The notes beneath the pieces are model-generated. The model was not told the origin of the DNA. It did no database searches and saw nothing but the letters and a program-made list of their open reading frames with translations. Of a stretch of DNA of 64,000 bases, positions 1-64,000 are shown piece after piece (positions within the stretch are counted from its first letter, which is position 1; each line of letters starts with the position of its first letter). Position numbers and translations under genes: made by a program. The stretch is from assembly GCA_020055645.1 (NCBI GenBank), contig CM034548.1, positions 33,964,201 to 34,028,200 on the forward strand. The letters are read 5' to 3'. This DNA comes from Tomocerus qinae (lineage: Eukaryota; Arthropoda; Collembola; Entomobryomorpha; Tomoceridae).

Positions 1-101
1 TATGTTATACACACTCTACAAATTGAAGTGAGTATCATTTATTACTTCAGGTTTATTAAAAAGGAATTTGATCATAGCTTATTGTTTTTTTAATGTTACA
101 G

Positions 102-1481
102 GAAGCCATAGGACTTGAGCTTCCACCATGGACCAAGCCAGTTTTAGAATATAAACCTTTAACAGAAGTAGTCATGAAAATTCACTGGGAATTTCATGCT
201 AACAAAAAATGGACGTTTCTAAGATCTGGACCATTAGCACAGAAACTGATATCAAACATGGAAGATTTCATTCGAAGGGAAGAGGAAAATATACCAGACG
301 GGAAGAAAATGATTTTGTTTTCTGGTCACGACAGAACAATTGTTGACATGATGTTGGCCCTGCATATTTACCATTCAGATATTCCTCAACCTCCTCCATT
401 TGGGGCAACATTAATTTTTGAGCTGCATCAAGATCATGAAAACAAACACTTTTTGAATGTAAAGGAATTATGGATTTTTATATTTAAATAATTATTCATT
501 ACATACAATGATATTACCTGCATAAACAACCAGTGTGTTGTGTTGATGAACAAGCAAAGAAGATGTAATTTTTGGTGGGTTGTCGCTTCGCTTACTCTAA
601 GAATGCTATAAACGTATTATCCCCATGGTGCAGTTTATATTATACCCACGTGTTATTACTCACTACCAATAGCCAAGGGTAACAACCAGTAGCCAAGGGT
701 AACGCTAATTCTAAACCAATAAGGAAGAAGTTTGGTAAATTGGCAGTTGCAGCTATATCTCAATAGCAATAGCAGTCTTGTACAAAGACATGTTTTAGTC
801 TATGATGAACAAGCACGTATTTAGTAGGGGGCGGGGGGGCGCAGCGCCCCCCCTAAATCTGAGAAAAAGAGGATTTTTTTCTCAAAAATGGCCTAAAATT
901 GCAAAATTTTTTCGCGCTTCGCGCGAATATGTCTTATTTTTGGTATCATTTTTGCTTTCGCCCCCCTTGAACAAATTTCTAGATACTAGCCTGTATGATG
1001 AAAACTATATATACTATAAAGACTGTGTTTCGGCTATCAGAATTGCTAAACATAATTATATACATGAATTATACGCTTTCAGGTTTTATACAAAAATGAC
1101 ACCTCAGAAACACCGTACAAATTGACCATACCAAGTTGTGGAAATAGATGCTATATTTCAGATTTTAAGACTATAGTCGACAAATTCATCCTTGGTGATT
1201 GGGAGCAAGAATGTAAAGAGAATAAGTTTTTAAACAATTCCTTAAAAGGTAAAATACAACTACTTACAATTACAACTCAAACTAGCAGAAAATAATTAAT
1301 GTCTATCATATTATTATCATTACTTTAAATATTTGTAACTTATATTTAAACGCCATTCTCTTTTACAGGTTTAGATTTGCACAAAGATAGTAAATTCAGT
1401 GTGGATGTACATCTACCACTGATTCTCTTTTGTAGTGCCATTTTACTCATTGGAGGAATGATATTCATCAATGGTCAGTAG
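102..1481 (+). CDS. Histidine acid phosphatase, membrane-anchored (3' exons only)
   Basis: The last three exons of a secretory-pathway histidine acid phosphatase, which removes phosphate from monoesters through a phosphohistidine intermediate. Exons 102-458, 1083-1248 and 1369-1481 have AG/GT borders and joining codon phases. The first holds SGHDRTI, the HD motif that supplies the proton donor in this family. The second encodes LTIPSCGNRC and DWEQEC, matching the conserved C-terminal cysteine-containing segment. The third ends with a hydrophobic stretch (LPLILFCSAILLIGG) before the stop, so the protein is probably a type I membrane protein, as in lysosomal/prostatic acid phosphatases. The catalytic RHG motif and N-terminal exons lie left of the window. 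The 624-bp second intron visible here carries a GC-rich repeat relic. Confidence 0.85.
800..1000. repeat. GC-rich hairpin repeat relic inside the acid phosphatase intron
   Basis: A perfect GC-rich palindrome (GGGGGGGCGCAGCGCCCCCC, about 832-851) followed by a second small one (CGCGCTTCGCGCG, about 912-924) lies in otherwise AT-rich intron sequence. The base composition is unlike the surroundings and suggests a transposable-element fragment. I cannot name the family. Confidence 0.45.
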
Positions 1482-2500
1482 AACAAATTGCTGTAGAAAA
1501 ATACAATTCTTTCAATTGTAGTTGTATTGCATTTAACGATAACAGTTTTTCATGGGCCCCATTTCTAACATATAACATGCATACCGTTAGAGACTTCATC
1601 TTTCATAGCTAATAGCTAGGACCAAGACAACTATTTCAACTGTGTGAATTCGGTTCCATATATTATGGGGTTGATTTCATAAATGTGGGCCAGCCGTTTT
1701 AATGCGGACATCGGCCACGTAAGATGGCAGAAAAGTAGTAACGCTATTCCTTATACTAGCCTTTCTACTTTTCTGGGCTCTTACTAGATCATTGTACCGG
1801 ATTGGCTCTCCAATAGTAGAAAGTTGAGCACCTACTAAGTATCTGAGTCGAAACAAGAAAATAGTATGTCCAGTGGCTAGGTAAAGGTGTAATATGAACC
1901 TCGAAATATGTGACATGAGATAAAGTAATATTTGTGATGCTATACTTATACTGCATAAATACTTAGGGTGCTGACTTTAGAAATAAAGGAATTTTATAAA
2001 CTAAGCTAAAAGTTGAGAATGTCCAATAAAATAATACTGTACTCTAATCAACTTACATATTCTCTATGCATTACCCATCTGTTAAAAATTAACTTTGAGG
2101 ATTAAAATGAACGAAAGCATCGTTTGTTTTTATTGAGGAATTAAGACGGGAAGTACATCATACTCATACACTATGAATTTGGATACAACACAGATAATGT
2201 ATTGTAATATTACCTCATCACAGCACACAATTGACAGAGCGTCTTAATTATGTAATTAACACGCACAATTAATACAACTAAATTACATATGTTAATATTA
2301 ATACACAAATTTAACAACAACAAAATCATGTAAGACAACTGATTATATAGAATTATACATTTGCCTTTTCCTAATATACTAATATTAAGCCCATAAAAGT
2401 TCCATCATCAAATACAGAAATTCACGATGCTCAAGTAATCATGATTATTATTCGGGTCGTATGAATTTTTTATGAAAGTATTGAGGATAGATGGAACACT
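1482..2500. other. Convergent intergenic region, no gene seen
   Basis: AT-rich DNA between the 3' ends of the acid phosphatase (+) and the membrane-protein gene (-). The open frames here are short and lack splice context or recognisable motifs. It presumably holds both 3' UTRs. Confidence 0.5.
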
Positions 2501-4637
2501 TTACTCTTCCTCTGCAGGCAAAGGATAGTGATCCCGAAATGGAGGGGGCTCATGCATGTCGAGCACGTGTCGTCTATATCGTGTATCCAATAGCCTTGGT
2601 TTCTTGACCCAGTTGTACCAGATAAGGCCCAACGTAGCAAAGCCAAAGATCCATCCATTCTCCCAGCCGTAGACCAGTTTATCATATAAACCCAACCCTT
2701 TGACTGGGACTGCATCTCTGCTCTCAACGAGTCTTGGCATTGGGATCCATTTCCACTTCACAGATGCCATGGTTCCGTCTTTGTCTATCCACGGAATCAA
2801 ATTGCAGGGTACGAGACAGGGATGTCTGGGAGGCCATCCAGTTCTCCAAACCATCAGTCCAAAACAGAGTAATGTTTGACATCTCATCAGGAATTTTTTC
2901 ATGCCAGTGTTGAATGGAAATCTTCGTCGTTTCAGAATCATACAATTTCTGTTCAACAAACTCGCGCTATTGAAACGTCGGAAATTTTCAACTCTTTTTT
3001 TGAAATCCCCAACATTCCAATGCAGCATCTGAGGAAAATACACGGCAAGCATTTCCCCTTCGAAGTAGGATATGAAATCATAATTATTAACCGGGTCGTT
3101 CTCCCAGGAAATTTTGTAGGTGCAATACAGAATTATGGCCAGCCACCCAGAAACTCCCCAAGTGTGCACCCACCCAGGAAAACGCACGCAATAAAATATC
3201 GAATACGATGTTAAGAAAGTTACAAATCCCTGATAAATCCCTCCGATATGAATCCAGTTGCCGACAGTGTGACAAAAGTAAAACGGATCCACCACGATCA
3301 TTTCGTAGCCATCTTGTCCTGCTTTGTTCAATGCCCGCAAAATAGGTCCAACCTTATGGTAGATATCTTCATAATATTCCCTCACGATGCACATTGTCCC
3401 AATATCGTCCGGTGGTAGGATTTCCAAGCATCGCTCAACATCCCCATTTGGATCCTCCTCAGGTTTCCATTGGTACTTACACGCTTGATCTTGCCAAAAG
3501 TGTGTAGCTGAGAGAACGTACTTGGGCATCTTTCTATTCATTTCGTTGTTTGCGTAAAGGAGGCAATCAAATTCCCCTGTATGATCATTCATGAAATGAT
3601 ACATGTCAATAGGGTTCTGGTTTTGCTCATCCATAAGCTTATAATCATGCTCGTCTTTTCTGGAATTAGAAATCAAATAAAAATTAACTTTTCATCTTTT
3701 CAAACTTTAACTCTCTCAGATTAAATGTCTCAAAATCGTTAGAACATCAGTATACTTAGTAATTTGAAACACTATGTGTATTATGTACTCCAAAGCAGGC
3801 ACGAATTTTGGAAATTGATCTAGGTTGTCGTAAATATTTAGCACAATATAATATTCACGTGAAGCGGAAAAAGTAATGCCCATTTTTGTCGGAAATGAGT
3901 GAAAAATGTGAAAAGTTTTTAGTGTTTTGATAAAAAATCACTCATTTATAGGAATATCTATAGAATATCTATATATCTATCGATATTTTTTTTAAATATT
4001 GAGAGGGTGGGTTAGTACTCTAGAACCCCCCTAAAACGTTCCTGCTTCAAAGGAAGATTATAATTTGATCACTTAAGATTATTAAATAATTATTTAAATT
4101 TTACGTATAGCGTTGGAGTCGATCAAAATTTCGTGATTGGTAGTAAAGTTTTTTATAAAATTGTCGTTCCGGTACAAAAAAGTCGCGAAAGTCAGCCCTT
4201 TCCTGCAGTTCTTCTCTACCCCATATCTCGAACATCCACATTAGATGACCACGGGAAACTTGCGCATATTGGCGATCGGGATATGCCAACTTTTCAGATC
4301 GATGCTTTAGCTTGGCCGTCCACCCAAGGTCATCGGGTTGCATAAAATAACGGTGGTCTATGATTAAGGCGTTCTGAAAACTCTTTTTATATTCAGGTGG
4401 AAATGGAACAACGGTTTGGTAATTAAACCAAGATTCCATATCGAAAGGAAGCTGGTTAAATACATCTTCAAACACCCGTATCATAATAGGTTGACTATGC
4501 CGATCAAAGGGATCATCTCCGTCGAGCCATTGTGGACGTTGTCGAAATCTCGTGATCTTTTTACAATCTTCCGGGTCGTTTCTATCAACGTCGTCTTTCT
4601 TCAGTCCCACTTTAAACATGTCAATGTACATCGACAT
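2501..4637 (-). CDS. Unrecognised multi-pass membrane protein, two exons
   Basis: Two exons on the minus strand, 4637-4105 and 3659-2501, join across a GT-AG intron. The phase matches (two bases AC plus one base A give Thr), producing about 563 residues from the ATG at 4637. The first 180 residues are hydrophilic and rich in Trp, Tyr and Arg. The second exon has three or four hydrophobic segments, for example YQGFVTFLTSYSIFY, GWLAIILYCTY, LLCFGLMVW and GWIFGFATLGLIWY. The C-terminus is short and charged (PLPAEEE). I do not recognise a family; the length and repeated Trp-rich membrane segments suggest an organelle or plasma membrane protein but do not establish one. An upstream exon at 5062-4869 is possible (listed separately). 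The coding frame is open throughout, so it looks functional. Confidence 0.65.
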
Positions 4638-4868
4638 CTTCAGACTGCGTTTTAGTTCCTGATTTTTACGCTTTAAATATCTTCAATTTTGGATTTGAAA
4701 TTCAAAATAGTCGATTATTTCGATTATGTCAAACCATCAACCACCTGCATTATAAAAATTCAAGAAATTAAATTACTCTTGTACTATTTCTCACTATACA
4801 CTATAGGATTGAGGGACAGAATAATTTTGATTTTATAATAATCTATTTGTTTAGTTTTTATTACTTAC

Positions 4869-5062
4869 TGCCCTGCGGAAATTCGCAGAGGTCTATCAAT
4901 TGTTCTGCATCCAATCATCCAACAACTCGCAAATAAACGAGGCAATGGAATGATTGTGGACGTGGACAATGTTGCCGCACTTGTCGTAGACAGAAGACTA
5001 AAACTCAAAAGTGAAAATACTGCTAGGCGAAACAAGCTTAAGGTTTTAAGTTTGGATCCCAC
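4869..5062 (-). CDS. Possible upstream exon of the 2.5-4.6 kb membrane-protein gene
   Basis: A 194-bp open stretch on the minus strand is preceded by a splice acceptor (CTTGTAG) and followed by a consensus donor (GTAAGT). It ends with two bases (CA) that join in phase to a weak acceptor at 4645 (ACGCAG), leading straight into the ATG at 4637. The encoded segment contains LFRLAVFSLLSFSLL, which resembles a signal or membrane segment. There is no ATG in it, so a further exon would be needed. It may equally be chance. Confidence 0.25.
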
Positions 5063-5334
5063 CTACAAGCCAAACAGGTGACCAATGCGGAATGTGCGAT
5101 AAATAGACATTGTCAATTTTGTTTGTAGTTGTTGTGTGCGACTGTGCGACTGCCACTGTGCCACTGCACCTGCATGCAGTGCAGATTGTGACTTGAGAGT
5201 TTAGAGAGATTTCTATGCTTGTGTGAGTGAATCTGTGAATGAGATATTGCTTGCTGGTGAACTTCTACTTCTATAGAATGGCAAAATAAAAACGAACGAT
5301 TATGGATAATGCTAAAAGCTAAACTCACAGAATT

Positions 5335-5422
5335 AATGTTTTCAATAATGTACCCCAACGCATACCTCCATGTACTAATTAGCACACGAAGGTATGCGTT
5401 GGGGTACACTATTGAAAACATT
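5335..5422. repeat. Short hairpin (inverted repeat, about 33-bp arms)
   Basis: The left arm contains TACCCCAACGCATACCT and the right arm its complement AGGTATGCGTTGGGGTA. The arms continue outward to AATGTTTTCAATA and TATTGAAAACATT. Arms are about 33 bp with a loop of about 22 bp. Probably a tiny MITE or hairpin relic. Confidence 0.7.
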
Positions 5423-5799
5423 TATTGTATTATAGTACCATACCTAGTATATAAAGTGTTGGACAAGACCTAAAGCAGAAGGCCGAGGCTTTGGCTAAAC
5501 TCTAACAAATACACCTTTTGTAGAATTAAATAACGTTACTAGTTAACATAATAACTAATAACCTAACGGAAATACCAATGATGTTTTTAAACATGTTTTT
5601 ATTACTGTGATGCATAGAATACCCATAAATGATGGGTGGTCGGGTGGCCTGCTGAAATTCTCTTGGTGCTAGGATCTCTCCTTAGCTGGGTTCATTATTA
5701 CTACAATAACCACCGTATTAGATACAGCAATAAAACCTGCCTTTATCTATATTATACCCACCGTCTTAGATAAAGCAATAAATTTACCTAAATACCTAT

Positions 5800-5919
5800 A
5801 GCAGGGACAAAATTAACTGAGACTAGAAACCCTCCTACACCTCAAATTTTAGCCTGACTTTTCATGTTAAAAGGGAGGGGTAGGAATGGTTTCTAGTCTC
5901 AGTTAATTGTGTCCCTGCT
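5800..5919. repeat. Hairpin MITE-like element (about 40-bp arms)
   Basis: AGCAGGGACAAAATTAACTG on the left mirrors CAGTTAATTGTGTCCCTGCT on the right, and GACTAGAAACC mirrors GGTTTCTAGTC. The inner sequence TTTAGCCTGACTTT recurs near 27775-27790 inside the left SMYD intron, next to another GGTTTCTAGTC. This is therefore probably one copy of a dispersed family. Confidence 0.65.
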
Positions 5920-6539
5920 GTATGTATGTCACTATATGGGGTAGGGACTAGGGAGAGCCAATATACATATTACATAAAAAAATTAATTACACTCTGGGTT
6001 AGTATTAATTAGCATAATTTGAAATTCAACCAAAATGTTGTTGCGTTTATTAATATTTCGAAATTCAACATTAAATGCAGATTAGATGATTATTGCCTAC
6101 CTTTCGAAATTGGGTCATGCATGCTGGGGTTTCCTAGTATATCTATATCTATGTATGTAACTATGTGTGGTAGGGATGTTCGTAGGGTATGAGTCCAATG
6201 CCAATGACCTAGATGCTAGGAATACCAAATAGGTTGTGTCTTAACACCAAATGCGCAAAGTCTATCTCTTATATATATATTATAAACACAGAAAAGAAAT
6301 AAAGCAATAAATTTACCAATCTATATCTATGTATGTATGTCTGGTAGGAGAGCCTAGGAAACATGCATACATTACGTAAAGCAAAATCCCCTCCCCAGTT
6401 TGTAACGCAAGTGCTGACTGTAACAATTTCAGATACCACCTCCTCCTCCCCCAACAACTACAATAGTAATATATACAGGTTCCTTAAAACCCAAAATGCG
6501 CATGCTCACTTCCTCTAAACCACCGGAATGAGTTATTTC

Positions 6540-6960
6540 ATAAATTATTATGACATCAAAACAATAATTGACATTTACCTAAAAATTGATTATTGGTGAT
6601 TGAATGGTAATGATTAGCGAACGGGGACATTTTGTAATGATCGTAATGTGTGTATTAATTAGCATTTCAAAACTTCTACTGCAAATTAGTTCTGCTAAAT
6701 CGACAAATTATTTTATATTTTTAGCATTTTTTAGTAGAGTTGTTACTTTTTACCTTCTTGATTTCTTTGAGATAGTTTGCACACCTTTTTTGTACAATTA
6801 AATAAAAATATGTAGTACTGGTTAACATATAAACCTTAGTGAAGTACCGCTGATTTTTGGAATTGTTTTTGTTACTGTGATGGGTGGCCTAAAGAAATTC
6901 ACTTATGTGCTAGGTTCCACCCCCTTAGCTGGGTTTATTAGTTATTTCTAAACGTAGTGC
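6540..6960. repeat. Dispersed repeat, related to 45575-46215 and partly to 5505-5700
   Basis: Stretches such as TAATGATCGTAATGTG, ATTAATTAGCATTTCAAAAC, GCATTTTTTAGTAGAG and CTTAGCTGGGTT recur in the same order at 45670-46210. The last part also recurs at 5570-5700. The copies are diverged and have no coding capacity that I can see. They are probably non-autonomous transposon relics. Confidence 0.6.
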
Positions 6961-6999
6961 TGGGGTCCTAGTTTGTTAGTTAGGAGACTGACCAAGCGA

Positions 7000-8560
7000 T
7001 ATTGAAACCAACCGCAAAAACAAGGATAAAGAAGAGTCTTTATCGAAAATGAAACCGTACGAACAGTCCGCCGAATGTTCGTATGTTCGTTAGCCGCCTC
7101 AAGTGGTTCAACTCAAGTGGTTTGGCTAGAGGCGGCTGTCCTTTATTGTTTGCGATTATGCAACGCATAACGCCACATAACGTGAAAGTCGAGAAAGAGT
7201 TGGAGGCAGATTTTGTCTCCCGGAGCCAAAGTTTTGGGCCACAGTCCTTTAACTCTTACAACGGCTCACAACGTGAAGCGAAAAGTTAGTAAGAGTATAA
7301 AAACTTTAACTACTAGTTTGTATATCTTTCAAGATAGTGAGACTCCTCAGAACTTAGTTGCTATTGATACGAAAATTTAACACGAGTTTTGATAGTCAAT
7401 TTTCAAAAATAAACAAACTTGGAGTCTCACTTTTAAATGTTTCTGTAATAGTCTAGGGGTCCACTGACTGATATTTAAACTAAAACGCAAAGCAATAAGG
7501 TACCTTATTCTTAGCAAAAACAATAAGACACTTAGCCGAATGTTTGTATTAATCTTCCCCGCCGAGTGTCTAACTATCCGTCTCTTTGACGAGACGGCTT
7601 CCCTTGCTTTTTGTAATGCTGTGGCGCTGCTGATGAAGTGGAAAAAAGCCTCTGAGACTCTTAACCCTAGCCATTTTAAGAAGCATACAGGCGTATGCAA
7701 GAGATTTTAAACCCCTGGCTTAGTGAAACTATCGACCACACAACCTCGGGGATTTTGCTATGCCTCAAGAATTTATTGCTCTTTCTAATAATGTATATAT
7801 GAGGTTATGTGGTCGCCTATAGCGGCTGTAAGAAATAAAATAATACAAAAAAGTTGACCAAAATAAACATTAAATACTAACATGCACACAGGTGTAGGCT
7901 CAGAGGTTTCGTAATTACGTGGGTCTGCCTCTAGATTCCTTGCTGTATTGACTATGCCATGAGAGTAGAAACCCGGAACCCTGACTTTCTCACGTGTATG
8001 CAATGGCCGTCACCGTACTCTTAATACATTGCCTACACCCGTGTGCATGTTAATAAGAACTGTGCAAAAAATATGTTAGTATGGCTAGGGTTAACTCTTT
8101 CGTACTGCTTTGCAACGTAAAGTCGAAAGAGTATAAAAATATCTTAACTATTATAGTTTAAAAACTCATAATATTTTCGTCGTGCCTCGATCTGGTAATA
8201 TATTTTTGCGACAATACTTTTTCTTCTCTGCTTCTCCACGACGCCTTACACCTTAACAAAATACCAATACCAAATTTTGCAATATGTGAACAATTCAAAA
8301 TATTTAAAATCATTTGAGTAAATTAGGTTGTAAATTTAATATTTTAAATTTTATCGAGAAGTTTAGTTGTATTAAAAAAGGTTTTTTTTATAGTTACGCT
8401 CTGATAGCAATTATGACAAAATAATAACAAAATAAAAATAAGCATGATATTAATTAAATTGAACATAACTATAACTATGTATCTCCATTTTTCACCATTT
8501 ATGTTTTTCAGAGCTGATTGATTCAGAAGACCATCGGTCAGCTTAGCACTGTGAGCAGTT
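7000..8560. other. Repeat-rich intergenic stretch, no gene supported
   Basis: A few open frames of 70-126 codons occur but none has splice context or a recognisable motif. An inverted repeat lies within it at 7876-8053 (ACATGCACACAGGTGTAGGC against GCCTACACCCGTGTGCATGT). Two segments sharing an AGAGTATAAAAA motif (7280-7310 and 8125-8145) hint at further diverged repeats. Confidence 0.45.
7876..8053. repeat. Inverted-repeat element, about 24-bp termini
   Basis: The ends are complementary (ACATGCACACAGGTGTAGGC and GCCTACACCCGTGTGCATGT) about 178 bp apart. The size and structure are like a MITE. No target-site duplication was identified. Confidence 0.5.
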
Positions 8561-8565
8561 AAATT

Positions 8566-10412
8566 ATGGAGAGGTATGATAATCCAATGGAAATTACAAA
8601 CGCTACTTTGGTGGGACACAACGAGTTGGTAATAAGTTTTTACCGTTTCTACTAATAATATAATATGGGTCATGAGGTACAGATACAAGATACTTAAAAA
8701 TACAATTTCTTTTTCTTCTTCCAAGATGATTTTTTAAATATTGTGAATTTTAAATGAAATAATAACACAAGCAAACAAATATTTGAATTGGTTCATAGAA
8801 CTCAATCGCATGTTGACGTTGACGAATATTTAATATAAAATAAATCCACTGAGCTACGTAGCAGTTAGAACTATGTGGCTACATAAAAATATTTTACTGG
8901 ATTGGATTTATAATGATAATGTTATTAAAATTGCAGATTCTGGATGAAGTACTTTGTTATTTGACTGTTAAAGATTTGAAGCAATGTCGTCTTGTAAATA
9001 ATAAATGGCACAAGATCTGTCAAACGTATCTGAAGAAGAAGTCTGTGATTAAATTAGAATTTGACAGTACAGAACGACTGCCAAACACACCTAAGAAATT
9101 TCTCGACGATTTTGAATTAGCTCCTTTGAAGAATACATTTAGTGGAGTACGAATAGTGTTCGCAGGTTTTCATACGGATTTTGAATGGATTAGCAATTAT
9201 CCACCATTGAATAACTATCCGTGCTCTCCTGTAATGGATTTTATAAGCAAATATGGGTCACAATTATCGTACTTCGAAATGAAAGTTGTTGAAGGGATGT
9301 ACCTATCGTACCAAATGTTTGCTGTCAAAAATATTTTGATAGATTACATGCCAAATATTGAACATTTAAGGGTTTTAGTGTTACCTAGGAGTCCTGACGC
9401 TAAATTTGTAGGCCCAGTAATTCCAAATGTCTCAAGTACACCTATACAAGACGATGTCAAATTACAAAAGTTGAAGAAAATTGAATGGAATTGTATCCCA
9501 AGGTTCTCTCAGGAGTTAGAAAGGCTTCCGCAACTGTACATCCCAGCTCTAACGGATATGATTGCCTATGCACCGAATTTGAATTCTATCTCAACTGATG
9601 GGAGTTATCTGACTTCTGATGTTTTCAAAACTATAATCAGCGACAGGGTGTCTTCACTAAAAGAAATAATTATAGATCCTGATCGATCTTATCATTCTCT
9701 CGATTCTATTCTGAGGCATTTGACAGATCTCGGGAACAAAAATCTCAGACTGGAATCTTTTGACGTTAAAATGCCGACGCACTTGTACGGAAACGATTTT
9801 TGGGGCTGTTTTTATCGGTTACTTTCCGGATTTATAACTACTCAGAAGGATTGTTTGAAAAAATTTTATGTCCGTATTCTGGAAGGCAAGCCTGAACAAC
9901 CTCCAAGAAATATTCCAATATTTCCGAAAATGACTAAACTTCAACATTTGGAGATTTCATATACGGATGAAGAAGCCTTTCACCCTATGTTTGGAGGATT
10001 CGAAAATTGGACTACTTTTTTCCCAGTTTTGAAGAGCCTTAGTGTCACATGGAGCGAAAATTATAAATCAAATGATAGGGGCAAGATCTGGCCTGGTTTA
10101 CTCACCGACTTAACGGGCAATCACAATAATCTTCAGGTTCTTAAAGTGTTTACCAAATGTTTTTCTTTTGATATGAAATTAGAAAAAACTAACGAATTTT
10201 ATGTGTCTATCAAACAAAAGTTCCGTTGTCTTAAAACTGTTGAAATATACGACCAATTTGGCAAAATTGCGTACGGCTACAAAAAAAGCGTTAATGCAAC
10301 CGAAAATACCCAGCCCAGTATTTATCCCAGGAGGCCACCAATCTACACTGCTATGCAAAGCATGTTCGCTTTAGGAGATTTTGATTTACCCCCTATACTT
10401 AAAATACAATGA
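8566..10412 (+). CDS. F-box / LRR-like protein
   Basis: Two exons, 8566-8628 and 8937-10412, join in phase 0 and encode about 512 residues. The N-terminus (DNPMEI, then ILDEVLCYLTVKDLKQCRLV and NNKWHKIC) matches the F-box: hydrophobic helix, LTVKDLK turn, CRLVN, conserved Trp. This domain binds SKP1 in SCF ubiquitin ligases. The remainder alternates short hydrophobic strands with loops (LKKIEW, LQHLEISY, LKSLSVTW, LQVLKVF), as in irregular leucine-rich repeat substrate receptors. A start at 8913 without the short first exon is possible, but the NPMEI sequence at 8575-8590 matches the F-box lead exon of the 46.7-kb gene, which favours the spliced model. A tandem repeat follows the TGA in the same frame. 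Substrate unknown. Confidence 0.8.
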
Positions 10413-10700
10413 GATCTATCCTATCTACCCCGAAGTGTTAGAGAGGTATCCACTTGGCCCCGAAGTCCTATGGGTGTACCATATCTACCCCGAAGGGCTG
10501 AAGAAATGCCCAATTCCCCACGAAGGGCTGAAGAAATGCCCGATTCACCACGAAGGGCTGAAGAAATGCCCGATTCACCACGAAGGGCTGAAGAAATGCC
10601 CGATTCACCTCAAAGGTCTGAAGAGATATCCGATCGACCTCGAGGAACAATTCGGGTATCCCATCAATCCCATAATCCCATGTACTCCAAAGGGCTGAAG
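10411..10700 (+). repeat. 30-bp coding-like tandem repeat directly after the F-box stop codon
   Basis: Units of exactly 30 bp run from about 10431. Four near-identical ones (10491-10610, core GAAGGGCTGAAGAAATGCCC) are flanked by degenerate units on both sides. Because 30 is divisible by three, two forward frames stay open. The frame of the F-box gene, resumed after its TGA (10410-10412), would encode PRRAEEMPDS repeats and stay open to about 10742. Whether it is translated is unknown. Confidence 0.85.
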
Positions 10701-10774
10701 AAATACCAGATCTGCATCAGTAAAGGAAATCTCCGTTATTAGTAATCAAATTGAATTGTTAATAAACACGGGGA

Positions 10775-10942
10775 TAGTTGAGCCCCAGTGTATAAGAACC
10801 TGGCGTTTCTAAACCGAAATTTTGAAACTAAAGTAGCAGTACTTGTAACCAATGTGTTTTCTACAGTAAAAATTTTATGTTTCACTTGTTATTTGAGCTT
10901 AATTTGAAATGCCAGGTTCTTGTACGTACATGGGCTCAATTA
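10775..10942. repeat. Hairpin MITE-like element (about 32-bp arms)
   Basis: The left arm has AAGAACCTGGC and the right arm GCCAGGTTCTT; outward of these, GTTGAGCCC is matched by GGGCTCAAT. The element is 168 bp and AT-rich between the arms. Confidence 0.7.
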
Positions 10943-10949
10943 TAACTTT

Positions 10950-13800
10950 TATCTAATCATTTACGAATATTCTAAACGAAGTCAAAGCTATAATTCATTA
11001 AACTGCACAACATTTTGAAAACTGCCATGGATACAGATTAAAATGATATCTGTGTGTATGTTCAAAGACTTGAAGGAATTTTTTAATGTAGGCGTTTATT
11101 ATCAATTTAATTATTTAAATAGCATCACTCCCGATTTCAATTTCTTGTAAAGTTGCGCTTCCGCTGGCGCTGTTAAATAATGATGTCATAATTTATATCA
11201 TATTTTTAACTACTTTTATTAAGTTAATATTAAAGTGCCTCTTAAGATTTTTTGAAAATATGAAATTAGAACTCAGTTTTCATTGGCAGCAGTAACAAGA
11301 ATATTTACCACTTGACGTATTTATTTGGAGTTGCTGCTTTACAACACAAACCAATCCTTCAAAGCTTCAGATCTTACTTCGGACAACAAAGCAAACAGGC
11401 TTATTTTAGAAAACTGAAATCTTCACGGACGATGTCGGGCTAAATTTTAATTAAGATCATACTAGTAATTAATTTTGTCGAATGTCAAAGTTTTTTGTCA
11501 ACTTTATTTTCGCTAATAATTTTTGCGTCACCTCTCACTGTGTATCAATGCTTAAGCCGTCCTTTTTGCAATTAATTTATTGTCAAAATTGGTTGATAAT
11601 CCAAGACATAATTAGGATGCATTAGTAATTATAGATTTAAAACAAAATAAAATGTTAGTACAATTTTATAGTATAGTTATGGTTGTTGTGAAAAGAAATG
11701 GTGGTTTCAACTTTTAACTTCTGCCTTATTTCAATTCGTGTAATTATTGGTCGTTATAATGTTGCCATTTTTATTAAATGTTTGTAATAAATAGATGAAC
11801 TTCTGAATTCGAAAATAGCATAATATGGTATGGTGATCAAGATTAACTTATTAATAGACTATGAACGAGAGAAAGAGCATGAAACCTCACATAACTTATA
11901 CGTATTGAATAAATGTCCGTCCGTCGATCTATCGATGTAGGTGCATGAATGATTGGGCATTAGACTGCTGACTGACAATTTCAGACATAAACAAGGAAGT
12001 ATGTGAAGGAAGAAGTGTTATTTGTGTGTAAATGAGAGCAAGAAGTCGAAAAGACATTTGCTTGACCTTGGCTAGAGATCAAGTCTCTAGTGGTTGAGTT
12101 TCTTATTATAAGTCTCTGGTGGACTGGTGACCTTACTAAGGGAGAATCATCGTTACTGTGCTCGATAGATGTGCATGTAAAGTAAAGTCAGTCAGAGCAG
12201 AGAGAGATGATCCCACAAACGCCTAACCTAATTTATAACAGGGCCTAGGTCCTGTGACCGGCTAGTACTTATATAGGTATTTATATGGAAAAACTATATT
12301 TTTTGAAGGTGACAAATAGTTTGATTTTGTAATCAATGCGCATAAAACAAACAATTTTTGAAGTTGTCATTTAACTTTTTATTGTTAGTTAATATTACAT
12401 TCAACAGAATAACAGTTGCAGTAGATTAATTAAAGCATTTATTTACACTAATTAACTTAAAATCATCTTAAAACTATTTTCACATTTATATGGCGATGAA
12501 GTAATGAATGATAAATGATTACTACAATGAATTTATAATTGTAATAATTAACATTTTTAGTTTTTGCTTAATTGCATTTAATTAATAATATAAAAAACAA
12601 TATACCTATACCTCAGTCAGTCCATGTCATGTCTCTACACTAACAATTATTTCAAGTTTCATTAGTATAAATAATTGTTCTTTCAAGTGTCAACTGTACA
12701 CAAACTATAGTGGAACCCATATTATAAATTTCTACTAACTATGCATAGGAAGAAGCATTCAATAATGATGTTGTCTTTTAATTAAGTACTGGGTTACACC
12801 GTAACTTATTTATTTGTTACCATGGCCTTAATAATACTATTCAATAAATTTTCTTGCAATAAATACACATCAACTAATATAATAACATTAACGAGTTAAT
12901 TAATTAGTATTTGTTGCCTATTTCAAAAATTTTCAATGTGTTTGTAACGCATAGAAATAGATTCAACAGATGCATTTTATAAAGAAAATTTTTTTATGAA
13001 TTTTCCCTCATCACATTGCCTGTGAGGGTGTTTAATTGTGGACTAGGATACTATTATAATAATATCGCATCAAGATATGAAGCCTGACTTTCAATATCTT
13101 TTATAGAGAAAGTCGAGCAACATTTAAGTAAATTTACGACATTTGTCACAGATTACTGTAAAATGAATGAAAAAAGTACTTTTGGCAGTCACTGTATATT
13201 TTACTTTAGTGTGATATGTGACAACTGATAAGCAATGTAAAAGCAAGAAAAGCCGAAGAAAATGTATTTCCCTACAGGTATCCTTTCTCCTACTGGACGC
13301 AATGTGAATATATGTAGTAATAAATTAAAAGCGGCGAGACACACTATAATGACATGTGTGAGATAAAGAAGTCCATTTCCCACCGAATTACACAAAAACC
13401 ACCTTTCCCGTCCGTATCATAAAAATCCCATTATAAAATACAAGTAGAGTACACAATAGTAAAACAAGAGATCATTATTTTCAAATGGACATTTGGAAGT
13501 TATCGTTGTGTTGTGAATAACAATAACCGAGAGATATTGGTAGTTATGCCTCTCTGCGGTCATGTAGGCACTACTATAATATAAAGCTACTTAACATAAC
13601 ATAACATAACACAAGTGACAGGGGTATGACAATTGCAAAAGTTTTTACAATATGGAAAATCGTGGGTAAATGACCACACTAATAAATTGGGAGTTGCATA
13701 GAATCGGGGAGAAGGTTTTTTGCAAGGCAACTCGGAGCACTGGACACTCAAATTCGTGCAGCGACACTGAACTCACGGACTGGACAATTCGTTGATAATA
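10950..13800. other. AT-rich intergenic region, no gene seen
   Basis: Long AT-rich stretches with few open frames. A 64-codon minus-strand frame at 13201-13395 is hydrophobic but has no ATG and no convincing splice borders. A short ACATA tandem run lies at about 13592-13610. Nothing else recognised. Confidence 0.5.
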
Positions 13801-14117
13801 CTACCCACCACGCGGTACATTATCCCGTAAATATTGCATCCACTCAATTTGAGTTCGAGATGGAATGAATCCGGCAACACCTGAAGGATTTGCAAATTCC
13901 TCAGCTGCAACAGTAGGTCTCTTGCTGTGAGTTTTATTACTGCCCGGATTCACACCAGGAGCTGGTGATTTAGAACTGGAGCTGCCACTAGCTGGACATT
14001 TATATTGACAGTGCCCACTCCGAGTCGATATCTAGTAACTTGTTGTTATTGTCAATAATAAAGCCATTCCGCCAAGAATGCCACAATTCGCATTCACAAG
14101 CCATTTCATCAACGAGT
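13801..14117 (-). CDS. Possible terminal exon or decayed coding segment downstream of the zinc-finger gene
   Basis: On the minus strand, 14031-13801 is open for 76 codons after an acceptor-like CTAG and ends in TAG. Its sequence looks protein-like (ASGSSSSKSPAPG, TQIEWMQYLRDNVP). The adjacent segment 14117-13990, in another frame, also reads plausibly (VDEMACECELWHSW). Two overlapping good frames suggest a frameshifted relic or alternative 3' exons of the zinc-finger gene. I cannot decide, and no family is recognised. Confidence 0.25.
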
Positions 14118-14382
14118 CTACAATGTGACATCCCGGTAAGTAATTGGTACGGTATGGGACATTGTAGTCTCTTTGATGGAATAGCTTGTCACATCACAGT
14201 GTTAGCGCGAAGACATGATATTTTATTAAACAATTGTAACTAAAAACTTAGTTGTTAGTGAATAAATTCATTATTGTAGTACTACTATCTAACATTTTTA
14301 CAATCGGATGATATTATTACTGAAATAAGTCTTAATGCTAGCTAGTGCGTTATTGGACTTACAATGTAAACCCAAAAACGTT

Positions 14383-17085
14383 CTAAATGGACAATCTGTG
14401 TCGAGACCGCAAATGAGTCTTTAATTCGGAACTTTGAATATAGGAATTTCCGCAGTGAAGGCATTTGTAAGGTCGCTCGCCAGTATGAATTCGTCTGTGA
14501 TCGTTTAAATGACTTGCATTTTGAAAGCGTTTGCTACAAAATTCGCATTCACAAGGTCGTTCACCCGTATGGGTTTTGTAATGACGTTTCAAACGATAGG
14601 ACGAACCGGGGAACGTCTTACCACAAACATCACAAGGGTTTCCGGGTTTCTGCAACGCTGTTTCGGCACTTGCACTGCCATGTTGGTAAGACATATGACG
14701 ACGAAGACCTTTAAAACATATTTAAAAAATCTGGAGAATAACTACGGTTATTATTTGTTTTAGAATGGAATTTATTGAAATAGGAAAAATATTAAATTAG
14801 TTAAGGAAAAACACTTAAACAAATACTAATATTAGTTAATACTTTTGTGATGTATTAAAAATGTAATTACGAGTTAAAGTGTCGTATGCTTTCCCGCAAA
14901 CTTCGCATCTGTTGTCTGGAGGGTTTATGGGATTGGTCTTATGACGAGATCGTAAATGCGTGTTGAAGCTTAACAGATTTTTACAAGTTTTTCCGCACAA
15001 CCCACAGCAGTATGAGTCATCCATGGGCAGTTTGTAGATTACGCCACTTGCATGATCCTTCATTGCTTCTAAATGGGAATCATCTTCATGTTCTTTTAGT
15101 TCCTCTTTGCTAATGAAATATGTGTCACAAAGTTGGCACTTTAACAATCCTTCCCCTTTTGTTCTTGAATCGTCGTCGTCTTCGTCATCTATCATCTTTT
15201 CATTTGAGCCATCCTGATTAGAACCTGCAAAAGATTCTTCGTGCTCGTTAACATCACTCATTCCTTCCCCATTTAGCAAAGGACATATATGCTCAGGCGT
15301 TTCTTCTAAACTGTAAAATCTCATTTGGCATTTGTTGCATTCTTGAGTGAGTAGATGAGTTCGTTTGTGCGTTTGAAGTTGGTCTAAAGATTTGAAACTT
15401 AAATCGCAAACTGGGCAGTGCATCCAATTACTGCCGCATTTCTGGGTCACTTCGTATCGAAGCAAATTTTGTTTTTGGGATATTCCTTTGCTAACGACAT
15501 AAGTAGCAGCTGTTTCCTCTACAACTCCTTTTATATCTTCTTCAACACCTTCCTCATCCTCTGCTTCCGTAACATCGCAAATAATTAATAAAATTTACAA
15601 ATACAGTTTTAGAAATAATAGAATTTTTTCCTAATTGTAAATATACAGTAACATACCGAACAATGCGGCTGCAGATTTGATCACAATTTTAGGGGTGACA
15701 ACTGAATACTCGTCTTCTTCACAGTTTATATCCCTAACAGATTCAACTTCGCATTTTTCAACACTTTCATCGTTAGGATCTACATACTCTTCTTTTATAA
15801 TAATGTTTGTCGCACCAACTTTAAAAATAAATTACAAAGAGAATTAGGTATATAAAATATATTGTGACAAGCTGCTCAAATTTATTAATTTATGTTTCCA
15901 ATTTAAGAATTAAGAAACATAATACATCTAACACATTTAAAATATTGTCATAGTACTATTAAAATTATAAACGGCATACATACATTAATATCTATAATTA
16001 TAATTATAATGGATTAATATAATTATATAATATATAATATATATAGATATTAATGTATTATTAGTATCAATACATTACTTTAAATAAGACAGGGCTTAAT
16101 TACATATGATTTTAATTAATTATAATCTTAATTGGCATCAGGTAAACATGAACAATTTTTTAAAAATGTCTATTTGTCAATTTTCAATTTTTATATTAAT
16201 TTTTTGAGTCAATTTATTTATGATGAGTACTTTGATCACATACTTCTTATATAGATTTTAATTGATGATTGTATCAGCGAAAATTCGTCGATTTTGTAAA
16301 TTTTCTAACTTTTGATTTCAATAAAATAATAAAATAAAATTGGAATTGGAACATTAGCAAAATTACATCATTTTCAGTAAAACGATTACTTACAAGTGAT
16401 TTCATGAATTTTTAAAACTAATAATGTTAAAAATTTTATTTTTCAGACGGGCAAAATTGCACAAGGTTAAAAATGGCGCTACCTTTTGATTTTTAAATCA
16501 TTTTTAACCAAATGCTTCGGGATGTAAAACTTACATGCAATCATTGGCTTTGATTCAGATTAGTTTATTTAAAGTGCCAATTATTATCAATGCATACATA
16601 CATTATTATTCATGTTATTTGCTTCTGAAATAAAAGCACCTTACTTCAATAGTTAATTGCCGAGTTGTATCCGGTTAAGTCATTATATACAGTATTGTAT
16701 TAAGAAAACATTTCTTGATTGATACACCCTGCATGCTAAATTTAACGACACGATTATTTACTTCGATTAAAATCATAATTTAAAAATGCTAGAAAATGTA
16801 TAAAATTCCAAATTAAATTCTAAATTGACTCATTTCATCATTTTTTTAAACTTTCTAACCTTCTTGGTTCACCAAGTCATCCTGCCAATTCCAATCGCTA
16901 TTCAGAAACGCATTAATTTCCCTCTGGAGAAGTAGATGTAGGTCTTCTGAGAATGCCAATTTAAAGTATTCAACTAAACTTTGGAGTCCGGATACATTAT
17001 TGAACAAGCATTTTAATTTCATGCAGTTATCGCAACCACACGGTTCTGTAGCAGGTTTTTCTATGTGGATAGCAATTCCGTCCAT
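14383..17085 (-). CDS. C2H2 zinc-finger protein, four exons
   Basis: A probable nuclear DNA-binding protein. Exons 17085-16860, 15818-15657, 15560-14871 and 14708-14383 join in phase at every junction, giving about 467 residues from the ATG at 17085. The N-terminus has a small cysteine cluster (CGCDNCMKLKC), followed by an acidic linker. There are about seven C2H2 fingers: CPVC-HKRTH, CQLC-DDSH, CGLC-RSRH, CEVC-SYQH, CDVC-YKTH, CEFC-RRIH and CLHC-RSRH, plus one degenerate finger. The CEVC finger is split by the last intron and is rebuilt exactly by the proposed splice, which supports the model. The last fingers carry typical TGERP linkers. The acceptor of exon 3 offers two AGs three bases apart, so two isoforms differing by one residue are possible. 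Target unknown. Confidence 0.9.
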
Positions 17086-17099
17086 ATTGTAACTTTTTA

Positions 17100-18330
17100 C
17101 TTCGGATAACTGTGAGAGTCTGAAATGTGAGACAGAAAAATAATTGTACTAGTAGATGTTTATTATTATTATTTTATTCTTCACTATTTTCAAAATTAAA
17201 TTTTTTAATACTATTCATTAACATTAGAAATATATGTAATTCAATTTCAATTGAATTAATTGAAATTGAATTGATTGAAATTGAAATACAAAATAATTAA
17301 ATTTTAAATGGTACAAACACTATGTCAATGTAAATTACTCAAATGTTATTAGTGTTGTCGCTAGTGGTTTTAGCTGTGTCGCCGCTAGTGGTTGTAGCGT
17401 GTTGCCACTGTTGCCGCCAACCCTCTTCCCCTCATATACCTCCCAGCGGCAACAGCGGTTACAGTGGCAACAAAGTACCGCTGCCTAAATTCAACCTAAT
17501 ATTATATCCAGAGAACGCATAATATTATAAACAAAGGGTTTTTAAGCAAAAATAAGTAGAACTATAAAACTAAATGCGTTCAAAAATAACATACCGTAAC
17601 CCACTCAAAAAATTAATTGTGTTATTGTTGAAGTTGATGTAATGAATAGATCCTGAGGAGAAGTAGCTTCACAAAATTTGTAATTTTGTATACTTTCAAT
17701 ACCGTCGTTTTCTTTATTCAAATTTTAGTGAAAACGAGTAATGGATACAAACCCAGTGTCTCAATATTTAGCTTTTTGTTGTTGAAGCTTCGAACCGAAG
17801 CGCAGCCCAAGGCTCAGAGCAAACATTTTTTGGGCATAAGGAAACTTTCTGGGTAACGTGCAAACGTAAAGGAGAACAACGAACGATACGAAATGACTAC
17901 GCATCTTCGTATGCGTGACATGGCTATTAGATTGATTGATGGATCGAATTTATTTAAGTGACGAATATTTTTAGCAACTAATTGTGTACTATGATCACCA
18001 AATAACTATGGACAAAGATTGAAGAATAATAAAACCGATAAGAGAATATAATAGACGAGTTGGCGCCTCCGTGAGCACGAACAAAGGTCCCCACTGATGC
18101 GTGAACTCGCCAAAGAGGTTGTAATAATGTAGAGCCAAAACCGCAATGCCATTCAATGGTACAAAAATCAACCCCCTATTGTCTTCGATTACGCATTAGT
18201 AGGCATCGTAAAAATTTCGCGCCATTTCACGGCGGAGCTATTCATCAATGTTATAAAGAAAATATTCTCCACTTTCGCTCTATTCAATGTGTATTATTAG
18301 AACCTCTATGGAACTCGCCTATTATATTTA
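17100..18330. other. Intergenic region upstream of the zinc-finger gene, no gene seen
   Basis: AT-rich DNA with a low-complexity run of TTGAAATTGAAT type (17240-17285). A GC-richer segment at 17350-17480 holds partly complementary CAACA/TGTTG tracts. It presumably contains the promoter or 5' UTR of the zinc-finger gene; no defined regulatory site is recognisable. Confidence 0.45.
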
Positions 18331-18339
18331 CTTATCGGT

Positions 18340-20230
18340 TTTATTAGGATCGAAGTTTACGTAGTATCCTAATAAATTTGTCGATGTCACTCTGCCGATC
18401 GTCTGGTCGTCTGATCGTCCACTAATTTTACTAGCACGTATATCTTTGCAAAGACATAACTTATTCCAGATCTGTTTTTTGCACATGGTAGCATAATATA
18501 TATTCAAGGGCAACCAGTTATGATTAGAATTCAAATTCGACGCATTTCCTGGTTTGTGGAAACTAAGTAATACAGAAGGTGAGGCAGACGGTAGTAGTAT
18601 ACAGCAGGTGAGTCAGGCAGCGTAGTAGTAGAGTAGAGGAGCTATCTAAGAGACTACACTCCGCGCTGGTATTAACATGCATTGAAACTGCGGGTACACA
18701 AATGCAAAATAAAATAGCTTCACAGATTACAATTTTCGTTTCATTTCCGTCGTCACTTGATTATAAATACGCCGTCCATCGTCATTTCATCATAAATGCA
18801 TTATAAATACTCCGTACATCGTCAGTGCAAGTATTGACTCTTCTTCAATCCTAACCATCCGGCTTTTTGGTAGTCACCTGAAGTTTATATGAACATTTTT
18901 ACGTGAAAATTACACTCATAGTCAGCGATCAACCAATAGTACCCGGGAAAGAGCTTTACTATTACCACTTCCAGGTGTCAGCTGATGTTTTATATAATGA
19001 TATAATGTCAGTGGTCAATCAACAGTAGATAAATTTTGTCATTCTTTTCAGCTGTTGTTTTATATATTGATGGACACCCGAGAAAGAACTTTTTGTGATT
19101 ATGTTGGTAGTCAGCTGACCAATAATACAACCAGTTATCATTAGAATTCAAATTCGACGCATCCCCTGGTTTGTGTAAATTAAGTAATACAGAAGGTGAG
19201 GCAGACAGTAGTAGTACAGCAGGTGAGGCAGGCCACTTAGTAGTAGAGGACTATGGATGTGCTGTGCTATTTAAGAGACTATACTCCGCGCCGGGATTAA
19301 CATGCATTGAAACTGCAGGTACACAAATGCAGTAAAATAGCTTCACTGTGGTAGTACCAACTAATGCCCGTACGCCGTGTCATCCATCTTTACACAAGTT
19401 TGTTTTCATTTCTATCGTCACTCCATTATAAATACGCCGTCCATCGTCATTTCATTAGAAATACGTGACATCGTCTATGTTATTTACAGCTAGTAGTCGA
19501 ACATTTTAACCTCAAAATATAAAGAAAGGATTGTCCTCCATCTTCATTTAGTATTGACTTCATCTGTGGTGAGTATAGTTAATTTTAATGATCACCAAAG
19601 TGATTCTAATGTTTAAGGGCTCCGCCCTCAGGGACAAAGTTACGGCACGCTCTAGAAAACTGGTTTCCCTCAACCAGTTCTTCTCAACTACCTTCCCCCT
19701 GGTTTTAATTCGGAGAACTAGTTGGGAGAAGCCAGTTTACTGGAGCATGCCGTCACTTTGTCCCTGAGGGCGAAGCCCTGGAAACATTCAAATCACTTTG
19801 ATGATCGCAATAATTTATATTAAATTAAGGTTGTTTACAGACTGCAAAATGAATCATTAATAAATGGTATTCTATTCTATTTGCAGCTAGTAGTCGAACA
19901 TTTTAGCGTCAAAATATAAGGAAAACGTTGTCCTCAATTACTGCTTTATAACGAAACCTGTGCTGTACTAGTATTGCCGCGTTAAAATAATCAAAATATA
20001 AGGATTGTTGTTCATCTTTACTTCTTAATAATACACTTAATTCTTAATAATACTTAAGGAAACCGTGCAAAAATATCATTAATCATTGATTGTGGCTGAA
20101 TACATGTGCTACCATATGCAAAAATCAGATTTACGTCGTTCCAAAAATATGGGTGCATATTATTATCGAAGGACAACCAGACCATCAGAAATGTTTTTTT
20201 ACATCTCCCACTTCGATCCTGCGTATACGC
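18340..20230. repeat. Composite repeat with duplicated and inverted segments
   Basis: A block at about 18520-18790 (containing ATTAGAATTCAAATTCGACG, AGTAATACAGAAGGTGAGGC and TTAACATGCATTGAAACTGC) is repeated directly at about 19138-19460. AGCTAGTAGTCGAACATTTT occurs at 19490 and again at 19887. The ends (18340-18510 and 20085-20230) resemble each other in inverted orientation, sharing GCTACCAT and TGCAAAAA cores. The whole looks like a nested non-autonomous element. Confidence 0.55.
19588..19807. repeat. Hairpin MITE with about 90-bp arms
   Basis: The left end ATGATCACCAAAGTGATT is complementary to the right end AATCACTTTGATGATCG. Inside, CCCTCAGGGACAAAGT mirrors ACTTTGTCCCTGAGGG, and the arms continue through ACGGCACGCTC / GAGCATGCCGT. 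This is one of the strongest simple hairpins in the window; it is nested in the composite repeat at 18340-20230. Confidence 0.8.
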
Positions 20231-20529
20231 CTGTTTGCCAACAGTTTATTATTCTTCAATCTTATTAGAGAGGTTTCGATACAGGCTTATTTGGATAAAA
20301 GCGTCAAGTTTGGATTGTAAAACTTGCTATAACTTCACGTTGGTTGTGCTACATACAAATATCACCAAGATAAAAGCTTGTAGGCGGCCTGCTACAAGCA
20401 CTTCAAAGTATTGTAGCTTGTACCATATTCAAAGCAAGCGGGTATTTTATATTCAAATGTTATTGGTTTAAAATCAAAAACAACTTCCACCTTCAAATGT
20501 TGCTTTATTGCATTTAACAGCCCTGTTCA

Positions 20530-21313
20530 GCTGAATTGTCAACTGGCTCAAGAAAAGAGAAAATATGAAAAATGGTAAGTTAATTGCAAAACAACCGAAC
20601 AAGGTTATCACAGTTTATCACAGACTAAAGGTTACTTTTATTAAAATAACTGGTATAAACGCTAATTTTCATCAATGTAGGCCGACACAGAAGAGGAAGT
20701 TCAACACCAAAATGTTGAACACGAGCAAGTATCATCTCGAAAAAAGGCGTTCCGTTTTACGTCAAAAGACGAAATTGAATTGTTAAAAGAAGTTTCCAGC
20801 ATCGAACCATACAAGGTACCGAAGAAGAATTCGATGAAAAAGCTCAACTGTTAACTGACTTTTTGGAACTACTAAGAGAAATTGAACAAGTAAAGGGAAA
20901 GAAAATAAATAATGAACAAGAGAGTAAAATGCTTGGTGAGACCATTCGTGATGCAGCTATGAAAGGGACGGTTAGAAAGCTAGACAATGATAACACGGGT
21001 AAGAAATTCATTTTATCAACAACAGAATTTGTAGTTCCAAATTTAAAACTATTTAATAATAAATTCTGTATACATTGCTTGTTTAGACACACAAAGTAAA
21101 AAGATCACAAAGGACGATCGATTGCTGTTCATCATGGAAGAACGACAAAAAACGGATGCAGAGATCAGAGAAAAGCAATTGGCACTTGAAGAAAAAAAGT
21201 TACAATTGGAGGAAAGACGACTGCATTTGGAAGAAGAAAAATGGAAAGCGGAGTCAGAGGAAAAAAAGATGTTACTCGAACTGCTCAAAGACAAAATACA
21301 AAAAGTGGAGTAA
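20530..21313 (+). pseudogene. Decayed Myb/SANT-like partner gene of a PIF/Harbinger element (left arm)
   Basis: After an acceptor at about 20681, the sequence encodes a segment with FTSKDEIELLKEV, like the start of the Myb/SANT-like domain carried by Harbinger-type accessory proteins. It runs directly, and out of frame, into TEEEFDEKAQLLTDFLELL, the region that normally lies well downstream, so the middle is deleted. A long charged coiled coil (EEKKLQLEERRLHLEEEKWK) closes it, as in this family. The gene is convergent with the transposase relic at 21395-21890, the usual arrangement in these transposons. Confidence 0.6.
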
Positions 21314-21394
21314 TTTGTGTATTATGAGAAATAAATGACTTTCTAATAAATTTTTGTATCATTTGTAAATATATAATATTTATTCACACATCAC

Positions 21395-21890
21395 CTAATC
21401 TGAAATTAGCTGTATTAGACAAATAGCTTTCCAATGTAGGAGGTTGGACATCAAAGTACATACTAGTCTGACAACTATACAAGCATGTGTGACAGTTTTT
21501 TAATAGAGCTCCTATGACATAATACTTTCCAATTGGTTACAAATACAGTTTCAGATTTTTCTTGAAGTCCAAAAATGCAAATAAAGATGCTATCTTACCA
21601 AATTCCCATTCTACACAAATACGTCCTACTGACATTGTCTTGTTGAAATTGCCTTGGTCGTTAGTCAATTGTCTACCTTTGTACGGTCTAATTATTTGTG
21701 ATCTAATAGAATATGCTGGATCCCCATAAATGACATACTGTCTGTTATTACTAGGAATATTTGCATCTATGATCCTCAGTAAGCTACTTTCACTTAAGGT
21801 AATTCCTCGCATGGGTAGAGCCACTCTTTTTCCGCTGTGCCGACTATGAGCCACTGTAGACTTTACTTCAGGATTTAAACAAAACAAATA
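21395..21890 (-). pseudogene. PIF/Harbinger (HARBI1-like, DDE_Tnp_4) transposase fragment, left arm
   Basis: The C-terminal half of a DDE transposase of the HARBI1 type. Recognisable blocks are YGDPAYS (second catalytic Asp), EWEFGKI (catalytic Glu) and FLDFKKNLKLYL. An in-frame TAA stop follows, then PIGKYYVIGALLKNCHTCLY. The stop replaces a position that is usually Gln in this family and is a single C-to-T step from CAA. The N-terminal half with the first catalytic Asp is missing, and a hairpin element (22055-22262) sits where it should be. Not functional. Confidence 0.75.
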
Positions 21891-22054
21891 TCCTCCGAGT
21901 TCTCCAATGGCTCACGGTCAATACCACTTACGTTCGTGTCGCACTTCTCGCTTATCATCTCCTGTCAAACATTTCAATTTCCAATTCAGCTGGAGTTGGG
22001 AATGATAGAATGGGAATGGAATTGGTGTGAGTTGTGTGATTATGTGGTAACTGG

Positions 22055-22262
22055 CCGGCGACAAGTAATAGCTCGAAAAAAAGAGAATTTTGTAACTTGG
22101 TTCCGGGCGCGGACGATTTTTCGGAATTTGCCCTGTGGCAGCCGTACTGATGTCCATTTCAAATGCCTTAAAATTTTTTATCGAAATCAAATTTCGAAAT
22201 TTTTTTTCCGCCCGGAACCAAGTTACAAAATTGTCTTTTTTTTGGAGCTACTACTTGTCCTT
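22055..22262. repeat. Hairpin MITE in the transposase relic, left arm
   Basis: Arms of about 60 bp: TTTTGTAACTTGGTTCCGGG on the left mirrors CCCGGAACCAAGTTACAAAA on the right, flanked by GACAAGTAATAGCTC / GAGCTACTACTTGTC. The mirror copy in the right arm is at 43304-43511. A much diverged relative may lie at 62500-62690. Confidence 0.75.
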
Positions 22263-22904
22263 GTAGCTATCATAGAACTTGACTTGCAGCGACACAAAGT
22301 TAGCTGAAATTCAACACAATATTTACATTGTATGGATCATTCTTAAGTTTTAAAACAAAAAAGATTTACGGAGAAACTTAGGATAAAACAAGGCATCAAG
22401 AGACATCAATATCTTCAAGAAAAATTCACATTATTATTATACAATGAATGCATCCCTGGGTTAGAAACAGCACTTTTATAAAAATCAAACCAAGTTTAAT
22501 AGATAAGAATTTTAAAATTCAATAGAAGTAGTGGTGGTCGGTAGTTGTAGGTGGAAGGTTAATTCTTCCCATGATATCATAGGCCAAAATTATTATACTA
22601 CTAACAGAATTTTACGCGATGCCTGTTTGTGGCATACATGCGCAATGCGTGCTGCAGAACGAAGGAAGAGAAAAGTTTGTTTGTGTGTGTTTATTGTATA
22701 GGCATAATCATAATCATTGCTTCACGTCAACACCACTTGCACTCGCCAAGTAGTAAGCGCGCCGCCACCCACACACACGTGAAATTTTTACAAATATTTA
22801 AATAACTCAGAGATTACTTAACCGATTTGAATGAAATCTCTTTTAAAGAACAGATTGCCTATAATTTAGTAGAATCTTCTAATAAATCTAAATACGGTAA
22901 TCAA

Positions 22905-23410
22905 AAATCTGCCCGTGAGAGAAGCGAGAAATTAAAAAATCTAAGATCGCATTTGCCATTTAAATTTGCATTGCAAGCCTAGCCGCCGAGAAGACCTGTT
23001 ACAGAAGAAAAATTGTTGTTGCTGCTTTCAAATGCTTCACGGATGGTATCCAGGTTTTCTTTTGTAACAACTAATAGTCGATATCTGTATTACACTGGAC
23101 ATCTAGTGAGTCTGCAGATTTTAAGTGAATTTGATGGCGGGATCCTTCGTACCATGAAGGTATTTACAAACTACTGCTATTTAGTGATGAATGCCTTCAT
23201 GGTACGAAGGATCCCGCCGTCAAATTCACTTATAATCACATCAAATTGGCTAAAACCTGCAGACTCACTAGATGTCCAGTGTAATACAGATAAAGACTAT
23301 TTTTGTCCCCCACTAAGTCAGCAATTTTTATAAAATTGCAAATTTAAATGGCAAAAGACAGTCTTAGATATTTTAATTTCTATCTTCTCTCATGGGCATG
23401 TTTCGGGGGC
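22905..23410. repeat. Nested hairpin transposon (left arm)
   Basis: The outer arms carry GCCATTTAAATTTGCA (left) and GCAAATTTAAATGGC (right), with GAGAGAAG/CTTCTCTC further out. The inner arms are almost perfect over about 80 bp around GGCGGGATCCTTCGTACCAT and ATGGTACGAAGGATCCCGCC. The right end reads GGGGGCACCCTGTACA, the kind of terminus common in arthropod Tc1/mariner-like or related elements. The mirror copy is at 42148-42661. Confidence 0.75.
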
Positions 23411-23496
23411 ACCCTGTACATTAAGTATGGATTCCACACCTATATAGCAACCACAAGGGAGTATTAAAATGCATGTTAAAACTGTCGTTACATTTG

Positions 23497-23795
23497 CAAA
23501 AATCCCCCCGAACCAAGCATTTGGTTTTCATGGTACTCACAGATTTGGAATCCAGAAATATCCAATTTACAGATTCTATAATTCTGATGTTCGACATTTC
23601 CTTTAAATAGTTTTAAAATCAAATTCCTAAAGAAATTTTAAATTGTCCAATTTTTAGGAATTTGATTTTTTTAAACTTTTTAAAGGAACAATATCACACA
23701 TCAGAATTATAGAATCGTTATTGAATATTCCTGGATTCCAAACCTTTAAATACCATCAAAATCAAATGCATGGTTCTGGAGGAATTTCGAAAAAA
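23497..23795. repeat. Hairpin MITE with about 110-bp arms (left arm)
   Basis: The arms share GATTCTATAATTCTGATGT / ACATCAGAATTATAGAATC and an inner AATCAAATTCCTAAA / TTTAGGAATTTGATT core. The outermost GAACCAAGCATTTGG / CCAAATGC-like ends are less perfect. The mirror copy is at 41763-42061. The sequence just beyond it (GGCTGACCCGAATTCTTATG) has a diverged relative near 62025. Confidence 0.7.
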
Positions 23796-24510
23796 ATTGT
23801 GAATTTCAAATTCGTTGGAGGCTGACCCGAATTCTTATGCATGGAATATCCGGCCACGCTCAACAATAATAGTGTAAAAGTTAGTTTCTAGGAAACAAAA
23901 GGCAAGTTTATGATTGATGATTAATTAGAAGATAGCTTTACACACTCACTATAAAATAGCAAAATGCCATTGCTTTTTAGTACAAAATAGATTTGCATTG
24001 TCGTCAATGTCATAGTAACGTTCGAATCGAATTTCTCACCGCATTTCATTTGGTTTTTGAAAATCATCGAATATTTTACAATACATTGACGTCTATGTGA
24101 AATAGGAGAATTTTCCACACACGGCGGCTTGCGAGGTTAGAGCGTCGAAAACGACCCGCCAAAAGGTGAAATATAATTATTAGTTTATGTGACCTTCTTG
24201 GGGATTTTATACAATCGACTGAATATAGTAAAAAAGTTAGCGTTATCAAAAAAAGCATGAAAAATTCTCCTTGAAAAGTTTTAAAAAGCAAATTCGAATT
24301 TTTTGTTATTCTTTCTATTTTTCATGAGCACATCAAATGTAAGCATTCCAGATAGACTTTCATTATTATTAAACTACTTCGAAGTGATGAATCACCCAAA
24401 ATGCACAAACATTTCAAAGTACACCTGGTAATGCTACAGACTTAACAGAAACAAACCTAAAAACGTGAAAAAAAATTTGAAAACTTCAGAATTAAATAAT
24501 TGTTTCTCTT

Positions 24511-24820
24511 CCCTACGGGGTGAAAGAATATTTCGAATTTAAATATAGACACCTCCATAGCGGTAAGCTGATACCCCGCTATATAGGGGGTTTGCCCCGA
24601 TGTCAGGAAAATATTAATATTGATTGTGGATATTGGCATTAATCCCTACGGGGTAAAAGAATATGGCGAACTCAAATATGGGCACCACTATAGCGATAAA
24701 CTAATACTCCGCTATATAGGGGGTTTACCCAATATCGAGGAAATGCAAATATTGGATTTGGATATTATTGGATATTGGTAATAATACCTACTTGGTAAGA
24801 GAATATGCCGACCACAAATA
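24511..24820. repeat. Tandem repeat, about 135-145-bp unit, 2.3 copies (left arm)
   Basis: CCCTACGGGGT followed by AAAGAATAT starts two units (24513 and 24645), and CCGCTATATAGGGGGTTT recurs in both. A third, partial unit begins near 24788 (CCTACTTGGTAAGAGAATAT). Mirrored at 40738-41047. Confidence 0.7.
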
Positions 24821-25153
24821 TGGACACAAAATTAGCCTAACCATTGGCATATTGAATAGTTTTTAATTGACCACTTAAAGCTACAATCATTATATTGGCC
24901 TAATTATTGGTTAAGTATACATGGCCTAATTGCTGGTCAAATATACACGGCCTAATTGATGTTAAATGCTCTAAAAACTATAAACCGGACACGGATTATG
25001 TTCCCTGGATTTGCGTGTGAGAAAGTAGGGGATAGTAGGGTTAGTGTGTTGGCTCTACTATCTCACATTTATTGCCAGCCAAATCCCTCTAGAATCCTGT
25101 CGTGCGAATTTATTCGCATTTTTATAAAGGCCTGAGTATAGTGACGGCCTGGG

Positions 25154-25688
25154 CGTACAGGACGGTCTAATGGTGTAAAAACCTGGCTGGCTGTCCGCAT
25201 TCTTGGGTTCGAATCCTAAGAGCGCCTCAGGTTGTGTGTTAGTTAGTCTGGAACTGGGAGAAGCTGTCATTGCCGTATATTCGTTATTAGCATTGATTTG
25301 CCTATCTTGGTGACAATATGACTATCTATCCTTACCCTGTCTGCAGTGTGCAGATTGCTCTCTTGGTTAGGTGTACACTACGAGTTTACCTAGTGATATA
25401 CTGGACTGAGGAGCACATGCGAAGGGATGCGGGAGGTTGCGATGACTGTCACACCTAATGTGGTCAGCTCACCTAACCTTGCCACCTAAGCACAGATAGG
25501 TAGAGTACGGGACTGTGTAGGGCTGTACCACATAATGGTTCAGTACCCCTCACCAAAGTCTCTTCGTGTAAGTCTGTACACTCAGTAAAGTTGTCCGGGA
25601 GTCACTGCAAGTAAGCCACCCCAGGCTTGAGCGGTAGCATAGCTCTACTACTATAGTAGATGCTGTGCTCTCCCCCTAACACACACAC
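25154..25688 (+). mobile_element. tRNA-derived SINE, 535 bp, only in the left arm
   Basis: The head resembles a tRNA with RNA polymerase III promoter boxes: GGTCTAATGGTG (A-box-like) and a perfect B box GGTTCGAATCC about 40 bp on. The tail is an ACACACACAC tract. It is bounded by a perfect 16-bp target-site duplication ATAGTGACGGCCTGGG (25138-25153 and 25689-25704). The right arm at 40405-40420 has a single copy of that 16-mer, so the empty site is preserved. The insertion accounts exactly for the 551-bp offset between the arms at this point. Confidence 0.92.
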
Positions 25689-26054
25689 ATAGTGACGGCC
25701 TGGGTATATTGACGGGCTTGTTAGATATAATAAAAGTTTTAAAGAATTACAAGAATGTAATACCAAGCGTTTTTTATACCGAAAGAAAAATTGTGTATAG
25801 AATATGAAATAACCGCCAATTTTGTATGTACGATGCGCTCTGCACTGTACGACGCGGACACAACATGCAATCAGCAATGCCATAGCAATGTGATTTTCTT
25901 AGTTTTGTAGTTGCTTTGCTACCTGCTGAGAGAGAGGCGAGCGAGGAAAGTGACGGACACAACGGAACACTTCGCACTGTTCGCACTGCACTGTTGACTG
26001 TCAACAAATGACAAGTTTGACACTCTCATTCAATTGTCAATAACTATTGTCAAA

Positions 26055-28496
26055 ATGCTTAGCCGTTTTAGATGTGAACAAAGTGAAGATTTGGGACGAT
26101 ATTTAGTATCTGTGAAGGACTTTGACCACGGGGATGTTGTTTGGGAAGAGTCTCCATTGTTTTCTGCGCCATGTCATCGTCAACTATTACCGGTTCCAAA
26201 TTACGAAGACTGGATATTTACTTGTGTGGGCTGCTTCAGAAAAATAGAGAATGCTGCAATGAAGTGCCCTAAATGTCTTTGGCCTTGTTGCTCGGTCAAT
26301 TGTTCAAAGGTAAAAAGGACTATTGTTGATTGATGATTGTGATTAGTAGTTGATAAGCATAATATAGTCATCAATGACCAATTCATTTTAATATTTACTT
26401 ATTGCATAATGAGAAATTAAAAATGAATTATTTTGTGCTACAGAGTAAAAAGCACAAAAATTATGAGTGCGACGTCTTCTCCAGATTAGGCATTACAGCT
26501 GTTACTGGAAACTTTTCGAAGTTAATGTCTCTGAGAATCGTTTTGTCTAAAGACGTAGAACCTACCAAATATGAAAAGTTCTTACACCTTTGTTCTGACT
26601 ATAATGAACCGGATAAGGTTTTCCAGAAGGAAATAGACGATGATGTATTTCAATTTTTTGACTCAAGACTGTGAAATGGATATCTCAATAGACGAAGTAT
26701 CTCAACTATTGGCAGCAACTCGAATCAACAATTTCTCAATCTGTTATGGAGATGAACATTCCACAGAGTAAGGATCAAAAACAAAAATATTTAATCATCT
26801 TCGATTTATTATAAGATCATTTATTAATAAATTGTTTTGTGATTTATATAGACACGCCGGTGTAGCCCTCTTTTTGTACACCAGCTTACTTTCAAACTCA
26901 TGTTGCCCTAATGTTGGGTTCACATTTGTCAAAAATGTGGACAGGAGTGGAGACGTGCATTGGAATATCCGCCTTTATGCAAGAAAGCCGATCAAAAAGG
27001 GCAGCATTTTGTCGATTGCTTATAATCCTATGGTATTACAATTTGGCACTGTCCCCCGACAAATTCAAATTCAAAAATCCCATAATTTTATTTGCAAATG
27101 CGAGCGTTGCCTGGACAAGACTGAAGGGGGAACATACTTCCAAGCCTTAGTGTGCCCGAAATGTAAGAATAAGAAAGGCTATATGCTGCAAATGAATCCC
27201 GTTGAGATTAACAGCCCTTGGAAATGTGATAAATGCAATAACATGGAGGATGCCCACAAAGTGAGAGAGATAATCAACAGCCTCGAACCAGTCCCGCGTT
27301 CATTGCTTCGTAAGACAGTATCTCACGCCCGTTCTTTGAAGTTGGCAGACACTTTTATTGTCGAGCAGAAGCATCTTCTTCACGAAAACCATTTCTTAAT
27401 GTATCAATGCGCTTACCTTTGGCTATTCGGAAGCGACTTTTGTCGCGATCTCATTTCCTCTGATGAGAACACTAAAAATCTTTTCATAAAGATTATGACA
27501 AGAGTGAAAAGATATCTGCCGATGTGTGAGAATTTCATGCCATCTAATATTATCAGTAAGTTTTGTTCCATTTATTTATCTCCGTCCATTTCCATGTATG
27601 CTTCACGAATTATCCACCTCAAATGTTTTCGATTCCACTTCATCGTCTTCCTTATAAATTCGAAGGAAGACGAATTTGTAAAGGAAGACGACAATAATAT
27701 TATACTCAGAATTAACTCCCACGCAGTCATACCTTAGAGCTAGGTAATCATATCGATTACGAAATACCCGGTTATTTAGCCTGACTTTGCCTGGTTGCGG
27801 TGGATGAAGTAGATCGATGGTTAAAATTGAACATTCAAATCAATTTCTTCCTGAATAAAATTAATTTTGTCCAGGACAAATGTGGACAAAATTATTTTCG
27901 CACGGACAAAAGTAATTTCATCCAGGACAATTTTCATTTCGTCCGTATTCAACCCTGCCGGTGGCATGAGACTGGTTTCTAGTCTTCGTTATTTGTAACT
28001 GAAAAAGTAACCTCAAATAACTTGACATAAAAATGTTTTATTTTTTCGTAATCTAAATTTCAAATTATTGTTCGTTGGGCCTCAGTTAGCTATTTTTTAC
28101 ATCATACAAACTTGCAAAAGAATTTTTGCTTAAAAGTTTTTCTATATTGCAGACAACATGCATTTGATGGTAGCAAGTACATACGCAGCATACTTTTTCA
28201 AGTCTGAAGATATGAAAGTATGTATTCAAGGAAATCACCCAACATGTTTCAAATTAAGAATCTGCAATCGTATTGTGGCCTATTTGAAGTCGAGTTTGCT
28301 CTGGTTGAAAATGAAATGCAACAGTTCAACGTATGAACGCGACGTGGACGACTTAAATCTGATGATTATTTCTTGGTCAAAGCCAGTGCAAGAGTTTGAG
28401 AATGAAATACGAACTTCGGAAGAACAAGCACTTGAGGCCATCCGCTTTCTATTCGATCCGAACATGCACAGTATTTCAAGATGTACAATATTATAA
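26055..28496 (+). pseudogene. SET/MYND (SMYD-like) gene, left copy, frameshifted
   Basis: Exons 26055-26309, 26444-26767, 26852-27555 and 28153-28496 follow those of the intact right-arm gene. Exon 2 has six T instead of five in CAATTTTTTGACTC (about 26651-26660). This shifts the frame and stops translation after VFQFFDSRL, before the SET core. The other parts (MYND cysteines, NSCCPN, post-SET CKCERC) are preserved. Either this copy is recently inactivated or the extra T is a homopolymer sequencing error, in which case both copies would be intact. The third intron carries a hairpin element related to 5800-5919. Confidence 0.75.
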
Positions 28497-28752
28497 GATT
28501 GTGATGAGAATGAAATAGTACGACATAAATATTGGCATTCTGTCCCAATTGAAATCAATTATTTGGGTAATAAGAAATCCGTTAAATTCCTGGGCTTGTA
28601 AAATCCACTAAACTAAAAATGTTTCCTCTGTAAAAGTAAATTATAAAAATCTGTCATTTGGCGTTGGCGATAAGTAAGTTCAAATCAATTGTTAATTTAT
28701 TGTTACAAAATGAAGTAACATGTATCAACAATAGAATTACTAATACTAATAT

Positions 28753-28970
28753 ACCATATAACATAGAAGGGACATGCCCTATACCAGGGACGTATACGGG
28801 ACCCGATATCCGACTATACGCGACCCGACAATCCGCGACCCGACAATCCGCGACCCGACAATCCGACGATACGCGACCCGACAATACGGTTGTCCCCCCT
28901 ATACCATAGAACATAGAAGGGACATGTCCTATGCCATATAACATAGAAGGGACATGCCCTATAAGCTTTT
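28753..28970. repeat. Compound minisatellite (left arm)
   Basis: Three units containing ACATAGAAGGGACATG(C/T)CCTAT surround a central array of about four 15-bp units (CGCGACCCGACAATC). Open frames across it are a by-product of the repeats. Mirrored at 37140-37357. Confidence 0.8.
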
Positions 28971-29130
28971 CCATCATGTACCTTTATTTATCCTTGAAGG
29001 CATTTTATATTCATTGGTCGGTTGTAAAGTAGAGCCCCGAGTGGCGAATATGAATATCTGCAATGCCTAAGCAGTAAGCATCACAAATATTCATATTCCC
29101 GCGTCTCGGTGCTATACCTTAACCTCGCGG

Positions 29131-30432
29131 TTATTTCTTTAAGGAGGCCTTCTTTACAGACTTGCCGCATTATTTTCCCAGGTGTCGTATTGTAGATTTC
29201 AAGTGCAGATTGCAGATTGAACTCCTTCAAGAAGTTCGGAAATCTCTCCAAATGGCGCATGGGGTCAATGTTGTTTAATTGAGTTTGGAGTACGGGAGGA
29301 TCGTAAAAATATAGCCAGTGTTCGATGACCAGCCGGCTGGTTGGTTAAAATGGCTGGCTAAAATGGCTGGCCGGCTGGTTGAAATTCTTTGTTAGCCAGT
29401 GGCTGAAATGGCCAAAATGGCCAAAAGTAATCAAATGGGGCTATGTGAACTGAGAAAATTATCCTTGATTTGACGGGAAATTTAAAAAACCATGATTTTT
29501 GGCCATTTCAGCCGTTTTAGCCGGCTGGCTGGTCAAAATCATTTTCAGCCGACTAAAATAGAACACTGAATATAGCTCCTGCCCCGGAGGAAAGTGTGGA
29601 CTGTTGTGGCCTCGCTCTTCTCCTCCGTGCGATATCGCAATGGATTAGACAAAATGGCACAGTGAAGCCATTTCACACACATAACACGCATCGTATAGCC
29701 TAGTGTATTAAAACTGCTACCAGTCGTATCTGGATTTTTATAATGCTTGAGCGGGTCTATTGCATGTTGAAAATTCTTATAGGTTAATTTCGTCCCATTT
29801 AACCATTAAGATTTTACACCATAAAATAGGCCCGCGCAAACATTATAAAAATCCTGATACGACTGGTGGCAGATTTAATACATTGGGGCATACGATGCGT
29901 GTTTTGTGTGATTTCACACCTCATCAAACCAAGACTTCCTAAATTCCATTAATATTATTAAGTGGTGTGCAACACCGCTTTATAGGAATGCCTGATCTGT
30001 CTGTCTGTCTGTTAGCACGATAACTCAAATCAACTCAAACTTACTGTTTGTGATGTAGGGATGAAAAGCGAGACCCCTACCTGTGGGCGTGGTCCAAATA
30101 TTTAAAATTGGTGTAACTTTAGTTATTGACAATGTAGAACGTCATGAAATGGTTCGCTCTAAAAGGTTATGTGTTAGGCCATGTCAAGGTCAAGTCACAC
30201 GTGTAAAAAGGTCAAAGGTCATTGAAAAAATTCACTAAAACCGTCATGTAACGTCAAATAATTAGTTCAATCTTTTTATGCAATTTCATACCACTTTTTT
30301 ACATCCATTTGGACATGGTTTATTATTTCACTAGGCCTCCACAGTACTAATTCTGAATTTCAAAATGATTACGCATATTAAGGTTCAGGAGTGGTTCAAA
30401 ATACGGGGAAATTCAATTAGTGGCAGGTTCTG
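29131..30432 (+). mobile_element. Dispersed 1.3-kb non-autonomous element, left-arm copy
   Basis: Closely related to 60441-61829 and mirrored at 35678-36979. Shared landmarks are GACTTGCCGCATTATTTTCC, AATGGCGCATGGGGTCAATG, a central hairpin around CAGTCGTATCTGGATTTTTA / TAAAAATCCTGATACGACTG, and GGTTCAAAATACGGGG near the end. No protein is encoded. This copy is interrupted by a hAT-type MITE at 29316-29568. Confidence 0.8.
29316..29568. mobile_element. hAT-type MITE nested in the 1.3-kb element (left arm)
   Basis: Termini are CAGTGTTC and GAACACTG. The flanks are a perfect 8-bp duplication AATATAGC (29308-29315 and 29569-29576). The third copy of the host element at about 60609 has the uninterrupted site AATATAGCTCC. 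The 8-bp duplication and CAGTG ends are diagnostic of hAT transposons. The interior is rich in GGCTGGCT and AAAATGGCC motifs. Confidence 0.9.
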
Positions 30433-31301
30433 GGGAAGTATCTATGGTATGGCTACGATTTAAAAAAACAGCTACACATATGAATAATAGAAAATTGGCT
30501 ATATTCTCCCCCCTTGTCAAAAAAGGTGTTTTGGTAAAATGACAATAATTTGAGTTATAGACATCGTAGAAAGTCGTGCTTTACAGTTATGAGAAACTGA
30601 TATTTGCCAACTTCCACTCGCTGACATATGCCACTTTACTCTTTTAGATCCGAAGTTACAGACAGTTTTCTAAAAAATCCCTACTCTTTCCATGTAAATT
30701 CCTACTATTTTCCGTCCAAATGAGTTTCTCTGAAAGGGTCAAATGACAACTGATCCAACCTGTACAACTAACAACCTGCAGTGCTGACCTATAGCGACTG
30801 TACATTGGCTCCAATTTCATCGATAGACCGTTGACTATTTAGTAGATCAATTTTTGATGTCCAAGCGTGTTGAAATGTAAAACAAAATTATAACTGGGTA
30901 GTCTTTATTACACAAAGATGCATACAAACATTTATACATGAATACCGACAGAATTCCATGCCCAGCTAAAGTGCATTGTTTTATGCATGGGTTGTATATA
31001 GATTAAAACATCGAAAGCCGTTTGTTCGAATGACGTTTTATGGCAAAATATTCAACCATTGATAATGTTATGTTAGATAACCTACAAATATCAAAAATAC
31101 ACCCGATCCAAATCCAAGCCAATGTATTTGCCATTTCAAATCTGTATTACACAAGAAAATCTGGATAGAACTCTGGAAAAAATATCAAAAATGGCAAACA
31201 AATCAGGTTCAGACTTCAGACAGTACAGAGTGAGAGTAGAGAAGAAATATTGAGGCAGAACTCAATTCAATCATCACCATCTTTCAGTCAACCCGCTTTA
31301 A
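30433..31301. other. Inner left arm, no gene seen
   Basis: AT-rich sequence between the dispersed element and the loop, mirrored at 34808-35677. No motif recognised. Confidence 0.5.
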
Positions 31302-31634
31302 GGGCTAATTCCATTGACACGCTTCACGCCGAAAGCAGCAAGCTGCACGCAGCAAATCTGATTACACTGGACCAGCAGTTTGCAGCGGCAGCATTTTTTT
31401 TGCTGCCGCTTTTTTTCTCTTTCCGTCGATGTTTTTTTCGAGAAAGCGTAAAAACGCGCGAGTGATTCCACTGCGATTTTTTCTGCTCAAGCGGCGAAAA
31501 ACTTTTACGCGCCGACTAAAAACTAGAAGCTTCTTCTGAACAGGCCGAAACTGCCTGTATATCGCGTTTTCCAAGTCATAAACTAATTTATCAAGGTATT
31601 CCATCGGTTTTTGAATTGTGCAAGAGGATAAATC

Positions 31635-32850
31635 ATGGTGAGAATTGTGTCGACAACATTTTTATTAAAATAATTGTTATTACTTCTAAAAAATGGCCTC
31701 TGTATATATTTTTAAAATTATAGTCACATGAACATGACGAGAACGACGGTCATTTCGAAAGCCAGGTCGACCAGGAGGATGGAAAAGAAGACAATTCAAC
31801 TTTTGAATTGATCAGAAAAGTTGAGTCACGCATATTTCTTTTCAATTCCAGGGATCCAAATCATAGTAAAAGGGATGTAATCAGTGACGCTTGGAATGAA
31901 ATTGCCACTGGATTGAAGGTTTAGGAAAGGATGTAGATGGTGAGTGTGAAAGTTATCAATAATATATTTTTAAGAGCATCAGGGACTTAATTATTGCTGT
32001 TTATAAATGTGATAATAAAATATTGTGTCGACACAGGGACGTGGTGCAGAAAAAAATGGAAGACACTGCGGGATTACTATTACAAAGTAGCGAATGCTTA
32101 AAGGTAAAAGTGGAGACGGAAGTAATAACAAAAAGCCGTGGCCCTACTACAGCGCAATGGAGAGGGTTTTGTTTGTCTTTTACTGAGGAGAATGAAAAGT
32201 GAGAGATAATATGTTCGTAAAAATTATTATATTAATGGTTTCAACCAAATTTATTTTAATTTCTGTTCCAGCACGCAAACTTTCCAACAGAAGACAATCA
32301 ATGCGCAGATCCACAAATTCCATCTGATGACATCTGATGAAATTCCGAAAATGTAGTAGCTGATGAAGCAAACCTCAATGTGAGCAATATCATCCATTTA
32401 TATTGAATACATCGTAAATGCTATGAACAATTTCAAATATTTTAATCATAATATCTCCATGTTATTTACAGGAGGGAGAGGCTAGAAAGGAGTCGACTCC
32501 TACAACGAGAAGAGTAATTAAACCTAACTAAAAAAGTAATTGACATCTTTAACAATAGAATTTGAGTTTAATAATGTTTTTGTGGATGAATAGGTACGAA
32601 AAAGAAAATTGGATTCCAACGAAGCACCGTTAATGAAAAGATAATAAAGGTGCTAGAAGAACCAGAAGGAGTTAAGGACCAGTTTTACCATTTCGGAATG
32701 ACAATATGTAATAGATTGAGGAGCGTACCACTTCAAACTGCTGTGTATGCTATGTTAAGAATTTCGTCATTGTTGTACGAAATTGTGTACCCCATTCATA
32801 CGTGGGAAAATCAAACTGCCTCCAATGAGTCGACTCATAGCAATCAGTAA
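31635..32850 (+). pseudogene. MADF/BESS-type accessory gene of the loop transposon, decayed
   Basis: From the ATG at 31635 and exon 31724 onward the sequence encodes an acidic leader and a MADF domain (FELIRKVESRIFLFN, AWNEIATGLK), then WKTLRDYYYK after a splice at about 32036. Between these, at about 31917, the frame is lost: GGTTTAG gives a stop, and a one-base shift is needed to continue. More stops follow near KKPWPYYSAM (about 32135). The last exon (32596-32850) resembles a BESS protein-interaction motif (YHFGMTICNRLRSV). MADF/BESS proteins are DNA-binding; in transposons they are thought to recognise element ends. Confidence 0.6.
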
Positions 32851-34590
32851 TTAGAAACAAAGTATAGAAAGCAAATGTAGTTCAAGTGGTTAAAAATGTA
32901 GTTTAAGTAATATGTTATATCTAATAAATTATATTACAGAATGTACATTTATTGCCAGTTTACAATTTCTGTTTGTTTACTCAACAATACATTTAACTTT
33001 ACACAATTTAGAATAGGCTCTTTCTGTATAATAAATCCTAAGCATTTATTTTAGACCACTGCCACTCCACAGCACCTTGATTTAACAAATAGTCCATAAG
33101 ATTATCCCTCATTTGTTTGGAAGCCCTTTCCTTAGCTGAAACTGATATGGGTCTGGCATTGATGAGCCCAGATGGAGGACTTTCGTTTCGCCATTCACCA
33201 TTCGCTTCCATGGAGTCGTCTCCAAAGCCTACAGGATTATAGAAGCGTTCTGTTGGATCACCGTTCATTTCTTCCTTCTTTAAGAAATTGTGTAGGGCGA
33301 CGCAAGCTATTATAAAAAACCAGATTACTATAGCTCCAAAATACAAGGAGACGGCTCCAATTATATTAACTTACCTCTTGGTGGATGATTCTCATACACA
33401 AATCGAAGGAAACTAATGGGATCATTCCTATATTTGCAAGAACAATCAATAAATTAGACATTACAAAATTATTATAGGGTCGACCCACATAAATGTACAA
33501 TACCTTTCATTGACACTAGCCAGTTTTCCCAGTTTCCCATTCACAAAGGATTTGACTCGGTGTATAAGGACGTCCCGCCTTTCCTGCAGATCACTAAGTC
33601 TGGACATAAAAATATCTCCGTCAACTGCAATGTACTTGATGCGGCCATAAAACAAGAACTATATCAATAACAAAAATGTTTTAGACAACGGTTATTGTAA
33701 TATTAAGTAATAATTGTGTTTGATTAAATACATACCCCTTTTCCGTTGTTGGCTAGTTCGCGAATTAGTGGCAGAAGACTGTCTAGCTTTTGGTTTACTT
33801 CCTTCCACTCTGTGGGACGACCCAAAACATCCAATTCATTGGAAAGATCGTACAGAATCTGCAACATGTGGCTAATTGCTTCATTTAGTATGCAGAACTG
33901 AAATAAAAGAATTTGAAATTTAATTTTTATATCTTTGTGTCGACACAACAAAAATTTATACACATTATTATTTTTATTTATATGTATTTATTGTTCCTGT
34001 TTATAATATAATTATTTTATAGAAAGTATACAAAGTTCCTTACTGGAATAGTTTTTCCTTCGTCTTGCCACCTTTTATTTTCCTCTTTTTTTCCCCGTAG
34101 CTTCCGGATTTCCTCTGGGTGCTCACTTCGAAATTGTTTCTTCGCAGCATGCCAATGATCCAAAGAATCCCTTTTTAGGTAAGGACAGCTGGAACGTAAA
34201 TGGCCATCTGTGCTTCCACAGTTTCCACATTGAGTGGAGGATGCTGTAAATATTAATTATAATCGCAATTATCGCTTTCACAATTGATCGAGTCGACTCA
34301 AATAATTATAACTTACCCATTTTTCTCTCAACTTCCTCTTCCCTAATTACACAGACTGTCTTTAGATTCTACTACAAGATCTTCTGTCGCGTTCTAAGAA
34401 AAAAATATAAATAAATAAATGCTTATTATCTAACATATATTCATAGACGAAAACATTGACTTTGACTTACTGAACAATGACGAGTAAAGAGATAGGGAAG
34501 GTCAACCGCAATAATAATTACTGATAAATCGTGCACAATTGGATTATCACATCAGCAAACACAGTTGTGTGGTGGAGGTGAGTCGACTCA
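31649..34590. promoter_or_regulatory. Cluster of nine GTCGAC-centred palindromes in the loop transposon
   Basis: GTCGAC occurs at 31649, 31766, 32027, 32492, 32829, 33479, 33939, 34292 and 34582. Each is extended by self-complementary flanks of different sequence, for example TGTGTCGACACA, AGGAGTCGACTCCT, ATGAGTCGACTCAT, GGGTCGACCC and TTGTGTCGACACAA. I noticed only three other GTCGAC sites in the rest of the window. They may be dimer binding sites for an element-encoded protein; function is unproven. Confidence 0.5.
33038..34320 (-). CDS. Zinc-knuckle protein with HARBI1-like C-terminal tail, six exons, intact
   Basis: Exons 34320-34317, 34243-34044, 33897-33736, 33658-33504, 33427-33375 and 33306-33038 all have GT-AG borders and matching phases, totalling 843 bp (280 residues) without a stop. 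Residues 7-20 form a perfect CCHC zinc knuckle, C-x2-C-x4-H-x4-C (CGNCGSTDGHLRSSC). The middle is helical and charged and is not recognised. The last exon (ACVALHNFLKKEE ... GEWRNESP ... MRDNLMDYLLNQGAVEWQ) matches the C-terminal tail of PIF/Harbinger transposases. The DDE catalytic core is absent, so it is probably not a transposase; it could be a regulatory or DNA-binding protein of the element, or a domesticated chimera. Two of the GTCGAC palindromes lie in its introns. Confidence 0.65.
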
Positions 34591-35677
34591 AGAATTTTCC
34601 GCGTTGGGTGATCCCACCTACTTGAAGACGCAGCTTGCAGCTACCATCTAGCTTTCTGCTGCTTCTTTCTGGCGCGTACTAATAGTGTATTTAATTACGC
34701 ATTTTTTAGCTGGGATCATGCAGCAGCAAAATTGGAAAAACCTGCTAGCTGCTAGAAGCTAGACGCTTGCTGCGAGAAGTGTGTTGTGTGGGTGAACGCC
34801 TTAGCCCTTAAAGCGGGTTGACTGAAAGATGGTGATGATTGAATTGAGTTCTGCCTCAATATTTCTTCTCTACTCTCACTCTGTACTGTCTGAAGTCTGA
34901 ACCTGATTTGTTTGCCATTTTTGATATTTTTTCCAGAGTTCTATCCAGATTTTCTTGTGTAATACAGATTTGAAATGGCAAATACATTGGCTTGGATTTG
35001 GATCGGGTGTATTTTTGATATTTGTAGGTTATCTAACATAACATTATCAATGGTTGAATATTTTGCCATAAAACGTCATTCGAACAAACGGCTTTCGATG
35101 TTTTAATCTATATACAACCCATGCATAAAACAATGCACTTTAGCTGGGCATGGAATTCTGTCGGTATTCATGTATAAATGTTTGTATGCATCTTTGTGTA
35201 ATAAAGACTACCCAGTTATAATTTTGTTTTACATTTCAACACGCTTGGACATCAAAAATTGATCTACTAAATAGTCAACGGTCTATCGATGAAATTGGAG
35301 CCAATGTACAGTCGCTATAGGTCAGCACTGCAGGTTGTTAGTTGTACAGGTTGGATCAGTTGTCATTTGACCCTTTCAGAGAAACTCATTTGGACGGAAA
35401 ATAGTAGGAATTTACATGGAAAGAGTAGGGATTTTTTAGAAAACTGTCTGTAACTTCGGATCTAAAAGAGTAAAGTGGCATATGTCAGCGAGTGGAAGTT
35501 GGCAAATATCAGTTTCTCATAACTGTAAAGCACGACTTTCTACGATGTCTATAACTCAAATTATTGTCATTTTACCAAAACACCTTTTTTGACAAGGGGG
35601 GAGAATATAGCCAATTTTCTATTATTCATATGTGTAGCTGTTTTTTTAAATCGTAGCCATACCATAGATACTTCCCC

Positions 35678-36979
35678 AGAACCTGCCACTCATTGAATTT
35701 CCCCGTATTTTGAACCACTCCTGAACCTTAATATGCGTAATCATTTTGAAATTCAGAATTAGTACTGTGGAGGCCTAGTGAAATAATAAACCATGTCCAA
35801 ATGGATGTAAAAAAGTGGTATGAAATTGCATAAAAAGATTGAACTAATTATTTGACGTTACATGACGGTTTTAGTGAATTTTTTCAATGACCTTTGACCT
35901 TTTTACACGTGTGACTTGACCTTGACATGGCCTAACACATAACCTTTTAGAGCGAACCATTTCATGACGTTCTACATTGTCAATAACTAAAGTTACACCA
36001 ATTTTAAATATTTGGACCACGCCCACAGGTAGGGGGTCTCGCTTTTCATCCCTACATCACAAACAGTAAGTTTGAGTTGATTTGAGTTATCGTGCTAACA
36101 GACAGACAGACAGATCAGGCATTCCTATAAAGCGGTGTTGCACACCACTTAATAATATTAATGGAATTTAGGAAGTCTTGGTTTGATGAGGTGTGAAATC
36201 ACACAAAACACGCATCGTATGCCCCAATGTATTAAATCTGCCACCAGTCGTATCAGGATTTTTATAATGTTTGCGCGGGCCTATTTTATGGTGTAAAATC
36301 TTAATGGTTAAATGGGACGAAATTAACCTATAAGAATTTTCAACATGCAATAGACCCGCTCAAGCATTATAAAAATCCAGATACGACTGGTAGCAGTTTT
36401 AATACACTAGGCTATACGATGCGTGTTATGTGTGTGAAATGGCTTCACTGTGCCATTTTGTCTAATCCATTGCGATATCGCACGGAGGAGAAGAGCGAGG
36501 CCACAACAGTCCACACTTTCCTCCGGGGCAGGAGCTATATTCAGTGTTCTATTTTAGTCGGCTGAAAATGATTTTGACCAGCCAGCCGGCTAAAACGGCT
36601 GAAATGGCCAAAAATCATGGTTTTTTAAATTTCCCGTCAAATCAAGGATAATTTTCTCAGTTCACATAGCCCCATTTGATTACTTTTGGCCATTTTGGCC
36701 ATTTCAGCCACTGGCTAACAAAGAATTTCAACCAGCCGGCCAGCCATTTTAGCCAGCCATTTTAACCAACCAGCCGGCTGGTCATCGAACACTGGCTATA
36801 TTTTTACGATCCTCCCGTACTCCAAACTCAATTAAACAACATTGACCCCATGCGCCATTTGGAGAGATTTCCGAACTTCTTGAAGGAGTTCAATCTGCAA
36901 TCTGCACTTGAAATCTACAATACGACACCTGGGAAAATAATGCGGCAAGTCTGTAAAGAAGGCCTCCTTAAAGAAATAA
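35678..36979 (-). mobile_element. Dispersed 1.3-kb element, right-arm copy
   Basis: Mirror of 29131-30432, with the same nested hAT-type MITE (36542-36794) at the same site. Confidence 0.8.
36542..36794. mobile_element. hAT-type MITE (right arm)
   Basis: Mirror of 29316-29568 with the same ends and target duplication, so the insertion predates the palindrome. Confidence 0.9.
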
Positions 36980-37139
36980 CCGCGAGGTTAAGGTATAGCA
37001 CCGAGACGCGGGAATATGAATATTTGTGATGCTTACTGCTTAGGCATTGCAGATATTCATATTCGCCACTCGGGGCTCTACTTTACAACCGACCAATGAA
37101 TATAAAATGCCTTCAAGGATAAATAAAGGTACATGATGG

Positions 37140-37357
37140 AAAAGCTTATAGGGCATGTCCCTTCTATGTTATATGGCATAGGACATGTCCCTTCTATGTT
37201 CTATGGTATAGGGGGGACAACCGTATTGTCGGGTCGCGTATCGTCGGATTGTCGGGTCGCGGATTGTCGGGTCGCGGATTGTCGGGTCGCGTATAGTCGG
37301 ATATCGGGTCCCGTATACGTCCCTGGTATAGGGCATGTCCCTTCTATGTTATATGGT
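37140..37357. repeat. Compound minisatellite (right arm)
   Basis: Mirror of 28753-28970. The number of 15-bp units appears equal in both arms, notable because such arrays usually vary quickly. Confidence 0.8.
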
Positions 37358-37613
37358 ATATTAGTATTAGTAATTCTATTGTTGATACATGTTACTTCAT
37401 TTTGTAACAATAAATTAACAATTGATTTGAACTTACTTATCGCCAACGCCAAATGACAGATTTTTATAATTTACTTTTACAGAGGAAACATTTTTAGTTT
37501 AGTGGATTTTACAAGCCCAGGAATTTAACGGATTTCTTATTACCCAAATAATTGATTTCAATTGGGACAGAATGCCAATATTTATGTCGTACTATTTCAT
37601 TCTCATCACAATC

Positions 37614-40054
37614 TTATAATATTGTACATCTTGAAATACTGTGCATGTTCGGATCGAATAGAAAGCGGATGGCCTCAAGTGCTTGTTCTTCCGAAGTTCG
37701 TATTTCATTCTCAAACTCTTGCACTGGCTTTGACCAAGAAATAATCATCAGATTTAAGTCGTCCACGTCGCGTTCATACGTTGAACTGTTGCATTTCATT
37801 TTCAACCAGAGCAAACTCGACTTCAAATAGGCCACAATACGATTGCAGATTCTTAATTTGAAACATGTTGGGTGATTTCCTTGAATACATACTTTCATAT
37901 CTTCAGACTTGAAAAAGTATGCTGCGTATGTACTTGCTACCATCAAATGCATGTTGTCTGCAATATAGAAAAACTTTTAAGCAAAAATTCTTTTGCAAGT
38001 TTGTATGATGTAAAAAATAGCTAACTGAGGCCCAACGAACAATAATTTGAAATTTAGATTACGAAAAAATAAAACATTTTTATGTCAAGTTATTTGAGGT
38101 TACTTTTTCAGTTACAAATAACGAAGACTAGAAACCAGTCTCATGCCACCGGCAGGGTTGAATACGGACGAAATGAAAATTGTCCTGGATGAAATTACTT
38201 TTGTCCGTGCGAAAATAATTTTGTCCACATTTGTCCTGGACAAAATTAATTTTATTCAGGAAGAAATTGATTTGAATGTTCAATTTTAACCATCGATCTA
38301 CTTCATCCACCGCAACCAGGCAAAGTCAGGCTAAATAACCGGGTATTTCGTAATCGATATGATTACCTAGCTCTAAGGTATGACTGCGTGGGAGTTAATT
38401 CTGAGTATAATATTATTGTCGTCTTCCTTTACAAATTCGTCTTCCTTCGAATTTATAAGGAAGACGATGAAGTGGAATCGAAAACATTTGAGGTGGATAA
38501 TTCGTGAAGCATACATGGAAATGGACGGAGATAAATAAATGGAACAAAACTTACTGATAATATTAGATGGCATGAAATTCTCACACATCGGCAGATATCT
38601 TTTCACTCTTGTCATAATCTTTATGAAAAGATTTTTAGTGTTCTCATCAGAGGAAATGAGATCGCGACAAAAGTCGCTTCCGAATAGCCAAAGGTAAGCG
38701 CATTGATACATTAAGAAATGGTTTTCGTGAAGAAGATGCTTCTGCTCGACAATAAAAGTGTCTGCCAACTTCAAAGAACGGGCGTGAGATACTGTCTTAC
38801 GAAGCAATGAACGCGGGACTGGTTCGAGGCTGTTGATTATCTCTCTCACTTTGTGGGCATCCTCCATGTTATTGCATTTATCACATTTCCAAGGGCTGTT
38901 AATCTCAACGGGATTCATTTGCAGCATATAGCCTTTCTTATTCTTACATTTCGGGCACACTAAGGCTTGGAAGTATGTTCCCCCTTCAGTCTTGTCCAGG
39001 CAACGCTCGCATTTGCAAATAAAATTATGGGATTTTTGAATTTGAATTTGTCGGGGGACAGTGCCAAATTGTAATACCATAGGATTATAAGCAATCGACA
39101 AAATGCTGCCCTTTTTGATCGGCTTTCTTGCATAAAGGCGGATATTCCAATGCACGTCTCCACTCCTGTCCACATTTTTGACAAATGTGAACCCAACATT
39201 AGGGCAACATGAGTTTGAAAGTAAGCTGGTGTACAAAAAGAGGGCTACACCGGCGTGTCTATATAAATCACAAAACAATTTATTAATAAATGATCTTATA
39301 ATAAATCGAAGATGATTAAATATTTTTGTTTTTGATCCTTACTCTGTGGAATGTTCATCTCCATAACAGATTGAGAAATTGTTGATTCGAGTTGCTGCCA
39401 ATAGTTGAGATACTTCGTCTATTGAGATATCCATTTCACAGTCTTGAGTCAAAAATTGAAATACATCATCGTCTATTTCCTTCTGGAAAACCTTATCCGG
39501 TTCATTATAGTCAGAACAAAGGTGTAAGAACTTTTCATATTTGGTAGGTTCTACGTCTTTAGACAAAACGATTCTCAGAGACATTAACTTCGAAAAGTTT
39601 CCAGTAACAGCTGTAATGCCTAATCTGGAGAAGACGTCGCACTCATAATTTTTGTGCTTTTTACTCTGTAGCACAAAATAATTCATTTTTAATTTCTCAT
39701 TATGCAATAAGTAAATATTAAAATGAATTGGTCATTGATGACTATATTATGCTTATCAACTACTAATCACAATCATCAATCAACAATAGTCCTTTTTACC
39801 TTTGAACAATTGACCGAGCAACAAGGCCAAAGACATTTAGGGCACTTCATTGCAGCATTCTCTATTTTTCTGAAGCAGCCCACACAAGTAAATATCCAGT
39901 CTTCGTAATTTGGAACCGGTAATAGTTGACGATGACATGGCGCAGAAAACAATGGAGACTCTTCCCAAACAACATCCCCGTGGTCAAAGTCCTTCACAGA
40001 TACTAAATATCGTCCCAAATCTTCACTTTGTTCACATCTAAAACGGCTAAGCAT
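37614..40054 (-). CDS. SET/MYND (SMYD-like) protein, right copy, intact
   Basis: Four exons (40054-39800, 39665-39343, 39258-38555, 37957-37614), all in phase, encode about 541 residues. A MYND zinc finger lies at residues 57-94 (C-x2-C, C-x2-C, CSVNC, H-x4-C), formed across the first splice. The SET C-terminal core shows NSCCPN (about 208-213, normally NHSCxPN) and KGSILSIAYNP, the substrate/cofactor pocket region, followed by a cysteine post-SET motif CKCERC. An extra CPKC/CDKC pair lies downstream. The layout is that of the arthropod SMYD-type (SmydA-like) proteins, many of which are diverged methyltransferase-like proteins. The replacement of His in NHSC and of the usual Tyr-rich block makes catalytic activity uncertain. 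Its twin in the other arm is frameshifted. Confidence 0.88.
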
Positions 40055-40737
40055 TTTGACAATAGTTATTGACAATTGAATGAGAGTGTCAAACTTGTCA
40101 TTTGTTGACAGTCAACAGTGCAGTGCGAACAGTGCGAAGTGTTCCGTTGTGTCCGTCACTTTCCTCGCTCGCCTCTCTCTCAGCAGGTAGCAAAGCAACT
40201 ACAAAACTAAGAAAATCACATTGCTATGGCATTGCTGATTGCATGTTGTGTCCGCGTCGTACAGTGCAGAGCGCATCGTACATACAAAATTGGCGGTTAT
40301 TTCATATTCTATACACAATTTTTCTTTCGGTATAAAAAACGCTTGGTATTACATTCTTGTAATTCTTTAAAACTTTTATTATATCTAACAAGCCCGTCAA
40401 TATACCCAGGCCGTCACTATACTCAGGCCTTTATAAAAATGCGAATAAATTCGCACGACAGGATTCTAGAGGGATTTGGCTGGCAATAAATGTGAGATAG
40501 TAGAGCCAACACACTAACCCTACTATCCCCTACTTTCTCACACGCAAATCCAGGGAACATAATCCGTGTCCGGTTTATAGTTTTTAGAGCATTTAACATC
40601 AATTAGGCCGTGTATATTTGACCAGCAATTAGGCCATGTATACTTAACCAATAATTAGGCCAATATAATGATTGTAGCTTTAAGTGGTCAATTAAAAACT
40701 ATTCAATATGCCAATGGTTAGGCTAATTTTGTGTCCA

Positions 40738-41047
40738 TATTTGTGGTCGGCATATTCTCTTACCAAGTAGGTATTATTACCAATATCCAATAATATCCAA
40801 ATCCAATATTTGCATTTCCTCGATATTGGGTAAACCCCCTATATAGCGGAGTATTAGTTTATCGCTATAGTGGTGCCCATATTTGAGTTCGCCATATTCT
40901 TTTACCCCGTAGGGATTAATGCCAATATCCACAATCAATATTAATATTTTCCTGACATCGGGGCAAACCCCCTATATAGCGGGGTATCAGCTTACCGCTA
41001 TGGAGGTGTCTATATTTAAATTCGAAATATTCTTTCACCCCGTAGGG
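40738..41047. repeat. Tandem repeat, about 135-145-bp unit (right arm)
   Basis: Mirror of 24511-24820, with the same AAACCCCCTATATAGCGG core in two units. Confidence 0.7.
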
Positions 41048-41762
41048 AAGAGAAACAATTATTTAATTCTGAAGTTTTCAAATTTTTTTTCACGTTTTTA
41101 GGTTTGTTTCTGTTAAGTCTGTAGCATTACCAGGTGTACTTTGAAATGTTTGTGCATTTTGGGTGATTCATCACTTCGAAGTAGTTTAATAATAATGAAA
41201 GTCTATCTGGAATGCTTACATTTGATGTGCTCATGAAAAATAGAAAGAATAACAAAAAATTCGAATTTGTTTTTTAAAACTTTTCAAGGAGAATTTTTCA
41301 GGCTTTTTTTGATAACGCTAACTTTTTTACTATATTCAGTCGATTGTATAAAATCCCCAAGAAGGTCACATAAACTAATAATTATATTTCACCTTTTGGC
41401 GGGTCGTTTTCGACGCTCTAACCTCGCAAGCCGCCGTGTGTGGAAAATTCTCCTATTTCACATAGACGTCAATGTATTGTAAAATATTCGATGATTTTCA
41501 AAAACCAAATGAAATGCGGTGAGAAATTCGATTCGAACGTTACTATGACATTGACGACAATGCAAATCTATTTTGTACTAAAAAGCAATGGCATTTTGCT
41601 ATTTTATAGTGAGTGTGTAAAGCTATCTTCTAATTAATCATCAATCATAAACTTGCCTTTTGTTTCCTAGAAACTAACTTTTACACTATTATTGTTGAGC
41701 GTGGCCGGATATTCCATGCATAAGAATTCGGGTCAGCCTCCAACGAATTTGAAATTCACAAT

Positions 41763-42061
41763 TTTTTTCGAAATTCCTCCAGAACCATGCATTTGATTTT
41801 GATGGTATTTAAAGGTTTGGAATCCAGGAATATTCAATAACGATTCTATAATTCTGATGTGTGATATTGTTCCTTTAAAAAGTTTAAAAAAATCAAATTC
41901 CTAAAAATTGGACAATTTAAAATTTCTTTAGGAATTTGATTTTAAAACTATTTAAAGGAAATGTCGAACATCAGAATTATAGAATCTGTAAATTGGATAT
42001 TTCTGGATTCCAAATCTGTGAGTACCATGAAAACCAAATGCTTGGTTCGGGGGGATTTTTG
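41763..42061. repeat. Hairpin MITE (right arm)
   Basis: Mirror of 23497-23795 with the same AATTCTGATGT arms. Confidence 0.7.
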
Positions 42062-42147
42062 CAAATGTAACGACAGTTTTAACATGCATTTTAATACTCC
42101 CTTGTGGTTGCTATATAGGTGTGGAATCCATACTTAATGTACAGGGT

Positions 42148-42661
42148 GCCCCCGAAACATGCCCATGAGAGAAGATAGAAATTAAAATATCTGAGACTGT
42201 CTTTTGCCATTTAAATTTGCATTTTTAAATTTTATAAAAATTGCTGACTTAGTGGGGGACAAAAAATAGTCTTTATCTGTATTACACTGGACATCTAGTG
42301 AGTCTGCAGGTTTTAGCCAATTTGATGTGATTATAAGTGAATTTGACGGCGGGATCCTTCGTACCATGAAGGCATTCATCACTAAATAGCAGTAGTTTGT
42401 AAATACCTTCATGGTACGAAGGATCCCGCCATCAAATTCACTTAAAATCTGCAGACTCACTAGATGTCCAGTGTAATACAGATATCGACTATTAGTTGTT
42501 ACAAAAGAAAACCTGGATACCATCCGTGAAGCATTTGAAAGCAGCAACAACAATTTTTCTTCTGTAACAGGTCTTCTCGGCGGCTAGGCTTGCAATGCAA
42601 ATTTAAATGGCAAATGCGATCTTAGATTTTTTTTAATTTCTCGCTTCTCTCACGGGCAGAT
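42148..42661. repeat. Nested hairpin transposon (right arm)
   Basis: Mirror of 22905-23410 with an extra 8 bases near 42226 (TTTATAAAATTTAAAAATGC when read in left-arm orientation). Confidence 0.75.
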
Positions 42662-43303
42662 TTTTGATTACCGTATTTAGATTTATTAGAAGATTCTACT
42701 AAATTATAGGCAATCTGTTCTTTAAAAGAGATTTCATTCAAATCGGTTAAGTAATCTCTGAGTTATTTAAATATTTGTAAAAATTTCACGTGTGTGTGGG
42801 TGGCGGCGCGCTTACTACTTGGCGAGTGCAAGTGGTGTTGACGTGAAGCAATGATTATGCTTATGCCTATACAATAAACACACACAAACAAACTTTTCTC
42901 TTCCTTCGTTCTGCAGCACGCATTGCGCATGTATGCCACAAACAGGCATCGCGTAAAATTCTGTTAGTAGTATAATAATTTTGGCCTATGATATCATGGG
43001 AAGAATTAACCTTCCACCTACAACTACCGACCACCACTACTTCTATTGAATTTTAAAATTCTTATCTATTAAACTTGGTTTGATTTTTATAAAAGTGCTG
43101 TTTCTAACCCAGGGATGCATTCATTGTATAATAATAATGTGAATTTTTCTTGAAGATATTGATGTCTCTTGATGCCTTGTTTTATCCTAAGTTTCTCCGT
43201 AAATCTTTTTTGTTTTAAAACTTAAGAATGATCCATACAATGTAAATATTGTGTTGAATTTCAGCTAACTTTGTGTCGCTGCAAGTCAAGTTCTATGATA
43301 GCT

Positions 43304-43511
43304 ACAAGGACAAGTAGTAGCTCCAAAAAAAAGACAATTTTGTAACTTGGTTCCGGGCGGAAAAAATTTCGAAATTTGATTTCGATAAAAAATTTTAAGG
43401 CATTTGAAATGGACATCAGTACGGCTGCCACAGGGCAAATTCCGAAAAATCGTCCGCGCCCGGAACCAAGTTACAAAATTCTCTTTTTTTCGAGCTATTA
43501 CTTGTCGCCGG
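43304..43511. repeat. Hairpin MITE in the transposase relic, right arm
   Basis: Mirror of 22055-22262, with the same CCGGAACCAAGTTAC arms and a few point differences in the loop. Confidence 0.75.
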
Positions 43512-43675
43512 CCAGTTACCACATAATCACACAACTCACACCAATTCCATTCCCATTCTATCATTCCCAACTCCAGCTGAATTGGAAATTGAAATGTTTG
43601 ACAGGAGATGATAAGCGAGAAGTGCGACACGAACGTAAGTGGTATTGACCGTGAGCCATTGGAGAACTCGGAGGA

Positions 43676-44182
43676 TATTTGTTTTGTTTAAATCCTGAAG
43701 TAAAGTCTACAGTGGCTCATAGTCGGCACAGCGGAAAAAGAGTGGCTCTACCCATGCGAGGAATTACCTTAAGTGAAAGTAGCTTACTGAGGATCATAGA
43801 TGCAAATATTCCTAGTAATAACAGACAGTATGTCATTTATGGGGATCCAGCATATTCTATTAGATCACAAATAATTAGACCGTACAAAGGTAGACAATTG
43901 ACTAACGACCAAGGCAATTTCAACAAGACAATGTCAGTAGGACGTATTTGTGTAGAATGGGAATTTGGTAAGATAGCATCTTTATTTGCATTTTTGGACT
44001 TCAAGAAAAATCTGAAACTGTATTTGTAACCAATTGGAAAGTATTATGTCATAGGAGCTCTATTAAAAAACTGTCACACATGCTTGTATAGTTGTCAGAC
44101 TAGTATGTACTTTGATGTCCAACCTCCTACATTGGAAAGCTATTTGTCTAATACAGCTAATTTCAGATTAGGTGATGTGTGA
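43676..44182 (+). pseudogene. PIF/Harbinger transposase fragment, right arm
   Basis: Mirror copy of the left-arm transposase relic with the identical premature TAA after KNLKLYL and the same missing N-terminal half. Coding resemblance continues past the stop to NTANFRLGDV before the next stop. Confidence 0.75.
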
Positions 44183-44252
44183 ATAAATATTATATATTTA
44201 CAAATGATACAAAAATTTATTAGAAAGTCATTTATTTCTCATAATACACAAA

Positions 44253-45035
44253 TTACTCCACTTTTTGTATTTTGTCTTTGAGCAGTTCGAGTAACATCTT
44301 TTTTTCCTCTGACTCCGCTTTCCATTTTTCTTCTTCCAAATGCAGTCGTCTTTCCTCCAATTGTAACTTTTTTTCTTCAAGTGCCAATTGCTTTTCTCTG
44401 ATCTCTGCATCCGTTTTTTGTCGTTCTTCCATGATGAACAGCAATCGATCGTCCTTTGTGATCTTTTTACTTTGTGTGTCTAAACAAGCAATGTATACAG
44501 AATTTATTATTAAATAGTTTTAAATTTGGAACTACAAATTCTGTTGTTGATAAAATGAATTTCTTACCCGTGTTATCATTGTCTAGCTTTCTAACCGTCC
44601 CTTTCATAGCTGCATCACGAATGGTCTCACCAAGCATTTTACTCTCTTGTTCATTATTTATTTTCTTTCCCTTTACTTGTTCAATTTCTCTTAGTAGTTC
44701 CAAAAAGTCAGTTAACAGTTGAGCTTTTTCATCGAATTCTTCTTCGGTACCTTGTATGGTTCGATGCTGGAAACTTCTTTTAACAATTCAATTTCGTCTT
44801 TTGACGTAAAACGGAACGCCTTTTTTCGAGATGATACTTGCTCGTGTTCAACATTTTGGTGTTGAACTTCCTCTTCTGTGTCGGCCTACATTGATGAAAA
44901 TTAGCGTTTATACCAGTTATTTTAATAAAAGTAACCTTTAGTCTGTGATAAACTGTGATAACCTTGTTTGGTTGTTTTGCAATTAACTTACCATTTTTCA
45001 TATTTTCTCTTTTCTTGAGCCAGTTGACAATTCAG
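44253..45035 (-). pseudogene. Decayed Myb/SANT-like partner gene, right-arm copy
   Basis: Mirror copy of the left-arm pseudogene at 20530-21313, with the same internal deletion and the same coiled-coil end. The decay therefore predates the duplication. Confidence 0.6.
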
Positions 45036-45574
45036 CTGAACAGGGCTGTTAAATGCAATAAAGCAACATTTGAAGGTGGAAGTTGTTTTTGATTTTAAAC
45101 CAATAACATTTGAATATAAAATACCCGCTTGCTTTGAATATGGTACAAGCTACAATACTTTGAAGTGCTTGTAGCAGGCCGCCTACAAGCTTTTATCTTG
45201 GTGATATTTGTTTGTAGCACAACCAACGTGAAGTTATAGCAAGTTTTACAATCCAAACTTGAAGCTTTTATCCAAATAAGCCTGTATCGAAACCTCTCTA
45301 ATGTTAATAATTTGTTGAGTCGCACATGCTAGAGTCTACTAGTAAATTTATAAATCTCTATATAATAAAATTATTTATTCCTATGTCGCAGGATCTACCT
45401 ATCTATGTATCTATCTATGCCATGGACAATGCGGCATTTTGTTGCAATGCGCATGCGCGTATACAATGCATGTTTCATAAAACAAGGAAGTCCAATATGG
45501 GTAAATATTAGCTTATTTCGAAACTAGACAATGTTAATATGCATAATCATTTTGAAATTCAGCAATGGTACTGG

Positions 45575-46215
45575 GGCCATTATTATTATAACATCAAAAC
45601 AAAAATAGAAATTTGCATAAAATGATTATGTTGTGATGGAAATGATTGGCGAAAGGGAACATTTCGTAATGATCGTAATGTGCGCATTAATTAGCATTTC
45701 AAAACTCCTAATCCAAATTGGTTCTGTTTAATCGACAAACTTATTTAGCATTTTTTAGTAGAGCTGGTTTTGCTTTGTATTACCCCCTAGACCTCCTAAA
45801 TTCTTTTGTGCCAGCTTGCACACCTTTTTGTAAAATTAAAAAACAGTACTGGGGGCCATTTGTCCTTCAAAAATCTTTATTCGTAAGTTGTACTCATAGG
45901 ATTTGTACGTTTTTCATAGGATTCGTTTGTACTGTTTATTAAAAATGGAATTTTTCATTGTCCCCTGTATTTGATGCTACGATCTACAGTTATTGTTGTA
46001 GTTTAGTAACTTCCTTTTTATCAGGAAGTTGGAACTGCAGCTAATTTTTCCAACCGCTGTAGATTATAAAAGTATATATTTAAATTGTTGTATTTACAAA
46101 TTTAATATAATAACCTAAGGGAAATACCGATGATTTTTTCGGAATTGTTTTTATTACTGTGATTGGTGGCCTGCTGAGTGCTAGATTCGCCCCTTAGCTG
46201 GGTTCACTAGTAATA
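45575..46215. repeat. Dispersed repeat, related to 6540-6960
   Basis: Shares with the first-third of the window ATCGTAATGTG, ATTAATTAGCATTTCAAAAC, GCATTTTTTAGTAGAGC, GAAATACCGATGATTTTT and CTTAGCTGGGTTCA in the same order. It lies just outside the right edge of the palindrome. Confidence 0.6.
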
Positions 46216-46219
46216 AATA

Positions 46220-46560
46220 ATGGTTTATAAATTTATAAATAATAAATACAATGGTTTATAAATTTATAAATAATAAATGTATGGTTTATAAATTCATTAA
46301 TAATGAATATAATGGTTTATAAATTGATTAATAATAAATATAATGATTTATAAATTGATTAATAATGAATATAATGGTTTATAAATTTATATAAATTATA
46401 AATGTAATGGTTCATAAATTGATTAATAATGAATATAATGGTTTATAAATTGATTAATAATGAATATAATGGTTTATAAATTTATATAAATTATAAATGT
46501 AATGGTTCATAAATTAATAATACTAAACATAGTATTTTATAAGTTTATAAATCATAAACT
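46220..46560. repeat. AT-rich satellite, about 31-33-bp unit, about ten copies
   Basis: ATGGTTTATAAATT begins successive units, with variable ends such as GATTAATAATGAATATA or TATATAAATTATAAATGTA. Two sub-unit types alternate, suggesting higher-order duplication of pairs. Confidence 0.9.
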
Positions 46561-46732
46561 AACACATTAGCGGCGAATGTTAATGCTATAAATTGTAATT
46601 GGTGATAAATAAAAGTCCTAGTTCTGTGTAATAGTTAAATAGTAGTAAAGGTTAAGTACGTTACAAGGGATTACTCTTAATGATAACATAAAATGAGGGT
46701 ACTAAATTGTTTTAAATCATTCTCGGATTTAG

Positions 46733-48757
46733 GATGTTTTACAACCGACGGATATGAAAGCTGTAATATTCGATTTGATGGTGGAAAAACATTCAATTCT
46801 GGCCTCAAAAATCTTCTTGACAATAAGGTCTGTAAATGATGTGTACGAGGCAGAGGAAAAGAACAAGCGACTTCGACAATCAAATGAAAAGATTACGGTA
46901 AAAATATATAAGACGATTTAAACGTTCATTAATCATTATTTATACAAGCAGTACATTATAGCTCTGGCCTCCCTTCAAGCCGTATAAATCTTTCGCCTTT
47001 TAACACACACACATTATATAATGTATTATTATGCAAATTTAGGTTTTTATGCGCTTATTTGGATTTTTTAAACAAATGGCTGGTTTCTTTTTATCAATAA
47101 GTTCTTCCAAAGCCAAAGAATCGGTGAAGAAATGCATGGAAAAACAACTTCAAAATCCAATGGAAATTGTCTCTGTAATTAATTATCTAATACTATTATT
47201 AATTTTAAACATGCATAACGGAAGGTGAATAGCGATTTGTAAATTCTAAGGTGTGACAAATCCTTACAGGTTGTTAAGAATGTATTTCAGTTTCTCAAAG
47301 TTGATGATTTGAAAAATTGCCGTGTCGCCTGCCAAAAATGGAATTTTGTGGCAGAACCCATACTAAGGAAAAATTCAAGAATTGCTTTTGGTCGGTTGAA
47401 AAATACTAACAAAATCCGACGCCCTGAAGACTTTGTAGAAACATTTCGCAATTTTTCTGCTTCAGAAAGCTACTTACCTTTTACTTGTTTCCGCTTAGAA
47501 GGAAAAATGGAATGGCCTGTTTCTGTCTTGAAAAAGTTTTTTGATCAACATAAGAAAAATATTAAAGACTTGGAGCTGGATAACATTAAGATACTTAATG
47601 ACGATGGTAATTGGGAGGACGAATATGACATAAGCGATTGGTTTGTTGATTCCCCTGTTTCTAAATTGGCTATCTCAACCTACTATTATGATACAAACGA
47701 AAATTCCGGGACAACCTTGAGATTTTCTTTAAACACCTTAACTTCCATTACACACATTAAGCTATATCAGTGCAGCATTAAAATTGAAAACGAAAAGCCC
47801 ATCACCCCAATTGACTTTGATTTCTCCAACGTGTCCTTTTATAAAGATTACAATTTACTTGAAGAATACTGCTTAAATGATTCAATTGATTTTAGCAAAG
47901 CTAAATTTTTCCGCTTATTTTTTAGAAGCAATGAAGGTTATACGATTCCAATATTAGATTTCAGTAAATGTCTTGGCCTGAGTGCAAACTTTATCAAATT
48001 GTACAACATTAAAGTCATTAATTGGGGTGAATGTAAATCTCTAGTTAAAACTATGATAATGAATAGTATTCCATTGTTAGAGAAAGCTACACTCGACATC
48101 AAGGAATTGCATTTCAACAATTCCTCAAGTGATTTGTTTACTTTGCCATTGTCATTAGAAAAGATTCATTTCGGCCCTTCTTATTCTTATTCCAGAACAC
48201 CTCAAATTTCTTGCAGTCAGCCGATTACTTTGCCTAATTTGAAATTTTTAAGGGTACAAGAATCCAAAGATTTTAAGAGTTTAAGGTTTTTTGCAAACTG
48301 TTGCAATTTAAAGGAGATTGACATCGACGGTTCATATGATATACATAACTTTTCATTGAATTTGTACTGGATCCCTAAAAGTGTGAAAATTATTAAGATT
48401 AAAAGCGTTGAACACATTCGATGTGAGCGTGAAGAAAAGTTAAAACTGGAAAAACTTGTTTTAGAAAGATATTCATTGGCAAATGCGGCGAAGGTTATAG
48501 ATAAAATTGTCCCAAGCATTTTGGTTCTACAATGGGAAAGCGGATTCGAATTAAGTGGAAGTCTTCTTTTGTTTTTGCAAAATTTTGCAAACTTAGTTGT
48601 ATACATTGGTCCATTCATTTGGGAAGACAAGTTTGGTGTTTTCGAAACTAGCCCGCTCGTTGATTATGTTGACCGTAAAGCAGAATTTTATGTCTTTGAA
48701 AACAATCAAGGATCACGAAAAGAATTCGAGGATATGAAAATGGTAGACTATAACTGA
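46733..48757 (+). CDS. CARD-like (partial) / F-box / LRR-like protein, 5' end not found
   Basis: Exons 46733-46897, 47043-47174 and 47270-48757 join in phase 0, giving 594 visible residues. The first exon (TDMKAVIFDLMVEKHSILASKIFLTI) matches the second half of the CARD-like domain of the 55.3-kb gene; the exon for the first half was not found upstream. The second exon carries an amphipathic segment and NPMEIVS. The third completes an F-box (VVKNVFQFLKVDDLKNCRVA, CQKWNFVA), followed by LRR-like strands. The C-terminal half is clearly homologous to the 55.3-kb gene (shared IKEL-F-NS, V-NW, YIGPFIW). Probable SCF substrate receptor. Either its 5' exon lies to the left beyond the palindrome, or it has been lost. 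A stand-alone start at the ATG at 47076 would remove the CARD-like part. Confidence 0.75.
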
Positions 48758-48759
48758 AA

Positions 48760-49400
48760 ATTAATTTCAATGCATTTTTGTAAATTGCAAAATTAACTTT
48801 GGAGTTTCTTTGTATAAGTTCTTTTACGCTGAAATAATTTTACTTCATAATTATGGGAAAATATTCAGTACTATTTTAATGTCATTAATTTAAAACAATT
48901 GACTGGTATTTATGCTTTAATATTATGGCTCTCAAGAGATCATTAAATGTGCCTCCATGTTTCACTACAATACTTCCAATGTTCTAGTATGTAGCTAATG
49001 TTTTAACAGTTGTAAAGTTTGCAGGAATTTTATCTGCATAATATATAGGTTAACTCTGTCATTGTGTTCTTTTCTAATGTAATTACCTAACTTACGTTAC
49101 TTACCTTAAACTAAGGCCTCATAGTTTACTATCTTTTGCATGAGTAGATAGAGGAAAGTGGGTAAGTAGTAAGTGTAGAAGAGCATTATTTTGATAATAA
49201 TTGGAATAACTGATCGTACAACTTACAAGGCAAGTTTGGGAAATATCAATGAACATCAGTCCTTACGTCCTTAGCATATTTTCATATTGTCGACGCTAAG
49301 TCATTTTTAACCGATTATTCGTCAACTTTCATCGAAAATCGAAAAATTAGTAAAGATCCTATACAAATTGTATATCATCACATCGGTACCTACAGTATGA
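48760..49400. other. Intergenic, no gene seen
   Basis: AT-rich DNA after the CARD/F-box gene, presumably including its 3' UTR. No motif recognised. Confidence 0.5.
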
Positions 49401-49404
49401 CACA

Positions 49405-49790
49405 ATAAAAAGTACTGATAGGAGTTTGCCTTTGCATGTATAAGGAATATTTGGCTATTTTACTAGTACAGAGCAATTTTAATTACAAACTTTTTGCTAA
49501 CCAAAGGTGCTCAATAAGTTGTCCTTTAGTTACAATGCATATAAAACCAATCGCTCATCTCAGTCTTCATTTAAATTTTCACTAAAAAAGTAAGGCCGAC
49601 TGGGACGACCATTATGCCGAAACAAACCATGAATTTTGGTGAGATTTGGTTTTGGAAAAAGAGATGCTTTGTGTACTTTTTGTTTGAAATGCCAACTTCT
49701 TGAGCTACTCTTCTTGTCGATTTTCAATTAGCAAGAAGTAAAATAGTCCTATATTCCTTATACATGCAAACTCCTATAAGTACGTTTTAA
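49405..49790. repeat. Inverted-repeat element, about 55-bp arms
   Basis: GCATGTATAAGGAATAT (left) mirrors ATATTCCTTATACATGC (right), with GTACTGATAGGAGTTTG mirroring CAAACTCCTATAAGTAC outward and GCTATTTTACT / AGTAAAATAG inward. Confidence 0.75.
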
Positions 49791-50045
49791 TCAAGGTATC
49801 GAAAAACCCGGGTTTTTTAGGAAAAAACCCTCGACCCCGGGTTTTTTGGGTTTAAAAGGCTTTTTATATAATTATAGGCATAAATACAAGCCTATACTAT
49901 AGTATGTATGTATAGGAAAACTACAACTGACAATAACAGCAAAAATGATCCCAAAAATCCCCGGGTTTTTTAGGTGAAGCGGGGTGGGTTTTTTGCCAAA
50001 AAACCCAACCCACAACCCTGGTTTTAATGTGCCATACTGTACTTG
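49785..50045. repeat. CCCGGGTTTTTT-type inverted repeat element
   Basis: Repeated AAAACCCGGGTTTTTT and its complement-like ends (AAAAAACCC, GGGTTTTTTGG) enclose an AT-rich middle. Probably a short hAT-like or other MITE adjoining the previous element; borders are uncertain. Confidence 0.45.
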
Positions 50046-50568
50046 TAAATCATGTCGTTGGGCACCATAACTAATTATTACTTATTTTAAAATGTGTTAA
50101 TAACTATTCACCTTATGAAATGAAATGAATTTTTAAACCAAACCTGAAATATTAGTTTTTCTTTTTTTATTAAATTAAATATTGAATACACTCGTAACTG
50201 AATTTTAGTACAAGTTAACTCTAGTTAATTACCTACCTATAATAATATTACAATATTATATATCTAGTAACCTATGTTTAAACTTCATTTGGCTGTATTA
50301 AATAACTACTTTATTAAACAACAATAGTTTAAAACAGTCTAACATATTTTCCCATGTGCCTAGCACGTTGCTTATGCAGATTGTATAATCTGATTTCGGA
50401 AAATGAGAGCACTCTGCAGTCCTGTTTCCTGTCAACATTGATGTTATAATTTCATTTTCCTATTGAATATTTAAGAAACCAATACAAGTTGCTTATTTCC
50501 TATCTAATCACACGAAGATATTTTCATTTAGAATCACATACCTAATAGTATAATTATAATAAGTCAGC

Positions 50569-53500
50569 TTAAACAAAAACTTCACAGTCTTTAGAAACAT
50601 TTCCTGCAGTCGGAGTAGCCCCATGTTGTCCATTTGAGCTGATATTATCAGAATTTTTAGCACGGACACGAGGCGATACAGAAATCGACCCATTTTCGTT
50701 GTAACTTCCGATGCTACTGGTGCTGTTGCTACTGCTTTGACTTCCACTGCTCACGTTGTCTGAATTGTCACCCGCATCCGCGCAATTATTTTTGTTGAAA
50801 GAGCTTCCACGAGTATGGACATGGTCATTGTTGCCATTCCCTCCTAGCATGAATGCATGCGGAGAGGAAATGTTGTCATCTTGGCTATCATTTCTGTGTT
50901 TTGATGATCTATTTAAATGATTAGATTCCAAATCGGAATTCGTTATGGTAATTTCTTGAGTCTGCAAATCCTCTTCATTGTACGATCCTCGTTCATCGTA
51001 GCCATCGTCAACATTGTCATTACTATCAATAGTGTCGATTTTATCTACATTGGTTTCATACGTTGATTTGGGCGGGTATGGTGAAGGGGCATTGTTGAAG
51101 CCCGCACTCCCACTCTGACACTCTTCGTCTAGGGAGTTTGTAATGACAGCGTTCTGTCTTGTCATCCCCAAAGAGATTTTTCTTGATCGATCAGAGTTGC
51201 TGCTGCGTTTGCTGCTGGCATTGCTCACCGTGTGAACTATTTGGTGTTGCAGTCTGTCAGACTCCAGTTTCTCAGCGATTTCAACTGGTGTTGGTGGTAA
51301 CGGTAAAGGTAACGACGGAGGTTGAGAGTAACTGTGGATGCTCGCAGCTTGTGAGTTGTACGGCGTATAGCGATAAGAAGAGGGAGGGGTGGGACCCACG
51401 GAGCTCTCTTGACTCATTTTGAAGTCCTCCTTGGACTCATTCACTTCTGCAATTGTCATGTATGGCTCTTCGTCTATACTATTTTGATTTGAGAGTGCGT
51501 TTTCTAGTTCGTGAATCACAGCAGCGGCATTTAAGTCTTCATTCCCATTCTCTGAATGTCGATAAACATGAAATTTATTATGATCGTTTCCATTGCCGTA
51601 AGGGATTTGTCCATTTCCCCAGTCAGATTGATTGTGCCCCGAGGCACCTGTTGGAATTGGCGGTAGTTCATCTTGTGGAGGTGGAGGAGATGGCTTCCGT
51701 CCAAAAATTGCTGTAGTTGTTGGATAATTTGAGCTGCGGGATGAACGAGTGGTGGAACTCGTTGAATAAGGGCTTCCGTCATTTTCTGCAATTGGAGTCA
51801 GAATCGGATGGCTGGCTGAGTCTGCAGCGTCGTAGGGAGGCGGGGGAGGGCTGGATCCGGAACTGTTTGCTTTGCTATTCGCCCCAGTTCCTCCCGTGGG
51901 GCTTACAGTTCCCTCACCTCTATTGTAAATCCCATTCTGACGAGCTGTGGACTTTGCTGGTGGGGAAGCAGGAGTCGTAGCTATAGCCGGGACATTTACC
52001 ATTGCTCTTGCTGGGGGATTTGTGTTCCTATTACTATTTGGGGAATAGGGACCTCCGTATTGTGGATTGTTTACACCTATTGGAGGCCCATTGTTATTGT
52101 AGGGAGCATGATAAGGTGCTCTTCCTGCTATTTTATCAATTGGAGCAACTGCCATCAAGTTCAACTGATTTTCCTTCGTCACATCAGGAGTTGGTACACG
52201 CGGGCTGCAAAACAGTCCAACATACCAATAAATAAATACATAGATTTCGGTGTAAAAAGTCTACGATTTCCGAAAAAAATCTAATTTAATCATAATCTAA
52301 TTTTAAATGAAATATTGTAGAAACTATGGACTTTTTAAGCAGATTAATAAACATTTACTTAATATTTGAAATTGTTTTCATAATTAATTTTACAGCCTTT
52401 ATAAATAGGTATAGCTTTGTTCTTTGTAAATAAGATGGGTAATTCAGTTCGTTTACCGTGAATGAGGCAGTGGCATCAAAGAAGTGATATTGTCCTTTCC
52501 AACACCTAAAGTGCCATTTAACGGTTTCCCAATTCCACCAGGAGGTATTCGAGGTAAATTTTTGTCCTTACTTGAACGACGATTCATAAGTCTATCGTAT
52601 AGCGATAAACGATGGCCAGAAGCTCCTTGAGGATATCCATTTGGAGTTTGTCCGTTCGCTTGTAGCCTGTTTCGGAAGAGACTTGAGGAACTTGATGTGG
52701 AACGAAAACTTTCAACACGGGACATTTGACGTTGAAGCCAATTCTTACGATTGTCAGCCAATGGAGAGTCAGTTACACATTCCTGTTTCAATATTCATAA
52801 CCAAATTAGAAAAAAATGCAGTAAATTGCAATTTTAGGCTTAGCATTGATAAACTTACATATTCTGCGTAAACTTCGTCTTGAATCACACTGTGTCGTTT
52901 GAGATTCGGAAGATTGTCGTAAACAGACTCGTTTAATTTTATCTTCATTGAGGCGGTTGAGCCTTGAGGTTCATTTCTTCGGAACTGCTCTGATGCAATA
53001 TTGTAAGGTAGGCTCTTTGGTACTTTCTGTTCCCAATAGTAGTCCTTAAGAAGTTCCGGATGCTCTTCATGCATTTCATCAACAACCATGTATGACACCT
53101 GAGACAATTTTACATAAATATATTGTAAGTCTCCACAGAAATTTTTTACTCCATGCTATGAATTAAAATGGCATACCTTAATGTGACGATCAATCAGCCA
53201 ATTTAGTTCAAAATCGTCATCATCCTCCCCTATTGAGATCACAATAGTTTCCAATTATTGACCAAACTATAATGAGCCTAATAGTAAATGCATGGAAAGA
53301 AATCAAATATTCAATTACCAAATGGATTAATTAACGTTTCGGCAACTTTCAGCCATCCAATGTAAAAGATGAACTGAAATATAGTCATTAAAAATAATTG
53401 ATTACAAATCTGGATCAAATTTCAAGTAGCACAAAATAAATGCATTTATCTCGAAAGTAAAATTACCTGCAAAGATAAAAATATAGGAAAGTATAAGTCC

Positions 53501-54190
53501 AATTCATATCCCGGATAGATTTTTGCTCCGCCGTCCTTGGGAACAACCCATTGTCGTCCAATTAAAGCAGCCACAAAGTAAGTGTACACTGCCAACGTAA
53601 CGACCTGCACAAAACCAAATAATTAAGTCAATAGATATAATTATGATTAAAATTTACAATATCTAAGTAAATTGCCATTGCGAATGCTTATAGAACTAAA
53701 TAATGTTTTGAGTGTCTTTTAGATGTTGTTGCAGAAATTTCAAGCACCTGAGTGTAAACGAGGGGAACGCTGACGTTGTCGTAGACCATGACTCGCCCAA
53801 GTTTACGACGAAAGTCCGACAATTCCGTGACAATTGTTTGTACCATGTGGTCTGAATGTATTCTTCCTTCTTGTCTGGCAAGGTTGACTAAATTAGAAGC
53901 CCACACAATCGGCATCCAAAATTTGGAAACTTTTGTCTTTGATTCCATTGTGTCAAAAATTTTCTTTTCTGATTCCATCATCAAACCTAAACGCATGAAT
54001 CGTCAAATGTTAGCATTGTTTTATTAAATTGTTGAATATTTATGTGATTGAATAAATTACCAGTATCTACAAGGTGTTGAAGGGTTGGAAATCGTTTCTT
54101 TACTCTAAAACTGATTCTTTGCAATGTGATTATGTAAGCAAGCATTGCATATCGCATAATGGTTCTTCTGAGAAGACGTCCTCGTTCATT
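50569..54190 (-). CDS. Bestrophin-family anion channel, missing 5' exons
   Basis: Eight exons, all in phase (54190-54061, 53986-53748, 53604-53467, 53373-53319, 53229-53177, 53098-52859, 52782-52457, 52204-50569), encode 938 visible residues. The conserved bestrophin blocks are evident: [18 protein letters not shown] with the following [47 protein letters not shown] (the acidic Ca2+-clasp), and [14 protein letters not shown]. Family members form pentameric Ca2+-regulated chloride channels in the plasma membrane. The N-terminal exons with the first transmembrane helix and the RWW-containing stretch are not found up to 64 kb. The last exon encodes an unusually long, low-complexity tail (Ser/Asn/Pro-rich, about 540 residues). 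Confidence 0.93.
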
Positions 54191-54681
54191 CTGGAAAGTA
54201 AATAGTACCAAAGTTATATTACAGTTTCTATCTCACAATTTTTATTACTTAACATTAGTACATATAATTGTCAATTTCCGTTCGAACGTCGAACAGAAAA
54301 CAAACTTATTATGCTATCAAATGCGTCATTGCCCGTATATATTACTAATTGTACTAATGAGTGTAGTAGTTACACTGCCATGACATTTATATTTTATTGC
54401 ATGGCACTTTTTGATTCGTAAGATGTCTGGAGAAAACTTTGTGGTGAATCATTACAATTACACAACTATTAAATATCAAATAACATTCCGTAGGTATTAT
54501 AGCTACGCCGGAATTCTGGGAGCCTTCGACATTCGGTAAACCGGGTCAATTAGCTTCGTGGATATTTGATAGGATACAATTTCATCTTTCGATGTCTTAC
54601 TCTCAACTGAACATCGTACGATGACGCAGTTTAGTGTCTCAACCAACATTTAATGCACTACTAGTCCTACTTAAATAAAAA

Positions 54682-54981
54682 ATGCAAAATAATGAGGAGC
54701 ATATTGATCTTGCACAGACAAGGAGAAGCAATAGACAATTGGACCTGAAAGGACGTATTACATTTATTGCTACGCAAACATTTTTAATCCTAGTTGTTGT
54801 ATTGCCCTTACTATGCAAAGATCGGGACGAAGAGCGAGTAAAGAGGTTTGATCTCTCGGTATATATTTTCCATCTAGTAAATTCTCCTATTTGTTTTCGT
54901 CTGACTTGCTCAAGACACTTTTGCTTCACCTACTGCTGCCGTATCTTATCCAAGACCTGCTGCAGATTTGATCTGCTATAA
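54682..54981 (+). CDS. Hypothetical small protein (99 codons), weak
   Basis: An ATG-initiated frame with a basic-acidic N-terminus, one hydrophobic segment (FIATQTFLILVVVLPLL) and a Cys-rich end, lying between the divergent bestrophin and CARD-like genes. No family recognised. It could be an exon, a relic or chance. Confidence 0.2.
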   Translation: MQNNEEHIDLAQTRRSNRQLDLKGRITFIATQTFLILVVVLPLLCKDRDEERVKRFDLSVYIFHLVNSPICFRLTCSRHFCFTYCCRILSKTCCRFDLL

Positions 54982-55348
54982 CCGTTTTGAACTTTTGATA
55001 ATCAGTCTACATTCAAAGTTTAGTTTTGAATAAACCATAGATCAGCCCTCTAAACTTAGTTCTATACTTACTTATTTTCAAGCATTTTTAGATTTTCTTG
55101 AAGTTCTTCACACTAGTATCTACAACAAAGTTGTTTTCTACATTAACTCCATTTCTAATCCAGTTTAATTCTGACCAAATGAGCACAACCCTGTCTGGGA
55201 GGCAACTATAAATGCAAATTGACTGTTAACAGAAGCGTCACATTCTCGATAACAACGGACATTACTGGACTGAAAACAGTTTTGAGATTCAAATCAAAAT
55301 CCCAATTCAAAATAAAATAGTTTATAAAGTAGAAAAGTCAACTAATAT

Positions 55349-58300
55349 ATGGGGAATCGTTTGAGCAAAATGTCATTAAGCAAAAGACCCGAAACGGATA
55401 GCTTGTCTGACAGACAGGTGGCCTACTACTTGTCCACCTTCATCAAAGAAAATCTTATTACAGACGAGGAACGAGAAATCATTGTAAGTCCCTTTTTCCA
55501 TTCCAACTTGTGATGCGAATCTATATAATAGTTAATACATACAAAACAGTTGTTATTGCTATTGATTTTGAGAAAGAATTGTTTCAAATCTTGCACAAAA
55601 GTTTTGAGTCCAGAAAAGGGGACAATTCTTTTCATTCTAAAGAGCATCAAATAGAATAATTTTAATGATGGGTATTTATCCTGTAGCCTGCTCATATACA
55701 GTATAACGGTTAATTTGTTTATTTAACAGAAAATATATTATTCTAGTCTAATGCTTTAAGGGTCCTTTTTAAAAACAAACTATTAGTACTCCAAGTACAA
55801 CTGCACAATACACTTTATACACTGCCTATACATGTATATAACTTTCGCTCAATTCTTACCACCTGGAACAACTTAGTAAAACTTATTTTGAAGCAAAATG
55901 TTAATGCGTTAATCTTATTTTCTGATTAGCTAAAGTAACCAGCTAAAGGCACGTCTTACATAATTTTAGTAGTACCTCTATATAGTTAGGTTTTTGAAAT
56001 AGCAAAAATTACTATTTGAGTGGATTGCAAGGGGTTTTTGGTGTGTGATTGTGCGGTGCCCACAGAAACGTTTTGTGTCCAATTTGAGAGTTATCATTGA
56101 GATAAATTCTGCTTTTAATACCAAACATTTATCAATTATCAAATAATATGAATCCAAACTGAAGTTGAAATTAAAAATACTTAAAAATCAAACAGTTTAT
56201 AGCGATAGTATTTGATGTGATTAGAAAAATGCGGAATTCATGTCGAAATAAATTGCTATCGATTGTTTTGTTTAATTTCCCACTAATCTGCTTATTAGCA
56301 GTTAGCTAATAAGTTTAGTTTTAGTCTAAAATGAACACACAAAACAGATTGTTGAAAAAATATTTTTGGCGAGCTATGATTCCTTCGCCAAGAGTTAAAT
56401 ATAAGGGAGACACAACACAAGATTAACTGGCTGAGTCTCAAACTCAAATAAATGTTTGTGTTTTCTTATCAACAACTAACACTGCTTTTCCAACTAATAA
56501 TTCCACATACCGACACGTACTTACTTCCATGAATGATGAAGGTTATTGTTTTGACTTTATTGTGCTTATACATCGTAAAATAATCTTTCTATATTTTGCA
56601 AAGTAATATCATTCAAAGTAAAATGTATCCAATAAATTCATCTTTCTAAATAGTGTTAACAAAGCTTTGCTAGGTTGTTCCAAATATATTATTATCACAA
56701 TAGGTATTTAACTTTTTGTTTCCTTAGCTCAATAATCTCATAAACAATGACTTTAATATCTTTAGTTGTGTATGCTTAAACTTTATCAACTACTGGCCAT
56801 TATTGAATTATAATATTGCTGAGGGTGCTGATAGTATTTTCTAATGACGTAATGACTTCTAAGTTATCGACGTTGACAATATTTTGTCAACCAGTACTAA
56901 CTCTCATAACTTTATGAACTGTTCTACAGACAGCGGCCTATAGTATTAAGAAATTGAGATTAAGGCTGGCTGTTCTAGTTTCCAAAGAATTGCCAAGGTC
57001 TTCAGGACTCAATAAATATGACTATAGGCGAATTAATCATTTGAAGCATTTGAGTATTAATTATTGAGGGCAGATTATATCTCAAAATTGGAAAATAAGT
57101 ATTTGTTAAATTTTTAAAAACAGTCCATCAAAATTTTGTGCAAGCATTTGAATTCGTGACACAGATAAAAATAAATATATTGTAATGATTGATGGCGACT
57201 TTAGCAACAACAAGCTTTTCTTCATTTCTTTATGGTACCTATCAAGTCAAAATGATTCTAAGTGATAAGTAGGGTGAAACCAAAACTTAATTTTTGAAGC
57301 ACAATCAGTTTAATCGAGTAAATTATCGTTGTGACTCAATTACTGCGTGTCCTTAGAAATACTGAAACTAACATAGGATTATTAACATAATATTTAGCAA
57401 TATCTTAACACATTCTACTTTGAAATGGTAAAAGGACTCAAGCTATTTTATGTTGAGTAGTAACTGAAGTCATATTATTTAGAAAATCGTAAACTAAGCC
57501 TTACTGACTTAAATATCAAAATGCTATACGAATCTAGTTAAAATGGTAGTAAGTAGTAAGCCTAAAATAATTTTGATTAGTTTTATATATCATTCGCTTT
57601 CTGTAAAAGAATTATAGATAGACTTGTGAAAATCACAAAAATATAGAATAATATGAAACTTTGTTTCACTCGTAGATTTCCACAACAGACAAAAAGGCAG
57701 TCAAACAAGCAATTTTTGGGGTGATATTGAACAAGGACGACAAATCTGCAGAACGAATGTTGGAAATTCTTAGAAATGATTATTTGGCAGGATTAACACC
57801 ACGACGCAAAGAAAAAGCATCCGTGCAAACTGAAGTTGCCCAAGAGGTAAACGTGGAATTGCCAATATGTACTCCAAGTACATCCACATCGAGAAATGAA
57901 GCTGCGGTAATCCTTTTCTTTATAACCCATCCATAGTAAAGTCCTAAATATAGCTGGTTGTAACAAATTTAATAATTTATAAGAACGATTTTGAGAATTA
58001 AAATCAGTTTAACTAACCCGAAGAGAAAATTTTACGTGCAGCTGAAATATTAGACTAAGTCGTAAAACATTTTATCCAGGTTTGAATATTTTTACTTCTG
58101 GTCTAGCTGCAAAATAAACTCAAAAGAAAGGCAAAGAAACAAAAATTCCAAGTCAGTTTGTCGCTCCTGATATAGATTTCTGATTGGGAGTTTTAAGTTG
58201 TAAATGTTATAATCATTCAGATTTTTCAAATAATTATAACAATTTATAATTTATAGTCTTTCGATACGGCTTCAAGGAATGTGGGAAAGAAGGAATTCAA

Positions 58301-59657
58301 GCGGCAACTTGCTATGGATTTGCCTGGAGAAGACCCTTTTGAAAAAGGGTTATGTGAATCTGTTGGGCATCACTACTCACAGGAAAGCTCTCTTACGTCT
58401 CCTACAATCCTCCCGAATTTTCCCCAACCACCCCCTGAAGGTACATCGCTGGTTTTGAGAGATATTTCCAAAGGAACTGTTCCATGGCTCGAAACTTCGT
58501 TACGGGACATTCTCTTTCAGTGGAGAAACGAAATAAATGAGGTAATTATGGCCGACATTCAAATGGAAAAGACAGTTTGCAATACTTACGATATGACCAT
58601 TTTATCCGCTATGCTAAAAAACGTAACAACACTGACAGTGCATTCATTGCAAACCTGCCGTTTCAGTTTCCCATTGAAAAATCTCAGTCACGTAAAATAT
58701 TTGCGACTTTTTGACTGCAATGTTTACTTTGAGAGAGGAGATATGATTTCTCCAATTGCGCTTGAATTGAAAGATTGCATGCTCTGTTTTACTGATAAAA
58801 CTGCTAACAGAACCATCAGCAATTATATTGATTTTACAAACATGGAGGAACTAATAATTTGCGAGAAAATTGGTTCTTTAGTCGCCAGTAAACTGAAAAT
58901 AGAACTCAAAGGCGATTGTCAGTTGGATCTTGTCATACTGAGCAATGTAAAGATTCTGAATTGGTCTACATCAACCTGGAAGGTTGACTCATTTGCACTG
59001 TCCGACTCTGAAATTTCTGGCAAAAGTCACATGAAGATCAAGGAATTGTCTTTTGACAATTCCCTTTTGACTTTAAAAAATGCCCCAACAAGCGTTGAGA
59101 GGTTAGTTTGCCGCAATTTCACTCCACGGGCAAAGTCGACTTTTCCCAAATTGAATTACGTCTATGTCTCACCGAAGGAGCTTGAAAGTGTAAAATATTT
59201 TCAAAATTGTTCTAAAATGACCTCATTAGAAATTTCCGGAGATTACACTGAAGATTATTTTCTTTCGACCCAGTTTATTCCGAAAAATCTGAAACTGCTT
59301 ATTATCAAAGGGGACATAGCCTTACTGGACGATTACATTTTGAAAGCAGACGTTATCATTGGGGATAAGTTTTCAGTGGACTCATTCAGAAAGCTATTGA
59401 GTGTAACAAAGTCCAAAAGACTTGTTTGGCTTATATCCCAGGAGACACAAATGGAATTTGAAAATGAAATCGTCCAGATTATTAAAAGTTGCAAAAATCA
59501 ACTCGTTATTGGACCCTTTAAATGGGACCAAGTAAATTATGAAGCCACCAAGCTCTCAAAGATGGTTAACAAGCAAAGCGTTAACTATATGTTTATCAAA
59601 AACAGGGGATGGGCTATCAATCAGTCGCAGTTCAATGAATTGCTCTACAATGTTTAA
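55349..59657 (+). CDS. CARD-like / LRR-like protein without F-box
   Basis: Exons 55349-55483, 57676-57906 and 58257-59657 (all phase 0) encode about 588 residues. Residues 21-85 fit a CARD-type death fold: VAYYLSTFIKENLITDEERE, then TDKKAVKQAIF, then SAERMLEILRND, with the intron inside the domain. The N-terminus MGNRLS fits the N-myristoylation pattern (Gly2, Ser6), hinting at membrane attachment. A basic and Ser/Pro-rich linker follows, where the paralogue at 46.7 kb has an F-box; none is visible here. The C-terminal 350 residues are LRR-like and homologous to the 46.7-kb gene. CARDs mediate homotypic assembly in innate immunity and apoptosis, so a signalling or sensor role is possible but inferred. 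The first intron is 2.2 kb and holds nothing recognised. Confidence 0.75.
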
Positions 59658-60440
59658 AGTTTCTTTGTAAACTGTTCAGCATTTATTATTTGAACACTCT
59701 GCACTGCACTCTCTTCTTGAATAATTATGACGTGAAGTGTGTAAGAATTACTTTGTCCATATAGGTAGGTGACTTTTATGACCTCTTGAATATAAATGTG
59801 GAATTCACATAACATTACAGAAATATACTTTTATCAATATTTCCAGACCCTGAAGGTTATAATATAAGTAGTTATTGCAGCAGCTTTAAATGCAGAATTG
59901 CATAATTTTTTATTGATTTCATTAGTGTTGCTTATTGCTTACTATACAATAGGTTGAGATAAATATCTAGGATACTCAACTATTTACATGACCGTAGGAA
60001 TGACAATGTCAATGTTAGGTATCTAAAATAAAAGCAAGATTAATGTGAATTGTATATACTTAACCTACTATCATTAGCTTGTGTTAATATTTGTTTAGTT
60101 ATGATGAGAAAAACTTAGATGATATAAGTAAAGCAATGTAAGTAATAAATGTCTACTAGTAGTAAACTTATGAATGATGATGCTGGCTGGGAGCTGGAAT
60201 GCATCCGATTGTCGTTTCTACACACTTTGTTACAATTGGATGCGCTTATGCGCATCACCTACTGTATCACTTTGTTGGTGCAAAAGATCCTTCCCACGAA
60301 ATCAAATCATTAAGTTTTTCATAGCCTTAGATTAAGCAATGCTTATAGACTATAAGTTAGTTGTATATAATATTATAGGTATTTGGTACTACCTACAAGA
60401 CTTTAAAGTTTAATTTCAGATGGTACTGCACTAATGTCTT
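59658..60440. other. Intergenic, no gene seen
   Basis: AT-rich sequence between the CARD-like gene and the dispersed element. No open frame with support. Confidence 0.5.
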
Positions 60441-61829
60441 ATGTATTTAAGGAGGCCGTCTTTACAGACTTGCCGCATTATTTTCCAGGTGTCGTATTGT
60501 AGATTAACAGTGCAGAGCTCAGAGATTGAACTTCTCCAAGAAGTTCGGAAATCTCTCGAAATGGCGCATGGGGTCAATGAGTTTGGAGTACGGGAGGATC
60601 GTAAAAATATAGCTCCTGCCCCGGAGGAAAGTGTGGACTGTTGTGGCCTCGCTCTGGTCCTCCACCACACCACTCCTCCGTGCGATATCGCGATATGAAT
60701 ACAACACAATCTAGCCACATTTGATTTGTTTGTATTAGACGAAATGGCAAAGTGAAGCCATTTCACACACACATAACACGCATCGTATAGCCCAATGTAT
60801 TAAATCTGCCACCAGTCGTATCTGGATTTTTATAATGCTTGAGCGGGTCCATTGCATGTTGAAAATTCTTATAGGTTAATTTCGTCCCATTTAACCATTA
60901 AGATTTTACACCATAGAATAGGCCCGCGCAAACATTATAAAAATCCAGATACGACTGGTGGCAGGTTTAATACATAGGGCTATACGATGAGGGTTTTGTG
61001 TGTTTTCACACCTCATCAAACCAAGACTTCCTGCATTCCATTATTATTAAGTGGTGTGCAACACCGCTTTATAGGAATGCCTGATCTGTCTCTCTGTCCG
61101 TCCGTCTGATTATCTGTTAGCACGGATAACTCAAACACGGTTTGGGATAATCAACCCAAATTTACTGTACGTGATGTAGGGATGAAAAGCGAGGTCGAGT
61201 TCGAAAATGGACTAAATCGGACACACCCCTTGCCTGTGGGCATGATCCAAATATTTAAAATTGTTGTAACTTTAGTTATTGACAATGTAGAACGTCATGA
61301 GATATTTCGCTCGAAAAGGTTATTTGTTAAGCCATGTCAAGGTCAAGTCACACCTATAAAAAGGTCAAAGGTCATTGGAAAAATTCACTAAAAACGATGA
61401 TAACTCAAAAACGGTTTGAGATAATTAACTCAACCTTACTATGCGTGATGTAGGGATGAAAAGCAATGTCGAGTTAGAAAATAAAATAAATCAGACACAC
61501 CCCCTGCCTGTGGGCGTGGTCCAAAAATTAAAAATTGGTGTAACTTTAGTTATTGACATTGTAGAACGTCATGGGATAGCTCGTTCGAAAATTTTATTCG
61601 TTAGGCCATGTCAAGGTCAAAGGTCATTGGAAAAATTCACTAAAAACGTCAGATAATTAGTTCAATTTTTTATGCAATTTCACACCACTTTTTTACATTC
61701 ATTTGGACATGGTTTATTATTTCACTAGGCCTCCACAGTACTAATTCTGAATTTCAAAATGATTACACATATTAAGGTTCAGGGGTGGTTCAAAATACGG
61801 GGAAATTCAATGAGGGGCAGGTTCTAGAC
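60441..61829 (+). mobile_element. Dispersed 1.3-kb element, third copy
   Basis: Related to 29131-30432 over its full length (GACTTGCCGCATTATTTTCC at the start, GGTTCAAAATACGGGG at the end) but without the hAT MITE. It has an internal tandem duplication of about 250 bp: GTGATGTAGGGATGAAAAGC occurs at 61169 and 61445, each followed by GACAATGTAGAACGTCATG or a close variant. It also has extra bases around 60656-60670 relative to the palindrome copies. Confidence 0.8.
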
Positions 61830-64000
61830 TTAAATTTTTTTAAATTATTGAATTAGATTTTTTTAAATGCAACTATATCAAAAATCCAGTAACTCCCTTT
61901 TGTCCCTGGATAGTCCACGATTCCAAAAATGCAGGTCCTATAAAAATCGGACTAATCCGAAGCAGAAGAGAAATTGAAGCAGATGAAAAGATGTTATGAT
62001 GAATTTTAAATGCAATGGAGGTTGACCCTAATTGCTGTTGATGGATAATCCGAGGGCATAAGTCAACGCAATTCCAAAAAACTAGATTCTAGGAAACGGG
62101 GAACTGGGGAAGTGTATTATATTATAAAGATTTCTATACTGACTTATAATAGCATTTCCATCAATGCATTGGCAATAATGTTATTGTTATTACTACTTTT
62201 GAAGTTGGCATCCTTTCTTTATAGTCACTGACTTGTCCAATTTACTTCCTCCGCCAAACTCGATGTTAGATGGTAGACGGTTTGTTTGTGTTTTGTAAGT
62301 GTCAGGAAACAATAACATACATTCATAATATCGCGCACAATCTGACGTCATTTCTAACGGTCATACCATTGAGGCACCTACGAACGGATGATCGAACTCA
62401 CAGAGCGAGTTAATTGTACATATTTACATGTAATTATTTTCGAAATTTATTTGCAATGCAGGGCCAATTCTACATTAGCTAGGGTGTCATGCGAGAGGTC
62501 AAAAAAAAGATAATCTAATGACTTGGTTACTCATGTGGCGGATTTTGTATATCTGTTTTACGAAAGCCATGAAGATAACCTTTGCAAGTGTCCTCACAGT
62601 TGGCGATCTAAATAAAATTTCGAAAATTCCCCACGTCAGTAACCCCCAAATGCGATTGGCTTTTTTTTTGAGCCATCATTCGTATTTGTAGCTATTGTAG
62701 ATTTTGAGAATCGTTGCAGAGTATGAGACCTAGTCGAACATGATTTTAAAACATGAAAAAGGGCACTCTTAACACATTTATCTATGCACTTATTTTTCTG
62801 TGTAACCCTACTTTAGAAATATACATTAGATAACAGAAAACAATTAAGAACAGAGGAGAAAAATTTCTAATCGAAAGTTAACAACTCAAAAGATTCAAAA
62901 TGAAGGTATGTAGAATAAAGTGAAGAATGGTAAGTGCAAAAGAACAATAAAAAAATGCAGAATAGCAAGTTGCATGAGTGCAACTCTTCAGAGAGGTGTT
63001 TTCTCCATGAATAATAAACTGCATGTCGGTTTTGTCCATTGTTGTGCATTATGCACTGTGCACTGAACAATCTTCAGCATATCTACAGCATATAGCTATT
63101 ATCTAACGAATGCAAGTGTAAAAAATCATCTAAAAATTAACTTAACCATACGTTAACACTAGCTATTAAAGTTTGAATGTCCTAGAGTACTATTGTTATT
63201 GCATGTATCTACATTTGATTCGGGTAAAACCATTACAAATCTGTAAGTTTTTTCTCATACATGTATGTATAATAAATTTAAGCGCACGAGTAAAATGATA
63301 AAATAAAATCAATGCTCTAGCTTTGTAGCAACCATTAGTTTAGGTGCTTAAATTATTCTAGCATTTTAAATTCAATTGTTTATGGAAAAGTTAATAGAAT
63401 ATCGTGACGTATTGTAGTCATTTGTAGTCTCTGTTATAATAAAAGTATAGAAATATAGGTTACTAATACTGTATATGTATAGCACCAATAATAATAGCAT
63501 TAAAAATATTGTATTTGCATCCCAAAAGGTTTGAATGAAGTGATTTCGATGATAATGTTTTCATGGATATCCATTGGATTGTGAAGTTATATCAACAAGA
63601 AGCTGGGCTAAGTAATTTTATATTTTAAAATTGCTAATGGGAACGAATGCAGAGCTATTTTAAGCACATATTGATACTTTACTAATCTGATCTATGTAAT
63701 TTTCTGTAACTTCATTCCTCTTTGCCAATAAAAACGCCAATCAAAAAATTGCTAATTAGCAAAACAGTTTTGAAACTGTAGCTGACCTTAATTCCAAACT
63801 GTAACATTGAGAAACCATTAAGATTTTTTTCTTCGATATGAGCATACTTGACGTAAATATGAAAGGACTCTGAGTGTACATGTTGCCTGCAGCATCTATA
63901 TTACACCTTGGTACCAAATTACTTTAATAACCGTTTATCCGGCATTCTAGAGTTAAAGGAATGGTACATAACACACATTAGAATAGGAGTACACATTTTA
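61830..64000. other. AT-rich end of window, no gene seen
   Basis: Contains only diverged repeat traces: around 62025-62100 a relative of the sequence flanking the 23.5-kb hairpin (GAGGTTGACCC, GATTCTAGGAAAC), and around 62500-62690 a possible relative of the 22.0-kb hairpin. No coding region supported. Confidence 0.45.

Follow-up and report, generated by a model that had tools for sequence, protein, structure and literature searches.

Structure of the palindrome

The window of Tomocerus qinae contig CM034548.1 analyzed here (the whole stretch of 64,000 nucleotides, numbered from its first letter) contains a large palindrome, whose near-identical inverted arms enclose a loop of different make-up and are bordered by unlike flanks. 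The origin that we tentatively prefer, at somewhat less than even probability, is a recent inverted segmental duplication built around a transposon by a template switch during repair. The three main parts are:

20264..31308, plus strand, left palindrome arm, 11045 bp with the SINE-like insert counted (self-BLAST, alignment)
31309..34800, no strand assigned, loop, a probable degenerate DNA transposon, 3492 bp
34801..45302, minus strand, right palindrome arm, 10502 bp (self-BLAST, alignment)

Self-BLAST gives two minus-strand matches between the arms, both with E = 0. The outer block (20264-25153 against 45302-40405) has 4900 columns that are 99.61% identical with 7 mismatches and 4 gaps, and the inner block (25689-31308 against 40420-34801) has 5621 columns that are 99.95% identical with 1 mismatch and 2 gaps; the outer limits coincide to the base with those of the near-identical-arm palindrome proposed at 20264-45302 in the initial annotation. 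Such palindromes are already known as a class, to which this one belongs by its inverted arms (>99% identical over 10.5 kb aligned), its short unique spacer and its unlike outer flanks, and ten kb with such arm identity cannot have arisen by chance. The change from near-identity to dissimilarity is abrupt at both arm ends.

Aligned with each other, the arms differ by 8 substitutions (0.76 per kb), 6 small indels and a SINE-like insert of 535 bp; this list leaves out a single-base gap at 31307/34801, at the loop boundary, as an alignment edge effect. Four of the indels (2, 2, 1 and 7 bp) fall in the outer part of the arms, with 37 bp separating the 1-bp from the 7-bp indel, and the remaining two, of 1 bp each, in the inner part. 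The list made in the initial annotation was right about the insert and two 1-bp indels, but its 8-bp indel was not found (there are a 1-bp and a 7-bp indel instead), and it had overlooked the two 2-bp homopolymer indels.

The insert is present in the left arm and absent from the right:

25154-25688 (25138..25688 with its target duplication), plus strand, SINE-like insert, 535 bp (alignment)

The two copies of a direct repeat of 16 bp border it (25138-25153 and 25673-25688), and it carries a CA-rich tail and the B-box-like sequence GGTTCGAATCC; no further match to the insert was found within the window. Since the insert and its target duplication occur in one arm, the histories of the two arms are separate. 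The suggestion that the palindrome is recent gains support both from this one-arm insertion and from the low divergence.

Outer flanks

No inverted homology was found between the 20-kb and 19-kb outer flanks. Their recognizable genes differ apart from F-box ORFs, and those of opposite flanks are just 35% identical over 66 residues. A search for loop or arm-end sequence running on into either flank, which might tell the ancestral side of the duplication, gave, among the matches listed, short ones only (18-55 columns). Searches for RNA families and tRNAs found none, and two flank ORFs compared with PDB had no match.

These flanks bear on the chance, raised in the initial annotation, that two haplotypes were joined head to head during assembly, or that a fold-back or amplification-chimera read was incorporated. 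The arm divergence is allele-like and thus low enough for such a joining, and 5 of the 6 indels lie in homopolymer runs. In addition, excerpts of two reports state that amplified microscopic animals give many palindromic reads (PMC13265396) and that palindrome counts of published assemblies include misassemblies (PMC7953838). However, an artifact of this sort would put the same sequence in both flanks, and because the flanks have no common inverted homology a haplotype join or a fold-back read is unlikely; a one-arm insert with its own target duplication is impossible from fold-back or chimeric reads, and the sequence holds no Ns. Flanks and insert together led us to drop all such artifacts as the main reading, and we regard them as improbable.

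SMYD-like gene copies

Each arm carries a copy of a SMYD-like gene:

26055..28496, plus strand, left-arm copy of the SMYD-like gene, four exons, reading frame shifted at 26654
37614..40054, minus strand, right-arm copy of the SMYD-like gene, four exons separated by GT-AG introns, open over 541 codons

The gene had been annotated as duplicated, and two copies are indeed seen, but the reading frame is open in the right copy only; that of the left copy is shifted by one base, although its exons otherwise are as in the right copy. This frameshift and the transposon-like loop described below are new, neither having been noted earlier. The protein matches SMYD1 and SMYD2 chains in PDB (14 of 14 matches, E 1.7e-9 to 8.6e-8), and this similarity covers the SET-MYND core expected of a SMYD methyltransferase. 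Its Pfam SET score of 19.2 bits is below the cut-off of 22.4, and Pfam gives no MYND domain match. The cofactor-binding NHxC motif of SET is absent, the SMYD-like protein having SNSCCPN against NHDCWPN in SMYD1.

Distribution of the arm differences

The outer 46% of the arms contains 7 of the 8 substitutions and 11 of the 14 small differences (p about 0.03, post hoc), which weakly suggests arm-to-arm gene conversion. Maintenance of the arms by conversion, as had been proposed, is weakly suggested by the smaller number of differences in the inner part. Three of the 14 small differences can be polarized: the reading frame does so for the one at 26654, and repeats of related sequence at 61 kb for those at 30073 and 30418; the derived state is in the left arm in all three, as it is for the SINE-like insert, a number too small to conclude from.

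An old palindrome whose arms are kept alike by ongoing gene conversion, as on sex chromosomes, would account for the uneven differences, and the inverted similarity of the loop ends (see below) would then be a decayed remnant of longer arms. Arm GC (0.364-0.371) is above that of the flanks (0.341-0.350), and interchange of spacer and arm sequence is known in primate X palindromes according to the portion of PMC8981503 consulted. Nonetheless, the insert, the 7-bp indel and the frameshift have stayed unerased, near-identity ends abruptly on both sides, and the GC excess is inside the local range of 0.29-0.41; we consider this explanation quite unlikely.

The loop as a probable degenerate transposon

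By its sequence the loop is probably a single DNA transposon in a degenerate state. Its features are listed here, together with a transposase fragment in the arms:

31649..34587, no strand assigned, stretch with nine GTCGAC palindromes, a motif that both arms lack
31727..31921, plus strand, MADF (Myb/SANT-like) DNA-binding fragment, Pfam PF10545, E 1.2e-4, 22.8 bits against a cut-off of 22
33041..33370, minus strand, loop ORF, sub-threshold DUF4501 match only (Pfam, E 0.25)
31317..31353 plus against 34748..34784 minus, imperfect inverted similarity at the loop ends, 27 of 37 positions
21540..21911, minus strand, left-arm fragment of a PIF/Harbinger-type transposase (DDE_Tnp_4), Pfam E 7.1e-9

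The nine GTCGAC palindromes in the 3.5-kb loop compare with 0.24 expected and with none in 21.5 kb of arms, and the bases adjoining them are complementary at all nine sites. The MADF fragment, which passes its Pfam cut-off narrowly and whose frame is apparently broken further along in translation, corresponds to the Myb/SANT-type DNA-binding second gene of PIF/Harbinger elements. The minus-strand ORF presumably resembles the C-terminus of a HARBI1-like transposase. Pfam recognized no transposase core, DDE_Tnp_4 included, in those ORF and exon pieces of the loop that were compared with it; the one DDE_Tnp_4 match found is that in the arms, where the left-arm fragment has its mirror in the right-arm ORF 43655-44029 on the plus strand. 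The ORF at 31169-31465 spans the left arm-loop boundary and has a sub-threshold PIN match (E 0.006). The window contains no second copy of the loop, with one 39-bp match only (E 0.004).

Compared with 20,000 intervals taken at random from the left arm and the flanks, the inverted similarity of the loop ends has p 0.0008-0.003, and both end areas share the 9-mer GCAGCAAGC, at most one base off register. Longer end stretches are not significant in shuffle tests (p 0.12 and 0.20 for 500 bp, 0.48 and 0.32 for 1700 bp).

A giant transposable element of the foldback type, its terminal inverted repeats 11 kb long, would also be expected to show long inverted arms and, between them, a spacer that retains remnants of DNA-binding coding sequence. 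Against this, inspection of the junction sequences by eye revealed no direct target duplication shared by the outer ends, on which ground we rejected it; moreover, a host-like gene with introns lies in the arms, as do several nested repeats, and self-BLAST finds no second copy of such an element in the window. It is a most improbable explanation.

Arm-loop junctions

If the loop is a single transposon, it may end at a 7-bp sequence that lies within the arms:

31302..31308, plus strand, GGGCTAA, putative left transposon end, the 7 bp of the left arm nearest the loop, with TTAA directly before them
34801..34807, minus strand, GGGCTAA, putative right transposon end, the 7 bp of the right arm nearest the loop

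The last arm bases are thus TTAA-GGGCTAA; 0.2% of left-arm positions have TTAAGG in the last 12 bases and 6.3% have TTAA alone, both words having been picked post hoc. PIF/Harbinger elements are described, in the part of PMC4482050 consulted, as having TWA target sites and ends that begin with A or G. GGGCTAA is present at both ends, but it lies within the arms and the similarity beyond it is imperfect; because the arms there are perfect, it could equally be ordinary arm sequence or a microhomology of 7 bp. The adjoining trinucleotides, TAA on the left and TTA on the right, are inverse complements and not a direct TWA duplication. This is expected if the right flank of the element was copied in reverse from the left one, and any palindrome gives likewise, because its arms mirror each other.

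Proposed origin

Formation of the palindrome around a transposon is proposed because the arms adjoin its putative ends. The starting point would have been an 11-kb stretch A (the SMYD-like gene and older repeats) next to a DNA transposon of ~3.5 kb. A break at the transposon, caused for example by excision or a collapsed fork, may have been repaired by copying, and the copying strand, on reaching the far inverted transposon end, could have switched to the equivalent near end, from which A would have been copied backwards for 10.5 kb. Joining of the copied strand to unrelated sequence would then give A, transposon and reversed A. Later changes would be insertion of the SINE-like element into the left arm, disruption of the left gene copy by an indel of one base, and perhaps exchange of sequence between the inner arm parts through gene conversion. 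A possible precedent is sister-chromatid transposition of Ac/Ds, for which the text seen of PMC8225341 reports inverted duplications. The more specific proposal, that the inverted ends were the turning point of repair synthesis and the palindrome grew away on one side from a PIF/Harbinger-type element that is now its stabilizing spacer, is possible, with about one chance in three by our estimate.

The palindrome could instead be an inverted segmental duplication of the ordinary sort, with a spacer, that arose when repair switched templates at a microhomology (MMBIR/ODIRA-like) or when a small inversion had staggered breaks. The loop would then be no more than the intervening sequence, any transposon in it being a bystander, and we hold this to be possible at a little under one chance in three. 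GGGCTAA might serve as the microhomology, and excerpts of the literature describe human variants in which inverted duplications lie beside copy-neutral segments with little or no junction homology (PMC10766186), as well as staggered cuts that lead to inversions flanked by inverted duplications (PMC8225341). Such a duplication alone leaves unexplained why the arms stop at the loop's inverted end similarity and its private motif array.

Comparison with known palindromes

As far as the consulted excerpts of the cited papers go, a close arthropod parallel is provided by the modules at the Anopheles gambiae 2Rj breakpoint (PMC1952172), which likewise have inverted arms >99% identical, a spacer (4 kb there) and a patchwork of old transposon remnants, and are thought recent and unstable; however, their arms are 5.3 kb long and lack coding capacity, whereas those described here are ~10.5-11 kb with one open gene copy, and they mark an inversion breakpoint, whereas no inversion is known here. 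Inverted intragenomic gene blocks also occur in the invertebrates Folsomia candida, with 11 (PMC5490193) or 16 (PMC7953838) palindromes, and Adineta vaga, with 17 or 19 in the same two sources; unlike ours, these blocks are collinear and multi-gene, and the Ks range in F. candida is wide. The primate X-chromosome palindromes (PMC8981503) share arm identity >99% and a unique spacer, but they are larger (median arm 37 kb) and conserved among species, and gene conversion has been shown in them. The Ac/Ds case (PMC8225341) has in common an inverted duplication attached to a DNA transposon, but Ac/Ds is a hAT element in maize, whereas the putative element here has no assigned class and its event is reconstructed. 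Among the matches listed from the literature on transposon-built palindromes, none is based on PIF/Harbinger, which is no proof of absence.

The locus presents two states of a duplicated gene, an open copy and a frameshifted one, side by side. The birth of long palindromes is mostly reconstructed indirectly because their junctions decay; the present event is young enough that all arm differences can be listed, and its junctions point to a testable cause, the central transposon. If this holds generally, many animal palindromes would have their fossil cause in degenerate transposons at their centers.

Palindrome structure and arm differences

The 64,000 bases of the window, which contain no Ns, include a large palindrome. 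The initial annotation's claim that its arms are nearly identical is borne out to the base, as alignment of the window with itself (self-BLAST) gives two inverted blocks, 20264-25153 against 45302-40405 (99.61% identical) and 25689-31308 against 40420-34801 (99.95%), both with E = 0.

Features of the palindrome (window positions)
20264-31308: left arm, 11,045 bp (self-BLAST blocks joined into one palindrome)
25154-25688: large insert, exclusive to the left arm (arm alignment)
26055-28496, plus strand: SMYD-like gene, left copy
31309-34800: loop, 3492 bp
34801-45302: right arm, 10,502 bp (self-BLAST blocks joined into one palindrome)
37614-40054, minus strand: SMYD-like gene, right copy

Aligned with one another, the arms differ by eight substitutions, six small indels of 2, 2, 1, 7, 1, and 1 bp, all but one located in homopolymer runs, and the one large insert; this list leaves out a gap of one base where arm meets loop, judged to be an alignment edge effect. 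The insert is bordered by a 16-bp repeat, ATAGTGACGGCCTGGG, terminates in a CA-rich tail and includes the word GGTTCGAATCC, which we take to be pol III B-box-like; no further matches to it were found within the window.

The homopolymer indels resemble errors left by long reads, and to that extent favor an artefact, either two haplotypes joined head-to-head or a fold-back or amplification-chimera read. Such an origin seems unlikely. A target-duplicated insertion in a single arm is impossible from a fold-back or chimeric read, and a head-to-head join predicts identical outer sequence on both sides, whereas inverted alignments of the outer flanks are not significant over 250 and over 1000 bp (for 60 bp, p = 0.02 or 0.1, depending on scoring). 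The flanks have three short repeats in common, every one in direct orientation, and their recognizable genes are not the same. The left flank has a histidine-phosphatase fragment, an F-box ORF, and C2H2 fingers; the right has a bestrophin fragment together with a pair of related ORFs, one of which matches F-box below threshold. The left and right F-box ORFs are 35% identical across 66 residues, and so are relatives rather than alleles.

The related right-flank ORFs lie at 47243-48757 (the one with the F-box match) and 58257-59657 and match each other with E 1.5e-21; the first is matched across its N-terminus by the left-flank F-box ORF, 8862-10409 (E 7e-7). A 30-bp tandem repeat (4.6 copies, 10487-10624) lies inside an ORF overlapping the latter's end, and an AT-rich tandem array (31-bp unit, with 95- and 126-bp periods too) occupies 46217-46558, ∼900 bp beyond the right end of the palindrome.

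Divergence between the arms

Substitution density between the arms is 0.76 per kb overall, 1.44 in the part outside the large insert versus 0.18 in the inner part. The outer 46% of the arms holds seven of the eight substitutions and 11 of the 14 differences (binomial p 0.029 and 0.028, respectively, for a division at the insert that was picked post hoc). The unevenness gives 0.026 and 0.015 in Kolmogorov-Smirnov tests and 0.018 and 0.056 in longest-gap tests. This is weak evidence that the inner part has been homogenized. Only three of the 14 differences could be polarized, and in all three the derived state is in the left arm. The GC content of the arms (0.364-0.371) is slightly above that of the flanks (0.341-0.350), yet inside local variation; arms of primate X palindromes are likewise GC-richer than their flanks (PMC8981503). 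That the whole is an old palindrome held alike by arm-to-arm gene conversion appears improbable, slightly more so than an artefact.

Gene and repeat content of the arms

Besides a SMYD-like gene, the arms carry older repeats, one of which is a DDE_Tnp_4 fragment. The right gene copy has 541 open codons in four exons with GT-AG introns. Against PDB it matches SMYD1 and SMYD2 (best E 1.7e-9), which account for all 14 distinct sequences matched; its SET motif is changed to SNSCCPN, and Pfam places SET under the cut-off and reports no MYND. In the left copy a one-base length difference near 26654, at a homopolymer site where the right copy is open, leads to a premature stop, and this copy may be either a pseudogene or the product of a homopolymer assembly error.

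About 300 bp downstream of the gene are 3.7 copies of a 15-bp repeat, CCGACAATCCGCGAC (28810-28865; mirror 37245-37300). One arm repeat has a relative at 60.4-61.8 kb; this family (29131-30431 in the arm, 60439-61825 in the right flank; ∼80-93% identity by piece) includes a palindromic section in its interior, and 274 bp are duplicated in tandem at 61125-61620.

The loop and the origin of the palindrome

The two loop ends resemble one another in inverted orientation, with a local-score p of 0.003 or 0.0008 according to the scoring, and have a 9-mer in common, nearly in register (p 0.0016), both measured against 20,000 random intervals drawn from the flanks and left arm; against shuffles, significance declines as longer ends are compared. 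TTAA-GGGCTAA terminates both arms, immediately outside the loop. We read the loop as one putative degenerate DNA transposon with its termini at or close to GGGCTAA, in which case the arms meet the transposon at its ends.

The best explanation, held tentatively, is that the palindrome formed around this element, which would account for its geometry. Repair synthesis would have reversed direction at the transposon's inverted ends (alternatively, sister-chromatid transposition could have done the same), and the far end would then have been joined to unrelated DNA. Ac/Ds elements give a precedent for inverted duplications through transposition (PMC8225341). A plainer account, in which microhomology drove the inverted duplication and the transposon was a bystander (PMC10766186), is possible, if somewhat less probable. 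It is unlikely that the transposon inserted by chance at the exact center of a ready-made 21-kb spacerless palindrome: with a 3-bp direct TWA duplication and GGG ends this predicts TAA/TAA, but TAA/TTA is seen, although such an insertion would fit an element of the TTAA type, or ends shifted out of register by one base.

Apart from a single 39-bp match, the loop has no relatives elsewhere in the window. Nine of the window's 12 GTCGAC words lie in it, between 31649 and 34587 (0.24 expected, first-order model), and none in the 21.5 kb of the arms. Their flanking bases are complementary at nine of nine sites one step out (T-A, A-T, or G-C pairs), seven of nine at two steps and six of nine at three and four; seven of the nine extend to perfect 10-12-bp palindromes. 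These are possibly binding sites of the element's own DNA-binding protein. The loop's plus strand carries a MADF fragment whose frame is broken further along, and its minus strand has proposed exons of no assigned type, the last of which, by eye only, reads like a HARBI1-like transposase C-terminus; no Pfam match to a transposase was found among the ORF and exon pieces submitted. An ORF that spans the left arm-loop boundary (31169-31465; sub-threshold PIN match, E 0.006) is probably due to chance.

Relation to known palindromes

Large near-identical palindromes are already known as a kind, and this locus belongs to it. Of the cases found, the Anopheles gambiae 2Rj module is the nearest; it is described as having a 4-kb spacer and 5.3-kb arms of over 99% identity (PMC1952172). 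Palindromic gene blocks occur in springtail and rotifer genomes (PMC5490193, PMC7953838), and the latter source gives a caution about misassembly. What would be new, if true, is a central transposon as the cause of the palindrome.
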